A stretch of 64,000 nt of DNA, from the NCBI GenBank assembly GCA_013115135.1, contig JABANP010000094.1, positions 84,802 to 148,801 on the forward strand. The letters are read 5' to 3'. The notes below the pieces were generated by a model. The model saw only the letters and a program-made list of their open reading frames with translations, was not told the DNA's origin and ran no database searches. The stretch comes from Perkinsus olseni. Taxonomy: Eukaryota; Perkinsozoa; Perkinsida; Perkinsidae. This document shows positions 1-64,000 of the stretch, piece by piece. The position numbers and the translations under genes were made by a program. Positions within the stretch are counted from its first letter, which is position 1, and every line of letters starts with the position of its first letter.

Positions 1-230
1 GGCTAGAGCTGGGCAAACGTACTGGGCTCGAGGATACTACGGTACGGAGTACGTTTCAAATACGGCTCCTAGTACGGGTACAGGGAACTAGTACGTACTC
101 AATATATTAAATAGCGCATACGTGTATAGAATAGGTACGGTACTTGGGAGCCGCTGCGACGGGTAGTACGGTTACGGAGCCGTACTCGTACCCGTACCGT
201 ACTAGACCGTACCCGTCCTGTCGCCCACCT
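1..230. repeat. GTACGG-rich low-complexity tract
   Basis: The first 230 bases are dominated by the words TACGG, GTACG and their reverse complements (for example CGTACCCGTACCGTAC near 190-205), so the tract is a mesh of short direct and inverted repeats. No coding frame is credible. It may be the end of a larger repeat array or transposon outside the window; its type cannot be told from this piece. Confidence 0.5.
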
Positions 231-503
231 CTAGTGACGGCCGGTATAGCAGTGCTACGATGGTATCCCGGGCGGCGATAATGAGAAGGACATCTTCCTT
301 GGAGCCGCGGCCCGTCATCGGTGGACGGGGAACCGGAGAGCTTATCAGACTCGGCATCATCAAGGATGAGCCATCAGCGGATGACAGCATGAGACTCCTC
401 AGCTTAGCTCATTGAGAGAGGTCTTACGAGCGCTATGATACGACGGGAAAACTATATCCCTTATCATGATGCTCAGCCGAACACAAGGACTGAGCGGCTA
501 CAG

Positions 504-514
504 ACAACAACACC

Positions 515-600
<86 letters not shown>

Positions 601-616
601 CCACAACAACAACACC

Positions 617-706
<90 letters not shown>

Positions 707-717
707 AACAACAACAA
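504..717. repeat. (CAA)n trinucleotide microsatellite
   Basis: About 210 bases of nearly pure CAA repeats with a few interruptions (CCA near 600, CACC near 612, AAAAAC near 650). All frames stay open, giving poly-Gln, poly-Thr or poly-Asn on one strand and poly-Leu, poly-Cys or poly-Val on the other. A short start at 466 runs into a poly-Gln frame ending at 708, but there is no non-repeat domain either side, so I treat it as a microsatellite and not a gene. Confidence 0.9.
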
Positions 718-787
718 TAACACACGTATCGGTGAGAAAAAAGGCGAAGATAACACATCATAAATAGCGAGTATTCGACGACAACTC

Positions 788-1982
788 TTAGACGGGAATC
801 CCGTAGTGCCAGTTCTCCTCCAAAGATCTCAGCGTGACCGCGTGGTACTCATCGCACAGTCGCCTGAATTTGGGCCCGTGTCGGTGCTCAATGGCCTCGA
901 TCACAGCCGAGCAGAGTTCTTCTGCGCGCTCGAAGATGCGTTCTCCACCGTCCCTAGCGGCCGCGTAATTTACGCGGCGTAAAGTCTGTCCTTTTCCTGG
1001 CGGACCAACGAATCATCCATGTTGTGAAGTGGATCACACTTGCCAACGGTGTTGTGATGGTCCCGGCGGAAACCATTGCACGTAAACAGAGGACATGTCG
1101 CTCAAATGCGCATATCTGATACGCAATCAGGATGGATCCAAGAAAGGATGAAATTTGCGTCTATTGAGATCAGAGGTTCGAAGAAGGTTGCGTAGGGGTT
1201 TGAGACGTTGTTGGACTCAATGGAACCGTCGGCGTGCCGAATTTCACTGCCAACGCCGAGACCCGCTCATTTTGGAGTCGATATGCAGACTAGCTGCGCG
1301 GCCCACTGCTGACCCACGACTCTGACCTGCTTGAGGTCTCGTTGATACGAGCAACGTGACCAATCGTCTAATGTCGGTCGGTCCCTCGAGAGAGCGATGC
1401 ATAAACTCGATAATGGACGAATCTCGGAGTTGTAAATCTCACCACGCTGACGGTTTTACTGAATTCAGCAACGCCGAGAACCCCTAAGCAACTTTCCTTG
1501 AACCTCCGATCTCCACAGACGCAAATATCTTCCTCTAGAGCGGGTCACCCCGTAGTTGTTCCCATCGAGGCCCATCTCGCTTTGAACCAATCACGGTCAA
1601 CAGTCTCAGAGACTGTTCTGAGTCCAGAGTCTGGACAATGGAGCTCTTCAGTTCGGATAAACGAACCACCGACGTCTATGGTCAGCCTACGGAGTCCATG
1701 ACCACTGTTATAATCACATCTAGTCGCATTGGTGTCGCCCCATTATCTCCCGTCCACCAACTGAGGGTATTTCTGAGGAAGCAAAAGCTGTTTCGTCACT
1801 CTGGGCGGCATAGAAGAATCACCAACGGCCGCCGTCGAGGCCGTTCTTACATCAGCTGGAGGGCCGAAGCTGATCGTGCGCATGGCGGCGTTGCCGAAGT
1901 GTAGATTGTGAAGAACAGCGGCAGCAGCCAGCACTCCTCTGGTACTTTGTTTAACCGCCATAACGGTGCTTAACGTTAACAA
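788..1982 (-). pseudogene. Decayed copy of the secreted-protein gene at 14.1-15.0 kb
   Basis: Two blocks match the gene at 14095-14990. The first, at 1743-1982, encodes a hydrophobic leader starting MAVKQSTRG and then FGPPADVR; the other gene has FSPPADVR. The second, at 788-960, encodes a C-terminal block with ELCSAVIEAI and LCDEYHAVTLRSLEENW, against VCSAVLDTI and LCAQYHGVTLTALTEDW in the other gene. Between them the frame is broken: a short block ending RQEKDRLYAA, similar to ADRKSVFWAA, stops at about 970, and the C-terminal block resumes in another frame. It could still be an expressed multi-exon gene, but no complete set of exons is visible. Function is unknown; the leader suggests secretion. 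Confidence 0.5.
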
Positions 1983-1989
1983 CGTGTGC

Positions 1990-2795
1990 AGAGGACAAGT
2001 TTAGTCTTCTAGACTAGAGATAGTATAGAGAATCCTATAGTAGTTCGTATTATCCCAGCCTGTCTCGCGCACGTGCTGTATATATTAGGAAAATTGCCCC
2101 TGCTGTGGGATGCTTGTCAACACGGGGTAATCGTGCGACATGGCTGGTTAAGGCTGTTGATAAACGTTGCACTTGTGAATCCGTGTAATCTACCATGCCA
2201 GACGTGTATAATTCCGTTTCCACTCAAAAAAATGTGACATGGAATCCCACAGAGCCGCATGTTGACCATCTTGTGTCATCGTGTGACGGTATAGTTAACT
2301 CAAGTCATCAGTGCATCGTTGGTGATCCTTATTAGTCCAAGTATATGCTTACATCATCGGTATACAGATGTCTATAGTCATAAGGGGAAACTTTAGCCTC
2401 ATTTTACTTATCGATCATGCGCAGGCGTACTCGAAAGCATTGCAAGTTTTCAAGTTTTAGCAAAGAGTTGCAACACGCACGCGTAGCATGCGCTCGCCTC
2501 GACGATCGATTTGTATTTACCTTAGGTCCGGGGTTCGATCCCTCCCCTCGGCCTTTTTCATGCATTTTATTCCCACCGATCGATAGGATCAGTGAGATTG
2601 ACGTCGTAGCATCGAGCTCTCTCGTTAGCGTGAAACTCTCCTTGTCAAACCGCGCCTTCCGTCTTGAGAGCCTGTGACCCTCTTCTCCCTCAACTTTCCA
2701 CTTTCACTGCTTTAGCTGTGGAACTAGGTGAAGTCACTAGATCACCCAACTCTCTCATTGGGGACCGCCTTTGGTAGCCCTTGTAGTCACCTACA
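1990..2795. other. Intergenic stretch with one tRNA-like 3' end
   Basis: No credible gene is seen. At about 2518-2566 there is a tRNA-like T-arm (GGGGTTCGATCCCTCC) followed within 15 bases by a run of five T, the pattern of a tRNA or SINE 3' end and Pol III terminator. The 5' half of a tRNA is not convincing upstream. The last 100 bases are the upstream region of the multi-KH gene. Confidence 0.4.
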
Positions 2796-5700
2796 ATGCC
2801 CTCCTCATCAGTATCCCGTTCTCGCTCAGCCTCGGGGTCCTCTCGATCGCCCCGAGGTGGTGGCAACAACGATGGAGATGCTGATCGTGCCCGGAGTATG
2901 TCCCGATCCTCCTACTCGAGTCGTTCGCGCTCTCGTAGAGGAGACAGTAGGGGTCGGAGCAACAGCAGGTCGGGTGGCCGCAGGGGGCGTTCCAGGTAGG
3001 GCCGCTACCTTCCTCCCCTCGGACACCGTCAACTTCAGGTCTCGCTCCTATCGGGGTCATAGGCGTTCAGCTGACCCAAGACGTAACGAAGAGGAGATCG
3101 TCAGGCTGCGTGATGGCAGCATCGGTCGTACCCCCTCTCCCTCGGTCGACAAGAAGCGGGCTGATGGTTACGATTACGAGCAAATGGAGGTCCTCAGAAT
3201 TTCTCGCTAGTCGGGTCATTTTATTCTCGCCCTCAGGTTTCTAACGCGGACGCTGCATTCGTGCTCGGTCGCCAAGGCCGTACCAAACAGAAGCTGGCCA
3301 AGGTCAGCCGAGCTGATATCGAGTTGAGGGAGAAGGTCCAGGGGGACAAGGCCGCTGGTGATGTGATTGAGATCGGCGGTACCCCGGACGTCAGAAGGAG
3401 AGCTATCAAGTACATCAAATGCGTTATAGCGCAGAGAACAGGGCCAGTTATGGTTGACGAAGAGGTGAATGGACCAAAGGGGTCAGGAGAAGGTCGAGTT
3501 GGTGCTATCAGGCTGACGATGACGACGATCTGACGATCCTGAAGGTCCCTCGGGAGGCTGCCGGCTTCGTGACGGGCGCCGGTGGGTCCTTCTTGAGGGC
3601 TGTCGAGGAGGAGTGGAGTACTATTATGTTCTTTGCTGACTTTAATGCTACTAACAAGGACAAGACGGTGAGCTCACCGGAGAGGGTTCGACGTTTAGTA
3701 TTCGACGCGCTTCTTTTCAGAGGGAGTTTGAGACTTTGGCCATTTTCGGTGCGAAGAGGTCTCGAGAGGGGGCCATGTTGAAGGTGAGCAGAAGTTGTCT
3801 TATCGATTAATTCCCGAAGTCCAAGGGTGGAGTACTTATTCCAGTGATTTCCCTGGGCAACAGTTCGGGGAGCTGCTTGCCGGTGTTTTGGAAGGGATGC
3901 CTGGTTTCCCGTTCCGGGCTTCACCCGCAATTTAGTGGTTTCCTTCTGATGCCTGTTCTTGACTCTCTCCGCGCCTCCTTTTTGGCTTTTTCCTCCTCCT
4001 ATCGCCCTCCTCAGTCGAGGTCTTCAGGTTATGTCGGCCGTCGAGACCAAGGTGCCTGGCCACTTTACCAACGATATTGAACTCACTGAATGCCATGACG
4101 AGGGCGAAGGCATGGACATCATCAGACTTGAGGTGACCTTCTAGAGGGCATTCGGTTTTTGAGAACTTTCCTTTACTCAGGACGATGAGATTTCGTACGC
4201 CCTTGGCAAGAAGGGTGGTACTAGGAAGAAGATCGCGGCCTCGAGCGGAGCGGTGGTCGAATATGTTGGCAATTACGTTCATATTTACGGTACTTTGGTG
4301 GAGAGGCAGAAGGCTAAGGAGTACATCGACTGGCTCTTCGCTCAACTGAAGGGACCGGTCTTTGTTGATGCTACTGGAAGGGACGACTGCACTATTGTGG
4401 ATGTCCCGAGGGAATGTGTGGGATATATTACTGGGTAAAAATGCAGGGTGTGGGATTCGAACCGGGGACCTCTTCGTCGTAGAAGTATCGTCGACTACCG
4501 TTGTGATTATTTGTTATTTCTCCAGACTAGTACGGGCGATCATCTGAACAACAATCACTTTCATTGAGCCTCCTCGTCGGCGTCCTCATCATCGTCTTGG
4601 CGAGCGTGGTGGACCGCGACGAGAATTTCGAGCATAATTAGAGGCCTCCGCACGCCACCCCCGTCCACCCTTTGAGGACGACGTTTCCATCATCATATTG
4701 AACACAGCCTAGTTCCACCGCCTCCGCGACGATTCATCTACAAGAGCAAAATTGGCATCACCATTATCATCGAGTAGAAATGCCCTCACTGGGATTCGAA
4801 CCCTATACCTCTCGGCCACTACGTCCTGAGCTACTACGACTCCTACTAGAAGGTGGCCATGGACGTCCTCATCGTCTTCGTCGTCGACACAGGTATAAAC
4901 GAGAGACGCTTGGCCGTATTGAAGAGGAATGGGGATGCCTTATGTTCTTCATGGATAAGGCTAAGGATAAGAGAGACAAGGCAGCTCTGAAGGATGCCTC
5001 AGGTATTAGCCAATCGGAAGGTCGTCGGTTCAACTCCTGGCACGTTCACTTTTTAGGCACTGAGAAACTTACCATATTCGGAGCCCAGAGGAGCCGTCGT
5101 GGTGCCCTTCTGAAGGTCCGCCCACCACAACCAGCTCAAGCGTTGACTCGGTTCGCTCTCTCAGGTTATGTCCTCGGTTGAAACCAAGAATCCCGGATGG
5201 TTCACTGATGGCTGCACAGAGAAACGCCATAAGGATGTCAAGGGCTTCGCTACTGATAGGTGAGAAATGTTGATGGTGGTCCATTCATCAGCTGCTTTTG
5301 CGGCAGGATGTATTTGTCCTCTGACGACCTCTCCTATGCTTTGGGTAAGCGAGGGACTACCAGGAAGAAGCTGGCCGCGGCGTCGGGGTGCATACTGGAG
5401 TATGTTGGTCAATGGTGCTTCATGGCTGGTACCGAGCCCCAACGAGAACGGTGCCGCAAGTACCTTAAGTGGCTGACAGCACAGAGACACGGACCTGTCA
5501 GTCTGGGCAGCAGAGACTTGAGGTGGGCTGCCTCGTCGTGGGGGTTGCTGTGGTAGATGCTGGTCTTTCAGGGGGAGAGATGATTGGGATAGGGTAGAGG
5601 TGAAGAGAGAGCTGCGTTCGCAGCTGGCTGGCAATCGTGGACAGGAGCTGAGACGTGTCGAGGAGGACACTAGCACCTTCTGTTTCATGGCGTATAATGA

Positions 5701-6161
5701 GGATAAGAGTGACGAGAGGCTATTGGTGTTCGGCTACAGTCAGGCTAACAGAGAGAAGGCAATCCGCCAGGTAAGTATCTTAGGTCGAACCTTGCTTCTT
5801 ATAGAATGGGTTGTCTTTGTTGCAGATCGAAGATCTTCTGCGGCAGTTCGAGTACGGCAGAGGAGGTTATGGTAGGGGTTACGATGATGATTATTATGGC
5901 CGTTCTCGCGGCGGGTACAACGATTACGGTGGATCATCGTACTATGGTCGTGGTGGCGGTGGTGGTGATAGCTACTACGGAAGGGGCGGCGGGGACAGCT
6001 ACTACGAAGGGCGTCGAGGAGGCGACTGGTGGGGAAGCTCAAGCAGCTCAAGAGATCGTAGAGATAGTTATTACAGTGGCGGCGGTCGAGGGGGGAATCG
6101 GAGGTCGCGATCGGCTTCCTATGGCGACTACAGGGAGAGTAGGAAGAGAGACTACTATTAA
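2796..6161 (+). CDS. Multi-KH RNA-binding protein with RS N-terminus and Gly/Tyr-rich C-terminus
   Basis: About 13 exons. Exon 1 (2796-2995) is an RS domain (SRSRSASGSSRSPRGGG and similar). Further exons at about 3039-3189, 3237-3464, 3512-3667, 3721-3783, 4028-4132, 4181-4434, 4893-5002, 5057-5115, 5165-5259, 5307-5500 and 5572-5770 encode repeated KH units with GxxG-type loops: LGRQGRTKQKL, GAGGSFLRAV, LGKKGGTRKKI, LGKRGTTRKKL and AGNRGQELRRV. Conserved EEEWSTIMFF and EEEWGCLMFF strands mark repeated halves of one ancestral module. The last exon (5826-6161) is rich in Gly, Tyr and Arg, as in RGG/YG tails. KH plus RS plus RGG implies mRNA binding, perhaps splicing or mRNP assembly (inference). 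Frames join cleanly at nearly all GT-AG junctions; the junction near 5500-5572 is not settled. Two introns carry tRNA-like elements. Confidence 0.8.
3811..3937 (+). mobile_element. Diverged MITE-like copy inside an intron of the multi-KH gene
   Basis: This lies within intron 3784-4027. It resembles the elements at 15086-15331 and 48835-49086: it starts with ATTAATTCCCGAAGTCCAAG, continues with CCCTGGGCAACAGTTCGGG and ends with CTGGTTTCCCGTTC and TTCACCCGCAATT. It is shorter and its right terminal repeat is missing, so it is an old, deleted copy. Confidence 0.6.
4435..4892 (-). repeat. Intron with two tRNA-like elements in reverse orientation
   Basis: This 458-nt intron of the multi-KH gene joins a codon in GYITG to YKRETLGRIEEEWG. 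It starts GTAAAAATGC and then has GGGATTCGAACCGGGG. A second copy at about 4774-4860 starts GTAGAAATGC and then GGGATTCGAACCC. Both read on the minus strand as a T-arm GGTTCGAATCC or GGTTCGAATCCC, a short acceptor-like segment, then GCATTTTTAC or GCATTTCTAC. The reverse of the T-rich tail of the first copy is exactly the intron donor. The second copy also has a possible A-box region (TAGCTCAGGACG on the minus strand). Confidence 0.65.
5003..5056 (+). repeat. 54-nt intron made from a tRNA-like 3' end
   Basis: This intron splits GAC GCC TCA G and GC ACT GAG in the multi-KH gene, so the spliced frame is kept (DASGTEKLTIFGAQ). Its body carries GTCGGTTCAACTCCTGGC, a T-arm-like sequence, followed by CACGTTCACTTTTTAG. 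The distance from the end of GGTTCAACTCC to the end of AG is 19 nt, the same as in the three other introns of this type. Confidence 0.7.
5775..5796 (+). repeat. TATCTTAGGTCGA intronic motif, copy in multi-KH gene
   Basis: The last intron of the multi-KH gene (5771-5825) opens GTAAGTATCTTAGGTCGAAC and then CTTGCT. The same word recurs in introns of other genes in this window and in some intergenic places. Confidence 0.6.
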
Positions 6162-7080
6162 ATGGAGCGTTAGGTAGCAGTTGTCGCACTCAACGTTGGG
6201 TAGAAGACGATGGTCATCGTGCTGGACTTACCAGCAAGGAAACTATTTCTTTCACTTTGCTCTGCGTCGAGTTCTAGTCTGTTAATAGTAGAGTAGGAAT
6301 GGACTATCACCTATGCTGTGGGTAGTTGGTATGATGATGACGGATGATCGCAGCTTTCCTTTCCGCCGTGTTGACGCTGAAGAGGAACACCGGCGGCTTC
6401 GAAGGTAGTATCGGTTGTGACGTCACTCGGTATTGCGTCGTGATTTCAACGACTATTCGAGAATTTCAGTAGAGGTTCACAGTAGCACGGCGCTACTAGC
6501 GCCCTTCTCACCCCTCGCACGCCCTGTCTTCGAGTTAGCTGCTCGGTTGCTCGGTGGGCGAAATTATGTCGTCCATGTCCATGATTTTGAAGTATGGGTA
6601 ACAGCTGCCCTCAGCTGGCTGCCACGTTGCCAAGTAGAGTAACTCAACCGCTGTTGCAGGTGTTATCGGTGGACCCTCTCGTTGAGAGCGATTCCTCCGG
6701 GCTATAGGGTACCTAGTCGTATCTGGCTACCAGGAGAGCATTCTGGTCTCTCGAACCACTTGTTGGTCGCTGAAAGTATTGCCTGTCTTGCTAACCAGAA
6801 TTACGTGACATTATCGACGAGGGACGCACCGTCAGGGGTTATTCATCGACGATGATCAGGAGTGTGCTCTCCGCAACCTTTTTTATCGCGATAGGAGGTC
6901 TGCCGATGTAGGTTCCAAGCATATTGATATATCCAATATCAATAGTATGAATATTAGGCCTTCCTGCTTGTTGCATATTTGGTCGTTCAAATTATGGAAA
7001 TTGCTTGTTAGTCGTTCCTGTACTGAGCTCTCATTGTAGAGGGAAAGCAGCCTGCTTTCAGCAGGCAATTTCCTGGCGCG
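6162..7080. other. Intergenic stretch, no gene seen
   Basis: The bases after the multi-KH stop hold only short open frames without recognisable domains. An AT-rich section near 6915-6975 has short inverted repeats (TTGATATATCCAATATCAA). I see no RNA gene or clear repeat. Confidence 0.4.
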
Positions 7081-7308
7081 TGACGATTCTCTTGACACAA
7101 TGCGCGTGTCACCAACGCTACTAAAATGGGCTCGTTCGGTGTCCCAGACATTTTCAACTTCTCGTTTCCTTTGGGTTAGAGTGATTCAGTGGCCGGTGAC
7201 GATTCTCTTGACACAATGCGCGTGTCACCAACGCTACTAAAATGGGCTCGTTCGTTGTGTCCCAGACATTTTCAACTTCTCGTTTCCTTTGGGTTAGAGT
7301 TATTCAGT
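7081..7308 (+). repeat. Tandem duplication, period about 116 bp, upstream of thiamine-binding gene
   Basis: Bases 7081-7190 and 7197-7308 are almost identical, each beginning TGACGATTCTCTTGACACAA and ending AGAGTGATTCAGT or AGAGTTATTCAGT. They differ by a few substitutions and one 2-base indel. The second unit ends about 60 bases before the preferred start codon of the next gene, so the duplication doubles its upstream or 5' untranslated region. Confidence 0.85.
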
Positions 7309-7371
7309 TTCGGGAGGTTGAATGGAGTTTTGAAGCTTAAAGTGTTTTCAACAGAGAGAAAGTTAAGACTT

Positions 7372-8087
7372 ATGTCTGCATCGTCATCAACCGTTGCTGG
7401 CCGCGTTGTTCTCCCCACAGTGTTGAATCTTGTGGCGCATAACACCCCAGCAGCCTCCCTTATCGGAGTTGCTCCTAGCTTCATGCGTCATTATTCTACT
7501 AGTGAAGGAACGGCACCGAAGCCTTGGGGAGATAAAGGCAATGAATGGGTGAGTGAAGCCTGGGAGTTTAGGCACTGTTGCTAGTTAAACTTAAACGGTT
7601 TCACGCCGGTAGCGTTCGTAGCTGTCCTAGTGTTGCTCATGGTCGTCGTTCTGGTAGGTACTAGCTGATGTTTGCATAGTACCTCTGGGGGTTGGTACCA
7701 GTGTATCGAAGTATGTAAGTGAAGTTGAAAAAGTGCTGAGGTCAGTCATTGCCGCTTTCAGGAGTTGTTATGATTTTTATTGTGACAGGAACTACCCAGG
7801 AGTGTCTACGACACTTCACGGTTACGGTACGAACATCGAAGGTCAATGGTCTGATGTTATTGGAGCTGTTAAGTTAGCTCACGAAGTGCTACACGAGATG
7901 GGTGGGAGTTGCGAGGCTTTGTGTGTCCCGTCAGCCTGCTAGTGCTGCTGCTTTAGGTTGCCCTCGTGTTAACTCCAATATGAGGTTTGGTACGCGGATT
8001 GATAAGCATCAGACGCTGAAGGACAAAGTTGATAAAGTTGAGAACATCATTGCTGCTGGCTCTGAGAAAGAAGGAGAAAAGGCGTGA
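7372..8087 (+). CDS. Thiamine-binding protein, MTH1187/UPF0045 family, with N-terminal leader
   Basis: Four exons. The first (7372 to about 7549) encodes a leader rich in Ser, Val, Arg and small residues (RRxx absent, but MRHYSTSEG is typical of mitochondrial presequence ends). The next encode VPLGVGTSVSKYVSEVEKVL, NYPGVSTTLHGYGTNIEGQW, VIGAVKLAHEVLHEMG and VNSNMRFGTRIDKHQTLKDK, ending at 8087. The SVSKYV, GTNIEG, AHE and RxDK motifs define the MTH1187/YkoF-like ferredoxin-fold family, small proteins that bind thiamine or related ligands in bacteria and archaea. Introns at about 7735-7790 and 7900-7960 are canonical. The first intron gives the right frame only if one G at GAATGGGTGAGT is shared or missing. 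A start at 7189 is also open, but lies inside the duplicated upstream repeat. Confidence 0.75.
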
Positions 8088-9050
8088 AGTGGACTGTTTA
8101 TGATGATTGTTATTCACAATTCTTTGGTCTCCGATGGTGTTGAGTTTATCAGTAGCGAACTTGTGATAATTCAACACGGTGTGAGAGTTAGCCGGAGTTG
8201 AAGGAGGTGAGTTTCAGAAATGGCCGTCATCAGCGAAGAGTCGAGTCCCACTGAGATGGACTCGTTGGGAGAGGATTCGGAATCCGAGTGTGTGTGTGAG
8301 TTTTAAGTCCAACGCCGAGAACCGGCTTAGTCAGAGTCTGACTGTTAGGCTAGCACCGATGCATCTTGTTTCAAGAGGGATGAGTTCACTAAACTCAGTT
8401 TAGTCAAGTTTGTTGAGCACAGAAAGTAGCACCCGGGCAGAAATTAGGAATGATCTCATTTGTAAGTTTACCAATGTCCGTAGTTTCTATCCTGATTTCA
8501 CCCGAGAGTTTGTGTTGTAGCGTCAAACTTGAATGCGTATTGTCAATCTTGGGTGTTAAATGTCATTCTTGCGTGGAATACCGTCAATTTTGAATGGCAC
8601 AAAATATGCCTGGTGCGCGGTCGCGGGGAGGAGCCTTGCAAGAAGAGCGCAGCATGGACGTGGACTCCGCTGCGGGGTCCCCGCGTGGAGGAGAGAGTGA
8701 GTGACCGCGGGTGGCGACGCCGGAATTCTCGAAATTGAGAGAGAGGGAATTCACGTCCATCTCTGAACCCAACATTACAGTCGTTAATACCAATACTTCT
8801 ATATAGCCATCTATAGCTACTCACGTACACTAGTCATAGCGGAGACACAGCAGACCGGAGAGTTAGTGACGTAACTGCTTGTAACAACTACTTGTGATTA
8901 GAACGAACTCAGACACTGCGTGGCCGCTATGGATACGTTGAAACTGTTGGATACGTCGGGCGAAGATACTGATCTTGCGCCCTCGTCGTTCCTTGGTTCG
9001 CGTCAACCACGGTGACCGCGTACTGTCAAAGTTGAGCTCGGCAGCGTCAA
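8088..9050. other. Intergenic stretch with one dispersed-repeat copy
   Basis: A short open stretch at 8220-8290 (MAVISEESSPTEMDSLGEDS) could be a first exon, but nothing downstream extends it. A dispersed repeat lies at 8287-8330. The rest holds no gene that I can support. Confidence 0.35.
8287..8330 (+). repeat. Dispersed repeat, TTATAGTCCARCGC family, copy 1
   Basis: Reads GTGTGAGTTTTAAGTCCAAC and then GCCGAGAACCGGCTTAGTCAG. Related copies are at 29041-29130, 31606-31665, 32823-32872 and 41291-41390, with weaker echoes of CAACGCCGAGA near 1250 and 1469. Confidence 0.55.
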
Positions 9051-9095
9051 TCTTGGTCGCAGGTTCGAATCCCAGGTGATTTTTTTAAGTTTCAC
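9050..9095 (+). repeat. tRNA-like 3' end with T-run
   Basis: GGTCGCAGGTTCGAATCCCA followed by GGTGATTTTTTTAAG. This has the T-arm, short acceptor-like segment and T-run of the tRNA-like family seen in introns, but here in intergenic DNA. No full cloverleaf is evident upstream, so I do not call a tRNA gene. Confidence 0.5.
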
Positions 9096-9738
9096 GGTTT
9101 CATCGTAAAACGGTTGCTGACCCATCCCAAGCAATGTGTATACGTATCAGGTACCCACCAAAAAAATTCCAGCCCCTAACTTGCTTTTCTGTAAAAGTTA
9201 TCCCTGCACAACCGTTTCCGGTCTTTAGATGTCTGGTACTGTAGGGCAGGTGAGCAATTTATGTGATATGGTATACTTGGCAGAACGACATAAGGGGCAC
9301 ATCACGGGGTGAAATTTTCACCGTGAAAAAAGGTTAAGACTCCCAGCCTGAGGCGGTAGAAGCATTGCTTCGAGCGTTTACGGTGCCCGGTAGGTACCCC
9401 GTTCGTTCGTGGTCTCTGCAAGACACTCCTGGCCTAGTGCCAATAAGGTGTCCTAATACCTTGAGTCTCACACTCGAACTCCCTTATAGTTTCCATTCGA
9501 CCCTTCAGATGAGCGCGAACCGCAAGGTCTCCTCTATAATCAGCAGGGCTGATTGAGCATCCCAGCCTCACCGCTCGATCAAGAGTAACCGCTAACCATC
9601 GGTTCAACTATCATTGCAGCCTCCGCAACATCGGAAGTTATCAAGGCGATTTGACAGAAAAGTCCGATCAACCACCGAGGATTGGTTTCGTTCATGAAGA
9701 CGGTTCTTAACCAAGCCTTGGTCGTGGCCTTCAAGGCT

Positions 9739-9785
9739 AAGATTCTGTGGCTAAGCCTTGGTCCAAGGCCTCGCCACAGAATCTT
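9739..9785. repeat. 47-nt palindrome centred on one base
   Basis: Outer arms of 13 nt (AAGATTCTGTGGC and its complement) and inner arms of 7 nt (GCCTTGG/CCAAGGC) pair around a single T at 9762. Only three positions on each side mismatch. It lies in the intergenic stretch between the thiamine-binding gene and cathepsin B, which otherwise holds no gene I can support. Confidence 0.8.
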
Positions 9786-10392
9786 GTACGTGCTCTCACG
9801 CTGTCTCGACTTAGGCAGATCCGAGTCAAGCTAGTCTGTTGGCATGTGTGACAGCAAAGAGCAGCAGAGCAGTCAACCTGCGACTCGCAGGCTGCGAGAC
9901 AATCGGTCGTCAACCATGCCCTAAGCCTTAAGGCTTCGCAGAATCCGCTTAGCGCGCGCCTGCAAGTGTCTATTTCGATAGGCGAAAGGGAGCGAGGCTC
10001 CATGGGCTATAAATGGACGGCCAAACGGTGGAGACTCGCGCTCGGTGTAGCTCTCGGAGCCAAACTAAGGCAGATATCTTCGAAATCCGGGCTCTCCCCA
10101 AATCGTATGATACGATTCGTATCCTCCCATCAAACTCACGCTAGCGTCGCTGTCTTCGCGTGCAGCAGGGCTCCATGGGGAACCCCGGTGCATGGCCTGA
10201 CAGAGTTCACGGGATAACAATGTTATCATAACATCAAGGTGAGGAGGAGAGAGGTCAGTTTTGACAGCCTGCTGCTACGAGGTTCGGTGGCAGCCGGCTG
10301 CCAAGGATCGACACATTCGGTGACCGCATAATGTAGTGAAGACTCTTCAGAAGAGTGTGACACAGTCATCGTGACCACTTTAGTCGACAGCA

Positions 10393-12172
10393 ATGGTTCG
10401 TTACCTATTCGCCATTAGCATCGGCTGGTTCCTCTGCGGTACTTCAGTTTCCCCTATAAGGAACCTCAGAAGCACCTTCGATGACCTCAAGGCTCAAAAA
10501 GGTGCGCCAAGCTTCATTCTGTGGCTGATCTACCCTTCGAGGCTTCAGGGTTGGTGTACACTCCCGAGGAAGAAGCTCAGCACCTCGCTCGCTTCGAGGA
10601 GGACTTGAAGGCACAGGCCGAGTTCATCTCGACAGAAGATGTGGCCGAGCTATACGACGAGACCAGACCAGCTATTATGCAGAGCTTCGTTGATGAGATC
10701 AACTCCAAGCAGAAGACGTGGACTGCATCCATCGAGCAAGGAAGATTCAAGAGTAACTCTGTTGGAGCTCCTGACCGTAACCTCTCGCCAAGATGCTCAG
10801 CGAGTCTCTCTCAGCTTTCAGCCTGCATGACGCGAAGAGGTTATGTGGGACGTTACTCGAGGCCGCGAGTGGACTCACTAAGAAGGTCTATGCCCCAGAG
10901 GAGTTGAAGGACCTCCCTACCGACTTTGACGCACGCAGTGGATTCCCCAAGTGCTCGGGTGTTATCGGCCACATCAGGTAGGGAACTATCAGGACCGGGT
11001 GTGTGCTACCTTTATCGAGGGTACCCCGCTTTCAGAGACCAATCGGCCTGCGGCAGCTGTTGGGCCTTCGGCCCCACTGAGGCCTTCAACGATCGTCTGT
11101 GTATCAAATCGGATGGGAATTACACAGCGCTACTCTCGGCTGGCGAGATGAATGCCTGCGCACCGTAAGACAGCCTAATTATTAGGCCGAGGCCAAACCG
11201 AGGGAGCAAGATCCCAGCTATTAGGCCTTAATAGCTGGGATCTTCCTCCCTCTGTTTTTGACGATGTATTCCTCCTAAGGTCCTTAGGCTGCGAGGGCGG
11301 GTGCGGGCGTGGCGGTGGTTGCATGACGCAGGGATCGCAACTGGTGAGTATAGTTTCCCCCTTGCTGACAGCCAGGTCTTAACCTAGCCCTACACAGCGA
11401 CACATCACACGGTCAAGCCGTGAATCCTCACTGTCCTAGTTCCTGGGCTACTCGATGGGCAGTTGTCCCTCTTCTCAGGCGGAGATTACGTTGCTAAGAG
11501 AGAGATGACTAGAGCTGATGGGTGCTGGCCGTACGACTTCCGCCCGTGCGCTCATTATGAAAAAAGCACAAAATATGCAGCATGCCAGGAGGTGAGTGGA
11601 AGAAGGCATTGCTGGGTCGATAATATTTGTCAAGCTTAGGCCAGATACAGTACACCCGTGTGTGTGCGACAATGCCACAATGCGAGGTATCCTATCAGTC
11701 TTAAAGAGTAAGAGAGTCGCTCTATCAGGGACTCGCCCAGATAGATGATAATAGAGCGACTCCCGGGGGACATATGATGATCGTCGGTCTCAGAGATCGT
11801 CATTTTATGGTGGAGTCGTCCCCGTATCAATACTCGAGTGTTGACGACGCCGAGAAAGCCATTGCAACTGATGGGCCGGTGAAGAGAGATCTATCTTCGT
11901 CTGGATTTGAGGTCTATCAGGTGTCCGCGGTCATCGTCATTTACGAAGATTTCCTCGCCTACAAGTCCGGCGTCTACAAGAAGAACGCTTCTGAGTTTGG
12001 CATCGGTCTACATGCTGTGAAGATTATCGGATGGGGCGAGGAAAACGGGGAGCACTACTGGCTAGTTGCCAACTCCTGGAATGAGGACTGGGGTGACCGT
12101 GGGCTCTGCAAGATTGCTTTCGGGCAATGTGGGATAGAAAATCAGCTGCTTGGCGGCACCCCCAAGCTGTGA
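10393..12172 (+). CDS. Cathepsin B-like cysteine protease (C1A)
   Basis: A multi-exon papain-family protease. The start at 10393 gives a signal peptide (MVRYLFAISIGWFLCGTSV). The propeptide has SFVDEINSKQKTWTASIEQG, typical of cathepsin B. Mature start is near LPTDFDARSGFPKC. The catalytic Cys is in QSACGSCWAFG (about 11040), the CEGG motif is at about 11292, the catalytic His in LHAVKIIGWG and the Asn in NSWNEDWG. Introns are short: 10491-10546, about 10780-10819, 10978-11038, about 11166-11279, 11342-11435, one after 11590, and a 43-nt one at 11879-11921 that restores GPVSAVIVIYEDF. The occluding-loop region reads GCWPYDFRPCAHYEKS, with one His where cathepsin B usually has two, so the dipeptidase activity may be weaker (inference). 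Expected location is lysosome-like or secreted. Confidence 0.85.
11200..11252. repeat. 53-nt near-perfect palindrome in a cathepsin B intron
   Basis: Arms pair around a single C at 11226, with a mismatch at 11207/11245 and one G-T at 11224/11228. The core arm is AAGATCCCAGCTATTA. It sits inside the intron between the NACAP exon and the LGCEGG exon. A smaller one (CCTAAT T ATTAGG) is just upstream at about 11174-11186. Confidence 0.85.
11714..11762. repeat. Inverted repeat, 12-nt arms, in cathepsin B
   Basis: GAGTCGCTCTAT at 11714-11725 and its complement at 11751-11762 flank 25 bases. It lies in or next to the intron before the exon that encodes SSPYQYSSVDDAEKAI. Its symmetry centre also falls on a base rather than between two. 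Confidence 0.6.
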
Positions 12173-13650
12173 GAAGGCCGCCTCGTTAGTGATTCTTTCA
12201 TTTATTCGAGATCCCCATTACTGTCTTTGAGACGGTGGGAACACTCCATCTCCATTGTATTTCAAGCGGCGGAAAGCCTTCTTTAGTAGAATAAACACTT
12301 CATCTTGTCGTCTGTTCAGCGGTGGGCAGCCTCACAGAGTAGAGTGAACAGCTTTTCTTTGTTTCACGTTCAGCGGCTGGTAATGCCTTGAGAAAACAGG
12401 GGAAGCCATTGTTCGTTTATTCTGTTGAAACTCATTTCGATATGATGCTTGTTGGGTGAGTCGAGAGTTACACATCTTCGCAGTAGCGGTTCAGCTAGGA
12501 ACATCAATTGCGAATTCGGCCCGGGTGGCTTTGCCCGTGCCGGCTAGGGCGTACTGTCAAAGCAAGGATTTGCCGAATGAGTACGAAGGACTTTTTCTAA
12601 CATAGATCACGAGTAGTTGATGAGATGAAATCGGGAGGAGTTGTACGCTCGGTACACTAGATGTTTCTAGCACCTGAGACTCTCAGGCTGAGAGTCTGGG
12701 GGGTCTCACTTTTCTTTGGGGAACCGCGAATTTTTCGAAGCCACCGACGGTTTTTTGTACGTCATGAACCGTGGCTTATGATTCATGACTCTCGGAACCC
12801 GTGGGGCGCAATCATGCACTGACACGCACATTACAGTGGCCGTAGCGAGCGTGCGTCAACGACGCACGAAAACACAATGGCCGCACTGACTCGTCAATGG
12901 GTAAGCCATGCAGGTTGCATGATGCAGCTGTGTGATACGGCCCTATCATACAGGGCGGCTTCGACTCGAAGCCTGTAGCGCTGGCCTTGCAATCGCGGCG
13001 TCCTTCAAATTTTGAAGACACCCGCCTCTACCAGCTTCATGTAGCACGGCTGGCCGGAGTAGGGGCTGAGATGGAATTGGATGTCATAGAGAAATTCCTC
13101 GATTCCTATACTTGTCATAGCTCACTGAGTCCCAAAATATGTCTAGCTCAGTCTCTAGGCACCAGAATTCAGATGGCAAAACCCGGGTGTTGGGCTCTCA
13201 ATCAGCCAGTCTCTTAAACAACAACAGTAAACAACAGAAACGGCCGTGAGGGGGAGCTCGGGAAGCGTCGCGGAGTAGTGGGCCTCGGGGGAGGTGACGG
13301 ACTCACCCGAGGGAGACCCTCGTGACGGAGAGTCAGAACGGCTGAAGACGAGCTTGAACCGACGCGAGGCGGCGGCGCTCCCAGAAGAAAACTCTTGTCC
13401 GCCATCCCGACGACCATTGCGGCAAGGATAACATTCCCGAAGGCGCTCGAACCCGAGTGACGTATCGAGAGCCCAGACCATTGAACGCTCCACTCGAAGG
13501 TGCACGAGCACGCCGAACTGGCGAGGAAACGAAACATAGATCTCATAGACGAGCGCAGCCAACTGAGCTGAGGGATTGTCGCCCGGGGACCTGAGGGCCC
13601 CAGCAGCCCTAGCGGGGCGGGACCAAAGTGACGAACAGCTGACCGTAGTC
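12173..13650. other. Intergenic stretch, no supported gene
   Basis: The 3' flank of cathepsin B is followed by repeats of small words. A 179-codon open frame on the minus strand (13155-13694) is GC-rich and shows no recognisable domain, and the pseudogene piece at 13655 overlaps its start, so I do not call it a gene. Confidence 0.35.
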
Positions 13651-13654
13651 ACGG

Positions 13655-13850
13655 ACCTTAATCTCTTGGGGAGGTAAAGGCAATGAATGGGCAAGCCAAG
13701 ACACGGGCCTCATACACAACTGTTAAACTTCGTGTTGAACATCATCGCTGCCGGGTCCGAGAGGGAAGGAGGAAGGGCATAAAGACGGTTGTTTATGATA
13801 ATTGTTATTCACAAGTCTTTGATCTCCGATGGTGTCGAGTTCATCTGTAA
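13655..13850 (+). pseudogene. Truncated copy of the thiamine-binding protein gene
   Basis: Two pieces of the gene at 7372-8087 are joined here. The first matches the end of its exon 1 (GGTAAAGGCAATGAATGG against GATAAAGGCAATGAATGG). The second matches its last coding bases and 3' flank: GTTGAACATCATCGCTGCCG, GAAGGAGGAAGGGC, then TTTATGATAATTGTTATTCA and TCTCCGATGGTGT. The whole middle with all catalytic-family motifs is gone. Sharing of the 3' flank shows that the copy derives from genomic or UTR-containing sequence. Confidence 0.75.
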
Positions 13851-14094
13851 GAAGCCGCACTCCTAAAAGGTACAACAGTATGTGCTATGGTAGCTACCGT
13901 AGTGTCACTGCTCTTAACATAACAATAGTCGCATCAACGACAGCGACAGCACGTCACGATCGAGAACGATTGCAATAACATCATGCTTATCATCTAACCC
14001 TCTCCCAAGGAAATATTCACCCACGAAAAGAAGAGCAGCCTGACGAGGTTGACAAATATGAACACCACCGCCGGATTTGTGATAGTAGCGCTTC

Positions 14095-14990
14095 TCAGGC
14101 AAGATCCATGGAAAGCCAGTCTTCAGTGAGAGCCGTCAGGGTCACGCCGTGATACTGGGCGCACAAATCCTTGAATTTCGTACCGTACTCTTTCTTGATG
14201 GTGTCGAGCACAGCCGAGCAGACCTTCGGTATCAAGTCTAACACTCGGTCATCAGCAGACGTCGATTTCTCCTTCGGTTGCCCAATCAGGGATGACCCCG
14301 AGCTTCGGTACCTGGCCACATTTCTACCCTTAGCGGCCCAGAACACACTCTTTCTGTCCGCCCTGAATGCCGCGTCATTCAGTTTGGAGAGAGGAACCCA
14401 ACTGCTGTCGTTGACCGGCACTGTGAATCGACGGTTGAGCACGTCGTCGTAGTGAACCGTCATTCCATGCGTGAATCAGAAACGCGAGAAGACACATCGT
14501 AAGAACGACTTCTCCTCCCCGTTAGCGCCGGACCTTTGAGTGAAGTGAACAAGATATTCAGTCTCCGGACATTCGATGAAGCTAGCCCGAACAGTGGTCT
14601 CTGCAGCGGAGAGGTGCAATTGGCGACTTCTATGATGATACTGGCACTCGATCGCCCTCGCTTCATTAGGAAAAGTAGGAGTTCGACCATGATAGTTGAG
14701 GGTAGTCCTATGAAGAAATCGCCAAGCTATTTTGGAGGGTACACCGGGGGTGAGGGCGAACGCCGTCTCAGAGACCAGATGGTGCTGATGAGTCGATGAT
14801 CGGGGAAGAGGATAACCCATCAGCCTTACATCAGCTGGAGGGCTAAAGTCGACCTCACTGACAGTTCTCTTCTTGTAGGGCGTGAAATAACCTAAGAGGC
14901 TCCTCGCGTGGCCGAAGGGTAGGACAGCAGCGATATCTCCTGGTCTTCGGGTCTCGGCCCGAGACCCGAAGACCAGCAGACATCGCCATG
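14095..14990 (-). CDS. Putative secreted protein, family shared with 0.8-2.0 kb
   Basis: I do not recognise the family. Read on the minus strand, an upstream block near 14940-14830 encodes AAVLPFGHARSLLGYFTPYK and TVSEVDFSPPADVR. A middle block to 14476 runs on in another frame. The last block (14463-14095) encodes MTVHYDDVLNRRFTVPVNDS, SSWVPLSKLNDAAFRADRKS, VCSAVLDTIKKEYGTKF and YHGVTLTALTEDW. The last block and FSPPADVR match the copy at 788-1982. Splice sites joining the blocks are not certain. The likely leader overlaps a 37-nt palindrome at 14940-14976, which disturbs it, so this copy may be damaged too. Confidence 0.45.
14940..14976. repeat. 37-nt perfect palindrome centred on one base
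   Basis: CTGGTCTTCGGGTCTCGG, one C at 14958, then the exact complement of that 18-nt arm. Pairing continues patchily outward (three of four next pairs). It lies in the N-terminal region of the secreted-protein gene on the minus strand. Confidence 0.9.
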
Positions 14991-15085
14991 ACCTATAACC
15001 CTATAACCGTCGTCGTAGCACTTAGCGCACGCCCTCGTAATCGATTATGGCAGGCTTTTGCGTTGAGCACCATCGGGGTAATTCC

Positions 15086-15331
15086 CAAAATCCAAGGGAA
15101 AGGTACAAAATCCAAGGAGGCACTTTCGGGGATCTTCTTGCCCACGGTAACAATGCGGGTTTCTGGTCGCCCTGGGTGACAGTTCCGGGATCGGGTTGCC
15201 CTGTCGGGTTTCGGGAGGGGTTTCTGGTTTCCCGTTCTTGCCTTCACCCGCAGTTCAGGTTTTTTTTCTGTTGATTTTGCCTCCCTGCCGCACGCGCTTC
15301 CTTGGATTTTGTACCTTTCCCTTGGATTTTG
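15086..15331 (+). mobile_element. MITE-like element with 32-bp perfect terminal inverted repeats
   Basis: The left end (CAAAATCCAAGGGAAAGGTA followed by CAAAATCCAAGG, 15086-15117) is the exact reverse complement of the right end (15300-15331). Each end is a doubled CAAAATCCAAGG. The inside has GGTTTCTGGTCGCCCTGGGT and CCGGGATCGGGTTGCCCTGT, also found in the copy at 48835-49086. About 246 bases and no coding capacity. It ends about 75 bases before the DUF4954 start codon. No target duplication is clear. Confidence 0.8.
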
Positions 15332-15404
15332 TACTTCACCCCCACCATCGTCATTATCAGATTCATGACCCGACTGCTCCCTCAGCCGATTGTTTGCCAT
15401 AACT

Positions 15405-18400
15405 ATGTCCGCCTTGCCGAGAACCAGAGCAGCTTCCTTCAGCGGTCACCACACTCCTGCTGATTTCGTGTCAAAATCTGTTCGCTCGTCGCCCTTCATA
15501 GCAGCCTTGCGAGAAGCCAACGCCCCTCGGACAGTCAGACCCGTCACTGCGGAAGAGGTAAAGACGGGACTACTACCAAAGGGACTAACCGTATGCTATA
15601 CTCAGGTTGAGGCCTTGGAGGCAGCTGGGTGTACTGCTGACGACTGGGCTAATGTGTGGGCGATAGGACAGCGTCCCCTAGGAGTTAAGGCCCTCATCAA
15701 GGGATGTAGTTTCCAAGGTCGTGTGGAGATAGCAGCAGTGGAGGGCTCTAAGGTGGTCATCACTGGTCGGGAGGAGGCCTGGCAGGTGTCGATTTAGGTC
15801 ACTCTTGACGGACGCCGACAGCTCGGATGTGGTATTTTTAATACTGTCTTTGAAGATGTTGTGATAGAGGAAGGCACTCTGGTTAAGGACTGCGGCCTGG
15901 TTGCCAATACCATCGTTCGGAAAGGTATCTTTGTGTCACTCGTGCCGATTGCAGAAGAGGTTGTCTCTAGGGGCGGCCCTTATACGATGTGGAGTAGTAG
16001 AAGGATCCTCGCAGCCTGACTGCACCTACGCCAACGGCCATACCCTTCCCTTGGCCGAGGAGACCGGCAGCAGAGACACTGAGCAGTTCGCTGAGCTATC
16101 GATCGAGATAGCTGCCAAGGTAATCCCGTCACAGTACAGGGTGACGAGAAGATACTCCTCAGGTGGCCTCTAGTCGAGGGTTGGCTCCCGCCTACCAAAA
16201 GGCGGTGTCAGAGTACACGGCTGCGGTCGAAGCAGCGGGGAAGGGGAAAACGATCGTGGATGAGAACGCAGTGGTAGGCGATGGTCTTCTGCACAGATCC
16301 GGCGGGACGCTTTTGTTAGGTTCTATCGTGCTCGTCTGTGAAGGGCAGCTACATAGGTCGAAGCGCGCGAGTTGTGAACTCAAAGATTCGCGATAGTGCT
16401 TTGCTCGAGGGCAACCACGTCGAGGACTGCAGTCTGACTACTGCCATTCTTCAGAAAGGTAGTCCGGGGGTGATTGAGGTAGTGTTGAGGTCTGGTCGTA
16501 TCAGAGGCGGGTGTGGAGTCCTTTGGAGTAGTAGAAGGCGCGACCCTCTGCCCTACAGTACATGTCGAGCGACACGGCAAGGTCTTTGATTCTATCGTCG
16601 GTCCCTGCTCGGGGATTGCTGAGGTGAGTTTGTGAAGGAGCGAGATTTTGTACGTTGATTCTGGTCTGGTCAGGGTGAGGTGACGGCCTCCTTAGTCGGA
16701 CCCTTCGTTGGCTTCCACCACCAAGCCTTGCTCATCGCGTGCTTCTGGCCAGCGGGTCGGGGTAATATCGGCTACGGTGCTAATGTGGGCTCTAACCACA
16801 CTGGAAGGCGCCGGACCAGGAGAACTGTCCGGGGGAGGGGACGTTCTTTGGGCTGGCTACCAACATCAAGTACCCCTGTAATTTGGTGGACTCACCCTAC
16901 TCTCTGATCGCCACTGGAATCAGCTGCTTACCCCAGGCCATAGGGGTAGGCGGGAGGGATTGACGGCGGAGCGAAGCAAATTTTCTTTTTTTAGTTGCCG
17001 TTCAGTCTCGTTAACGAGTCTACTGAGTGCATCGCTGGTCTGTCGCCGGCTATTAATGAAGTGACGCCTGGGGTGGATGTTGAGCGATAATATGTACTCG
17101 CTGTATCGGAATGAAGCCAAGTTCGAATCCCGGCAAGGGAATCTTCCCAAGGACGGCGTGATGTGAGATTAACCTTCGCTGTTAGCGTTTGAGGATCCTT
17201 AGGAGTAGGTACCAATACTCTGTCTTCCGGCCGGACATAATGGACAGGGTTGTGAAGGCCAGAGATATTCTGAAGGCTGCGGATCCGAAGGATACCAAGC
17301 TGAGGGACGCCAAGGGACAACCGGTGTTTACAGGTCAGTTTGTGGGTTGCTGGAGTGAGGGGAGAGCGTATCTTTCTCGGGCTAGTAAACACTATATATT
17401 CGGTAAGATCTCATTGGTATCTTAGCTACTCGTGTCAACCTAGGGTGTGTTGGGTATGGTATCTTGTATCATCCATCAGATAAGCAAATCCGGATTCTCG
17501 GTAAGAACTGGATGCACGAGTCGGCGAGACTTACCGCCGTCAAGACCTACACCACCTTCCTTCAATGGTGAGGATAGATTTTGGCGCCCCTCTGAAGATT
17601 AGGAGTTGCGGAAAATTAGGTATGCCATAAGAGGTTTGTGGAGGAGGCTGTCGTCGGATGAGAGGAAGATGAGCACTGGACGACCAGAAGATGCTGCCAA
17701 GATGGTAAGCCTGTGATTGCCTAGGGTCGACCTAAGATACTTCAAGTTTATTGATGATATTATACGGAAATGTACCGATGATTGTAGTTAGATTATTTTT
17801 CATGAGAAGATATGATTCTTAATCGATATATTCCACAGTGATGCTTGAGTCCAATGAAGACCGGCATAGATGCTCCTCAGGTGTCGAGCACTTTGGCCTA
17901 CCTCAAGTCCCCTCCAGCCATCGACCTAACTCCACTCTATGAGAACCTCACAGCCTGTGCCTTCCGCGACGAGGAGTCCCAGGCGGAACTCAGAGACCTC
18001 CAGTGGGCTCATGAATGCAAGGTGGGCAATTACGAATGGGTGGTTGGCTGTCGTGGCGAGGGTGCGTTGGGCCAGAGAATTCAAGAGTAACTAGATTGTG
18101 AACGCTCGACGTTCTCACTGGTCATTGTTATTTAGTGAGGACGAGCGGAAGAAATGGCATCGGGATCTAAGGTCGAACCTTGCTATAAATAGATGAAAAG
18201 ATATTCAAGAATGATTACTAGCTAAGGGAAGTTATATAGTAAAATACCAATCATCACTTGAATAATGGATCTTCCATACCGCTGAGGCGCTCACAGTCTC
18301 AATGGCCGCAATCTCGGCGCTACAATAATGCTGTAGAAAAGCAATTTCCCTTGTTCGCTACAGATTCTTCGGTCGGAGTGCCAGGACCCTCTCAACATCG

Positions 18401-18858
18401 CGCCCCTCCTCCGGTGGTACGCGGACACCAACCTTGCCATAGCCCAGGTACGAGGGCGTATCTTTTGGCCGTTTCGTAATATCTTTTTCTCGTCAGTCTT
18501 GTGTAACTGCGAAGTCTCGAGATGATGCTAGAGGTGCTCGTATCATCGGCAAGAGCTATACTGACGCGCATGAGGCTGCCGCTGATAACAAGGTGAGAAT
18601 AGTCTTTACGACTCGGGCGACTGGATAGTGTTCTGCTAATAGTTGACGAGAGCCTTTTCCTCATGATATGTGGGAAATTTGGTATGAAATTCGCAAGAAA
18701 ATCAGATAACATTTTCGTGTACCAATCGAGGGTGTTAGGTCGCCGTTATGAACGGTCAGTATTATCTTCGCTATTATCAGGTCTGCCAGAAGGCGATTGC
18801 TGATGCTAAGCGGGTGAAGGAGGATATTGAAGTCTTCCTAGCTACGTCCAAGCTGTAG
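15405..18858 (+). CDS. DUF4954 family protein (left-handed beta-helix, acyltransferase-like)
   Basis: A long multi-exon gene. Exon 1 (15405 to about 15786) has the N-terminal signature LEAAGCTADDWANVWAIGQR and IKGCSFQGRVEIAAVEGSKV. Later exons encode FNTVFEDVVIEEGTLVKDCG, TYANGHTLPLAEETGSRD, VGPFVGFHHQALLIACFWPA, GRGNIGYGANVGSNHTG, FFGLATNIKYPCNLVDSPYS, LVNESTECIAGLSPAINEV, NMYSLYRNEAKFESRQG, YQYSVFRPDIMDR, LGKNWMHESARLTAVKTY, LRWYADTNLAIAQ and, near the end, SRDDARGARIIGKSYTDAHE. These match DUF4954, a hexapeptide-repeat family of unproven function common in Bacteroidetes and found in some protists. Two one-base breaks occur at G runs (about 16806 and about 17070). Introns carry two copies of the TATCTTAGGTCGA motif. 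Confidence 0.7.
17725..17740 (-). repeat. TATCTTAGGTCGA motif, reverse copy in DUF4954 intron
   Basis: GGGTCGACCTAAGATAC lies 20 bases inside an intron that opens GTAAGCCTGTG. A forward copy (ATCTAAGGTCGAACCTTGCT) is at 18165-18184 in a later intron of the same gene. Confidence 0.55.
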
Positions 18859-19248
18859 GTCACCAGTGAGACAGCGCACGCGCCTTCCCGAGTGATTTTT
18901 TTGTCTTTGCGAATATTATCGTTATTTTCGCAAGAAAGGGTTCCTTGCTTTACTAGTTGTATTCTCACCAGTGTACAGGATTGCTTTTCTCTGAGTCTTC
19001 TGTTCTGAGTCGAAGCTTGTTGCGCAGGTGGGCGTGTGGTCTTTTAGGTGGGAAATGCTTTGTGGCCAACTCTGACCAGATCTACGCGAGGTTGTTTTTT
19101 AATTCTGTCTTCGAGCACTTTGATGCTTTTACTGCTGTTGTTTGTCTCCTTGAAATCAGCAGTAGTTGTCCTTGGGGGATTTGAACCCGGGTGAATCGAT
19201 TGCTGCAGCCCATTCATCTGGTGGTGTTGTATACTACTACTACGTCCA

Positions 19249-19998
19249 ATGTCCGATACCGAGACCCCTACTGAGACCCCCTCCACGACCCTCTACGTCT
19301 CCCCCATTGCCGACCCTTTGATGGGAGGCAAGTTGAACGCTCGGGCTATGAAGCTTGTTAAAGAAGGGTAAGGGGAGCTCACTGACGCTCTCGAGTGATT
19401 GTAGTCCGAGGCCCGCTTTAGTTTGTTCGGCTTTCCTCGACTTTATATGTTTCCTTTGAGTGGTTCCCGAGAATCGTAGCGTTATTCCCTGACTGTGACT
19501 CTTTTCGACTGATTTTGTCTTATTTTTCAGCGGCGACCTCCAAGAACCTCCGTCGTGGCGTTCCTGAGGTTTTGAAGGCCATCAGGAAAGGGTGAGGGGA
19601 GGGGTTGCTGTGATTTGGTGGAAAGATGGTATTGATCAGGTCAGAAGGGTATGGTATTGCTGGCTGCTGATGTCTATCCTGTTGATGTTATCGCTCATGT
19701 GCCGGCTTACTGTGAGAAGAAGGGTATTCCCTACGCCTACGTACCATCAAGACAGGCTTTGGGTAATCGAAAGGTCCCCGGTTCGATCCCTGGATGGGGT
19801 ATTATTCAGGTACTGCTTGCCAGACTAAAAGGGCTGCTTCGGTGGTATTGGTAACCGAGCCTAAGGAGGACTCTACTTACACCAAGACCTACGAGCAGGT
19901 GAGCCATATAATCGACCCTGAATTTTGACCGCGCGCCACGAAATTATACCACCGCTCAGGTCCACAAGGGCGTATTGGCCATCAACCCCTACCTGTAA
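19249..19998 (+). CDS. NHP2: NHP2/L7Ae-family snoRNP protein, copy 1
   Basis: The spliced product is about 150 residues: [20 protein letters not shown] at the start, [73 protein letters not shown] and VHKGVLAINPYL. The L7Ae/NHP2 fold is clear; NHP2 is the H/ACA snoRNP subunit that binds kink-turn RNA for pseudouridylation in the nucleolus. The [14 protein letters not shown] pattern favours NHP2 over SNU13 or L30. There are four introns, the third (19763-19809) tRNA-like. At the first two donors this copy has an extra G (GAAGGGTAAG, AAAGGGTGAG), so its frame closes only if one G is spurious; copy 2 closes cleanly. A tandem duplicate follows 425 bases later. Confidence 0.8.
19763..19809 (+). 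repeat. 47-nt tRNA-like intron in NHP2 copy 1
   Basis: The intron divides LG and TACQTKR; without it the L7Ae frame is continuous. It opens GTAATCGAAAGGTCCCC, then GGTTCGATCCC, then 19 bases ending TATTATTCAG. The T-arm core starts exactly 17 bases from the donor, as in the copies at 20814 and 21445. Confidence 0.85.
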
Positions 19999-20423
19999 GG
20001 ATTCTCCCTTCCCCTCTCACCCAACGTCATATCCCATCCATTACCAGCAATAGTATTCACCACTTAGACGATGGTTTCTATTACTCGACCGTCGTAGTTG
20101 AGTTCATCTCCTTTCCCTTGGGGCGCACGGATAAGGCTGCTGGGCTTCTGAGTTGGAGGTAGTTCGCAGCGCTCATCGTTGTTATCCTGGTAACGGACCT
20201 ATACTGGAATCTACCTTATCAACATTACTATTGTCATGAATCAAATTTTTTCTCGTGACATAACATTGTTAAAATTACATTTGCACCAGCTGTCTCCTTA
20301 GTCCTCGGGCGGCGCAGGGCCGGGCTGTTTTTACCATCACTAGCGTCTCTTATTTTCCCGGCTGGCCCGGTGTATTGTTATAGGTTGGGGAACCATGAGG
20401 CCTTCTAGTGTATTCCGGTGACG

Positions 20424-21037
20424 ATGTCCGATACTGAGACCCCCTCCACGACCCTCTACGTCTCCCCCATCGCCGACCCTTTAATGGGAGGCAAGTTGAA
20501 CGCTCGGGCTATGAAGCTTGTTAAAAAGGGTAAGGGGAGCTCATATCAGTTTTCTGGTCGCATCTTTGTTTTTGTTTAGCTGCCACGTCGAAGAATTTGC
20601 GGAGGGGCGTGCCTGAGGTACTGAAGGCCATCAGAAAAGGTAATTTCAGGTTGACGGGGGTATAATGATGACGGGGGTATCGTCGCTCAGGTCAGAAGGG
20701 TATGGTACTGCTGGCTGCTGATGTCTATCCTGTTGATGTTATCGCTCACGTGCCGGCTTACTGTGAGAAGAAGGGTATTCCCTACGCCTACGTACCATCG
20801 AGACAGGCTTTGGGTAATTAGAAGGTCCCTGGTTCGATCCCTGGATAGGGTGTTATTCAGGTACCGCTTGCCAGACTAAGAGGGCCGCCTCAGTCGTATT
20901 GGTAACCGAGCCTAAGGAGGACTCTACTTACACCAAGACCTACGAGCAGGTGAAATTTCCCACTTCCATACCATCCATCGCCCAATTCGTCCTGTCAGGT
21001 CCACAAGGGCGTCGTCGCCATCAACCCCTACCTCTAA
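20424..21037 (+). CDS. NHP2: NHP2/L7Ae-family snoRNP protein, copy 2
   Basis: A tandem duplicate of the gene at 19249-19998 with the same four intron positions. It lacks a three-residue repeat near the start ([16 protein letters not shown]) and differs at a few other residues (for example [10 protein letters not shown] for KGVLAINPYL). All exon junctions keep frame, with exon 1 ending in GTTAAAAAGG before GTAAGGGG. Intron 1 is much shorter than in copy 1, while intron 3 keeps its length and its tRNA-like sequence. Protein identity near 97 percent suggests a recent duplication or gene conversion. Same predicted role in H/ACA snoRNPs. Confidence 0.85.
20814..20860 (+). repeat. 47-nt tRNA-like intron in NHP2 copy 2
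   Basis: Same place and length as the intron at 19763-19809, with six substitutions. The GGTTCGATCCCTGGAT core is intact, and the acceptor end reads GTTATTCAG. Confidence 0.85.
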
Positions 21038-21090
21038 CGTACCTTCAACAGATAAGTCGGTAAAGTATCCCTCCTTTCCGTTTCCTCACT

Positions 21091-22576
21091 TTGTCGTTTT
21101 GCGTTCATTTTGGTGACCCCCTGGGCGGACTCCTGGCCAGTAGGTTTGCATGGCACTTTAAGATGAGGCACTACAGTCGATCTGACTTTGAATTCGGATC
21201 GCTACTGGGGACCGGCGCCTTTGCACAGGTCGTGCATGTCCGGGATAAAACAGATGGGGAGGAGTACGCTCTGAAGATTCTCGATAAGAAGACACTGGAG
21301 CGGGTAGTAGGGCGGCTAAGGCCCGGCGATGGCGATCGGTTTTCTCGTCAGCTCGATAAAACGGCGCAAGTGCTGAATGAAAGGGATACTCTTATGAAAC
21401 TGAGAGACTGTGATAATATAGTAAAATTGTACTTCACGTTTCAGGTGGGTGGTAAGGCGCAGGTTCGATCCCGGCATGGTGTATTTTTTAGGACCGAACT
21501 TGGCTTTACTTTGCGCTTGAGTACTGTGAAGGGGGCGACCTCGCAGAGGAGATCGGGAGGTGGGGACGAGTCCCCGAGGACCTCGCGAGGTTCTACGCCG
21601 CCGAGATTGTTAATATGCTTGTCCAACTGCGGTCCAAAGGGTTGGCCCATCGCGACCTGAAACCCGATAATATTCTAATAAATAAGGGACACTTGAAACT
21701 GGTAGACTTCGATGTGGCAAAGGTAATAGGGGTATCCCAGGAGGCGTCGTCAGGCCTGTGGGTCCTCAGGCGATCTCACCGAGTCTGGCATATCAGTGTG
21801 AGAAAGGAGCGCTGCCAGTGGGGATGCGAAGTCAGCCTCTACGCAGAGCGATGATGATTCCCAACTACGGCGGATGAACACCTTCGTCGGGACGGCACAG
21901 TATGTGTCGCCAGAGATGCTGAGCGACTCTGCTGTGGCGGGCTTCGCCTCGGACCTCTGGGCGTTGGGGTGTATCGTCTACCAAATGATAGTTGGTTATT
22001 CGCCCTTCCAGTCGGGGTCGGAGGGACAGACATTTCAGATGATACTCGCGAGACAGTACGACATGCCCGATGACGTGTCTGATGCGGCGAGAGATCTTAT
22101 AGGAAAATTACTGGTGCTTGGAGCCAGCGGACAGGCTGGGCTTTGGCAACCTAGGGGAGCTCAAGGCGCATCCCTTCTTCAGTGGCGTTGACTTTGCGAC
22201 TTTACCATTCACCCCGCCGCCCCGAGAGAGCCACCATAATCGAAATCATCAGGAGAACGGCGAGTCGCTGGCTGACGATATGGGCGCTGAGTTTGGCCTG
22301 GCTCCGCATGGTGTCGAGATCTCGGTGGACGAGGATGATGACTGGAGTTATGATTCTGATGAGGATGAGCGAACCCCAATGGTGGGGCAAGTGTTTGGAG
22401 GCCGGGCGCAGCGGATAATGCCGTTCAACTTTGTGGAGGCCGCCAACGCAGCGGTGAAGTCGCCGAGGAGCTCTGGAGGCCAACATGGTGGTACGAGGCC
22501 CGGCAGGCAACAGCAGGAGAGACCTGCTGAGACTACGACTCGGACGTCATGTGAGGAAGACGCTGGTGGCCGTTGA
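21091..22576 (+). CDS. PDK1-like AGC protein kinase
   Basis: Kinase subdomains in order: LLGTGAFAQVVHV (glycine loop), EEYALKILDKK (ATP Lys), NERDTLMKLRDC (alpha C), NIVKLYFTFQ, WLYFALEYCEGGDLAEEI (hinge), HRDLKPDNILI (catalytic loop), KLVDFDVAKV (metal site), MNTFVGTAQYVSPEML (activation and P+1 loop) and LWALGCIVYQMIVGYSPFQS. LYFTFQD, GTAQYVSPE and the KLLVL..RLG end are characteristic of 3-phosphoinositide-dependent kinase 1. The usual DFG is DFD here, so Mg binding may be altered. A 47-nt tRNA-like intron splits FTFQ and DRTWLYF (21445-21491); another follows VAK at 21723. The frame needs one G fewer between LLVL and EPADRLG (about 22122). The C-terminal tail is acidic (SVDEDDDWSYDSDEDE), and no PH domain is seen. 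The start may instead be at 21163. Confidence 0.75.
21445..21491 (+). repeat. 47-nt tRNA-like intron in the PDK1-like kinase
   Basis: Opens GTGGGTGGTAAGGCGCA (17 bases), then GGTTCGATCCC, then 19 bases ending GTATTTTTTAG. It keeps the exact register of the two NHP2 introns although the flanking sequence is unrelated, which makes descent from one inserted element likely. Confidence 0.85.
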
Positions 22577-23767
22577 AGGCTGTGGTCGTAGTAGTTGTAT
22601 CAGATTTGGTCATATTAATGATAACGTTCATTCAGAGCGGATATTCATTCGTTTTCATCCAGTTTGTTATTGCGTTATGCGAGTACTCGGAGCGTCAGAC
22701 AGCGCGTATTATCGTGATAGTGAGCATGAACGCGCGAGGGTTCTGGAAGGACCGGAAAATGCCTCTCCTGTGGGCGTGTTGCTTCTCCGTTGTTGCTCAT
22801 AGTCAACGCAAGGCGAGAAGGAGTATAAAGTCTTCTACTTTCTGCTTCTAAGCTTAGTCTCTCGAGGGGAATAAGCTATGCACGCATGCACAAGACGATC
22901 GGCGCATAATGAGTAACAGGGCGGTAGTGGGGTACATTTAGAAACTATTACGTGGCCCTTGCCTGCCTGACACATTAGACGAGTGGCGAGGGTATTAATC
23001 TCCTCCTGGCATAGGTTACTCTGTCAAAGCCACCTCGTGAAGATAATAAAAACTATTAACGAAAAGCACATGTACAACAATTGAGGCTCTTCAAGTGGCC
23101 TTTTTTAATCACAAACATGTCGGAAATGGATCATCAGGCGATGAGCGATTTCGGAGTGTTATTTTACGGCCGTCTCATCCGAAGATTGCTAAACCACAAC
23201 AGCCGCCTCATGATTCGGTTTGGCATCGATGGTGAGGATTTTGGATGGACTGGGCTGAACGACTGGACGGAAGGGGAGGGTACTTCTTTCGCTTTTATCT
23301 CCAACGGCTCAGCCGAAGATTCAGTCTGATGAATTCCCTATCTTTTTTCCTTATAGACAACGGAGGTCGAATGCGAATTCGGGGGACAGGGAGTTATGCT
23401 GGACCGCCTCAAGCCGGGTGCCGGACCGTGTAGTTGTACTTTATAGCCGCGTGAAGTAATGCGTTGCCGGTTCGTACTGCAACAACACAACAGATCATCA
23501 CAGAACCGACTTCCATCAGAGGAACTCAACCGAGTGGAGGCATGACAGCAGGTGGCTTACCATTTGTTTCTTTCTTCCCCTCGCGCTCTTAGTAGAGATT
23601 CAACCTGAATGGAAGACCGACTCTCGCTGAAGTGAGTCGGTATCAGTATGAACAATGTGCTCACTAAAGGCAGGTTGGATAACAGTAGCACAACAATGTG
23701 CTCTCATAGGGGGTACAAATGGACTTTTCGACGCTTCCTCGAGTTTCATCTTTATTCAACTCCCCTT
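22577..23767. other. Intergenic stretch between kinase and CFAP57 end
   Basis: One open frame at 23081-23329 encodes 82 residues (MDHQAMSDFGVLFYGRLIRR, then FGIDGEDFGWTGLNDWTEGE). I do not recognise it; no intron signals or paralogs support it. The rest shows no gene. Confidence 0.3.
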
Positions 23768-23861
23768 CCTCCCAGGCCAGTTCTCCTGGTCTCGATCTTT
23801 CCCAGCATGAATAGCACCGTAGCCGACGTTACCCCGGCACGCCGGCCAGAGAAACGCGATG
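23768..23861 (-). pseudogene. Fragment of a second DUF4954 gene
   Basis: On the minus strand this stretch encodes RGNVGYGAIHAGKDRDQENW and PG, matching RGNIGYGANVGSNHTG and PDQENCPG of the gene at 15405-18858. Nucleotide match is also high (GGGGTAACGTCGGCTACGGT against GGGGTAATATCGGCTACGGT). No other part of the gene is next to it. Here the GKDRDQEN frame is continuous, whereas the full gene has lost a base at this point. Confidence 0.7.
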
Positions 23862-26800
23862 CGCGAAGCCGGGGAGGACGGCGCAGAAGCAACGATATTC
23901 GGCGGCGGAGGCAGATGGCCCCCTTCTCACCTGCTCTTGGAGCATACTGATCTCCAACTTCTGCATGCGGATCATCTCAGACTTTTGCTCAATCGTCATC
24001 CGCAAATGTTGCATCCCCTTCTTTTCTTCGCTCCGCTGTTTACCCCTTCTATCAATCCGTGGTAGTCGAGCAGCTCCTGCTCAAGATTCCACCAGACACT
24101 GTCTTCAGACAGACTTCCTACCGCCATCTGCTGTCCCCTTCTCCTGAGGCCTCGCCTTAGCCTTCCCCTCGCTTCCTCGCTGGGGCTCCTTGCCGCGTAG
24201 CTCTCGCAACTCGACCTGGAGGGACTTGACCTGACGGCCGTGCTGACCCAGGGAGGAGGGCGGCCAGAGCGATCTTCACTTCGTCCTCCAGATTCTTCTT
24301 CTGGACTCGAGTGTCGTTGATTTCACTCAGGAGTGTCGCGTTCTCCATAGCCCGTTTGCTGAGATCTCTCCTGCTGGCTGCGTTCGCTCGGGAAGACTGC
24401 GCGGCGAGGCTGTGCAACTGGCGGCCAGATAGGGACGATCGTAAGGCAGCGCTGATGAGCCTCTGTTAGAGGGATGTCTTATTGTGTATATCTCCCAATC
24501 TCAGTGTGCATGCGTGCACCCATTTAGCTATGGTAACACTGGTTGGTTGTTGTGCGATCAGTATTGATGGGATCGGTATGAGTCAGTCCGTAGCCATCTT
24601 GGCTCAAGTTCTGAATTGTTGGGTTCAGCCAATGTCTGACAACCCTCAAGGGAGCGGCGCTAATGCCGTTGATACTCGGCACTCAAATTCATCGAAGCCC
24701 CTCTCATAAAGCGAGATGGTTCCCACAGCAAGCCGTACGGCCCGTCACCGACAGGCAAGCGAAGGATTGATCAGACTTAACCTCACTATTAGAAGACTCG
24801 GACGGGAGGAGGAGAGGCCCGCTCACTTTCTTGTCAAGTGCCTTCATCTGTCTTCGAGCTTCCAGCGGTCCAAGACAGTCCCCCAAATTGGAGGTGGACG
24901 GAGATGTTCTCATCTGTTGGATCAACTCGTGATCATCGGACGAGGGTTCACTCACCTGTTGCTCCTTCGGGATTCTAGAGGGCTTCTCATCTGAGAGGAT
25001 GAGTAGTAGTAGCGAAGTCTAGCAGCCCATGGGCGTCCCGACCAACGATTCGTTCTTGGTAGATCCTCTTCAGGAGAGTCGGCCATTCCTTCACGTTCGG
25101 GTTTTCTACAACCGCCATGAGCTCCCTTTTCAATTCCGCTAGCGTATCTTAGGTCGAAGCATGCTTTTCACGAGTATTCCATCCTGCAGTATCCAACTTT
25201 GGCCGTCCTGTATTCTCTCGTTCAGCATCGCCACTTCGTTTCTGTGCTGCCCCGCCAAAGCTGCCTTCCGTTCGAGATCTCCCTCCAACTTTTTCTGCAC
25301 CGCAGCCTGCGTAATGGGAAATCAGTCGAAGAAAATTGATACCACACCATTCTCAAATCACCCGACAGGACGGAGAACGCAATGGAACTGCAGTAGACCC
25401 TAGAGGGGACAATACTGCGGCTTTATCGGTGATCGCGTAGGGACGCAGCCCAGTGGCAATTGCCTGTCACATCGAATAGGTTACGAGTCTTATCAGAAAC
25501 GCTCCTGTCGCTTCACACTGGGGGTGAATCGGTCCTTGCTGATTTCGTTTCGCGTGCAAATGTGGTTGCAGATACTCTTTCTGTGCGACTAACCCGTCCC
25601 TCCTCTCCCTACTGCGTAACAGCACCTTACCTGCTTCTCGAGCTCGCCTTGGGCGTCGGATACCTTCCTTCTCAGCCTGTGTATTTCCTCCTCCTTCGGC
25701 CCCCCTGCTTCGCTCACCTACAGTCCGAGCCCTACTGCCAAGCAAGCTGCGGCTGCTCACCTCACGCAGTCGGTACTCGAGGACGCCCTTGACTTGCTCG
25801 AGGGAGTCTACCTTGTCCTGCAGGGCCCTGACCTCTTGCTCTTTCCGCTGCCGGATCTTGCCCTGCTCGGCGCTACGCCGCTTGGAGTCTTCTAACCTGA
25901 ACACCATCGACCATAGTGAAACACAGTCCAGATTTGAGATCTCTCTACTCGGCCGATGAGAAAAAGTCTCAAGTGGCGAGGATACTCGGCAGAGAGTAAA
26001 AGAACCGCGTGACGCAAGGGCGAGAGGGCTCAGGACGTCAGACTAAGGAGGCCGTAGCAGCCGGCCACCGGAAGAATTCAGAAGAGCACTATTGGGTAGC
26101 ATCGGTCTGGCAGTCGGCGGCGGCGTCCCGCTGAGAGACGTGGCGATTGTACCATGTACAGCAAGATGTCTAAGGAAAGCTTCTAGCGATCAGCCAAGCT
26201 CATGATAATCACGACCCGGCCGGCAATGGCAGAATGGTAGGTGGTACTTGCGGGCCTGCTCGTCAATCCTGGCCTTGAGGGCGGCTATGATGCTGGATGC
26301 TTCGGCCGTTTCATTCGACAGCTTCACTTTCTCCTTCTGGATCTCCTGCAGTCCTCTCATCGCATTCTCCTGTTCCCTGCGCCGCTCCTCGCCTACCACG
26401 ACAACAGCTTCCAACGGCAGCAGGCAGCCGAGGGACCCGACAGCTGTTGGTGAGCTCATGGATCTTCTCGTCCCTCTCGGCGATGATCTTGTTGATCTCC
26501 TCTTCCCTTTCACGAGCCTCGGCCTCTAGCGTTGATTCGTACCTTAACCGATTGGGCTTTGACCGATTGCGACTGAGTAGGCTATTCGGTCACAAGCATG
26601 TACTGTCGCTGCCCCGTGCTAAGCACAGTCAGAACCCCGAACGTCATTATTCACTTTCGTTTGCTCTACTCTCTTTTGGACCCTTGGCCACATGGACCAG
26701 GGTGAGCCCCTCCCCCACCCACTTCTTCTTGAGGTCCTCGATCAAGCCCTGACTAGCTTCATTAGCAGCCCTGGCCTCCCGGAGTCGGCCCTCGAACTCT

Positions 26801-29800
26801 TCCTGCAGGGCAGCCTTCTCTCGTCTCGATCGGTACTGCTGCTCAGCCTGCCAACAGCCATCAGCCTGACGGTCCCCTCCTCCCCACCTGGCGCTCCTGA
26901 TTCTTCTGCATCTCCTCTCGCCGGCACGCCTCGCTTTTTTCAAATCGCGCAGCTTCTTGTGACAGTTTTTTCTCGTAGAAGGCTGATGCAGGGCGTTGCA
27001 CAGGCCCCTACGGAATCCCATCATGCTGACCTTCAAGCTCCTCCGTCGCCTCTGCTTGGGTCGCTTCCAACGTCTTCATCGCCCTCAAGGCCTCGCTCTC
27101 CTGCCAGGACCTCGACGCCCTCGCCGACCATACCGGACAAACCTTCGCAGTGCTTGCTGTCTCCAAGGCAGTGTACCGGCGCTGCAGTTTCTCGATTTTC
27201 GCTCGGTCACCATCTCGTGCCTTCGATAGTCTTTCCTCGGTCTGAGCCGTTATTTCCGATACGGTCGCCGCAGCTTGCCGCCTGAGGCGGAGGAGGGGCA
27301 CCGTCATCTCGACCTACTGCGAGATGACTGTCACTTAAGGGCGACGATCGTTTTCTCAGCATCGGCTATCTCCTCAGCATGGGCCTGCCGGAGACCAAAC
27401 ACCTTCAGAGTTTTGCAACCGTCATGAACTCACTTCCAGCCGACTCCTGGTCACTGTGAGAATGTCATTGGGGAAGAGCATCGCAGCGGAGCGTGTGGGT
27501 ACTGAGAGGAGCCTTCGGAAGGGAAGAGACTTGCCCGGGATCAGCGGCCACTACCGCTGCCGTCGGCGATATTGAAGAACAACACCGCTCCGTCGTCCCC
27601 GGTGGTCGCCATCGTCTGGCCATTGCACAATCTGGAGGGGAGAGAATTTGAAGCACTTTGATGGTGAGAATGGCGGACGTGATATGGAGCCCCGTGACCC
27701 GGCCGATGTGTGCCGGGTACTGGTCGACACCCGCCACGGTGAGGGGTTGGCTAAGTGCACAGACCGAGCCTTGGGAGGTCCCGACCAACAGAGCGGCGGC
27801 GGCTGCCGAGGCGTCCCCGTCTGCGAAGGGTCGGTGGTGACAGGAGCGAAAGCAACGATTGGAGTACTTGAACAGGCTATCGCTGTGGGGAAGGTGGCCG
27901 TGGGATGGTCTGCCGCTGCGGGCCAGGGTAGGGCTTCTTCGACCACCTGATCACCCTCTCGTGACTCTATGACGTCGGAAGGACCATGCCCGGTCACCTC
28001 GCCGTCCAGTAGCTTTCTAATGACACCTCGGTACTCGGTCGACCCGCCTAAGTAACCGAATGTCACCGACGTCTGGGTCGCAGTACTTACCAGGGCCTGG
28101 CTTCATCATGAGTCCACCAACGATGATGTCAGACCTGCTCAAGAGGGGACGACTGAGCAGCTGAAGGGGTGGCTTACCGACGGTAGGCGAGGCACGTGTA
28201 GATACACCCTTTCGTGGTGGAGTGCTCGGATGTTCTCGACCAGGAAGCACAGTCCCACTCGGTGACCTGCTGACAGGGTTGGGGAGAGGGGGGGGGGTCG
28301 AGGTCTACACTACCGTGCTCGAGGACCCACTGCAAGTGACGACGGCGAGATGACGATCGTCCTGGTCGAACGCTAGGCCACATATTCCGGTTATAGAGGG
28401 GAGAGGCTGGGGCGTATCTCCTCGCCTGCCTGAAGGAATGATTGACCCGGGATGGCCATCGGAAGGGCGGCGGCCTCCAGACGCGAATCTGTCCTAGTAA
28501 CAGCCGACGCGATAAATACTAGGTAGAGTAGTCAGCAGGAGTTGTGGGAAGTGTGGTATGAAATCATAGTAACGCCAGGAACACTCATGAAGGACTGCTA
28601 GGGCAGAGTAAAACAATGGTACTCGAACCAGGAGAGACTCATCATGCGTTCACCTCCTCCACCTCCTCCTTGGGGCTGAATCTTCAAGGTGGCAACCTTG
28701 GCCAGGCCCCGATGCATCCCGAAGACTATTATCTGGCAAGATGAACGATCGTGGTTGCATGAGCTGGTCCTGGGCATACTTGTTTGGCATCACCCTTGTC
28801 TCCTGCCTGAGCTACGGCAAGGAGGTGGCCCCCAGCGCTCCAAGCCAGTGGCGTTGCTTTGCGGTAGGGGAGCTCCTTGAGGACGGCCAGATCATCATCT
28901 ACAACCTGGAGAACCACAAGGGGGCGAGTGGTGAATGAAATCGCTCTGAAGTTCGGAATCGATTCTGCCAGTGCCTTGCACGCGTCAAAGTCGATTCTGA
29001 GTTTCGTCTTTTTTTCTTCAACTGGAGGGAGACGGTTTATGTGAGTTTATAGTCCAGCGCCTACGGTTCCGCCCCAGTTAGACTCGAAGCCGATGTTCAC
29101 AGTGAGGGACCCTCTGTAGCATTGACATGCAGTGCAATGAGAGGGCTCAGAGGGAGGCAGGGCTGAGGGGGTACCTGGAAGATTCTGATCTTCTCCACGA
29201 ACGCTACGGCGATGATGAAGCCGCCGACGGGATGGACGGCGACGTCGAGAGGCTCATCTCCGAGGAAGGCTCGGCTGAACTCCATGCAGGCTGAGGGCAG
29301 GCCTGATAGGGGGTATGGCCTTCGCGGGGAGGAGGGTCGGGAGACTCACGCCAGATCCGCAGGCTCTTGTCCTCGCTCGATACGGTGACCATGATCTCTC
29401 GAAGAGGGCACGACGACAGACCTGCACGACGATGCTGGTGTTGGTGTAGTTAACGACCCACCGGAGACTGGGCCTGAATGGAAGCCCCCAGACAGGACGA
29501 TCGGGTGGAGGGCTTCAGTCGGGGCATCGCTCTCTTGCCACTCAGGGGAGGTGTAAACTGACGTAGCTGGTAGCACTGAGAGAGCCGAAGATGCACAGAC
29601 TCGGTGGTGAGGGGAGCCCACCGATGATCTCCCTAGTGTCTGTGACCATCACCAGCCACTCGCCGGTGCCGCTGATGTCGACGGACCCCAGACTGGCCTT
29701 CTGTTTGGCAACGACCACCTTCCGAACAGGCCTGGGCGAGGTAGGCGATGATGAACTGGGATGAGGTGTAGGGGCACTTGTAAGGCATGGACTGTTGCGT

Positions 29801-31201
29801 GTCGGAGCTGTTGGTCTCCTCCCAGACAGTGATGGTCCCGCCGGTGCCGACCGCGATGAATCCTTCGCTCAGTGGACACAGCGCTCGGGGACGGAAGTCC
29901 GGCGAGGGGCAAGGCAGATGGTGGGTGATGGTAGCCGTTTTGGATGATACAAGCATCAACCTAAGATACGCCCCTCCACTGGTCACTGAGGACGGGTTCC
30001 TCACCGCCCGCTTTCGGCCACGGCGACGACAAGAGGGCAATCGGAGGCGGCCGAAGAGACCAGCCAGATGTGATCGATGAGCCGTGTGGGTCCCTCGTCG
30101 CCTGGCCCTGGGATCTGATAACGACCATTCACGCCGCTGCCATCAACTGTTGCTCACAGATGGAGGCACTTCCTTCAGCGCCCCTCCACCTTTGCCTTTG
30201 ATGAACTTGCAGCCATCCCGGCCGGTGATGCAGATGAGGGATGAGTCAGTGGGACATACAGTGACCTGGCAGGATTTACTTTTATTTCTGTTCTCGGCGG
30301 TATTGATGGCGATCTCGCCTCAACACTAAGTCCCGCAGAAATTGAGGAAAGAAGACGCTGGGTCCAGTGAGAGGCTCGGAACGGCTGGGCTCCCACTGCA
30401 GTGTTCTCAAGCAGCCTTGGAGTTGCAGGGCTTACCTTATCGAAGAGGCCATCAAGCGTCAGCTGTGTACTGTTGTTGACCTCAAGATTCGTCCGGCGAG
30501 GAGATCCGACCGCCTAAGGGCCGTCTAGTAGAAGCGCGGGTGTTGCTCATATCGGAGATCACCTAACTTACCTTTCTTCTCCGCCAACCGGTGATGTGAT
30601 AGAGTTGGCCGGTGGTCGTGAGCAGGACTAGTGTTCGACCATCCGCTGACAGCGCTATCGACACAACCCTGTCCCCCTTCCTCTCCTGAATGAGGGTCGG
30701 GTCGTACTGCATCACAGCGGTCCGCCCGTACCTCGGGCTTTGGCAGAAGGAAGACGTCTTGGGGATGGTTACCGGGGACCGTCGGATTGTACAACGCCAC
30801 GGCCATCTGAGAACAGCCGCTGCTAGTGTTGGTACCAGGTGGAAGGCCTAACCTGACCACCGCTGAGGAGCTGACCAACAGCAAGGACTCGACTGTCTGG
30901 GGTCTTGGCAAGGTCAGTGACCATCTCGACACAGTCCTCCTCGAGAGGGGCGAGGAAGTTGACTGTGTTCGAGTCGACGTGTCTAATGCAAGCATGCCTT
31001 CCGGATACGTGTACCTCGCGGGGAGTTAGAAGGGGGGAGCGCCGCCGTAGCAGCTCTCACCACGAAGTGTCCGCTCTCGTCAGGGAAGAGGGCTGTTGGA
31101 CTATCCTTGAGAGTCGTCCGATCGTCTGGCGTGATGAGCCCTCCGAGAGCGTGAACCAGCTGAAGTCTGGTAACTTCCCGTGGTGGCTTCTGGCCAATCA
31201 T
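23829..31201 (-). CDS. CFAP57: CFAP57 (WDR65)-like axonemal protein, WD repeats plus coiled coil
   Basis: A long multi-exon gene on the minus strand. It starts at 31201 (MIGQKPPREVTRLQLVHALG, then DSPTALFPDESGHFVV). WD-type exons follow: APLEEDCVEMVTDLAKTPDS near 30900, EGFIAVGTGGTITVWEETN near 29850, MVTVSSEDKSLRIW near 29390, LKELPYRKATPLAWSAGGHL near 28870, and MATTGDDGAVLFFNIADG near 27590. The junction ILTVTRSRLE at about 27440 is the typical CFAP57 entry to the coiled coil. Coiled-coil exons run on to about 23890 (for example ATLLSEINDTRVQKKNLEDE and RMTIEQKSEMIRMQKLEISM). CFAP57 is a structural part of motile cilia linked to inner-arm dynein assembly. Exon borders inside the WD half are only partly resolved. 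The 3' end at 23829 is uncertain because it meets a DUF4954 fragment. Confidence 0.75.
24587..24608 (+). mobile_element. Genomic copy of the 22-nt spliced leader (mRNA-derived insertion)
   Basis: The 22 bases begin TCCGTAGCCATC and end TTGGCTCAAG, a complete match to the dinoflagellate/perkinsid spliced leader consensus (DCCGUAGCCAU, then YUUGGCUCAAG). A spliced-leader RNA gene would continue with GT as the donor; here TTCTGAATTG follows, so this is a leader already joined to an mRNA body. Downstream, an ATG at 24632 opens MSDNPQGSGANAVDTRHSNS and stops at 24709. It lies antisense in an intron-like gap between two CFAP57 coiled-coil exons (about 24420 and 24704). The likely origin is reverse transcription and insertion of a trans-spliced transcript. 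Confidence 0.85.
25142..25164 (+). repeat. TATCTTAGGTCGA motif, copy in CFAP57
   Basis: GCGTATCTTAGGTCGAAGCA TGC, within a non-exonic gap of the CFAP57 gene and antisense to it. Another copy in the other orientation is at 29950-29975 (AAGCATCAACCTAAGATACG). Confidence 0.5.
29041..29130 (+). repeat. Dispersed repeat, TTATAGTCCARCGC family, copy 2
   Basis: GTGAGTTTATAGTCCAGCGC, then CTACGGTTCCG and GTTAGACTCGAAGCCGATGT. About 90 bases match the copy at 41291-41390 closely, down to GACCCTCTG and the following TTGA. Confidence 0.7.
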
Positions 31202-32222
31202 CGGTGGAGAGCGCTACTACTAAACTCCCTCGATTCGATCTTGGAGTCCACCATGTTACAACTTTTACCTTTTTCACTCAACCAAAAGCTTTACAATAGT
31301 GACAAGAGAGACGATCAGAGGCACGCCGTACAGCACAGTAATCAGCGGTGGTTCGCAGTTGACAGACACCCAGGGTGATGGCATCAGACGAGGACTAGTT
31401 ATACGGTTCACGAGGAGTCTCTCAAGAGTCCCCACCCCTTACAGGATGACATGAAATAGGTGCGGAAGAGTACGCCTTGAAGCCGAACGAGAGCATGCTC
31501 GCATCCCGGCGCCGTAGCCTCCATTCAGAGTACCAACGGTGAATACAGGCATGTAGTGCTAGGGCTCCGAGTGCTGTCCATCTTGCTGGTGAGCAAGGGG
31601 CATGTGCGAGTTTATAGTCCGACGCTTACGGTTCCGGGTTAGCCAAACTTAACCGATGTACTCAGTTGGGGATTACTCCTCTGTAGTGGTTGTTATGCAG
31701 TACGACGAGATTGTGTGCCAGGTAGTTCGGACTCGAGTTAGTATTGGAAATACTTGGTGTGGATGAACAACCTTCGGGCACACCTGCCAACTTGCCCGCC
31801 CAATTTCCACGGGCGTATTTCCGACAAGTCGCTCGAAATCACTTTCCAGCTGATGAGAGGTCGGCAATGGCCATAGAAACTAGAAGTAACAGTGGTTGCC
31901 GCTAATTTCGTCCACCAATCAGTATTGAAATCGAGAACATCTCAAGTTATTATTAAGCAGGCTTACCCCTCTCTCTATGTTGTCGTGACGACTGTCGCTC
32001 GCCACGCAATGTATTGTGATACTGTCCACTGCTAGGCTTAAGTGATCTAACATTCAACTGTGGATGGTCATTGAGATTGGATAATCGATTGAGGTTAACC
32101 TCTCCTATATCCGGGTATTGTGCTCCCTGGATTACGCTCTACCAACCAGTTCGTGAGAGGGTCGATTGCCCCCGTGGCTCGGACAGGTCTGAGGTATTTC
32201 AGCGTTCGAGGTTCTTGTTCAA
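31202..32222. other. Intergenic stretch, divergent upstream region of CFAP57 and the first small secreted gene
   Basis: The start codons of the minus-strand CFAP57 gene and the plus-strand secreted gene face away from each other across about 1 kb, so promoters of both are expected here. One dispersed repeat is at 31606-31665 (GCGAGTTTATAGTCCGACGC). No gene or clear promoter motif is seen. Confidence 0.4.
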
Positions 32223-32681
32223 ATGCCTAGATCATCGCCGTTACTAGTCGCTCTTCTCGCTACAGTAGTGGTGCTGGTAAAAGCGCAATTATCCTTCCTT
32301 CTGCCTTGGCGAAACATCTCCTTCGCGCAGTACAGAACACCGCCGTGGGGAAGGCATGACGGGGCAGTTGTCGAGCTGACGTTCAAGTCCGTGCAGGGGA
32401 AAGATCACGTCAAGATGAAAGTCACGGTTCCCACGAGCGAGGTCACGAGCCCAGATATTCTTTTCCGTTTGGACCCTACAACAAAGAGGGTGGAGTTCCT
32501 CAACTTAACAGACGACCAGAAGGCGGAGATGAACTTCTTCCTCGGAGTCTTGAGGGACCTTGGGTTAATCCATGAAGCAGAATTGTCTCAGATCAAGCTT
32601 CGATATCGCCGTACGCCAAACCTGTTCTCAGTATGCCTGGGTGATGGTGAAAAGGTATTCGCCGCGAGGGTTCGACACTAG
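32223..32681 (+). CDS. Small secreted protein, family A, member 1
   Basis: A single-exon gene for 152 residues. The signal peptide is MPRSSPLLVALLATVVVLVK with cleavage near KAQ. The mature protein begins LSFLLPWRNISFAQYRTPPW and contains VEFLNLTDDQKAEMNFFLGV, RDLGLIHEAELSQIKLRY and FSVCLGDGEKVFAAR. The same blocks occur in members at 39652-40137 and 41662-42117, in the same order and spacing, so this is a true family although I cannot name it. No transmembrane segment besides the leader. Likely an exported or surface-associated protein (inference from the leader and family expansion). Confidence 0.8.
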   Translation: MPRSSPLLVALLATVVVLVKAQLSFLLPWRNISFAQYRTPPWGRHDGAVVELTFKSVQGKDHVKMKVTVPTSEVTSPDILFRLDPTTKRVEFLNLTDDQKAEMNFFLGVLRDLGLIHEAELSQIKLRYRRTPNLFSVCLGDGEKVFAARVRH

Positions 32682-32822
32682 TGATTTCTGTTCGCTCTGC
32701 GGTCGTGATCATGATGATGATGATGTAGCATCGTGTGTTGTTTGGTCAGCTGTGGAGTTGGTTGATAGTTCTGAAGCAGCGGGGGATTGCCGAGAAGACT
32801 CCGGAAATCCTAGAGGACAAGG

Positions 32823-32955
32823 TATGTGTGACTTTATGGTCCAACGCCGGAACCGCCCTAGCTGGACCATCACGATGGTTTGTGCGTTAACCCTATACGA
32901 TTTTAGCACATCGATGGTGAGAGTCGAACTGGCCCGGCTCTACCACCGTTTGACT
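32823..32955. repeat. Dispersed repeat copy 4 followed by a tRNA-like fragment
   Basis: GTGTGACTTTATGGTCCAAC then GCCGGAACCGCCC (32823-32872) is a diverged copy of the TTATAGTCCARCGC family. At about 32908-32950 the minus strand reads GTGGTAGAGCCGGGCCAGTT then CGACTCTCACCATCG, an A-box-like and T-arm-like pair without anticodon arm. Confidence 0.4.
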
Positions 32956-34039
32956 ATGAACACACACAAACAGAGTCATTCCAGATGTGAGGAGAGGGTG
33001 AAAGTGCATGTTGAAAAAACAACAGTCTGACATCTTCTGGTCAGTAGAAGAAAGCTTCGGAATCACTCGCCATGGGACTGGAGCGAGCAGCAGGCGGAGG
33101 GATCAGAGTCAATTGGCGCAAACTTTGAATTCCTCGTCCACGTTTCTTTTGATGAGCTCTTCCGCTCGCGTTAGATTGGCTGAGCAACACCATAGTGACG
33201 TATCTGTCCTACTACAGTATACCACATTTTCCGCGAATCTTGCCGGCGCCAAAGGCTAAAGTTACTCCCGCCAACACAGCAATTAAGTCAGCGTTCCTGA
33301 TAAATGCTCGCGGCGCGTGATATGCAACGGCTCCGTGGGACCAGTCTGGTATAGTCTATCATGACAATATACGTAAATTTCTCTCCCTATGGAGAGAACG
33401 CTTCACTCTTGGCTCGATGGACTTGCCCTCAATCAATCCCTTTCAAAGATACATCGGTGCTGTTGATCAGATAACTCGACAGACTCGTTCACAGTGGCTC
33501 GTGAGCTATAGTTACAGCAATAATATCAACACGGGAGCTAGGCTAGCAAGGGAGACAGTCACACGAAGAACAATGGAGCGACACAGTCAATTGTGTGCAG
33601 CATTTCCTCACACGCGCCAGTCTGCCTGAGCCGCTCTTCGGCGTTGGACTTAAAACTCACACGTACGTACAATTTCAACGTTGCGCTGCAGGAAGATTTT
33701 CACCGATTTTCTTACCCAGTGGTCGAGCATACACTCGAATGCAGTGGGGAAACGCGCAGTGAGATCTGCAGTTTTCGGGCACTCTGATGGTTGTATCTTG
33801 CTTCCTTGTTTAAGTAATCGATACACTCCGTGTGTCGAAGGAAAATCCACGGTAGTCCGCCGCAGGAGACAATCGTGTGTATGCGTGCGGGGCGGTGTAC
33901 GTCACCGAGCCGTTCATCGTGAGAGGTCAGCGTCTGGCACGGTAGTGCCGGGTGTCCTGTCGATGTTTTTGACCTACGTCGCTCCGGACACGAGCTCGGT
34001 TTGCAGCTCCCGCCAGGTTGAGTTCACCTTGCTCCGCCG

Positions 34040-34290
34040 CCCTCTCCTCCTTGGGGCTCTCCCTCACCTGCCGTCTCTCACGGCTCTCGGGACTCTCACG
34101 CTCCCATTTGGGCTCTCCCTCACCTGCCGTCTCTCACGGCTCTCGGGACTCTCACGCTCCCCTTTGGCACACTCTGCCTCCCTCCTGGCGTGTTACCTCC
34201 CTCACCTGCAGTCTCTCACGACTCTCGGGACTCTCACGCTCCCATTTGGCACACTCTGCCTCCCTCCTGCCGTGCTACCCGCCTCCCGCC
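34040..34290 (+). repeat. Tandem repeat, CTCTCACGGCTCTCGGGACT units
   Basis: Three units share CCCTCACCTGCCGTCTCTCA and CTCTCGGGACTCTCACGCTC. The first is about 56 bases; the next two are about 85 bases because they add GGCACACTCTGCCTCCCTCC. Frames stay open by chance, giving apparent repeats of LSRLSGLSRSHL. Confidence 0.85.
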
Positions 34291-34359
34291 AGTGGCTGAG
34301 CCACTGTGGCTCCCATGCACGCACCCGTGCAGCACTTTACCCCCGGGTTACCACTTGAC

Positions 34360-34706
34360 TCAACACACAGGCGTTACGAAACTGTGCTTGTCTCCACTTC
34401 CTGGGGCCCACGTGCGCTCCTCTTCCCCCCGGGGGGACCCCGCGGGTTCTCTCCTTCTCTAGGCGTCATGGATGTACGACCGCCGGGGACCCCGGCGGGG
34501 TACACACGCCACTCATTCCCAGTGTGCCTCCCCAGCTTTGCCTCGGGACGGCTTGTCCGCTGGGTTTGCTTCTGAGGCTACTCGGGAGAAATGCATCGCG
34601 ATGTGGTTCACGGCAACGTATTCCCACAACCGCCCGACTACGCCGTTCACGTCCGACGAGGCGGCTGACTCCTTCTTCACCTGCCGAGTTGGTGTCGGAC
34701 ACTCTG
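34360..34706 (-). pseudogene. RNase H C-terminal part of a retroelement, copy 1
   Basis: On the minus strand: VKKESAASSDVNGVVGRLWE, then YVAVNHIAMHF and RVASEANPADKPSRGKAG, stop at 34360. The NPADKPSR signature is the end of the RNase H domain in DIRS and related retroelements. A DTNSA motif just upstream, in another frame, fits the D-N-S-A part of the active site region. The catalytic front of RNase H and the reverse transcriptase are not seen. Confidence 0.55.
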
Positions 34707-34845
34707 TTGTCGGGTGCGCTGTAGACTTTCTGCGCCCTTTCTCGTGGAAAGGGCGTCCTAGACAGCTTCTACAACGCGCCGAGCTGGGCCTGCGACTCCC
34801 TTTGCGGCTGAGTCTCGCCTTGCTCCACTGCCTCCGTCACTCCTT

Positions 34846-35200
34846 GCGCCTTGCCCAGGGGTCGTGCCTTGCACACTTCCTCTCCCCCTCGTGCCTTGCC
34901 AGTGGTACGCTGTCATGCTCACGTGCCCCTCTGGCTCCCCTCGTTCTCGTGCGCGCCCCGTGCTCCTCTCCCCGGCGCGTGTCCCCTGGGCCAGGATCCC
35001 TGGCGCCTCCGCCCGTACTCGAGGCTGGGACCGCTCCTTGCGCCTTGCCTAGGGGTCGTGCCTTGCACACTACCCCGCTCCCTCGTGCTTTGCCAGTGGC
35101 CCGCTGTCACGTTCACGCGCCACTCTGACTTCCCTCCCCCTCGTGCACGATCCGTGCTCTCCTCCTCGCTGCTTGTTTCTTGGCGCCTCCGTCTGTACTC
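34846..35200 (+). repeat. Tandem repeat, period about 190 bp
   Basis: Two units begin GGGGTCGTGCCTTGCACACT with minor changes (34858 and 35051), then share CTCGTGC(C/T)TTGCCAGTGG and (C/T)CTTGGCGCCTCCGTCTGTAC-type text. They sit between the two RNase H copies. Confidence 0.7.
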
Positions 35201-35479
35201 GACTCGACTACCTCGAGGCTTGGACCGCCGTCACGGCGGCGCCGTACCTCATGCTACGGGTCTCTGTGACTCGCCAGATCCCAACGTTCCCAGTGTTGTG
35301 CCAACACTCTCTGCGCGTTGTGGGAACTTCCTTGGCGCCGTGTTATAGTCTGTTGTCCAGGAGAACTTCTCCTGCAACTTCCCAGCTGACCACCACCTGT
35401 AGCGACAGGCCCGCCGGTTCAGTGCCTCACGGGTGCACGACTGCTGATGGAACACAACCTTTTTTTCCATCGCCGGCCT

Positions 35480-35660
35480 ACACCCTCACCTCGGGAGGGT
35501 TTGTCAGCCGGGTTCGCTTCCGACTCTACCCGTGCGACAACGTGCCGTTGTGGTCCACCGCGATATCCTCCCTGTGGCCCACAGGCTGTGAGAGCCTCCC
35601 ACAGGCTGTGGGAGTCTTTCACATCTGGCAGACTACGCGGTTCACATCCGCCATAGCAGC
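35480..35660 (-). pseudogene. RNase H C-terminal part of a retroelement, copy 2
   Basis: The minus strand encodes QRHVVARVESEANPADKPSR and MADVNRVVCQM upstream in another frame, matching RVASEANPADKPSR and SDVNGVVGRLW of copy 1. Stops and frame changes show decay. Confidence 0.5.
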
Positions 35661-38600
35661 GGTTGCCGTCGGCTGCGGCGCGCCCGCCGCCGCCTCCCTC
35701 TTCGCCCCGACGTTCCCGGCGGACGCTTCCCGCCTTCCGGACTTGCGGTTCCCGGGTTCCCTCGCTTAGCCTTGAGCGCCTTATCGGCTGCTCGGTTTCT
35801 CGGCGGGGATCCCGACAAGCCGTGGTTCTCTCCTTCCCTGCTTACTCCACTACTACACGTCTGCTTCGGCCTAGTTGCTTCCTGAGGGAAGTTCCCTCTT
35901 AGAGGGACTGCTCCTTCCCGGGGCCCCCAGGCTCGGGGGTTCATAGTACCACCTTAGTACACGCCTCTACGCCTTTCGTGGCACATCCTTCCTCTCTTGC
36001 GGTCTTGGGTTCCCCTTCGAGGGGGCATCGGCCGCATTAGCTCCGCTTGTTACTCTACTCACGTACACCTTCAGCGGCTTTGCCGCTATCTTGTCCCCGA
36101 CCCCTCCCAGTGGGCTAGTGGGTGGCACCCTCTATCCGATTCGTGGCTACTAGCTGGCCTGCTCCTCGGCTCCCCTTCGCCGTTACCGCTTCTGCGTCGC
36201 GATGAGTCTGCTTCCTTACCCTGCGGGGATCAGTACCTACCATCGTCCAGCTCGTACGCCATAATCTGGCTCTCTGTCTTGCATTTCTTCTGCTCTGGGA
36301 CCGCCCAAGTGGTCACGTCACGGGCCTCACGTGGATCTGAGGTTCTCGAGGACCTGCCCCCTAGAGGTCTCGAGGCTCCTTTTGTCTTGCTCCTGTGACA
36401 GGCCGCCTCGCTCTCGTCGCGTACTCTTACTTCGGGCGGTCCGCCCGATCGACACCAAGGTGGATCCGGGATCGACACTAGGACATCTCCGGATTCACGG
36501 TTCCGAGTCACGTCACGACGACCCGTGCACTGTACACCCTCCGCGCCTGGCAAACATTACCCTAGTAGGGTTACCCTACCCTTCTGCCGCATTGGCTGCA
36601 CCGGCACATATCCGGCACTGCCCGGTCTGCTTTCCCGCTATCTTCGTGCGGACCAAGGGTTGACCGGGCTCTGTTTCCTCAAGTCTCTTGGGTTCGTCCT
36701 TCGCGCAGTTCGCATGGACCTTGGGTTTGCAGATTTGCAAGTCCACGCTGTGCCTACCCCAGAGTTGGTCCCTGTGTGTTCCGCAGTGTGGACAGCGCAG
36801 GTTTCCGCGATGGGCTGTTCGCTCGCTTCGAGTACCTGCGGCAGTCACTGCACACCGCGTCGGTCGGACCGACTCGGTCCTTTCCGCGCTACCCCAGTCC
36901 GTTGCCCGGCAGTGGTTCCGGATCGCCTGACGCAATTGGCCCGGCCATGTTGGCCCCACTGCACCTTGCACGGGTCAGGGCTCCCAGCTTAGGGATGACT
37001 CACTGCTCTGCACCATGGCACCTGGGTGGACGGACTTCATCCTGTGCATGATGGCGTCCTGCTCAATGGAAGCTTCCACTGATAGTGTCCTGCTCTTGCA
37101 GACTAGCGGAACGGCTTACTCATTCGCTCTCAGCCTCAGAGCCAGAGGTAGGCTCCCGCTGGGTTCCCGCCCGCCCGCGAGTCGCGAAGGCGGTCGAGGA
37201 GGTGAACTCCTGGAGTAACTCCAGGCTCCGCTGCACTGTTCAGCCACCGCGGCTACTCTGTCGTTTGTAGCGCCTGCGCGGACTGAGTCCGCCGGACTCA
37301 TTCTCTCGTTACGTGACGCTAGTTGCGTCATGAGCTTCGGTGTCGTTATCTCCAGTGGCGACTCGCCACCATTTGTGTGTCCACTTTATACGCGTGATTT
37401 GTGACAACTCCTTTGTCTCATACCACAGACTGTGGTCCACAGCCACCAGCTCTTGTGTCACACAGTTCGTGGAGCTACGTGCCCGTTCACGTCGTTTTGA
37501 GTCGTCTACTTCGCTCATGGTTTTTGTCCTCCACTCTGGTGACGCTTCCCGCGTAGACTCCGTTTCGTGCTCAGTGAGCACTGCTCACCCGACGGTACAG
37601 GGCGGGCAGATTACCGCTTGTGGGTACTGCACTGCCGCTACCCGAGCAGCCACCATTCTGCGGCGCAGGATCTGCGCTGCCGGTGCACCAACCCGGCATG
37701 CAGTTCATCGAGCATCAGGTGTTGCTCGGAGTCCGAGCCTCAGACGTGTCCGGGTTCTGCTTCCTTCTCTCTACAACCTTCCGGCGGCTGGTGTCGCTTC
37801 CCACGGGGAAGTTTCTCCTACCCTCTTCTCCGGCCACTGACTCGTGCTGCTTCGGCAGTAGGCACGGCCTTCACGAGGCCTTCCCGGAGATTCTTCCTCG
37901 GTGGGTGTCGGGGTTGTACTAGCACCTCGCGCATACGGCCTCCCGACCAGCTTCTCCTCGGGGCCCCCGAGTCGGAGGATATCACAGCTGCTGTGCTTGC
38001 TGCACTCAGCGTCTCCGATCTCCTTCTACGTTCGTCTCACCCCACGCGGCGCTACGCTTGGAAGCGTCGCGCATACACCGTATCCACGGCACAGCACTCG
38101 GTAAGCACTCGTTAATCTCGCTAGTCAGGGGCTCCTCATTCCCATCGTGAGCGGAGTCGCTTGCGTGACACCATGCAGCGACCATGCGGTGCTTTGTGCC
38201 GCAGTACTGCCAGGGCACCTCTGCGTTCGCCACTTGACTATGCTACAGTTCCGAAGCGGAACTTCCGCTTCTCGGCGCGACATTTGCATCAACGCGCAAC
38301 CTCACCAGTGACTGACTGGAGCCCCCAGTCAGTGTCTCCTCCAGTCTGGGGGCGACCTTGATCCATCGCATTCCTGTGTATCCAGCAGCTTCGACACAGC
38401 TATGATTCACCTCAGCCTCAGGCGGCGGGGTTGCCCCATTCGGTTAGTTTGGCCGTTAAACCGGCACGAGTCCTGCAACGTAGTGGCCCTACCCTGTAGG
38501 ACCTACAGCAGGTGTGCTTCACCCCGTATGGAACTCGCGACGACGGGATTTCCATCACTCGCAGCATTTTCTGCGCATGCAGTGCTGAACCAGACCACAT

Positions 38601-38693
38601 TATGTTTTTTTAGTCGGAGCCCCGGGGCGTACCACAACGTCTTCACCATCATTTGGTCACGTCCCGTCATGTTCGCCCCCGTTCTATGTGCTT

Positions 38694-39244
38694 TCATGCA
38701 CACGATTGGGCAGCTGAGCTCGGTCTCGACTCGATCGTAACGTTGTTCGCCCGGCAGAAGTGCCTTCTCCCCGGCTGTTCGATTCGCGACACGAGCTCTC
38801 TTCCCATGGGTGGCGCGGCGGCTTCGAGTCCCTTCACCGTTGCTATTAGCATAGGGCTACTCGTGTTGATCTCATACCCCGGCAGCTCATGCGCCTTCTT
38901 CACCCCATCAAGTACGTCTTAGCGGTCCCAGCGTTTCCTATGCTAGTAATCCAGTCCTGCATCTCCTGTAGATTGGCTGGCATCGGTGCCCGCATCCTCT
39001 TGTCGGCTTTAGTCAACTCGACCGTGAACCTGATCCACGACCGCATCCCCACCGCATACGTCTTCGCCGTGGCTGGGCGGATGCTGCGCGCTGCGACCGC
39101 CCACGCATCTTGCTTCAACCGTGCCACATCTCTGTCGCCCTCTCCTTTCCACCGCGGCACCGTGGGTTTAGCCCGCAGTGTTTCTTTTTCTCCCCAGTCT
39201 TGCCATTCTGCCAGTAACCAGCCAAGCGTCGGTGGCTCATTCAT
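38694..39244 (-). pseudogene. Tyrosine recombinase, N-terminal and core-binding part
   Basis: The minus strand reads MNEPPTLGWLLAEWQDWGEK, then RSIRPATAKTYAVGMRSWIR, LQEMQDWITSIGNAGTAKTY and, after one frame slip at about 38902, KKAHELPGYEINTSSPMLIA, TVKGLEAAAPPMGR. The helical core-binding layout (S..T..TY...R.W..F, then YL..V...H...G, then P....V.KG) is that of DIRS, Ngaro and Crypton tyrosine recombinases. The catalytic R-H-R-Y residues are not found in good order downstream (38400-38700), so the copy looks inactive. Confidence 0.55.
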
Positions 39245-39651
39245 CTCAATCTAACCTCAACTGCACAGCAGCCTCTTCTGCCCCCTACTACGATGGGCAT
39301 GGGAAGAGACCTCGTCGTCTCGAATCGATCTCAACGATGGGGGTCGCCTGGTAGGAGTGTCTCCTCCCCGGCTGATCGATTCGCGACTTGAGCTCTTTTC
39401 CCATTGTATGTTACGCAAGGTCGCGGACGAAGAGCCGGGATTTAACCTGCTCATATCATGCACAATTCCACGCTGAGCCGCTCAAGTTGTCATTTCCATT
39501 GCCGAAGTCGAAAATTCTCCGGAATACCGTGGCATAATACGCCTCGCAATCGACTCATTCTCAAGGACATGAGAATGTACCAAAGTGCATGCGGTATTCT
39601 GCGTCGTCTAGCGTCCGCGACGGGCTTGTCTTTTTAGTCATTTCCGTCCAA

Positions 39652-40137
39652 ATGTGGAGATCGTCAGTCACATTCGTGTATGTCTTCGCTGCCGTTGTTG
39701 AGGGCCAACTAAGCTTCCTCTCCCCGAATGAAAGAGTGTACTCGGCGAAGTATAGAACACCAGCAATGGGGACTGGTAATGGCCTTGGAGTAGAATTGCT
39801 ATTCTTTTCCGGGCAGGAGGGCGACAACATGAAAATGCGGGTGCAGCGACCCTACGGGGATCACCATGCATACACACCGAGCCTTCCATTCCACTTCTTC
39901 CCTGCAACGAGGATAATCGACTTCAACAACTTGACTGATTACTCGAAAGCGCGCATGAACACCGGCGCTGTACACAGATCGCTGAGGAGCTTCTTGCAGG
40001 ATTTGACTAACGACGGTCTAATCCCGGAACCGGGCCTGCCTTTGATCAAGGTTCAGTACCACCCCGGGGAAGATCGGTTCTCTATTCGCTTCGGTAGTGG
40101 AGAAACACTATCCGCCTCGAGGGAGCGCCAGAGTTAG
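39652..40137 (+). CDS. Small secreted protein, family A, member 2
   Basis: About 161 residues in one exon. The ATG at 39652 gives a proper signal peptide (MWRSSVTFVYVFAAVVEG); an in-frame ATG at 39589 would add 21 residues ahead of it and is less likely by comparison with the other members. The mature part starts QLSFLSPNERVYSAKYRTPA and contains IIDFNNLTDYSKARMNTGAV, LTNDGLIPEPGLPLIKVQYH and DRFSIRFGSGETLSASRER. Shares a short upstream block with member 3 (AGCCGCTC, AAGTT and CATTTCCAT), which may be a promoter or 5' UTR element. Confidence 0.8.
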   Translation: MWRSSVTFVYVFAAVVEGQLSFLSPNERVYSAKYRTPAMGTGNGLGVELLFFSGQEGDNMKMRVQRPYGDHHAYTPSLPFHFFPATRIIDFNNLTDYSKARMNTGAVHRSLRSFLQDLTNDGLIPEPGLPLIKVQYHPGEDRFSIRFGSGETLSASRERQS

Positions 40138-40376
40138 CGTGCCAGGCAAATCTTTGTGTCCATGTTCAGCTGTGTTGAGCTGTTGTTGATGCCAATAGAG
40201 GAGTCGTGCTCACAGTACCATATCAAATCTCCGAAGGAACGAAGATGATTGCCAGCGTTCCGTGTGAGCTCGAAGCTTGCAAGACGATCGTGCGTCCGTC
40301 GTCTACTACTGTAGAACCTCCGTGTAGGTGTGCAGGCGCACAACTACGGACCCTCAGCTCAGCCTGACGCTGGCGG

Positions 40377-40679
40377 ATGACTTATTCAGTGCCGCTTGAG
40401 GGAGGTAGAATCTCCGAATTCCACCCTTCACTGCTGGAGTTCCCAATGGTTAACGCTCTGCTAGGGAAATCATACCCGGACTCCAGCGAGCCATTAGCCT
40501 CGCAAGTTCCTTATATCCCGACTTGTGTAATACCACTGGTGGCCTCTGTTGGTGATGACTCATCATTGTTAAGCGGAATTCCTCAGCTAGAGGGTTCTCA
40601 GATGCGAAATTTCAAATACGAATGGTTCCATCTGGTGTACGATGACCTGTATATGGCAAGAACGCTTCCTGGCAAGTAG
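40377..40679 (+). CDS. Hypothetical protein, weakly supported
   Basis: A 100-codon open frame (MTYSVPLEGGRISEFHPSLL to DDLYMARTLPGK) between two family A genes. Composition is protein-like and not repeat-derived, but there is no signal peptide, paralog or recognisable domain. It could be an exon of a larger gene or chance. Confidence 0.25.
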   Translation: MTYSVPLEGGRISEFHPSLLEFPMVNALLGKSYPDSSEPLASQVPYIPTCVIPLVASVGDDSSLLSGIPQLEGSQMRNFKYEWFHLVYDDLYMARTLPGK

Positions 40680-41290
40680 CTGGTCATGTTAGCGAGCGTG
40701 TCTGGGCTGTTTCGAAGTGGTGTCTGGTTTCCAGTCCTCGTACTTGCTATGCCAGCATGGTCACCGTCTAGATGGCACGCTCGAGCTGTGCTTTATAGCA
40801 TTATGCTGCTATCGCATTGCTAGCGTCACTTGGTCAACTCACATACTCAACCACCCATCGTCTGATCTATGGTCTCGTTCGCTATGAGCTACATCCGCTC
40901 GTATTGCATTCCAGTACCATATTCTCAACAAAAAAATAGCGTACGAATAATAGTGGACCGACTCCACCGAATTGCCGCAAGTTGCCTGAGAACGCAAGCG
41001 TGGAGGCAAGATGGAGGTCACTCCCTCACGCGCAACAACTTCGCGTCGATCGAGCTCGTCCTGAGCTCCTTTACTGACCCAATGAGTCTCTTGAATTGAA
41101 GATTTCAACTCCACCGTTTATTGGCAACAATCGACAAAGCCGACTACATGCGATGAGAGGCTCATGTTCACCCCAAAGATAATCCCAAAATCAGACCGAC
41201 TCGTCGAACTAGCGCTTGGGAAGGTCATTCTTCGAGCTGGGTAGGTATGCGGATCCTGACTGAGGAACCATAGCTCATCGAAGGGAGGCA

Positions 41291-41390
41291 GTGTGTGAGT
41301 TTATAGTCCAGCGCTTACGGTACCGGCTCAGTTAGACTCGTAGCCGATGTCCACAGTGAGAGACCCTCTGAAGCGTTGAAATGGAGTACA
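41291..41390 (+). repeat. Dispersed repeat, TTATAGTCCARCGC family, copy 5
   Basis: GTGTGAGTTTATAGTCCAGC then GCTTACGGTACCGGCTCAGT, and CGATGTCCACAGTGAGAGAC further on. It is the closest relative of the copy at 29041-29130 over about 90 bases and lies about 270 bases before family A member 3. Confidence 0.7.
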
Positions 41391-41661
41391 ATCAGACAGA
41401 TTCTCAAGAAGCTCTCCTCAGGGCCGCTTACGATTGCAATCAGCGCCTCGACCGTGTAGCTTTAACACGGAAATCTGATTGAGATGATCATTTTCTACGC
41501 TGAAGGGTGGTGGCAGCATCATCTTGCACCCTTGCGAGTTACTGTCGCTACGCGCACATTTCCAACTTCGAGCCGCTCGAAGTTCATTTCCATCACAGAG
41601 CAAGCTTCTTCAAGATGACAGGAAGTACTCGCTTCGCTCAGGACTAGCTGTTTTTGGCTTA

Positions 41662-42117
41662 ATGAGTATCTTATCACTCGTTCTGCTTCTTCTCGCTACT
41701 GCGGCAACAGTGGAAGGGTACCTGGGATTCCTTCTTCCCAGGGAACAGAAATTTTCAGCTTCTTACCAGACCTCAGCGGCTGAAGAGACGGATGACGTGG
41801 ATATAAGGATGCTTTGCCAATCGTCCTTCGACTCTGACATGATCACGATTATGGTGAAAAGTTGGAACCGTCGTCTTGAAGTTGAGACGCCTAGAACCCA
41901 GTTTTATTTCCAACCCAATACAACGCTGGTGGATTTCGTGAATTTGACTGATGATATGAAGTTGAGGTGGAACGACGTTCTTGACCGGTTGATGGCCGTT
42001 GGATTGATCTCAAGACCGAGCATATCTTTGGTCACTGTCGAGTACCATCCAGACCGAGATAGATTCTCAGTTCGATTCGATGAGGGACGTGAACGGGTGG
42101 CCCATAGGCGTCCTTAG
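41662..42117 (+). CDS. Small secreted protein, family A, member 3
   Basis: 151 residues in one exon from the ATG at 41662, chosen because it starts a signal peptide (MSILSLVLLLLATAATVEG). An in-frame ATG at 41524 would bury the leader. The mature protein begins YLGFLLPREQKFSASYQTSA and has TLVDFVNLTDDMKLRWNDVL, DRLMAVGLISRPSISLVTVE and YHPDRDRFSVRFDEGRE. It is the most diverged of the three in the middle third, while the NLTDD and YHPDRDRFSVRF blocks are held. Confidence 0.8.
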   Translation: MSILSLVLLLLATAATVEGYLGFLLPREQKFSASYQTSAAEETDDVDIRMLCQSSFDSDMITIMVKSWNRRLEVETPRTQFYFQPNTTLVDFVNLTDDMKLRWNDVLDRLMAVGLISRPSISLVTVEYHPDRDRFSVRFDEGRERVAHRRP

Positions 42118-42600
42118 AAAAGACTCTAATCGTCTTCACTGAAACTCATCACATGCGTGTGCTGATGATGCTGTATTTGTCTGTGAAGCTTTTTGTGTTC
42201 ATAGTGTTATATCAGAGTATCCAAACCTACTCTGAGCGGGGCCGTCAAAGAAGAGCTTGAAACGACAAGATACTCAGCCTACTGAGCTCACGGTCGCCTA
42301 AAGTTTAGGCGGTGGTAGAAATCGAATTCCTGTTTTGAACTCAAGGTAGCCGTATGCACAGGAGACTGAGCAGACTTTTCCAATTGAAACGACACTCTAC
42401 CTCTTCACGCAGAGACTGTTATCCTTGATTGCTCTCATCTTCAAGCAAGATAAAAGACTTCAGCAGGATGCTTGGCAGGCATGATCGTGAAAGCCGTTAC
42501 TGCCCGATAGCGCTGCTGCTGTTATCATCATAGACACTTTCCACACAAGACAGGTTTATAGACGAACAACAATAGAAGGACTTGACATGGTGATGACCAT
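42118..42600. other. Intergenic stretch, no gene seen
   Basis: Convergent 3' flanks of family A member 3 and the small acidic gene on the minus strand. No repeat family or RNA gene recognised. Confidence 0.4.
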
Positions 42601-42607
42601 GATCAGC

Positions 42608-42935
42608 TACAACACCGACTCTTCCGCTTCCTCCTCTTCCTCGGTATCATCAAATTCTCCCGAATAATCATCTATGAAATGAGATACAACAACGCACAGC
42701 AGCAAGGAGACGGGCTACCCACCATCCATGTCCGTGAATAGATCAGCGGCAGCGTCTATGAGATCCTCGACGGTCCTGCTGGCTGTTTCGTGTTCAACAT
42801 TCCCTTCTGGATACTCCACAACCTCACTACTGTCATCGACGGATGAGATCACCGAGGAGGGGGCCTGACAGCAGGGAAGAAGACCAACCGTAAGGAAGGC
42901 CAGCCAACTGCGCAGGCGATATCTTCCCGCTATGT
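42608..42935 (-). CDS. Small acidic secreted protein (two exons seen)
   Basis: On the minus strand an exon of about 42925-42720 encodes a hydrophobic leader, RSWLAFLTVGLLPCCQAPSS, then VDDSSEVVEYPEGNVEHETA and TVEDLIDAAADLFTDMD. An intron of about 50 nt (GTGGGTAGCCCG to TTTCATAG) joins it in frame to DDYSGEFDDTEEEEEAEESV L and a stop at 42608. The mature part is very acidic. No ATG lies in frame just before the leader, so a first exon is missing from this model. Too short for a family assignment. Confidence 0.5.
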
Positions 42936-43199
42936 TAACCGATTTTATTGCTTTATTCGCAAAACTGATATTTCGTTAAAAAATCCTTTATTTTTATTCT
43001 TTTTTACACATTTTTTGCTGATTTCAACCGACTGATTCTCCACCGCTGGTCACTAAGGCGTTACATATGAGAGAGTGTTGTCAGCTTCTTCACTCACTAT
43101 CATACTTCAGCCCAAGAATAACTGCACCACCGAAAAACACCATCATCTCACCCGATGCCGCCCAAACTGCAGCTTCTCCTCGTCAAAATCTTGAGTACC

Positions 43200-44240
43200 C
43201 TTGCTGAGGGGCCTGAAGGTCGCGAGATGAGCCGCTAGTCAGTGCCGAGTGGAAGCCCACTTAATGCGGGCAGCCTCTGCAGCGCCGAGTACTCCTCCCA
43301 ATACTCGTGCCACCACAACCCGGGCTAGGTCCCTCGTGGTTGCTGGATGGTCATCAGGAGGGAGGTAGCAGTAGGATGACGTAGTTGATATCGGAACCTG
43401 ACAGGGTGATCTCAAAGCAGGGTATTTCGGAAAAATGTGGTATGCGAAATTATAATTAACCAACACCGAAATGTGTGACCTGGGAGGTAACAACAAGATT
43501 CCTCCAGAGGTTGAGCTTGCCAGATTCAAAGAGGTCGCCCGAGATTGTTGAAGAAGGATATAGCAGCCTTACCCCGAGACTCATCACAGAACTGTTCTTC
43601 CTCAAACTTGGTGACGACCTACTCCCCCCAAGCGACCGCCGCGTCTGTTGGTCAACCCCTTGGCGCATCTCGGAGGATCTAAGGTTCACCCATGCTCATG
43701 GCGGACAAGGTTCGACTGTGAAAAGATTCCTACTTAGCAGCCTTCTCCCGCGCTTTTATCTTCTCCACTACGGGATGCTGTCGGCGGCCTCTGCTGTACG
43801 CATGCGCACTGGACTGGACCATGTACCTGATGCAGCGTACCATAACAACCTGATAGGCTCCCAAAGGGGAGGAAGAGTGACGTGCATCGCCATGAAGAGT
43901 CGGCGTTGGGAGAGGGGCGCCTCGTCAATGCACAGACGCCGCTGTCCTAACGCCCACTACTGTCGACGTTTGACGAAGACCAACTGTGATTGTGTGGGCA
44001 CACAATCTACTAGTCCCTTAGCGCTAGTAGTACTTGTTCCTGCTGTATTCAAAAAGGATCAGGCCCTTATCAGCATCACTCATGCTGAGTTCGCGTGACA
44101 GCAGGAAGACTCTCGTCAAGTAATTTTCTACGTCTACTCCGACAAGTATCCACTGGAACCTCATCGGGTCAGAAAAATTCCAAACCTCAATAGTCAGTTC
44201 TTCAATATCAGTCAATTCTCCAAACTTCCCCCCCCCCCTG
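43200..44240 (-). other. Possible exons on the minus strand, unresolved
   Basis: Open stretches encode RRLCIDEAPLSQRRLFMAMH and VTLPPLWEPIRLLWYAASGT (about 43940-43780), VTKFEEEQFCDESRG (about 43615-43570) and MTDIEELTIEVWNFSDPMRF (44215-44150). They look protein-like and have possible splice signals, but I could not join them into one gene or tie them to the CFAP97-like gene upstream. Confidence 0.25.
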
Positions 44241-44244
44241 TCTA

Positions 44245-44680
44245 CCTCATATGCCGGAGATAGTCGCGTTCCAGCCTAGCAGTGCTGTAGTATGGTCTTA
44301 GTCGCTCCAATCGACCCAGCAACGCGTGATTCTCCTAAAGATCCATCATACATCCTACCAAAGCCCTCGAAGCCCTCACCAGCGTGATTCTGAAGAGCTC
44401 CCGTTTCCTGTATTCCCGATTCAAACTGACAGGCCCCGGCCTCCTGGCCGAACCCTGAGAAACCATCTCGCAGTTCAACAGATCCCACCTAGCCCACCAG
44501 AAGCTCCGGGGATCTAGTCATAGTCTGGGCGATGCTCTGTATCATCTTCAGATCGTTGTAAGCTGATTCTGTTATTTGACCTGCTTCGACCTAAGATACG
44601 CTCCCTGAGGATAGCTGCTTACGCTTCTTCGCATAGTAGTCTCGGCCGTACAAAGTAAGGTGCTTATGGTCGGCCGGGCG
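44245..44680 (-). CDS. CFAP97/Hemingway-like ciliary protein (partial model)
   Basis: Exons on the minus strand encode KHLTLYGRDYYAKKR, then MIQSIAQTMTRSPELL, VSLNREYRKRELFRITL and ENHALLGRLERLRPYYSTAR, LERDYLRHMR. The LN..YRKRE..RI..EN..LL.RL pattern is the KIAA1430/Hemingway (CFAP97) signature of cilium and flagellum proteins. Introns are short GT-AG: the first (about 44632-44578) contains the TATCTTAGGTCGA motif and another (GTGAGGGCTTCGAGG to GATCTTTAG) splits ITL and ENH. Start codon and 3' end are not certain. With CFAP57 it is the second flagellar gene of the window. Confidence 0.55.
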
Positions 44681-44734
44681 TCTGGTATCTAAGGTCGATG
44701 CTTGCACTAAACATGAAGGTCGAAGATACGCTCC
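44582..44734. repeat. TATCTTAGGTCGA motif, three copies
   Basis: At 44582-44602 (CTTCGACCTAAGATACGCTC, in a CFAP97-like intron), 44686-44704 (GTATCTAAGGTCGATGCTTG) and 44716-44734 (GGTCGAAGATACGCTCC, internally deleted). Further copies are at 45187, 46118 and 46837. Confidence 0.6.
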
Positions 44735-44739
44735 AACCT

Positions 44740-47700
44740 ATGCTCGGTTGCATTCGTCTTATCGTCTCTCGATGCTTCTGTTGCTGCCTTTTGAACTCCC
44801 TTCGAGCTACCAACGAGTTGCCGTGCGAAGTATCTGTTCTTTTCTGCGCAACCCCGATCATTATAAAATAACATCAACTACGATGATGACAACATCTGTG
44901 ACGACGACGGGGTTGCTGGCGAGGTGTCGAACACCTTCCACGTTAAGAAGCTATGAAACGCCTAGTGACGCCATCTACATATCACCTTGACGACGATCAG
45001 CGTGACCTTCACAATTCTGGGAGCACACGAAGACCCGATCGAAGCGTCAGAGATGGCGACTGTGTCGATGTAGTAGAGCATCCAGCTCCTGATCTTGGCA
45101 GATTCTCCTCCCACGCGCTCAAAGTCAGAGGAGACGAGCGAAGCGGCCGAACGATTTGGAAGTTGAGATCTTCATACGCGCGGAGTGCAAGCATCAACCT
45201 CGGATACTGGCGAGTTCACAGCACTACTCAGCCCCGACCGCGGAACAGAGGATAGAGAATTCTGCGGAAGAGTATCTCGTATACGCTCTTCGACGAAGGC
45301 GCCTTCTCACAAGCCGAAACTTGACCGAACCACCACCCAGCCATCGAGGTTGAGAAATCAGTCGCCGCCGAATTCACAACTTAGTTGTTCAAATCATTGA
45401 ATGCAACAACCGTACGATAGGCCCCACGGCCCAGGTGACAGTTTCAGAGCGGAAACTGAATCACACACGCCCGGCTTAGTAGATTCCACGATCACAAGCG
45501 AAACGTTATCAGCCCTAACCGACCAAATAGCGGCCGCAATCACACGCCATGCAACTGTAGGTAGTATGAACCTGCTCGCCTGCTACGGTCGGCGACTTGT
45601 GAGTTGTAGAACGACATTGACAGAACCCAAGAGACATAAACAGGAAGGAGGCGTTAATTTTATATAATAAAATAACAGCGGACTTTGGTTTGAATCATCC
45701 GACTTAGGAACGGTAAGAGTAGCAAGATATTCTACACGACAGCTACGCCGAGGAAGATATCTTCTCCGGACCGGGTTTGACGGGGACGGCCGGTGGCGGC
45801 CGGCGATGGGCGGGGGAAGACGGGACGCTGAAGGAAGAACACTAGGGTCATTAAAACGGTCACCCCACATTTCGCCAGCAACGATTATGGATGGGAAAAG
45901 TTACGACGGAATCGGACATTTTTACCCGGCGGACAACAGCGTCCCGCAACTGATACGAGAATGTAATTTGGGGAAAGAATGGTACTGGTATTCTAATGGG
46001 GGGCACCCAGCTTCTTCAATTTCGGCAACTATCCCAAGAAACTTTGCCCTCCACTTCATTTCAAACGGGTACGATGACATCACTAAACAGGGGAATCTTT
46101 CACACGTATAAGTGTCACGCATCAACCTCAGATTCAAAGAGACTTCAACCAGCCACAACTCCCAGGCCTGCGTGAACAACCCAGTCAACTCCCAACCCCA
46201 AAGTTTTCCAACACCCCAATCCTTCTTAACCGCCCCCTTCTTTGAACCCTATCTCCTACCAACTCTCGGGTGAACACTGTAAAGGGCACACCCCTGATAA
46301 ACCTGTAGTACCTCTCCTCGAACACAACGTCCTCCGGATCCACTGCTGCCTCCGTCTTCCGGTGCTGTTCTGCTTCGCCACTGGTGGCAGCGGTAGGCGG
46401 CGGCCGCCTGAGAATGGGGATACGGTATTTAACGAACCCGAAAATGCCACATGCGAAAATGAGGCCACTACGCCACATGCATGAGAACGGGTGAAGAATA
46501 GTAGAGCTATCGAGGCGGTATCTGCTCAGTGCTGCCTGCTCCTGTCGCGTGGCATAGTGGTCACGTGTTCTCCTGCTGGACCTTTTCCGTTACTGTATTT
46601 GCAGTTCAATCAATGTCAGACAAGATTCAGTCAGAAGATGTGGGTTGAGCGACCTAATCCGTATCATGCCGTCTTCGACCTTGGTTATTTCGGCGGCTTT
46701 TCCGTTGTGCACTGGAGAATGCCAAAAAGCGGAGAAACTCAATAGAGAAAACTATTCTGGACCGACCATAATTCTGACGTAGGATGCCCAACCCCGACAA
46801 ACTACCTTCTCGTATCTTTCCTTCCGCTCGATGCCAGGGTCGACCTAAGATACGCACCCCAGTGACCAATCAAGTAAATCATCCCCTACTACCCCTCCTT
46901 CGCCGGCCGCACTATTTCCTCCAGAGCCGCTTCTTCCGAGGCTTCCAAACTGTAAACGTCCGACGAAAATTCTGAGCTCGTCGCCGCCGCGATCGCCATC
47001 AGCTCCGCTTTGGCAGACCGCACCGGTACCTGGTCCATGAACAATCAGCTCACTCGGAAAAATTCCCGCTCGAAAAGATCATTCCCGCGCCACAAGGATG
47101 ACCAAGTCCACACTGGACGACGGCCACTTTCGTGAGAAATTTGCAGAAATTCATTCAGCGTTCCGAAAAAAGGGAACACTCAGTGCCGAGCGACTTTCGT
47201 TAAAATAAAGGCAATTCACCAGGCAATACGAGACGACAGCACAAGGGGAACCATCGACCAACGCACAAACTTGACGATTATGTTTTGCAGTCCCTGACTT
47301 CTGTACTACCGTTAGGTCCATATACTGTTCATCAGTTGATGTACTATTAGTGTCCACCGGCGTACTGTCATCACCCGAATCGGGAACCTCCTCCGAGGTC
47401 AGATGCAGCAGTTCCAACTTAGCCTTATTAGTCGGTTCTGAAAGGGAATCCTTCACCCCAGTACCCCTCATTCAACCCTACCCGGCGGAGGCTCTCGTCG
47501 ATCCTCTTGACTCGCTGCAGCACTACCACGTTTCCGCTGCTCTTGCACACTACCGCGTGACGCCCGTTTGCCCTGTATGATACCGAATCTTCCATCACGA
47601 TCAACCCCCGGCCAGTACCGCTTCAGTCGAGGGAGTGCCTTCCAGTGGCCGTTGTTTCGGTCTGTCGACGGGAGATGCGGCATGATGATGGACGAGGTCC

Positions 47701-48830
47701 TCGATCGTCTCCGGCGTTGAACAACCACAACCCATTTGACAATACCAACAACTGCACGCCCGTTTGAATCGTCCGCGGCTCGTGAGGAAAAATATGCTAC
47801 TTTCCCGACCACAACCCCTCCGTACGTTCAATAATTGGTCGTCTCCGGTGTTGTACAACAACCCGTTCAAAAATGTCAACTACACGCCCGCTGGCATCTC
47901 CCGCGGTTCGTTCTTGAAATATGCTACTTTCCCGACCACAACCTCCCGAGTGCTTATCCGCTGTCTTAATTTATTCGAGGACTCCAGCAAGTAACAAGTT
48001 GAGAGTTCATGCCGTACCAATACGTAGTGGAAATTCATCTGTCAATCACCAAATAAATTTCACTGATCCGCAAAAATTTTCCGAAAATTTAGTTTTTTCG
48101 TCTGCGCCATCAACAAAGCATTCTGCTAGCACACCGGAGCCCTCCTTCTTCTCTAAAAGATCCCATCGCGAGTTTGTCGCTGCTACTGATGAATAATATT
48201 ATTTTTCACTCTCCTATATCGATACTACTTCGCCGTTGTCCCCGGGGCTGAGCCCTTCCTCCGATTTGAGAATCCCAAGCATCCCTCGAGGCAGAGGACC
48301 TCTGCTTAGTTGACATCGGCCCAATTTTGCCGATAGACCTGCGCCCTATAGAAAAAGCGAGAAGTTCGACCTGGGAACGAACAAGAGAATCTTTTCCTCG
48401 GAACCGCCCGACACGATGCGCCCAGATCGATCACAATGGCGAGCGCGAAGAATCAGCGCACTTTGTTGCTCACGAAACTATTGGAAAAATCTTTGTGCGG
48501 GTAACAAGAATTCCTAGCCGCAGATTTTCTTGGAGGCCACAATTTCCCTCGAGCAGTCTTAGATAACTCCAACCGTAATACTTCAAGTTTCACGGCGGCC
48601 TTCGAAGATGTCTTCTCTCCCCGATCCGCCTCAGGAGCCCTTCGGACGTTTGTAGGAAAATCTAGACAAATGTGTTCTCAGTTGTCCGGCTAAGGCCAAC
48701 ATCTGGTTGAGAAGTGTCATCCGGGTCTAGGCCATGACCCGGGTGAGAGCTGTTATCCGGGTGAAAGCAGGTACACAAGGATTCACAAAAAAACCGTCAA
48801 TTGCGAATCCCTCTCGTCACCGCTGGTTAA
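44740..48830. other. About 4 kb without a supported gene
   Basis: Open frames of 60-115 codons occur on both strands, none with a domain, leader or convincing splice pattern. One at 45401-45667 (ETLSALTDQIAAAITRHATV) is a little like a gag-type start. There is a tRNA 5'-half-like stretch at about 46548-46580 (GTGGCATAGTGGTCACG, an A-box form), three TATCTTAGGTCGA motifs, and a local tandem duplication at 47700-47950. Confidence 0.4.
47700..47950 (+). repeat. Imperfect tandem duplication, about 140 bp period
   Basis: Two units share GTCGTCTCCGG(C/T)GTTG, CA(A/T)CCC(A/G)TT, ACTGCACGCCCG or ACTACACGCCCG, and TATGCTACTTTCCCGACCAC at 47791 and 47929. No coding role is apparent. Confidence 0.7.
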
Positions 48831-48834
48831 TTCC

Positions 48835-49086
48835 CAAAATCTAAGGGAGAAGTACAAAATCCAAGGGAGCGTTTTCAGCCTGAAAACGCTCCCTTGGATT
48901 TTGTCTGAAAATTTCAGGGATCTGCATTACCTGGGCAACTGTTCGGGTTTCTGGTTGCCCTGGGTAACAGTTCCGGGATCGGGTTGCCCTGTCGGGTTTC
49001 GGGAGGGGTTTCTGGTTTCCCGTTCCTGCCTTCACCCGCAATTCAAATGTTCCTTGGATTTTTGTACCTTGCCCCTCGGATTTTTG
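48835..49086 (+). mobile_element. MITE-like element, second full copy, with inner palindrome
   Basis: Left end CAAAATCTAAGGGAGAAGTA then CAAAATCCAAGG; right end CCTTGGATTTTTGTACCTTG then CCCCTCGGATTTTTG. The inside shares GGTTTCTGGTTGCCCTGGGT, CCGGGATCGGGTTGCCCTGT and CTTCACCCGCA with the copy at 15086-15331. The left end carries a 51-nt perfect palindrome absent from the other copy. Confidence 0.8.
48854..48904. repeat. 51-nt perfect palindrome centred on one base
   Basis: Two 25-nt arms pair without mismatch around a single C at 48879. The left arm starts ACAAAATCCAAGGGAGCG and includes the element's own terminal repeat; the right arm is its exact complement, so the terminal repeat was copied in inverted form next to itself. 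Confidence 0.95.
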
Positions 49087-49581
49087 TACTTCACCCCGTC
49101 ACCGCTCCCGTGTATCACGCGAGTGGTCATGAACTGAACCCACCCCAGCCAGGCATTAAACCAAGATCGGGTATTTTCAAATTGCTTTTTAGTCCAATAT
49201 TTGGAGCTCGGGTTCCACCAGTTATTGGACCACAATCGATCTGCCGTACCAAGTAGTGCCGTTTTACAAATCTCGGAGACGAACTTGAGTTTTCAAATCG
49301 GTATTGAATCAAAGTCTCCTGCACCGTGAGCACTCAGGTATCGCCGGAGTTAATCCCCTTCTCAGCCAGGCCTTCAACTTGCTCGTTCAGAGGGCCGCGT
49401 AAAATATCAGTGTGAAAAAAGCGTTTTAAAAAGAGGCTTCCACTTTTCAATCTCGAACAGGATATTAAGCTTGAGATCACGCTCTATCAACTCGAGGTGA
49501 AAGCGGTGAGCGCTTCACCACCGCAGCAGGAGCGCCTTCTGGCTCGGATCAGTTGAGCTCCCTGCTCAGCCCGTCTTTATT

Positions 49582-50223
49582 ATGTCCTCTCCTCTCTTCG
49601 TGCGTCTCCTACTGCTGCCGACTATCCTCGTTAATAGCGCGGCCCCTCCTGTGCTTCCCTCTGCCACCTTCACCGTCCCTAAGGACGATCTCCCTGATGG
49701 AATATCCGAACTAAAGCTGCTCACTGCCTTGGATGCCGGAGTGATGCACGGCAGGCTCATCATGACCGAGGGGCCCGAGTACTCAATAAGGTCGTTCTTC
49801 CGACCGCCAAAAAAATGGAACAGCTTCGTCCTATTGCGATTAAACTCAGCCACTTCTGCAATAGCCGTTGAAGATGCCTTCGTGCGAGGCGTGGAACACC
49901 TTCCTTTCTCGACTTTCGGTAAAAAGATATGTGAGCTCGCAAACACAGATCGCTCTATCAACATGACCAGACCAATAGAACTGCTAGATCATCAACGGAC
50001 AAGCGTGGACGGGGTTCTCACCGGCAACTCCGTTTTGGACATCTTCGAGCTTCTCACCGAGGAGTCGCTTGGACTGCAACTGAGCCTGCAGTCCGCGAAC
50101 GAAGTGAAGTTGAAGGCCTTGTGTGTACAGCTGTTGAGAACGCTCGGGCGCAGCGAGTCAGCACCACGCTTTCTTGCACGGCAGCAATACGAGTGGAGCG
50201 TCGTTCTGCAGAAGCGTGGATGA
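49582..50223 (+). CDS. Secreted protein, family B, member 1
   Basis: 213 residues in one exon. Signal peptide MSSPLFVRLLLLPTILVNSA with cleavage near SAA, then PVLPSATFTVPKDDLPDGIS and ELKLLTALDAGVMHGRL. The first 78 or so residues are nearly identical to member 2 (52331-52879), after which the two differ strongly. The C-terminal part has LQLSLQSANEVKLKALCVQL and ends QYEWSVVLQKRG, which has a counterpart in member 3 (QFHWSILLKR). Family unknown to me; no membrane segment beyond the leader. Confidence 0.8.
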   Translation: MSSPLFVRLLLLPTILVNSAAPPVLPSATFTVPKDDLPDGISELKLLTALDAGVMHGRLIMTEGPEYSIRSFFRPPKKWNSFVLLRLNSATSAIAVEDAFVRGVEHLPFSTFGKKICELANTDRSINMTRPIELLDHQRTSVDGVLTGNSVLDIFELLTEESLGLQLSLQSANEVKLKALCVQLLRTLGRSESAPRFLARQQYEWSVVLQKRG

Positions 50224-52300
50224 GTTTACTATGGAGTTGAAGATGTCTGTTGATCCAAGGAGATGGATCCCTGTTGTGATTCTGCTGGATCGCAGGTTGT
50301 AGTCGAGTTTGTAACACGCCGGTTGGCTAGGAGCTGAGCTGTGATTTTTTTTCTTCCGGCCAGGTGTGATCATCCGATCAGTACCAGGGCTGTAGTCCAG
50401 CCGACCACGGGTCGCATTGACCGTTGAGGTCACCGACGGTTAGTCCGCTTTTTGCCAACCCTGTCGTGAGACAGTATCGCCCGGGCCACCTGCCTTGCGG
50501 CGGGGGTAATTGGACTGCAGGCCCGCCTGTCGCACCGAGGTGCTCCCACCTAGATTCGAGCTGTGATTGTTTAGGCACACACTCGTGAAAATGAACACGG
50601 TGAAAATGAGTGAAATTTCGTCGCGCGCCCAGATACTTACAATCGATCAGCCGTTTCGCGTGTGGAACAAATATATAATCAGTGTGAGTTCTCGGAGTCT
50701 ACAGGGGTTCCAAATGAATTCACATGTGGACTAGTAGCGAAGAACCGATGAAATTTCTGTTTTGCTTATCGAGAATGCTCGGTCCGTAGACTACCAGTGG
50801 TAGGAGTTCTTTTTGCTATATTCATAAAGATCGGTATCTTCTATCAGTATCTCTCATGTCGGGTTCGGATGATGACAGGAGCACAGCACCTTGCTGCTGT
50901 CGTGTGGCGTCCCATCTCTCAGTACTCACCACTCTCTTCAACAACTTAGCGTAGCTTCTTATCGGAACACGATAGGTGAAGCTGCATCATCTAACCTGCA
51001 TGGATATTTGAACTTGGCCCGTAGAGCCTCACGCAGTGCCATTAGTATCTGTTCGCGGTGGCAGACTCCGCTTCCAAGTCCATCTTCGAAGCCACCACCA
51101 TCAACTCACTACAAGCCGCCGAGCTCCTAGGCTAGGCTAGGAGTCCTAGCCATTTGAACGCGCCAGATTGGCATGCACGCGTCTTGTACTACTATCACTG
51201 ACATGGTTAAGTTGAACGTTAGAGTGAAGACGGTCCGCACTCCCTAGAAACAAGCGAGGAAGTTAGAGCGCCAACGGTTCTTCACTCGGTCTTACCTATT
51301 CGACCAGCTGTCACTTGACCAGTCATAAGAGACGTGCAAAGTCATAATTCTGCGGTGCTCTACGCCAGCACTGGACGAGTACCGCTCTCGCAAGAACGAG
51401 ACTGCAAGCTTTGAGATTCCCTCGCAGCCTCCTCGACTATGCGATAATGTAGCCCTTGTCCTGTTGTGTCCTTCTGGTTTTGTACTGGAGTGCTCTGCAC
51501 ATTAGTGCAGTCACCGTACGCGTGTTTTCTTCAATGCTTTCGGTTTGTTTCTGGCCCAGACTTATTCGTTCCCACGTGAAGCACTCTCGTTCTCCTTCGG
51601 AGTTGTTGAGTCCCTTTCTGAGCAAAACACTTGAGATGAGCCACCTGCTAGGAAACTGATGGGTGACCACCAGGCGTGGGCCACGCCTGGTGGTCACCCA
51701 TCGCCGCGTGGCCAGCCAAGGGCGAACATACTGGGAGTTCCCCGCCCCCGAGGGTTTTCCGTCGCGCCGAGATGGGCTCAATCGTCCCGCCAGCCAAGCA
51801 GAATGAGATGCTCACAGCGCCACGTTTGACGGAGAAGCCCTTCCCTGCAATCTGCAGACATGGAGACCTCGCGCGGAAAGAGTGACGGACTAGGCGATCG
51901 AGACTGTCACCCTCTTCCGCCTGTCGTCATCTGCGCCATGCTAAGGGGGTCGTCTTCGGTGCTCACTTCGAATGAGGCTGCGACGAGCCGAGAGAGATCT
52001 GAGTTTCTGAAACGACTGGGAAGCTCACGCAGGCTCCCCCCTAGTGGTCAAAAAAGCAAGATCGACTCTCAGCAGAGTGTCGAGCCTGCGCCGAAGACAG
52101 ACTCGATTTAATCCTGGTCGGCTGCCGATCAGGGTGCACTCCTCTACGGTGCCGAATAATAGAGCTTCGCGAGGACCCAGGATGCATGGTTTTGGCTTCT
52201 GCGATCGGGAGCAGCACCCCCACCGTCATCGGCTCTCCCTCGTTGTCCCTTGCTGTAGAGACTGGAGTGTCGTGTCTTGTCAGCAACGCTGAGGATCGTT
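50224..52300. other. Intergenic stretch with one long palindrome
   Basis: No gene that I can support over about 2 kb. Frames at 50891-51130 and 51437-51781 have no domain. The region holds the palindrome at 51658-51702. Its last bases (CTCAGTCCGTCTTTATT before the ATG at 52331) match the upstream region of family B member 1. Confidence 0.4.
51658..51702. repeat. 45-nt perfect palindrome centred on one base
   Basis: Two 22-nt arms (GATGGGTGACCACCAGGCGT GG and its complement) pair without mismatch around one G at 51680. The pairing stops sharply at both ends. Confidence 0.95.
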
Positions 52301-52330
52301 CTTCCAGCTTCTGCTCAGTCCGTCTTTATT

Positions 52331-52879
52331 ATGTCCTCTACTCTCTTCGTGCTTCTCGTACTGCTGCCGCCTATCCTCGTTGATAGTGCGGCCCCTAGTG
52401 TGCTTCCCTCTGCCACCTTCACCGCCCCTAAGGACGATCTCCCTGATGGAATATCCGAACTAAAGCTGCTCACTGCCTCGGATGCCGGGGTGATGCACGG
52501 CAGGCTCGTCATGACCGAGGGGCCCGAGTACTCAATAAGGTCGTTCTTCCGACCGCCAAAAAAATGGAACATCTTCTTCGAGATGCAGCTGGACACGGAC
52601 ACCTCGATCATAACGGTGGAGGATACTTACATGGTTGGAGTAGAGGGAATAACCTTTAATGAGTTTGCTGATGAGTTGTGTCGGGCTTTCAACGGCACTA
52701 CCGCCCTCGAGTCTGGACTAGCTCTTCAAGCCGCGAATAGCGTGCGAGTGGACTTAGCCTGCCTGACAGGGGTCTTCCTCCAATCTCAAGATCACCATCA
52801 CGATGTCAAACGACCCATGGCGGCCGAGAAGTTCTTTGTGAACCACCTCACCTTGGAGCGCCGCGCCCGCAGTGAGTGA
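52331..52879 (+). CDS. Secreted protein, family B, member 2
   Basis: 182 residues from the ATG at 52331, which starts the signal peptide (MSSTLFVLLVLLPPILVDSA); an upstream in-frame ATG at 52277 is unlikely by comparison with member 1. The block AAPSVLPSATFTAPKDDLPD through RSFFRPPKKWN is shared with member 1 almost base for base, including about 25 bases before the ATG. After KKWN it continues IFFEMQLDTDTSIITVEDTY and FADELCRAFNGT, closer to member 3 (FFKIRTRNDTPVLDLRDF, FGEALCEALD). Confidence 0.8.
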   Translation: MSSTLFVLLVLLPPILVDSAAPSVLPSATFTAPKDDLPDGISELKLLTASDAGVMHGRLVMTEGPEYSIRSFFRPPKKWNIFFEMQLDTDTSIITVEDTYMVGVEGITFNEFADELCRAFNGTTALESGLALQAANSVRVDLACLTGVFLQSQDHHHDVKRPMAAEKFFVNHLTLERRARSE

Positions 52880-53160
52880 TGCTGTCATGAGGGGATGTAG
52901 ATGTGTGATGTACTGTAGCGTACTCTTGTTGTGTTGTTGTTGTCCCGGAGATTGTGGACGAATATCCTGTCCGCTATTTTCACCCGGAGCTCTCCTTTCG
53001 ACTGCTACTCTGCAGTGACCCCTCTTTGTCCATGACTTCGGCTTGGATGATCCCTTGACCCTTCGGCCAGTTTTGTGGTTTCGAAGTTTTGTGGTGGTGC
53101 TCTGACAGTTTTTCCTGTTCATTAGCCTCGATGGTGTTCACTCGCACCTAATGAGTAACA

Positions 53161-54917
53161 ATGTCTAAACAACGCCCCCCCAAGAGAAGATCGTCATTTT
53201 CCTCTGCCGAATCGACCATCGGGATAATGACTTTCAACACCTGGCTCATACCAGTGAGGCAGCCCCTTCTCTTCTCTGTCTCTCCGACACCACTGCAGCA
53301 GGTCCGTGCCAACTTCCCATGCTGCCTTGACTGCGATTTGCCATCACGAGCTGACAGGGTGTCCAATCATGTCACAGAGTCTGTCTTCAAGGACAACATT
53401 GACGTAGGTCTATCTAATACCACACCAAACGGAAATCGTCTATTGTTGCGCAGATTGTGACGCTACAAGAAGTCTGGTCGGGGTCGCAGTCCGTGGTTGC
53501 TAGTTGCATCAACTGTCTTTGCTGCTGCCGTATGTTCCAACGAGCCAAGGTTATCGAAGCACTCAAGACAAGTAGACCATCCGTCGAAGAGTTCCCCCAC
53601 CTTATCATGCAGGCACCCATCTACGCTACCACACGAGTGCTCACGGGACTCGGCTGTGCGAGTGCGCCTCGAGGTTCCTCGACAGCGGTCTGATGATCAT
53701 GTCAAAATGGCCGATAGTGACTGAAGAGTACGCCCGGTCATCGTCGAACCTTCGCCATTCTATCAATCTAGGTTCTCTCGGTTTGCCGATTCGACAAGCG
53801 AGGACTCGTTCGCGTCCAAAGGCGCTCTTTGTGTGGTGCTAGATCGTGGCAAGGACGTGAGAATTTATTCCGTTCTTTTTTCTATGAGACTTCATCTTGC
53901 TCAGCTGATTATTGTGGTGACCACCCACATGGACGCTGGAGACGATGCCATAATAAAACTGAAACAACTGGTAAGATCATACTTGATTTTGCCTCTCGGA
54001 TTTCGAGCTGCCAATCTCTTCAGCAACACGCGTTGGGGCTCTACGAGCGAGTAAAGAAATCGACTGTTGAGGTCGAGAGGCTTGGGAGAAGAAGGGATAT
54101 CGTTGCCGCCTTTTTCACCGGTGACTTCAACATCGACGGCACCGAGAGGGAGCACAACTCCATAGTGGGCCGATTTGCTTCCTGACTGGATGAGTTCTGC
54201 CGGACTCAGGGGCCTGATGGAGAGTCACTCTATGCGCTTGCTCGCAAGGAGATGCAGGAAGCCGGCTTCAGCGACGCCTGGGCCGAGTTTGCTCACCAAG
54301 CCGGCTATAGGAGGCCTCAATCCTTCAGGGGTGATTGGAGTGACCTGCGCAACTCAATCGTCGCTTGCTACGGCGCCACAAACGATGAGGTGGGCCTACC
54401 ACAATCGTATCCGTCGGGGCGTCGTGATTTAAAAATTCCCCCCGTAATCGATAAATTTAATCATAATTCTTGAGTGTCATTGTTGTTGTCTTCTTAGAGC
54501 ATACCATCTTTTCCTACTAGACTGGACTACATCTGGGCTACTCACATTACCGGTGCTGTTCAAGTGGAGCTTCCCCCGCCTCAACAGCGAATGGCAAACT
54601 CCGATACTAACGAGCTAGAAGTGAGTGCTTCACAGTCGCCAGTATTCAGCGTGCTTCTTAGTTGATTGATGTCAAAGTCGCGGATGCTACGCTGTGGCGA
54701 GGGAACTTGGACCTTCGGAATGACATAGAGAAAATTCAGTGCCCGGATGCCTACGACTCGTCGGAGAAGATGGATTTACTCAAGGAATATCGTCAGCAGT
54801 TCGTGTAAGTACCAGCCTTGAGTGGCTGCCAAATTCGTTGTTGTCAGGAATCGAACCTCGGACCATGCCTCGCTCACGGCCAAGGTGAGACTGAAGAGAG
54901 TTGAGATCGAGCAGTGA
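53161..54917 (+). CDS. Neutral sphingomyelinase-like phosphodiesterase (DNase I fold)
   Basis: A multi-exon gene of the endonuclease/exonuclease/phosphatase superfamily. Exon 1 (53161-53403) encodes IGIMTFNTWLIPV (first Asn) and RADRVSNHVTES. After a 50-nt intron comes DIVTLQEVW, with the metal-binding Glu. Later: LMIMSKWPIVTEEYARSSSN, VVTTHMDAGDD, AAFFTGDFNIDGTE (the GDFN motif), LDYIWATHITGAVQVELPPP and, after an intron at 54807-54850, NRTSDHASLTAKVRLKRVE with the catalytic SDH. The PI..FADS.....KG segment and the LQEVW, GDFN, SDH order fit SMPD2-type neutral sphingomyelinase; other superfamily lipid phosphatases cannot be excluded. CVVLDRGKDVR appears in the middle. No membrane anchor was seen at the C-terminus. 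Confidence 0.75.
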
Positions 54918-55990
54918 ATAGCTGGGCTTTTTCATCGCGCTTCCGCATGTTACCTGTTGCTGACTTTGATGTACTTGAACGTTTCGCTTGTCTTGTTTGA
55001 AAAATGCTCGGGTGGAAGGAGTGTCGTAGGCATGCGGACATGATGAGGTTCCTATCATTCCGCTTTGGAAATGAACGCGTTTCTTCGACGTATTCCATGC
55101 TAGGACCAGCTCCGCGGGCCACTAGGCTGGAGGCGCTGCTCTGTTATCTTAACCCAGTCTGACTATTGAGTCATTCCGAGGCAGCGCGAGAACCACTTCA
55201 CTTTCTGTTCTCGACTCGGTTAAGGGAAGTGCGAGTCGCAATTGCAGAAGAGCATGTACGCATGAGTTGATCGTTGAAGGATGAGAGAAGTCGCGCACTT
55301 TCGCCCGGAGAACCCCCGGAGAGAAGTTCTCGCTGTCGTCGGCAGACGGACAATGAAAGTCTCGACACCAATCTCGTTCTCTGACAGCTCGAAAAATTCA
55401 CCACTCTCTGGATTACACAACTGTGGGGAAAAAGTTCATCAAATAGAGAACCAAATAGAGTCTGTTCGAACCCCAGTGTGTACCAGTTGTCACTGTACCA
55501 GTCATCGCTGACCCAGGAGTCCTTGGCCAGGAGGAGGTCTAGCTATGCTGCTGAGGTCGCAAGCAGCATCCGGGCATTCATTAGCTTAGCCTGGGACATG
55601 CAGTGACGCAGCGTCACTGCCGCTGCGATCGCGTGTCACACGCTCTGTGTTACGGTAATACTATTACCTTCGGTCGGCGTCTGCCTGGCACGAACGGGGT
55701 AGATTTGCGTGCGGTCTGAGCGGGCGCGAGTCGTCGCCACACCACTGGCCCCAACTGGCAATACCGATTGGCATGGCGAACGCGATCGACATGCACGTAA
55801 ATTGAATTCCATGTCTCCTGCGCTGTAGCGGGACACATCTCGGAAGCGGCGCAGAGTTTTCCTCGCGGAATAGCGATGGTACCTGCCAGCTAATTCCTAG
55901 CATATCTCTTACGCCCACTATGGCCGGGCTCAGCCCGTTCTTGTACCAGAACTCGTCCTTGTTATAGACGTTTTTGCTCAGCACCGCCGC
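54918..55990. other. Intergenic stretch, no gene seen
   Basis: The frames present (for example minus-strand 55664-55984) overlap each other and show no domain or leader. This is the upstream region of family B member 3. Confidence 0.4.
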
Positions 55991-55993
55991 TTT

Positions 55994-56713
55994 ATGTCAT
56001 CTATCCTGGTCAGGATCATCGTCCTACCGATTATCCTCGTCAATAGCGCGGCTCCGAGCTCGCTATCATCTGGCACCTTTGTCCCTGCTAACGATGATCT
56101 GCCTGACGGTGTAACGTACCTTGGGCTACACAAATACGAACAGGACGGGGTGAACATTGGCATGCTTCACCTGATCAAGCAGTCCAGATCTTTTCTACGT
56201 GACGTAGAAAAGTGGGTCCCCTTCGTACGTAGACTACGTCGCCCAGTTCAACCGCGAGCAGAATGGCGCAGCTTCTTCAAAATACGGACGAGAAACGACA
56301 CTCCGGTTCTTGACTTACGAGATTTTCCCCCAAGTGATGATGCGCGGGAAACCAACCTACATAACTTTGGTGAGGCACTGTGCGAGGCTCTCGACCCGGC
56401 GAAGGCGAGCAGAATCACTGGGACAAAGGTGGGCCTGGCAACCACGCCAACTCAACCCGTCCAATTCACTGCTGATAAATTCGACGAGGGGTCATATGAA
56501 ACAGTGAGGAAAGTAAGCTCTACGCCTCAACTGAGGGTTCAGTCTGTCGACGCGGTAGAGTTGTCCATCCACTGCACTGAGTATCTGCAACATCGTCAAC
56601 TCGATTTTCACGACGCACGCTATTATGTGTATCGTCAATTCCACTGGAGTATCCTCCTCAAGCGTGATGCGGACCACCCTATACATCGACTTGAGCCGGA
56701 TGTAGCTCCATGA
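55994..56713 (+). CDS. Secreted protein, family B, member 3
   Basis: 239 residues in one exon. Signal peptide MSSILVRIIVLPIILVNSAA, then SGTFVPANDDLPDGVTYLGL, parallel to members 1 and 2. Compared with member 2 it has about 11 extra residues before the FFKIRTRNDT strand; that extra piece (FLRDVEKWVPFVRRLRR) is encoded by bases containing two short perfect palindromes. The tail ends YRQFHWSILLKRDADHPIHR. The C-terminal third is not shared with member 2 and only loosely with member 1. Confidence 0.75.
   Translation: MSSILVRIIVLPIILVNSAAPSSLSSGTFVPANDDLPDGVTYLGLHKYEQDGVNIGMLHLIKQSRSFLRDVEKWVPFVRRLRRPVQPRAEWRSFFKIRTRNDTPVLDLRDFPPSDDARETNLHNFGEALCEALDPAKASRITGTKVGLATTPTQPVQFTADKFDEGSYETVRKVSSTPQLRVQSVDAVELSIHCTEYLQHRQLDFHDARYYVYRQFHWSILLKRDADHPIHRLEPDVAP
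56190..56212. repeat. 23-nt perfect palindrome in coding sequence
   Basis: CTTTTCTACGT, one G at 56201, then the exact complement. A second, ACGTAG A CTACGT, follows at about 56226-56238. Both fall in the piece that family B member 3 has in excess over member 2. Confidence 0.8.
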
Positions 56714-57826
56714 TGGTGTGAGATGTAGCTTCATGATGTATTAACATGTATCCAAGATGCTGTCAATGAAATCGCCCGCAGTTGAGTTGCAAGAGTGACC
56801 AGAACTACAGTCGTGTACGGCACTGACCGTCAGAGACTGACGTGCGCGGAATTCCGATTTTTAGCATTGCCCAACAACTGTGAGACTTGCGGAGTGCCCC
56901 CTGGGGTTCGAACCCGCGGTCTCAGAGCGGACCTCAGCGTATCTCGACTCTAGCGCGCCACATGGCAGCGGGGGCCCTGCATCAGGGCCAGGTGAACACA
57001 CAGCCACTCCTTTCAAATCCCAAGGGAAGTAATCGAGCGTACTGCCTCGGCGTGACTGCCTCGTGTCATGGTACACAACCCTTTTTTTGGCGTATTTGCA
57101 TATCGCGCTAATGTAGCGTATTCGCGATTACATAAGTTTGCTGCCTTTTGCCGCTATCCCATTTTGGAACCCACCCTCTGACACCCGGGAAGAGACTGAA
57201 TACCAACTTACAGTCTTCAAGACCCCGCATCTCACGTGCACGCGTGATATGGCTCGCGTCGGTCACGCTCATCGAGCGAACCCAATCGAGTCGCAGTTCA
57301 TGAGTCGTCACGCTACTTTAATAGAGTACCAATTCCGGCATACCATCTTTCCCAAACTCCTGGGAAGTAAAGCGGCTTTGCAACCGGTATGATATTATCC
57401 AGTGTCATTTCATCCTTCTCAGTCCAACCACTACAACCGCCCATAAAGCGGGGTCACGTTTCACTTCGGCTCCCATCAATTCACCCGATTGCATTGCATA
57501 GAAGCTTCTGTTCGTCCACCGAAAATTCTAGTAGATTTATTCTACCTTGGTAGTTGCCGATCTTCGTTGCCTTAGTGACATGACCTGACGTCACCGTTTG
57601 CGGGGACACGATAGCTAAGCTAGGCTAAGCTCACGTTTCAGCTTCGGAGACACTCCATCAGTGCTGTAGTATAGATTTATAAGCAGTTTCAAACGTATGG
57701 CACTGTAGCCACTTGGAAAGTATATTTCCGCGTTGTCGACAACCGAGATGGCTGCCGTCGCGTTACAGCGGCCCAGACTATCGTAAGTCCACATCCTAGT
57801 GATGCCGCAGGCTTCATCCCTCTGTC
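56714..57826. other. Intergenic stretch with a tRNA-like fragment
   Basis: At about 56872-56960 the minus strand has GACCGCGGGTTCGAACCCCA then GGGGGCACTCC, with GTGGCGCGCTAGAGTC upstream; the stems do not pair well, so it is a tRNA-like relic and not a gene. No protein gene is supported. Confidence 0.4.
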
Positions 57827-58564
57827 ATGACCATCACCAAATCGTCATTTGTTCTGGCCCTACTGCTCCTGAATCCCGCGAGCGCTCAGAAGGCTGGCCT
57901 CTACACTTACATTAACGAGGAAGCATCCTACATCACTACTCTTATAAAGGGGGACAAAACCGTGTACCTCTTCTACCACTGTATTGGTATGGAAACAGTT
58001 CCACGGCTTGGACCGTTTCCACTACACCCGGGGTCCGTTCCCGACGAGAATACCGTCGATTACGAGAGTTTAGGTGGTGCCGGGGAATTGTACGATGTCC
58101 TTATGAAGGACTGTCCTGAGTTCGGTCTCGTCGATGGCGATCTTCTCACCATTGCTGAGAAGCCCGGTAGTACGAGTGTCTTTAGTTCTGTGGGAAATAG
58201 GATGGTGAAGTTTCTGAGGGAACGCGGAAGCAGGCTCGTCCCCTACTACTACAACTCTTCTGGTATCGAGATCGACTACCGATTCAAAAACGGTATCTCA
58301 GTGAGCATTGCTGTGGCATGTGGAGCGTCGTCGGTCAGTACATTTCTCTACGTCCAAAAAGGCCCATTCATTGTGATCGGTGGCAAATACGTGTATTATT
58401 ATATAGTAGAACAGTCGGAGCCCGAATACAACAATTTCAAGGACAGGATGCAAGAGGTTTGCGGTATAGCTTTGTTGCCGAATGACTTCAAGTACATGAT
58501 CTCTACCCCAGCTGGAGCAGACATTCAGTTCAGAGGTCAACCCATATCTCTCACTCCCTTGTAG
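57827..58564 (+). CDS. Secreted protein of unknown family
   Basis: 245 residues in one exon with a clear signal peptide (MTITKSSFVLALLLLNPASA, cleavage near SAQ). The mature protein begins KAGLYTYINEEASYITTLIK and is rich in Tyr, Val and Gly, with VYLFYHCIGMETVPRLGPFP, YYNSSGIEIDYRFKNGISVS, IAVACGASSVSTFLYVQKGP and a Tyr run (KYVYYYIVEQ). Four Cys could form two disulfides. Beta-rich by composition (inference). It shares the single-exon, leader-bearing style with families A and B but no residues that I can align. Confidence 0.8.
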   Translation: MTITKSSFVLALLLLNPASAQKAGLYTYINEEASYITTLIKGDKTVYLFYHCIGMETVPRLGPFPLHPGSVPDENTVDYESLGGAGELYDVLMKDCPEFGLVDGDLLTIAEKPGSTSVFSSVGNRMVKFLRERGSRLVPYYYNSSGIEIDYRFKNGISVSIAVACGASSVSTFLYVQKGPFIVIGGKYVYYYIVEQSEPEYNNFKDRMQEVCGIALLPNDFKYMISTPAGADIQFRGQPISLTPL

Positions 58565-59394
58565 TGCCTAGAATGTAGACCAAATGGTCTGACCATTGTA
58601 GGACAAGTCTTTCTTGACTTCAGAATGTTGTACATTCGGACGAATTGTCCTCTCGCGTCGTTACGAACCATCATAGATCATGCTGTAATAGCATACTCAT
58701 CGATAGCATTGCTCTCACAGCAATCCAACTATCGCTTCATCTTCTGCCACTACACCTTTTTCCGATCAAATATAATCTTTCTTCAGTTAATTTGAACCAT
58801 TCTGATAGCACTTCAGCAAGTGTCACAAAAATTGAAGAACTGTCAGACAGAATTCGTCCGGCCACCGGAATCAAATTTGAGGGCGAAATTCGCTCAGCGA
58901 ATTTGATTCAACACACGCCATCGTATCTTGAATGCCGCATTGTGAGCTACTCTCAGCTGCTGGGTTCGCACTAACTGCAAGTACTGTGCGTAGAAGCGCT
59001 GAACATGAGCGAAGCATCGACAGCACAACAGAGAATGCAATGCTCATACTTCGCAGAGCCTGTTGGCCGCTTCCTGTGAACCCTTTCGGTTAATTCATCC
59101 CACAGTCTTCCAGATCAACTACTGGAAACACAGATTCAGACTTGTATGAACAACAATATCTATATCCACTTTGATACAGGGTACGCACTCTCTGCATCAA
59201 TATGTTTATATCAACGTGGGTGGTTGATGGTAACCATTAGAGTAATACGTAATACGTACTCTCACTTAATGAAGAATCATCAAACTCACGACTAGCGTAC
59301 TAGCGTAAGAATACTTGAGCCACTCACATAGACAGGCATGTCTCAAAGACAACGGGATGGGGAGAACGGACAATCTGGGCAATTGTCAGGACTT
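58565..59394. other. Intergenic stretch, AT-rich
   Basis: Convergent 3' flanks. At about 58869-58910 GAATCAAATT and its complement enclose GCGAAATTCGC, a weak inverted repeat. No gene is supported. Confidence 0.4.
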
Positions 59395-62300
59395 GGTCTC
59401 GCCCACTGCTACGTGCATGGACTGTTCAAGAATCCCAAGGCGGTACTCAGTTTTAGTTAGCCTGGTAGTTGCAGGATCCAGAGCTCGTGCTGCCAGTTCC
59501 CGCTCGCCGATATTCTTGGAAGACACTGCCCGTAAGATGTCCACGAATCATTCTGTGAAGGCCTTCTTGAAGCTACCTCTTCAGCTGGTCGAACGCCATG
59601 CCTACGCGTCCGAGACCAACATAGTGTAAACATGCCAAACATAACATACGAACATTTCCCTGCCGTACAATGTTATGAACTGGGCATCGGCTTCTCGAGT
59701 ATTTGGCAAATTTCGTCACGATGAGGCAACGTGCGCAGCTTCGCACGCGCCCATCACTGCGAAAGCAACACCCAAAGCTTATACGACCAATTTTGCGGAG
59801 CATGTACTTTCACTCGATAAGTGGTTCATCCAAAGCATTGCTCGATACACTGGCCTTGCTCTTCGCCAACTGCACCTTCAGTGCTGAAATCTCTCGACCG
59901 TAGTGCTTAGAGTTGCTAACCAGCTGAGCTTCCAAACTCTGAGGAATGAGTTCAAAGACATGGTCGAGCGCCAACCTACTTTTATCCGAGCCTCCATAAT
60001 TTGGTTTTCCTGCGCGTATTCATCTCGAGCTCTCTCCAGTTGGTCAATTTCAGCCCGCAATTTTACCTCTTCATGCGTCTTCCCCTCCCTAGCGGCCTGA
60101 TCACCGTACCACAGTGGAATGCTGGGGACACACGCGAAGTATATCACGCCTGCGACGTCATGGCTGAGATCGTGACCACCTGTTGCCCGTGTAGCTCGGC
60201 AAGCTTCTCCTCCCGTGTGATTGCTCTGAGTAACTCCCTTATCTCGGAGTCTTTGGCCTCGATTATTTTACGGTTATTCATATTCTCTCGATTAGCCTCT
60301 TCGACTCTTGTTCGATTCCTGCGAGAAGAACAGGAGAGATCGGCCCTTTAATTCGCCGATGGCATTTCGACGTTCCTAGTCGAGTCGACACCGTCGACCC
60401 ACTTCAGCTTCAGTTCTTTTATTTCAGCTTTGAGAATATCGTTTGCAGCCTTGAGGCGCGTAAGTTCGCTCAGCATCCCGGACGATTTGCTCGCCTTCTT
60501 CAGGGATTCTTCGAGAACCTACAATCTCTCTTTCGACCAGAACTCTGATCACTCCTGCACAGGAATTTCCAGGATCCACAACAGCCGAGCTCCACGCCGG
60601 GATCAGCGATCCTGAACCTTCCAAACCGGAGCTTCCAATGAAATACGGTTTCCAATTTGGCGATGATCTTCTCCTGCGATTTGATCGTGGCTTCATACTT
60701 CGGCAACTTCGCACATTTCTCTTGCAGCTCGTGGTGATACTCCATTCGTCCAACCTGCAGGGCGTCGTCAGAGTGCCCCCTAACAACTTCTCCCCACATG
60801 CATTCGCTCCAATTCCTCAAGACGTTGGCGGTCCCGCTGAGCTCGCGCTATCTCAGCCGAAGCAGCTTGCAACCGCCTTCGTAGTTCGTCAGCTGTAGCC
60901 CGCTCATTTCTGTATCTGAATCTCTAGGCCTCAGCCCAACTCAGTGACTCACGGCAATTCCGAAGGTATATCGCAATTCACATTCTCACCGACCCACCGC
61001 CCGAGTCGCTGAATCGAATGTCCGACTCACTTGCTCAGCGTCTCCTGCAGTCGAGCGACAATCTGCTGGCTAGAGAGACTCCTCAAGGCCGCCTCTAGAA
61101 CAGGGTCAGCAGCTGCATCTGCCCGGCCGAATGAAAGACGATACTCTCACAACCCGGAACTCACTGGACTCAGCCCGCTTTGCTGCATCGTCCCACATTT
61201 CCCTCTCTTCTTCCATTCTCTCCCGCAATTCTTCATTCTCTCGCTTAACCTCCTCGAGCTGTCTGGTCAAGCTCTCGACATCCGCCGAAGCCTTTTCCAA
61301 GGACTCGGCCTGAGCAAAGTGGTTGAGCAACTCCGGCCTGGCTGTCGCTCCAGGTGAAACACGAACCCGTCTCGTGTATTCTCTTGCCAAGTGCGCGTTG
61401 ACCTCTTCACGATCCCTTGCAATAGCGAGGACGGCTTCGACCGTACCATCCGTAGGGTTCACCGAGGTCTTCGTCGCTTCCTTGCAAGCTAAGAAAAGTA
61501 GGCTCGAGGGACGATGCAGACTCACCAGCTCACCCTCGCCCATTTTCTTGCGCTCGTCGTTCGATGATCGCCACAGTCGGGCATCCAGCTCTAGCGTTGC
61601 GGTTAAGTGAGGGGACACCAGCGGTCGCATATCAACGTGCTGCCATGCAGCGAGTAGCAGCGAAGGTGGTATCCTCAGGTTGCCTACGTATGACCGTGCC
61701 CCGAGACTCGAGACGCCATCGTCGTCCAGAAGGGGTCGCAAATCCAAATTTCCCACAGCGACAGGCTTCAACTTCGGAAGAGCCGAAGTAGGGTCAGGCA
61801 CGAGTAGCTGATACGCGAGGTGACTGACTCTGATGGAACGGGCGGACCAGCAGAGCACACGACGTTACATGTAGTTTTAGAACTCGTCTGCTAGGCGGCA
61901 CCATCATCCTCATCACGGACCTAAGTGCGAGAGGTGAGTCCAAGTCAGTGCGGCTGACAGAATGAAAACTTTCATCTTTCTGGGCAAACATGAAATATTC
62001 TCCTGATAGAAAATTTCCCAAGATTTATCCCGTCCGTCATCCACACTGGGCCGAGTGCAGGCGTTCGGCCTCTCACCTCCTCCAGTTCGGAGCCACTGAG
62101 GTCCCAGCAGAGCCTGGAGTGATGCAGACTAGCGGCTCACTGGTGCCGCTTCTTCGTGCATCAGTGAACTTTTCCTTTAAAAAGCTGGCAAGGACAGGCG
62201 GGGTATTTCCATCCCGAGGGCTGACGACTCACAGTGTGAGGGTCTGATCTTGATCATAGTAGAAATTGTGGAAAACTGGCTCGGGTGTGCTCTCCTCTCC

Positions 62301-64000
62301 GCTGGGATGCACTGCAACGACGCCAGCTGTTACTGCGTCGGGAAGGCTTTGTGAGTGAAGAATTCGATGAATCTGTGAGAATCAGTACGAGGAGCGCGCC
62401 AGATGCAGATGAAAGAAACGAAGATATTTCAAGTTTTCCGTTAACGCTGGTCATTTGTTCAATAGAGTAAAGACAAGCCAAGGCACTTCCACTCTGATGC
62501 AGAGTCCCTGCATCCCTATAACGCGTCAGGAGAAGAGAGGACACAAGCAGGCATTGTTCCCGAGAAAACTTCGGTATTCATGAGTCTTTCGATGCTGAGC
62601 ACCGTCTTAAGCATACCCCCTGCAGCGCTTCTCGAACTATAATTGGCAACAATGTTTTGTCAACTGGGAAAAGAACGCCGCGTACACGCACCTTCAACTC
62701 CAACAGGAGAAGCCGTTGATTATGCCCTCTTAAACTCTCGAAAGAGGGCTCGTGCGCGGCTGTGAGGGCGAGAGAGACCTGGCTAGGAGACACTCTTGAT
62801 CCACATGATAGCTCTACCGACTCCCACCTGTGAGACCTCGCCCTGATCGCTGTTCTTCGACCGAGCAAGGACGTGCGCCTGGGGGACGCTGAGAAGACTT
62901 TTCAACCGGACTTCTCTTACCGGTGAGAAAGGATCCAGGGCTGCCGGCTTGAAGGTTAGACTAAGGAGCTCCCTCGAATACTCTTTCGTCTGGGCCTGAG
63001 AGACTTCCTGCAGGCACCACCTTCCTCAAATAGGATACCATTAGAGACATCTGCACGATGAGCTCTTCGGCTTGCCTACCTTGGGCGATGGGCAGCACCT
63101 ACGAGTCGTAGGCGAAGACGTTTAGGATGGTCTATAGTCGTAGGCTACGACCATAGACCATCGTAACCCTCTTCGCCTCCTCAACTCACAAGCTCCTCAT
63201 TAATATCGCAGCTGCCATCCCAATTATCAATGGCGCACCTTAAGGTTGAGCTTGAGTACACCACGGTACCATCGCTTGACCTCAGCAGCTTAGCTAGTAC
63301 CACACCATTAGCAACAGCTGATGGAGAGCCTAACAAGTTGGATATACTTCATCGGCATCATTGCCAATAATTTGTCGGCCTACTCGACGCCAAGCCTCGT
63401 GCTCTGTGGAAGATAAGGCGGACTCTTCCCTCTTTCAAGACATCGACGTTGGTGTCGACTGGGGGGAGCTCGTAATGATCTGCTATTTTGAAGGGAACCC
63501 ACCATCGTCGGGCTTAAGGGAGAGTTGGAGCTGCTGCTCCTGCTCCTTCTCCGCCTGCTTAGCAGCGGCAATGCGAAGCTCTTCCTGAGCCACATACGAT
63601 ACACTTCAAGGCTGTGTACACAGCAGACCGTTCTGTGTGATGATTTATCCGGCGTAGCGGCAAATTTACGGTTGAACTACGCTTACTTGAAGCAACAACA
63701 TGTGTGCTACTTTCACGCTAGCTTTCCTCCATGAAACCCTTATCTCACGACAAGTTATATTCTACCTGCTTTATCTGGCTCACTATGAACCCGACCTACA
63801 TCAATCGTATTCAGCAGCTACAGTGAGTGTTGTTACATGAAAGTGTTCATGACTGTTTACGAAGAAGACATGGCTTGGTCGTCTATTCTGCCAGCAGCAC
63901 GATGGCCACAGCCACCCACCTTCAAGGACTCCAAAGACTTTCCTATCTCGCCGCGCTCCTTCGCGCTTTCGGCTTGATTGTTCATCAAGGCCGCCTTCGC
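59395..64000 (-). CDS. Large coiled-coil protein, 5' end beyond the window
   Basis: Minus-strand exons encode heptad-rich segments: MNNQAESAKERGEIGKSLES near 63930, EELRIAAAKQAEKEQEQQLQ near 63560, VESLTRQLEEVKRENEELRE near 61260, and KLRAEIDQLERARDEYAQEN near 60060. The longest block (61858-61106) starts with a non-coiled region (LPKLKPVAVGNLDLRPLLDD, HVDMRPLVSPHLTATLELDA) before the coils. A palindrome at 63111-63177 lies in an apparent intron. I do not recognise the protein; a cytoskeletal, basal-body or flagellar role would fit but is not shown. The exon chain between 62000 and 63400 is weak, so this could be two genes. Confidence 0.5.
63111..63177. repeat. 67-nt near-perfect palindrome centred on one base
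   Basis: The inner 37 nt (arms GATGGTCTATAGTCGTAG) pair around one G at 63144 with one A-C mismatch. Pairing goes on outward through GGCGAAGA and CTTCGCC with few mismatches. It lies between exons of the coiled-coil gene. Confidence 0.85.

What the first reader, a model, noticed from the sequence alone, without database searches (positions are those of the whole stretch)
4435..21491. Spliceosomal introns built from the 3' end of a tRNA-like element
Four introns, at 5003-5056, 19763-19809, 20814-20860 and 21445-21491, carry a T-arm core (GGTTCGATCCC or GGTTCAACTCC). From the end of this 11-mer to the end of the acceptor AG is exactly 19 nt in all four. In the three 47-nt introns the core also starts 17 nt from the donor. 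The bodies otherwise differ and the host genes are unrelated (multi-KH, NHP2, PDK1-like). Removing each intron restores a conserved protein block, so they are real introns. The T-rich tail that would end a Pol III tRNA or SINE transcript serves as pyrimidine tract and AG. In the fifth intron (4435-4892) the element is reversed and the complement of its tail (GTAAAAATGC) serves as donor. I infer a tRNA/SINE-derived introner that makes introns in either orientation. Free copies at about 2518 and 9050 could be related insertions outside genes.
Basis: partly seen in the sequence, partly recalled or inferred. Interest (0 to 1): 0.88.

Follow-up and report, generated by a model that had tools for sequence, protein, structure and literature searches.

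The report
Introns made from tRNA-like halves
In the clam parasite Perkinsus olseni, thousands of short repeats that look like the rear half of a transfer RNA gene are scattered through the genome, and many of them appear to be spliced out as complete introns, which points to an unusual source of new introns.

Summary
The window is Perkinsus olseni. The 11-mer core occurs 5,367 times genome-wide, 507 for a reversed control.

Of 94 sampled copies (4 tRNA genes dropped), 24 lie sense in predicted introns, 26 antisense in introns, 21 outside genes, 23 in predicted exons. 16 of 24 sense and 7 of 26 antisense introns are <=71 nt, against 4% expected if a 35-nt unit had landed in existing introns. 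In short introns the unit is nearly the whole intron: introner-like, in both orientations.

The 19-nt spacing to AG: 0 of 20 sense introns outside the window. The complete tRNA SINE: no A box or 5' acceptor strand found above control, no T stem kept overall. The unit resembles a tRNA 3' half (variable loop, B box, C-A, T run); one subfamily of 188 copies has a ~30-nt core.

No RNA evidence, no empty site, no copying mechanism shown. Other motifs recur in short introns too.

The parts
5003..5056 (+). 54-nt intron of the multi-KH gene; core GGTTCAACTCC at 5027-5037; its AGGTCGTCGGTTCAACTCC is identical to the same stretch of tRNA-like genes listed
19763..19809 (+). 47-nt intron of the first NHP2 copy, GTAATCGAAAGGTCCCCGGTTCGATCCC subfamily (188 copies genome-wide at <=3 mismatches)
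20814..20860 (+). 47-nt intron of the second, tandem NHP2 copy; 87% identical to the intron of the first copy
21445..21491 (+). 47-nt intron of the PDK1-like kinase gene, core 21462-21472
4435..4892 (+). 458-nt intron of the multi-KH gene whose donor is the complement of the T run of a reversed copy
   Evidence: boundaries read by eye, supported by an internal protein repeat
4440..4471 (-). reversed tRNA-3'-half-like copy at the 5' end of intron 4435-4892 (core 4453-4463)
4776..4811 (-). second reversed copy inside intron 4435-4892 (core 4792-4802); ends taken as 9 nt before and 15 nt after the core
2523..2558 (+). copy in predicted non-genic DNA (core 2532-2542, followed by CCTTTTT)
9053..9088 (+). 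copy in predicted non-genic DNA (core 9062-9072, followed by a run of seven T)
19177..19187 (-). core in antisense inside predicted intron 18855-19208
54847..54857 (-). core on the strand opposite a predicted exon; no T run; status unclear

Best explanation
Perkinsus olseni carries several thousand copies of a very short repeat (about 30-45 bp) that has the layout of a tRNA 3' half: AAGGTCCC (variable loop and start of the T arm), the B box GGTTCGATCCC, a variable 7-8 nt stretch, C-A, and a run of T. Copies lie in both orientations, in introns and outside genes. Many make up nearly the whole of a 47-70 nt intron, with GT at or a few bases before the unit's 5' end and AG in or just after its T run; reversed, the complement of the T run gives a GTAAAA-like donor. 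Most likely mechanism (inferred): 5'-truncated Pol III transcripts, ending in their T terminator and drawn from tRNA-like sources of several subfamilies, were copied back into the genome; insertions into exons were tolerated when the unit supplied splice sites, so that each such insertion became a new intron.
For: Abundance: 5,367 cores versus 507 for the reversed pattern. Dispersal: 188 copies of one 28-mer at <=3 mismatches versus 0; BLAST with two host genes gives matches at unrelated loci of 33-53 bases only, all over the unit. T run: >=3 T at offsets 22-25 in 20 of 24 sense-intron, 9 of 26 antisense-intron and 9 of 21 non-genic copies, control offsets 0, 2 and 1, so it belongs to the unit and is not only a pyrimidine tract. 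Whole-intron units: 16 of 24 sense (P 2e-17) and 7 of 26 antisense (P 5e-5) introns are <=71 nt against 4.0% expected for a 35-nt insertion into one of 883 predicted introns; without the window 12 of 20 and 7 of 24. Density of sense cores per Mb: introns <=70 nt 591, non-genic 77, exons 39, in regions chosen for cores. Real introns: of 10 spliced proteins, a Pfam domain above its curated cut-off spans the junction in 6 (kinesin, metallophosphatase, PanB, PDK1-like, choline kinase, NHP2); gapless PDB alignments across the PDK1, PanB and kinesin junctions. Similar introns in unrelated genes: 57 of 512 short introns have a relative at E<=1e-3 versus 5 exon, 0 non-genic and 0 Markov controls, the largest cluster (22) being this family. 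Several subfamilies: upstream columns are linked (mutual information 7.2 versus 3.5 +- 0.2) and 25 of 94 copies match one of 17 tRNA segments at >=10 of 13 positions, shuffled mean 10.8, maximum 19.
Against: No empty site was found: L013 has no second copy in the genome, and all four copies of the gene of L061/L069/L070/L071 have the intron. Genome-wide, AGGT 8-38 nt before the core is only slightly commoner than in the control (785 of 5,367 versus 58 of 507) and for reversed cores it is not commoner (625 of 5,367 versus 75 of 507). The acceptor-side stretch varies even between copies with the same 28-mer, which plain copying of one element does not explain. T-stem pairs 49-65 (36 of 94) and 51-63 (38 of 94) are at or below chance and only 50-64 is above it (55 of 94 versus 47.1 +- 2.9). 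No target-site duplication was evident by eye; it was not tested. 23 of 94 copies lie in predicted exons, some probably missed introns. The gene finder is self-made and made known errors (intron 4435-4892; a tRNA-Asn gene called an intron). No RNA data.
Confidence: 0.6

Rival explanations
1. Functional-signal reading: the B-box word and its T run are kept by selection as a DNA or RNA signal (for instance extra TFIIIC sites without a tRNA gene, or an intronic signal), so unrelated introns came to share it without being copies of a mobile unit.
For: Box-B-like constraint persists when copies are found through other letters: among 34 distinct copies found by TAATCGAAAGGTC, position 60 is C or T in 34 and the invariant B-box positions 53, 55, 56, 58 and 61 are kept in 33 each, while 51 and 63 and the next 7-8 nt vary freely. 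T-stem pairing is not kept overall. Several other short words behave alike in short introns.
Against: A shared 28-mer with up to 3 mismatches at 188 places against 0 is far longer than a binding site needs; some pairs match over 47-48 bases; both orientations are equally common in introns (24 and 26).
Confidence: 0.17
2. Ordinary short transposon copies that landed in existing introns and outside genes and create no introns.
For: About half of the copies lie outside introns (44 of 94) and 19 of 26 antisense intronic copies sit in introns longer than 71 nt.
Against: The length test: 16 of 24 sense introns are <=71 nt against 4% expected. The antisense donors that coincide with the unit's 3' end also fit unit-made introns.
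Confidence: 0.13
3. One reading: a complete tRNA-derived SINE with A and B boxes whose 3' end makes introns.
For: A few copies have an A-box-like stretch upstream (for example window 4802 reversed, L004, L025+7553), and L010 3638-3716 looks by eye like a whole tRNA-like intron.
Against: In 110 copies no upstream enrichment of three A-box/D-arm motifs over controls and no 5' acceptor strand (7 of 110 full pairings versus 6 in control).
Confidence: 0.08
4. Copies spread by reverse splicing of excised introns.
For: Sense copies often have exact GT-AG ends.
Against: Antisense-intron (26 of 94) and non-genic (21 of 94) copies are not expected from it.
Confidence: 0.02

Closest known systems
Introner elements (survey PMC9860276, passages seen; Amoebophrya PMC7789003, passages seen; dinoflagellate work by Roy et al. 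2023 seen only as cited in PMC11453091, the paper itself not held)
   Same: Introns of unrelated genes share sequence and look like copies of a dispersed unit; lengths of 47-70 nt lie within the 30-654 nt family medians given in PMC9860276.
   Different: Here the unit has the layout of a tRNA 3' half with B box and T run, lies in either orientation, and shows no obvious terminal repeats. In PMC9860276 the words SINE, tRNA and Perkinsus do not occur in the held main text.
tRNA-derived SINEs
   Same: B box, tRNA-like 3' part, T run like a Pol III terminator, dispersed copies.
   Different: No A box or 5' tRNA half above control, a unit of about 30-45 bp, and no body or tail seen.
Tailless retropseudogenes of tRNAs and other small RNAs in mammals (PMC5322556, abstract only)
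   Same: Truncated small-RNA copies without an oligo(A) tail, broken at positions that fall in single-stranded regions; here one subfamily starts near the anticodon.
   Different: From recall, the mammalian ones keep the 5' part; here the 3' part with T run is kept, and copies act as introns. Target-site duplications were not shown here.
Dada DNA transposons that insert into tRNA genes of Perkinsus marinus (PMC3706591, passages)
   Same: Same genus, tRNA genes involved.
   Different: They are several-kb transposons inserted inside tRNA genes near the A box, not short tRNA-like units; no link to the unit was found.

Membership tests
Introner element | similar introns in unrelated genes of one genome | tested here: met
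   57 of 512 short introns have relatives versus 5, 0 and 0 in controls; the largest cluster is this family; 188 near copies of one 28-mer
Introner element | unit ends coincide with the splice sites | tested here: inconclusive
   short introns are nearly all unit, but donor and AG distances vary (donor to core 12-33 and core to AG 6-33 in the 16 sense introns <=71 nt)
Introner element | recent gain shown by presence/absence between relatives | not testable with these tools
   no relatives' DNA is held; within the genome no copy without the intron was found for the cases looked at
Introner element | target-site duplication or terminal inverted repeats (present in some families only) | not tested
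   looked at by eye only, none evident
Introner element | segments are spliced from mRNA | tested here: inconclusive
   protein conservation across junctions and deposited NHP2 proteins; no RNA-seq here
tRNA-derived SINE | A box and B box of a type 2 Pol III promoter | tested here: not met
   B box yes; A box not above control in 110 copies
tRNA-derived SINE | tRNA-related 5' region | tested here: not met
   no 5' acceptor strand or D arm; similarity stops near position 34-35 in one subfamily
tRNA-derived SINE | tail shared with a partner LINE or poly(A) | not tested
   no partner LINE was looked for
tRNA gene | full cloverleaf | tested here: not met
   ARAGORN finds none in the window and 4 in the 51 further loci behind the counts, all 4 dropped from the 94; Rfam finds no tRNA in the window even at E<=10
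Tailless tRNA retropseudogene | truncation at a single-stranded loop, no A tail | tested here: inconclusive
   sharp 5' edge near the anticodon in one subfamily; T run, no A tail; flanking duplications not tested

The most novel reading that the evidence does not exclude
A cellular RNA is a recurrent source of spliceosomal introns: 3' halves of several tRNA species (cut in or near the anticodon, still carrying the Pol III T terminator) were reverse-transcribed and inserted across the P. olseni genome. The T run doubles as pyrimidine tract in one orientation and as donor in the other, so each insertion arrives as a ready-made intron.
Probability: 0.28. Interest if true: 0.88.

Novelty: new variant of a known kind. 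Interest (0 to 1): 0.72.

Why it matters
Where new introns come from is an old question. In the introner survey whose passages were seen here (PMC9860276), DNA transposons are put forward as the main source. A Pol III/tRNA-like source would be a different one, in a lineage next to the intron-rich dinoflagellates, and the tiny unit shows which letters suffice for an intron in either orientation. It is directly testable: several Perkinsus species and P. olseni strains have been sequenced (recalled; P. marinus proteins appear).

Tried and rejected
Fixed 19-nt spacing as a family rule: rejected (0 of 20 sense introns outside the window).

Complete tRNA SINE: box A/D-arm and acceptor-strand searches gave nothing above control.

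Genome-wide AGGT donor counts as a test of intron use: uninformative, with a slight excess in sense and none in antisense.

Whole-genome tRNA family search: only 63 of 7,618 first-look candidates were scored, so it gives no count.

Empty-site search with DNA queries: L013 has only its own match; L071 and L066 found gene copies and isolated units but no copy without the intron (the extra loci were not cut out).

T-stem as a conserved RNA structure: not maintained overall.

Iterated profile search: converged on AGGTCCCgGGTTCGATCCCcGG..ccGgCAT; E-values are for the 343-kb sample only. The box-B tally line printed was shifted by one position by my script, so I used its column counts.

Literature: ten searches in the open-access library only. 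No paper found there describes tRNA-half introns or introners in Perkinsus; subscription papers and their supplements were not searched.
Full report
What the window is. The window is contig C934, 84802-148801, of a 61.48-Mb genome in 968 contigs. A protein search with NHP2 returns a Perkinsus olseni protein on a contig whose length, 148,801 bases, equals the window's last base; lineage.

The observation. The core GGTTCRANYCC occurs 12 times in the window, where about 0.5 are expected from the genome-wide reversed control (507 in 61.48 Mb). Two of them belong to tandem NHP2 copies and are 87% identical, so the independent cases are three. The fifth intron, 4435-4892, is supported by an internal repeat of the multi-KH protein; its donor is the complement of a reversed copy's T run, and a second reversed copy lies further inside.

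Are they introns? The splice of NHP2 agrees with two deposited P. olseni proteins and one P. marinus protein. Ten spliced proteins, from element introns of the window and of other loci, were scanned against Pfam. A domain above its curated cut-off spans the junction in 6 of 10 (kinesin L006, metallophosphatase L013, PanB L059, PDK1-like, choline kinase L026 sense intron, NHP2). In 3 (TPP enzyme L025, response regulator L014, choline kinase L026 antisense intron) the spanning match is below the cut-off. In 1 (zinc-ribbon protein L023) the domain lies beyond the junction. Alignments to solved PDK1, PanB and kinesin chains run through the junction without a gap.

How common. Genome-wide, 5,367 cores versus 507 reversed. 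About 430 core hits also carry TAGCNNAG at tRNA spacing (426 versus 2 in the control), mostly real tRNA genes in the listed part. I trained a small gene finder on the fetched DNA (883 predicted introns, median 57 nt) and classified the cores. After dropping 4 ARAGORN tRNA genes and cores too near the end of a stretch, 94 remain: 24 sense in introns, 26 antisense in introns, 21 outside genes, 9 sense and 14 antisense in predicted exons. Loci outside the window were picked for having cores, not for intron status; most lie on the first contigs of the assembly. If half of the roughly 4,000-4,800 non-tRNA, above-chance cores are intronic, some 2,000 introns carry one; this is a rough estimate.

Unit or insertion into introns? 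If a unit of about 35 nt (the conserved block from -9 to +25 around the core) had landed in existing introns, 4.0% of the results would be <=71 nt. Observed: 16 of 24 sense and 7 of 26 antisense; without the window 12 of 20 and 7 of 24. Sense cores are also denser in introns <=70 nt (591 per Mb) than in non-genic DNA (77) or exons (39) of the sampled regions. So in short introns the unit is the intron. This argues for intron gain but does not show it: no copy without the intron was found.

What the unit is. Consensus AAGGTCCCgGGTTCGATCCCcGG..ccGgCATTTT: the variable loop, T arm, end of the acceptor strand and T run of a tRNA. The T run is present outside sense introns too (9 of 21 non-genic and 9 of 26 antisense copies, against 1 and 2 at control offsets), so it belongs to the unit. 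Nothing like a 5' tRNA half is found: three A-box/D-arm motifs and a pairing 5' acceptor strand are no commoner upstream than in controls (110 copies). The T-stem pairs 49-65 and 51-63 are at or below chance; 50-64 is above it. One subfamily, GTAATCGAAAGGTCCCNGGTTCGATCCC, has 188 copies at <=3 mismatches against 0. Its flanks lose similarity right before position 35 and right after the core, while C/G at position 65 and the T run persist (the 34 distinct copies are a mixture of low-mismatch copies and others, out of 68 exact 13-mers in the genome). BLAST with two host genes gives 9 matches away from the gene copies, 33-53 bases long, all over the unit.

Sources. Columns upstream of the core are linked far beyond shuffling, and 25 of 94 copies match one of 17 tRNA segments at >=10 of 13 variable positions against a shuffled mean of 10.8 (maximum 19 in 300 shuffles). 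The segments are an incomplete set; Ser, His, Asn and Arg were named by ARAGORN, the other labels are mine. The intron at 5003-5056 has the letters AGGTCGTCGGTTCAACTCC in common with the genome's Thr-like genes. This suggests several tRNA-like sources; it does not prove them.

Mechanism. Shown: sequence family, both orientations, position in introns, protein continuity. Inferred: that the copies come from Pol III transcripts, that they were inserted by reverse transcription, and that insertion made the intron. A serious alternative is selection for a B-box signal, because B-box letters are kept where neighbours drift; the 28-mer and 47-48-base matches speak against it.

Wider picture. The all-against-all comparison of short introns shows other shared words (GCGGAGCGAAGC: 1,749 genome-wide versus 6; GTATCTTAGGTCGAAGC at <=2 mismatches: 1,400 versus 9). 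In all, 57 of 512 introns <=80 nt have a relative at E<=1e-3, against 5 of 512 exon, 0 of 512 non-genic and 0 of 512 Markov sequences. The tRNA-like unit is thus one of several introner-like families in this genome; their counts by motif use words chosen after seeing these introns.

Known work. Introners are a known kind; passages of PMC9860276, PMC7789003, PMC11453091 and PMC3706591 and the abstract of PMC5322556 were seen. In ten searches of the open-access library I found no account of tRNA-half introns, and none of introners in Perkinsus. Verdict: a new variant of a known kind, real in the sequence, with the last steps (splicing, gain, copying) still to be shown.

Noticed in passing
short introns throughout the sampled genome; for example window 16946-16994 and 5771-5825; L030:6743-6797, L030:7153-7210: Other dispersed short words recur in ~48-nt introns of unrelated genes, in both orientations: GCGGAGCGAAGC (1,749 versus 6 control), GTATCTTAGGTCGAAGC at <=2 mismatches (1,400 versus 9), and also TTTCGTGGCGCGTGACG, CTGACACCTCTAGCTG and ATCTTGC repeats.
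   Followed up: partly
window 19243-21040: Tandem NHP2 gene copies, the first apparently lacking an exon stretch (KLVKEGPSGKGQKGM), as in the deposited protein P0003.
   Followed up: no
window 500-715: Long CAA repeat.
   Followed up: no
window 7078-7310: A stretch of about 100 bp (TGACGATTCTCTTGACACAATGCGCG...) occurs twice in tandem.
   Followed up: no
window 11194-11258: A near-perfect inverted repeat that gives chance-level Rfam hits on both strands.
   Followed up: no
L026:5030-5211: A predicted intron made of tandem 36-bp repeats carrying the CTGCGCCACGAAATT word.
   Followed up: no
G000:C41:104418-117846: Five places about 3,350 bases apart carry the same reversed core with AGGTGAG donor, which looks like a tandem gene array with the element intron.
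   Followed up: no
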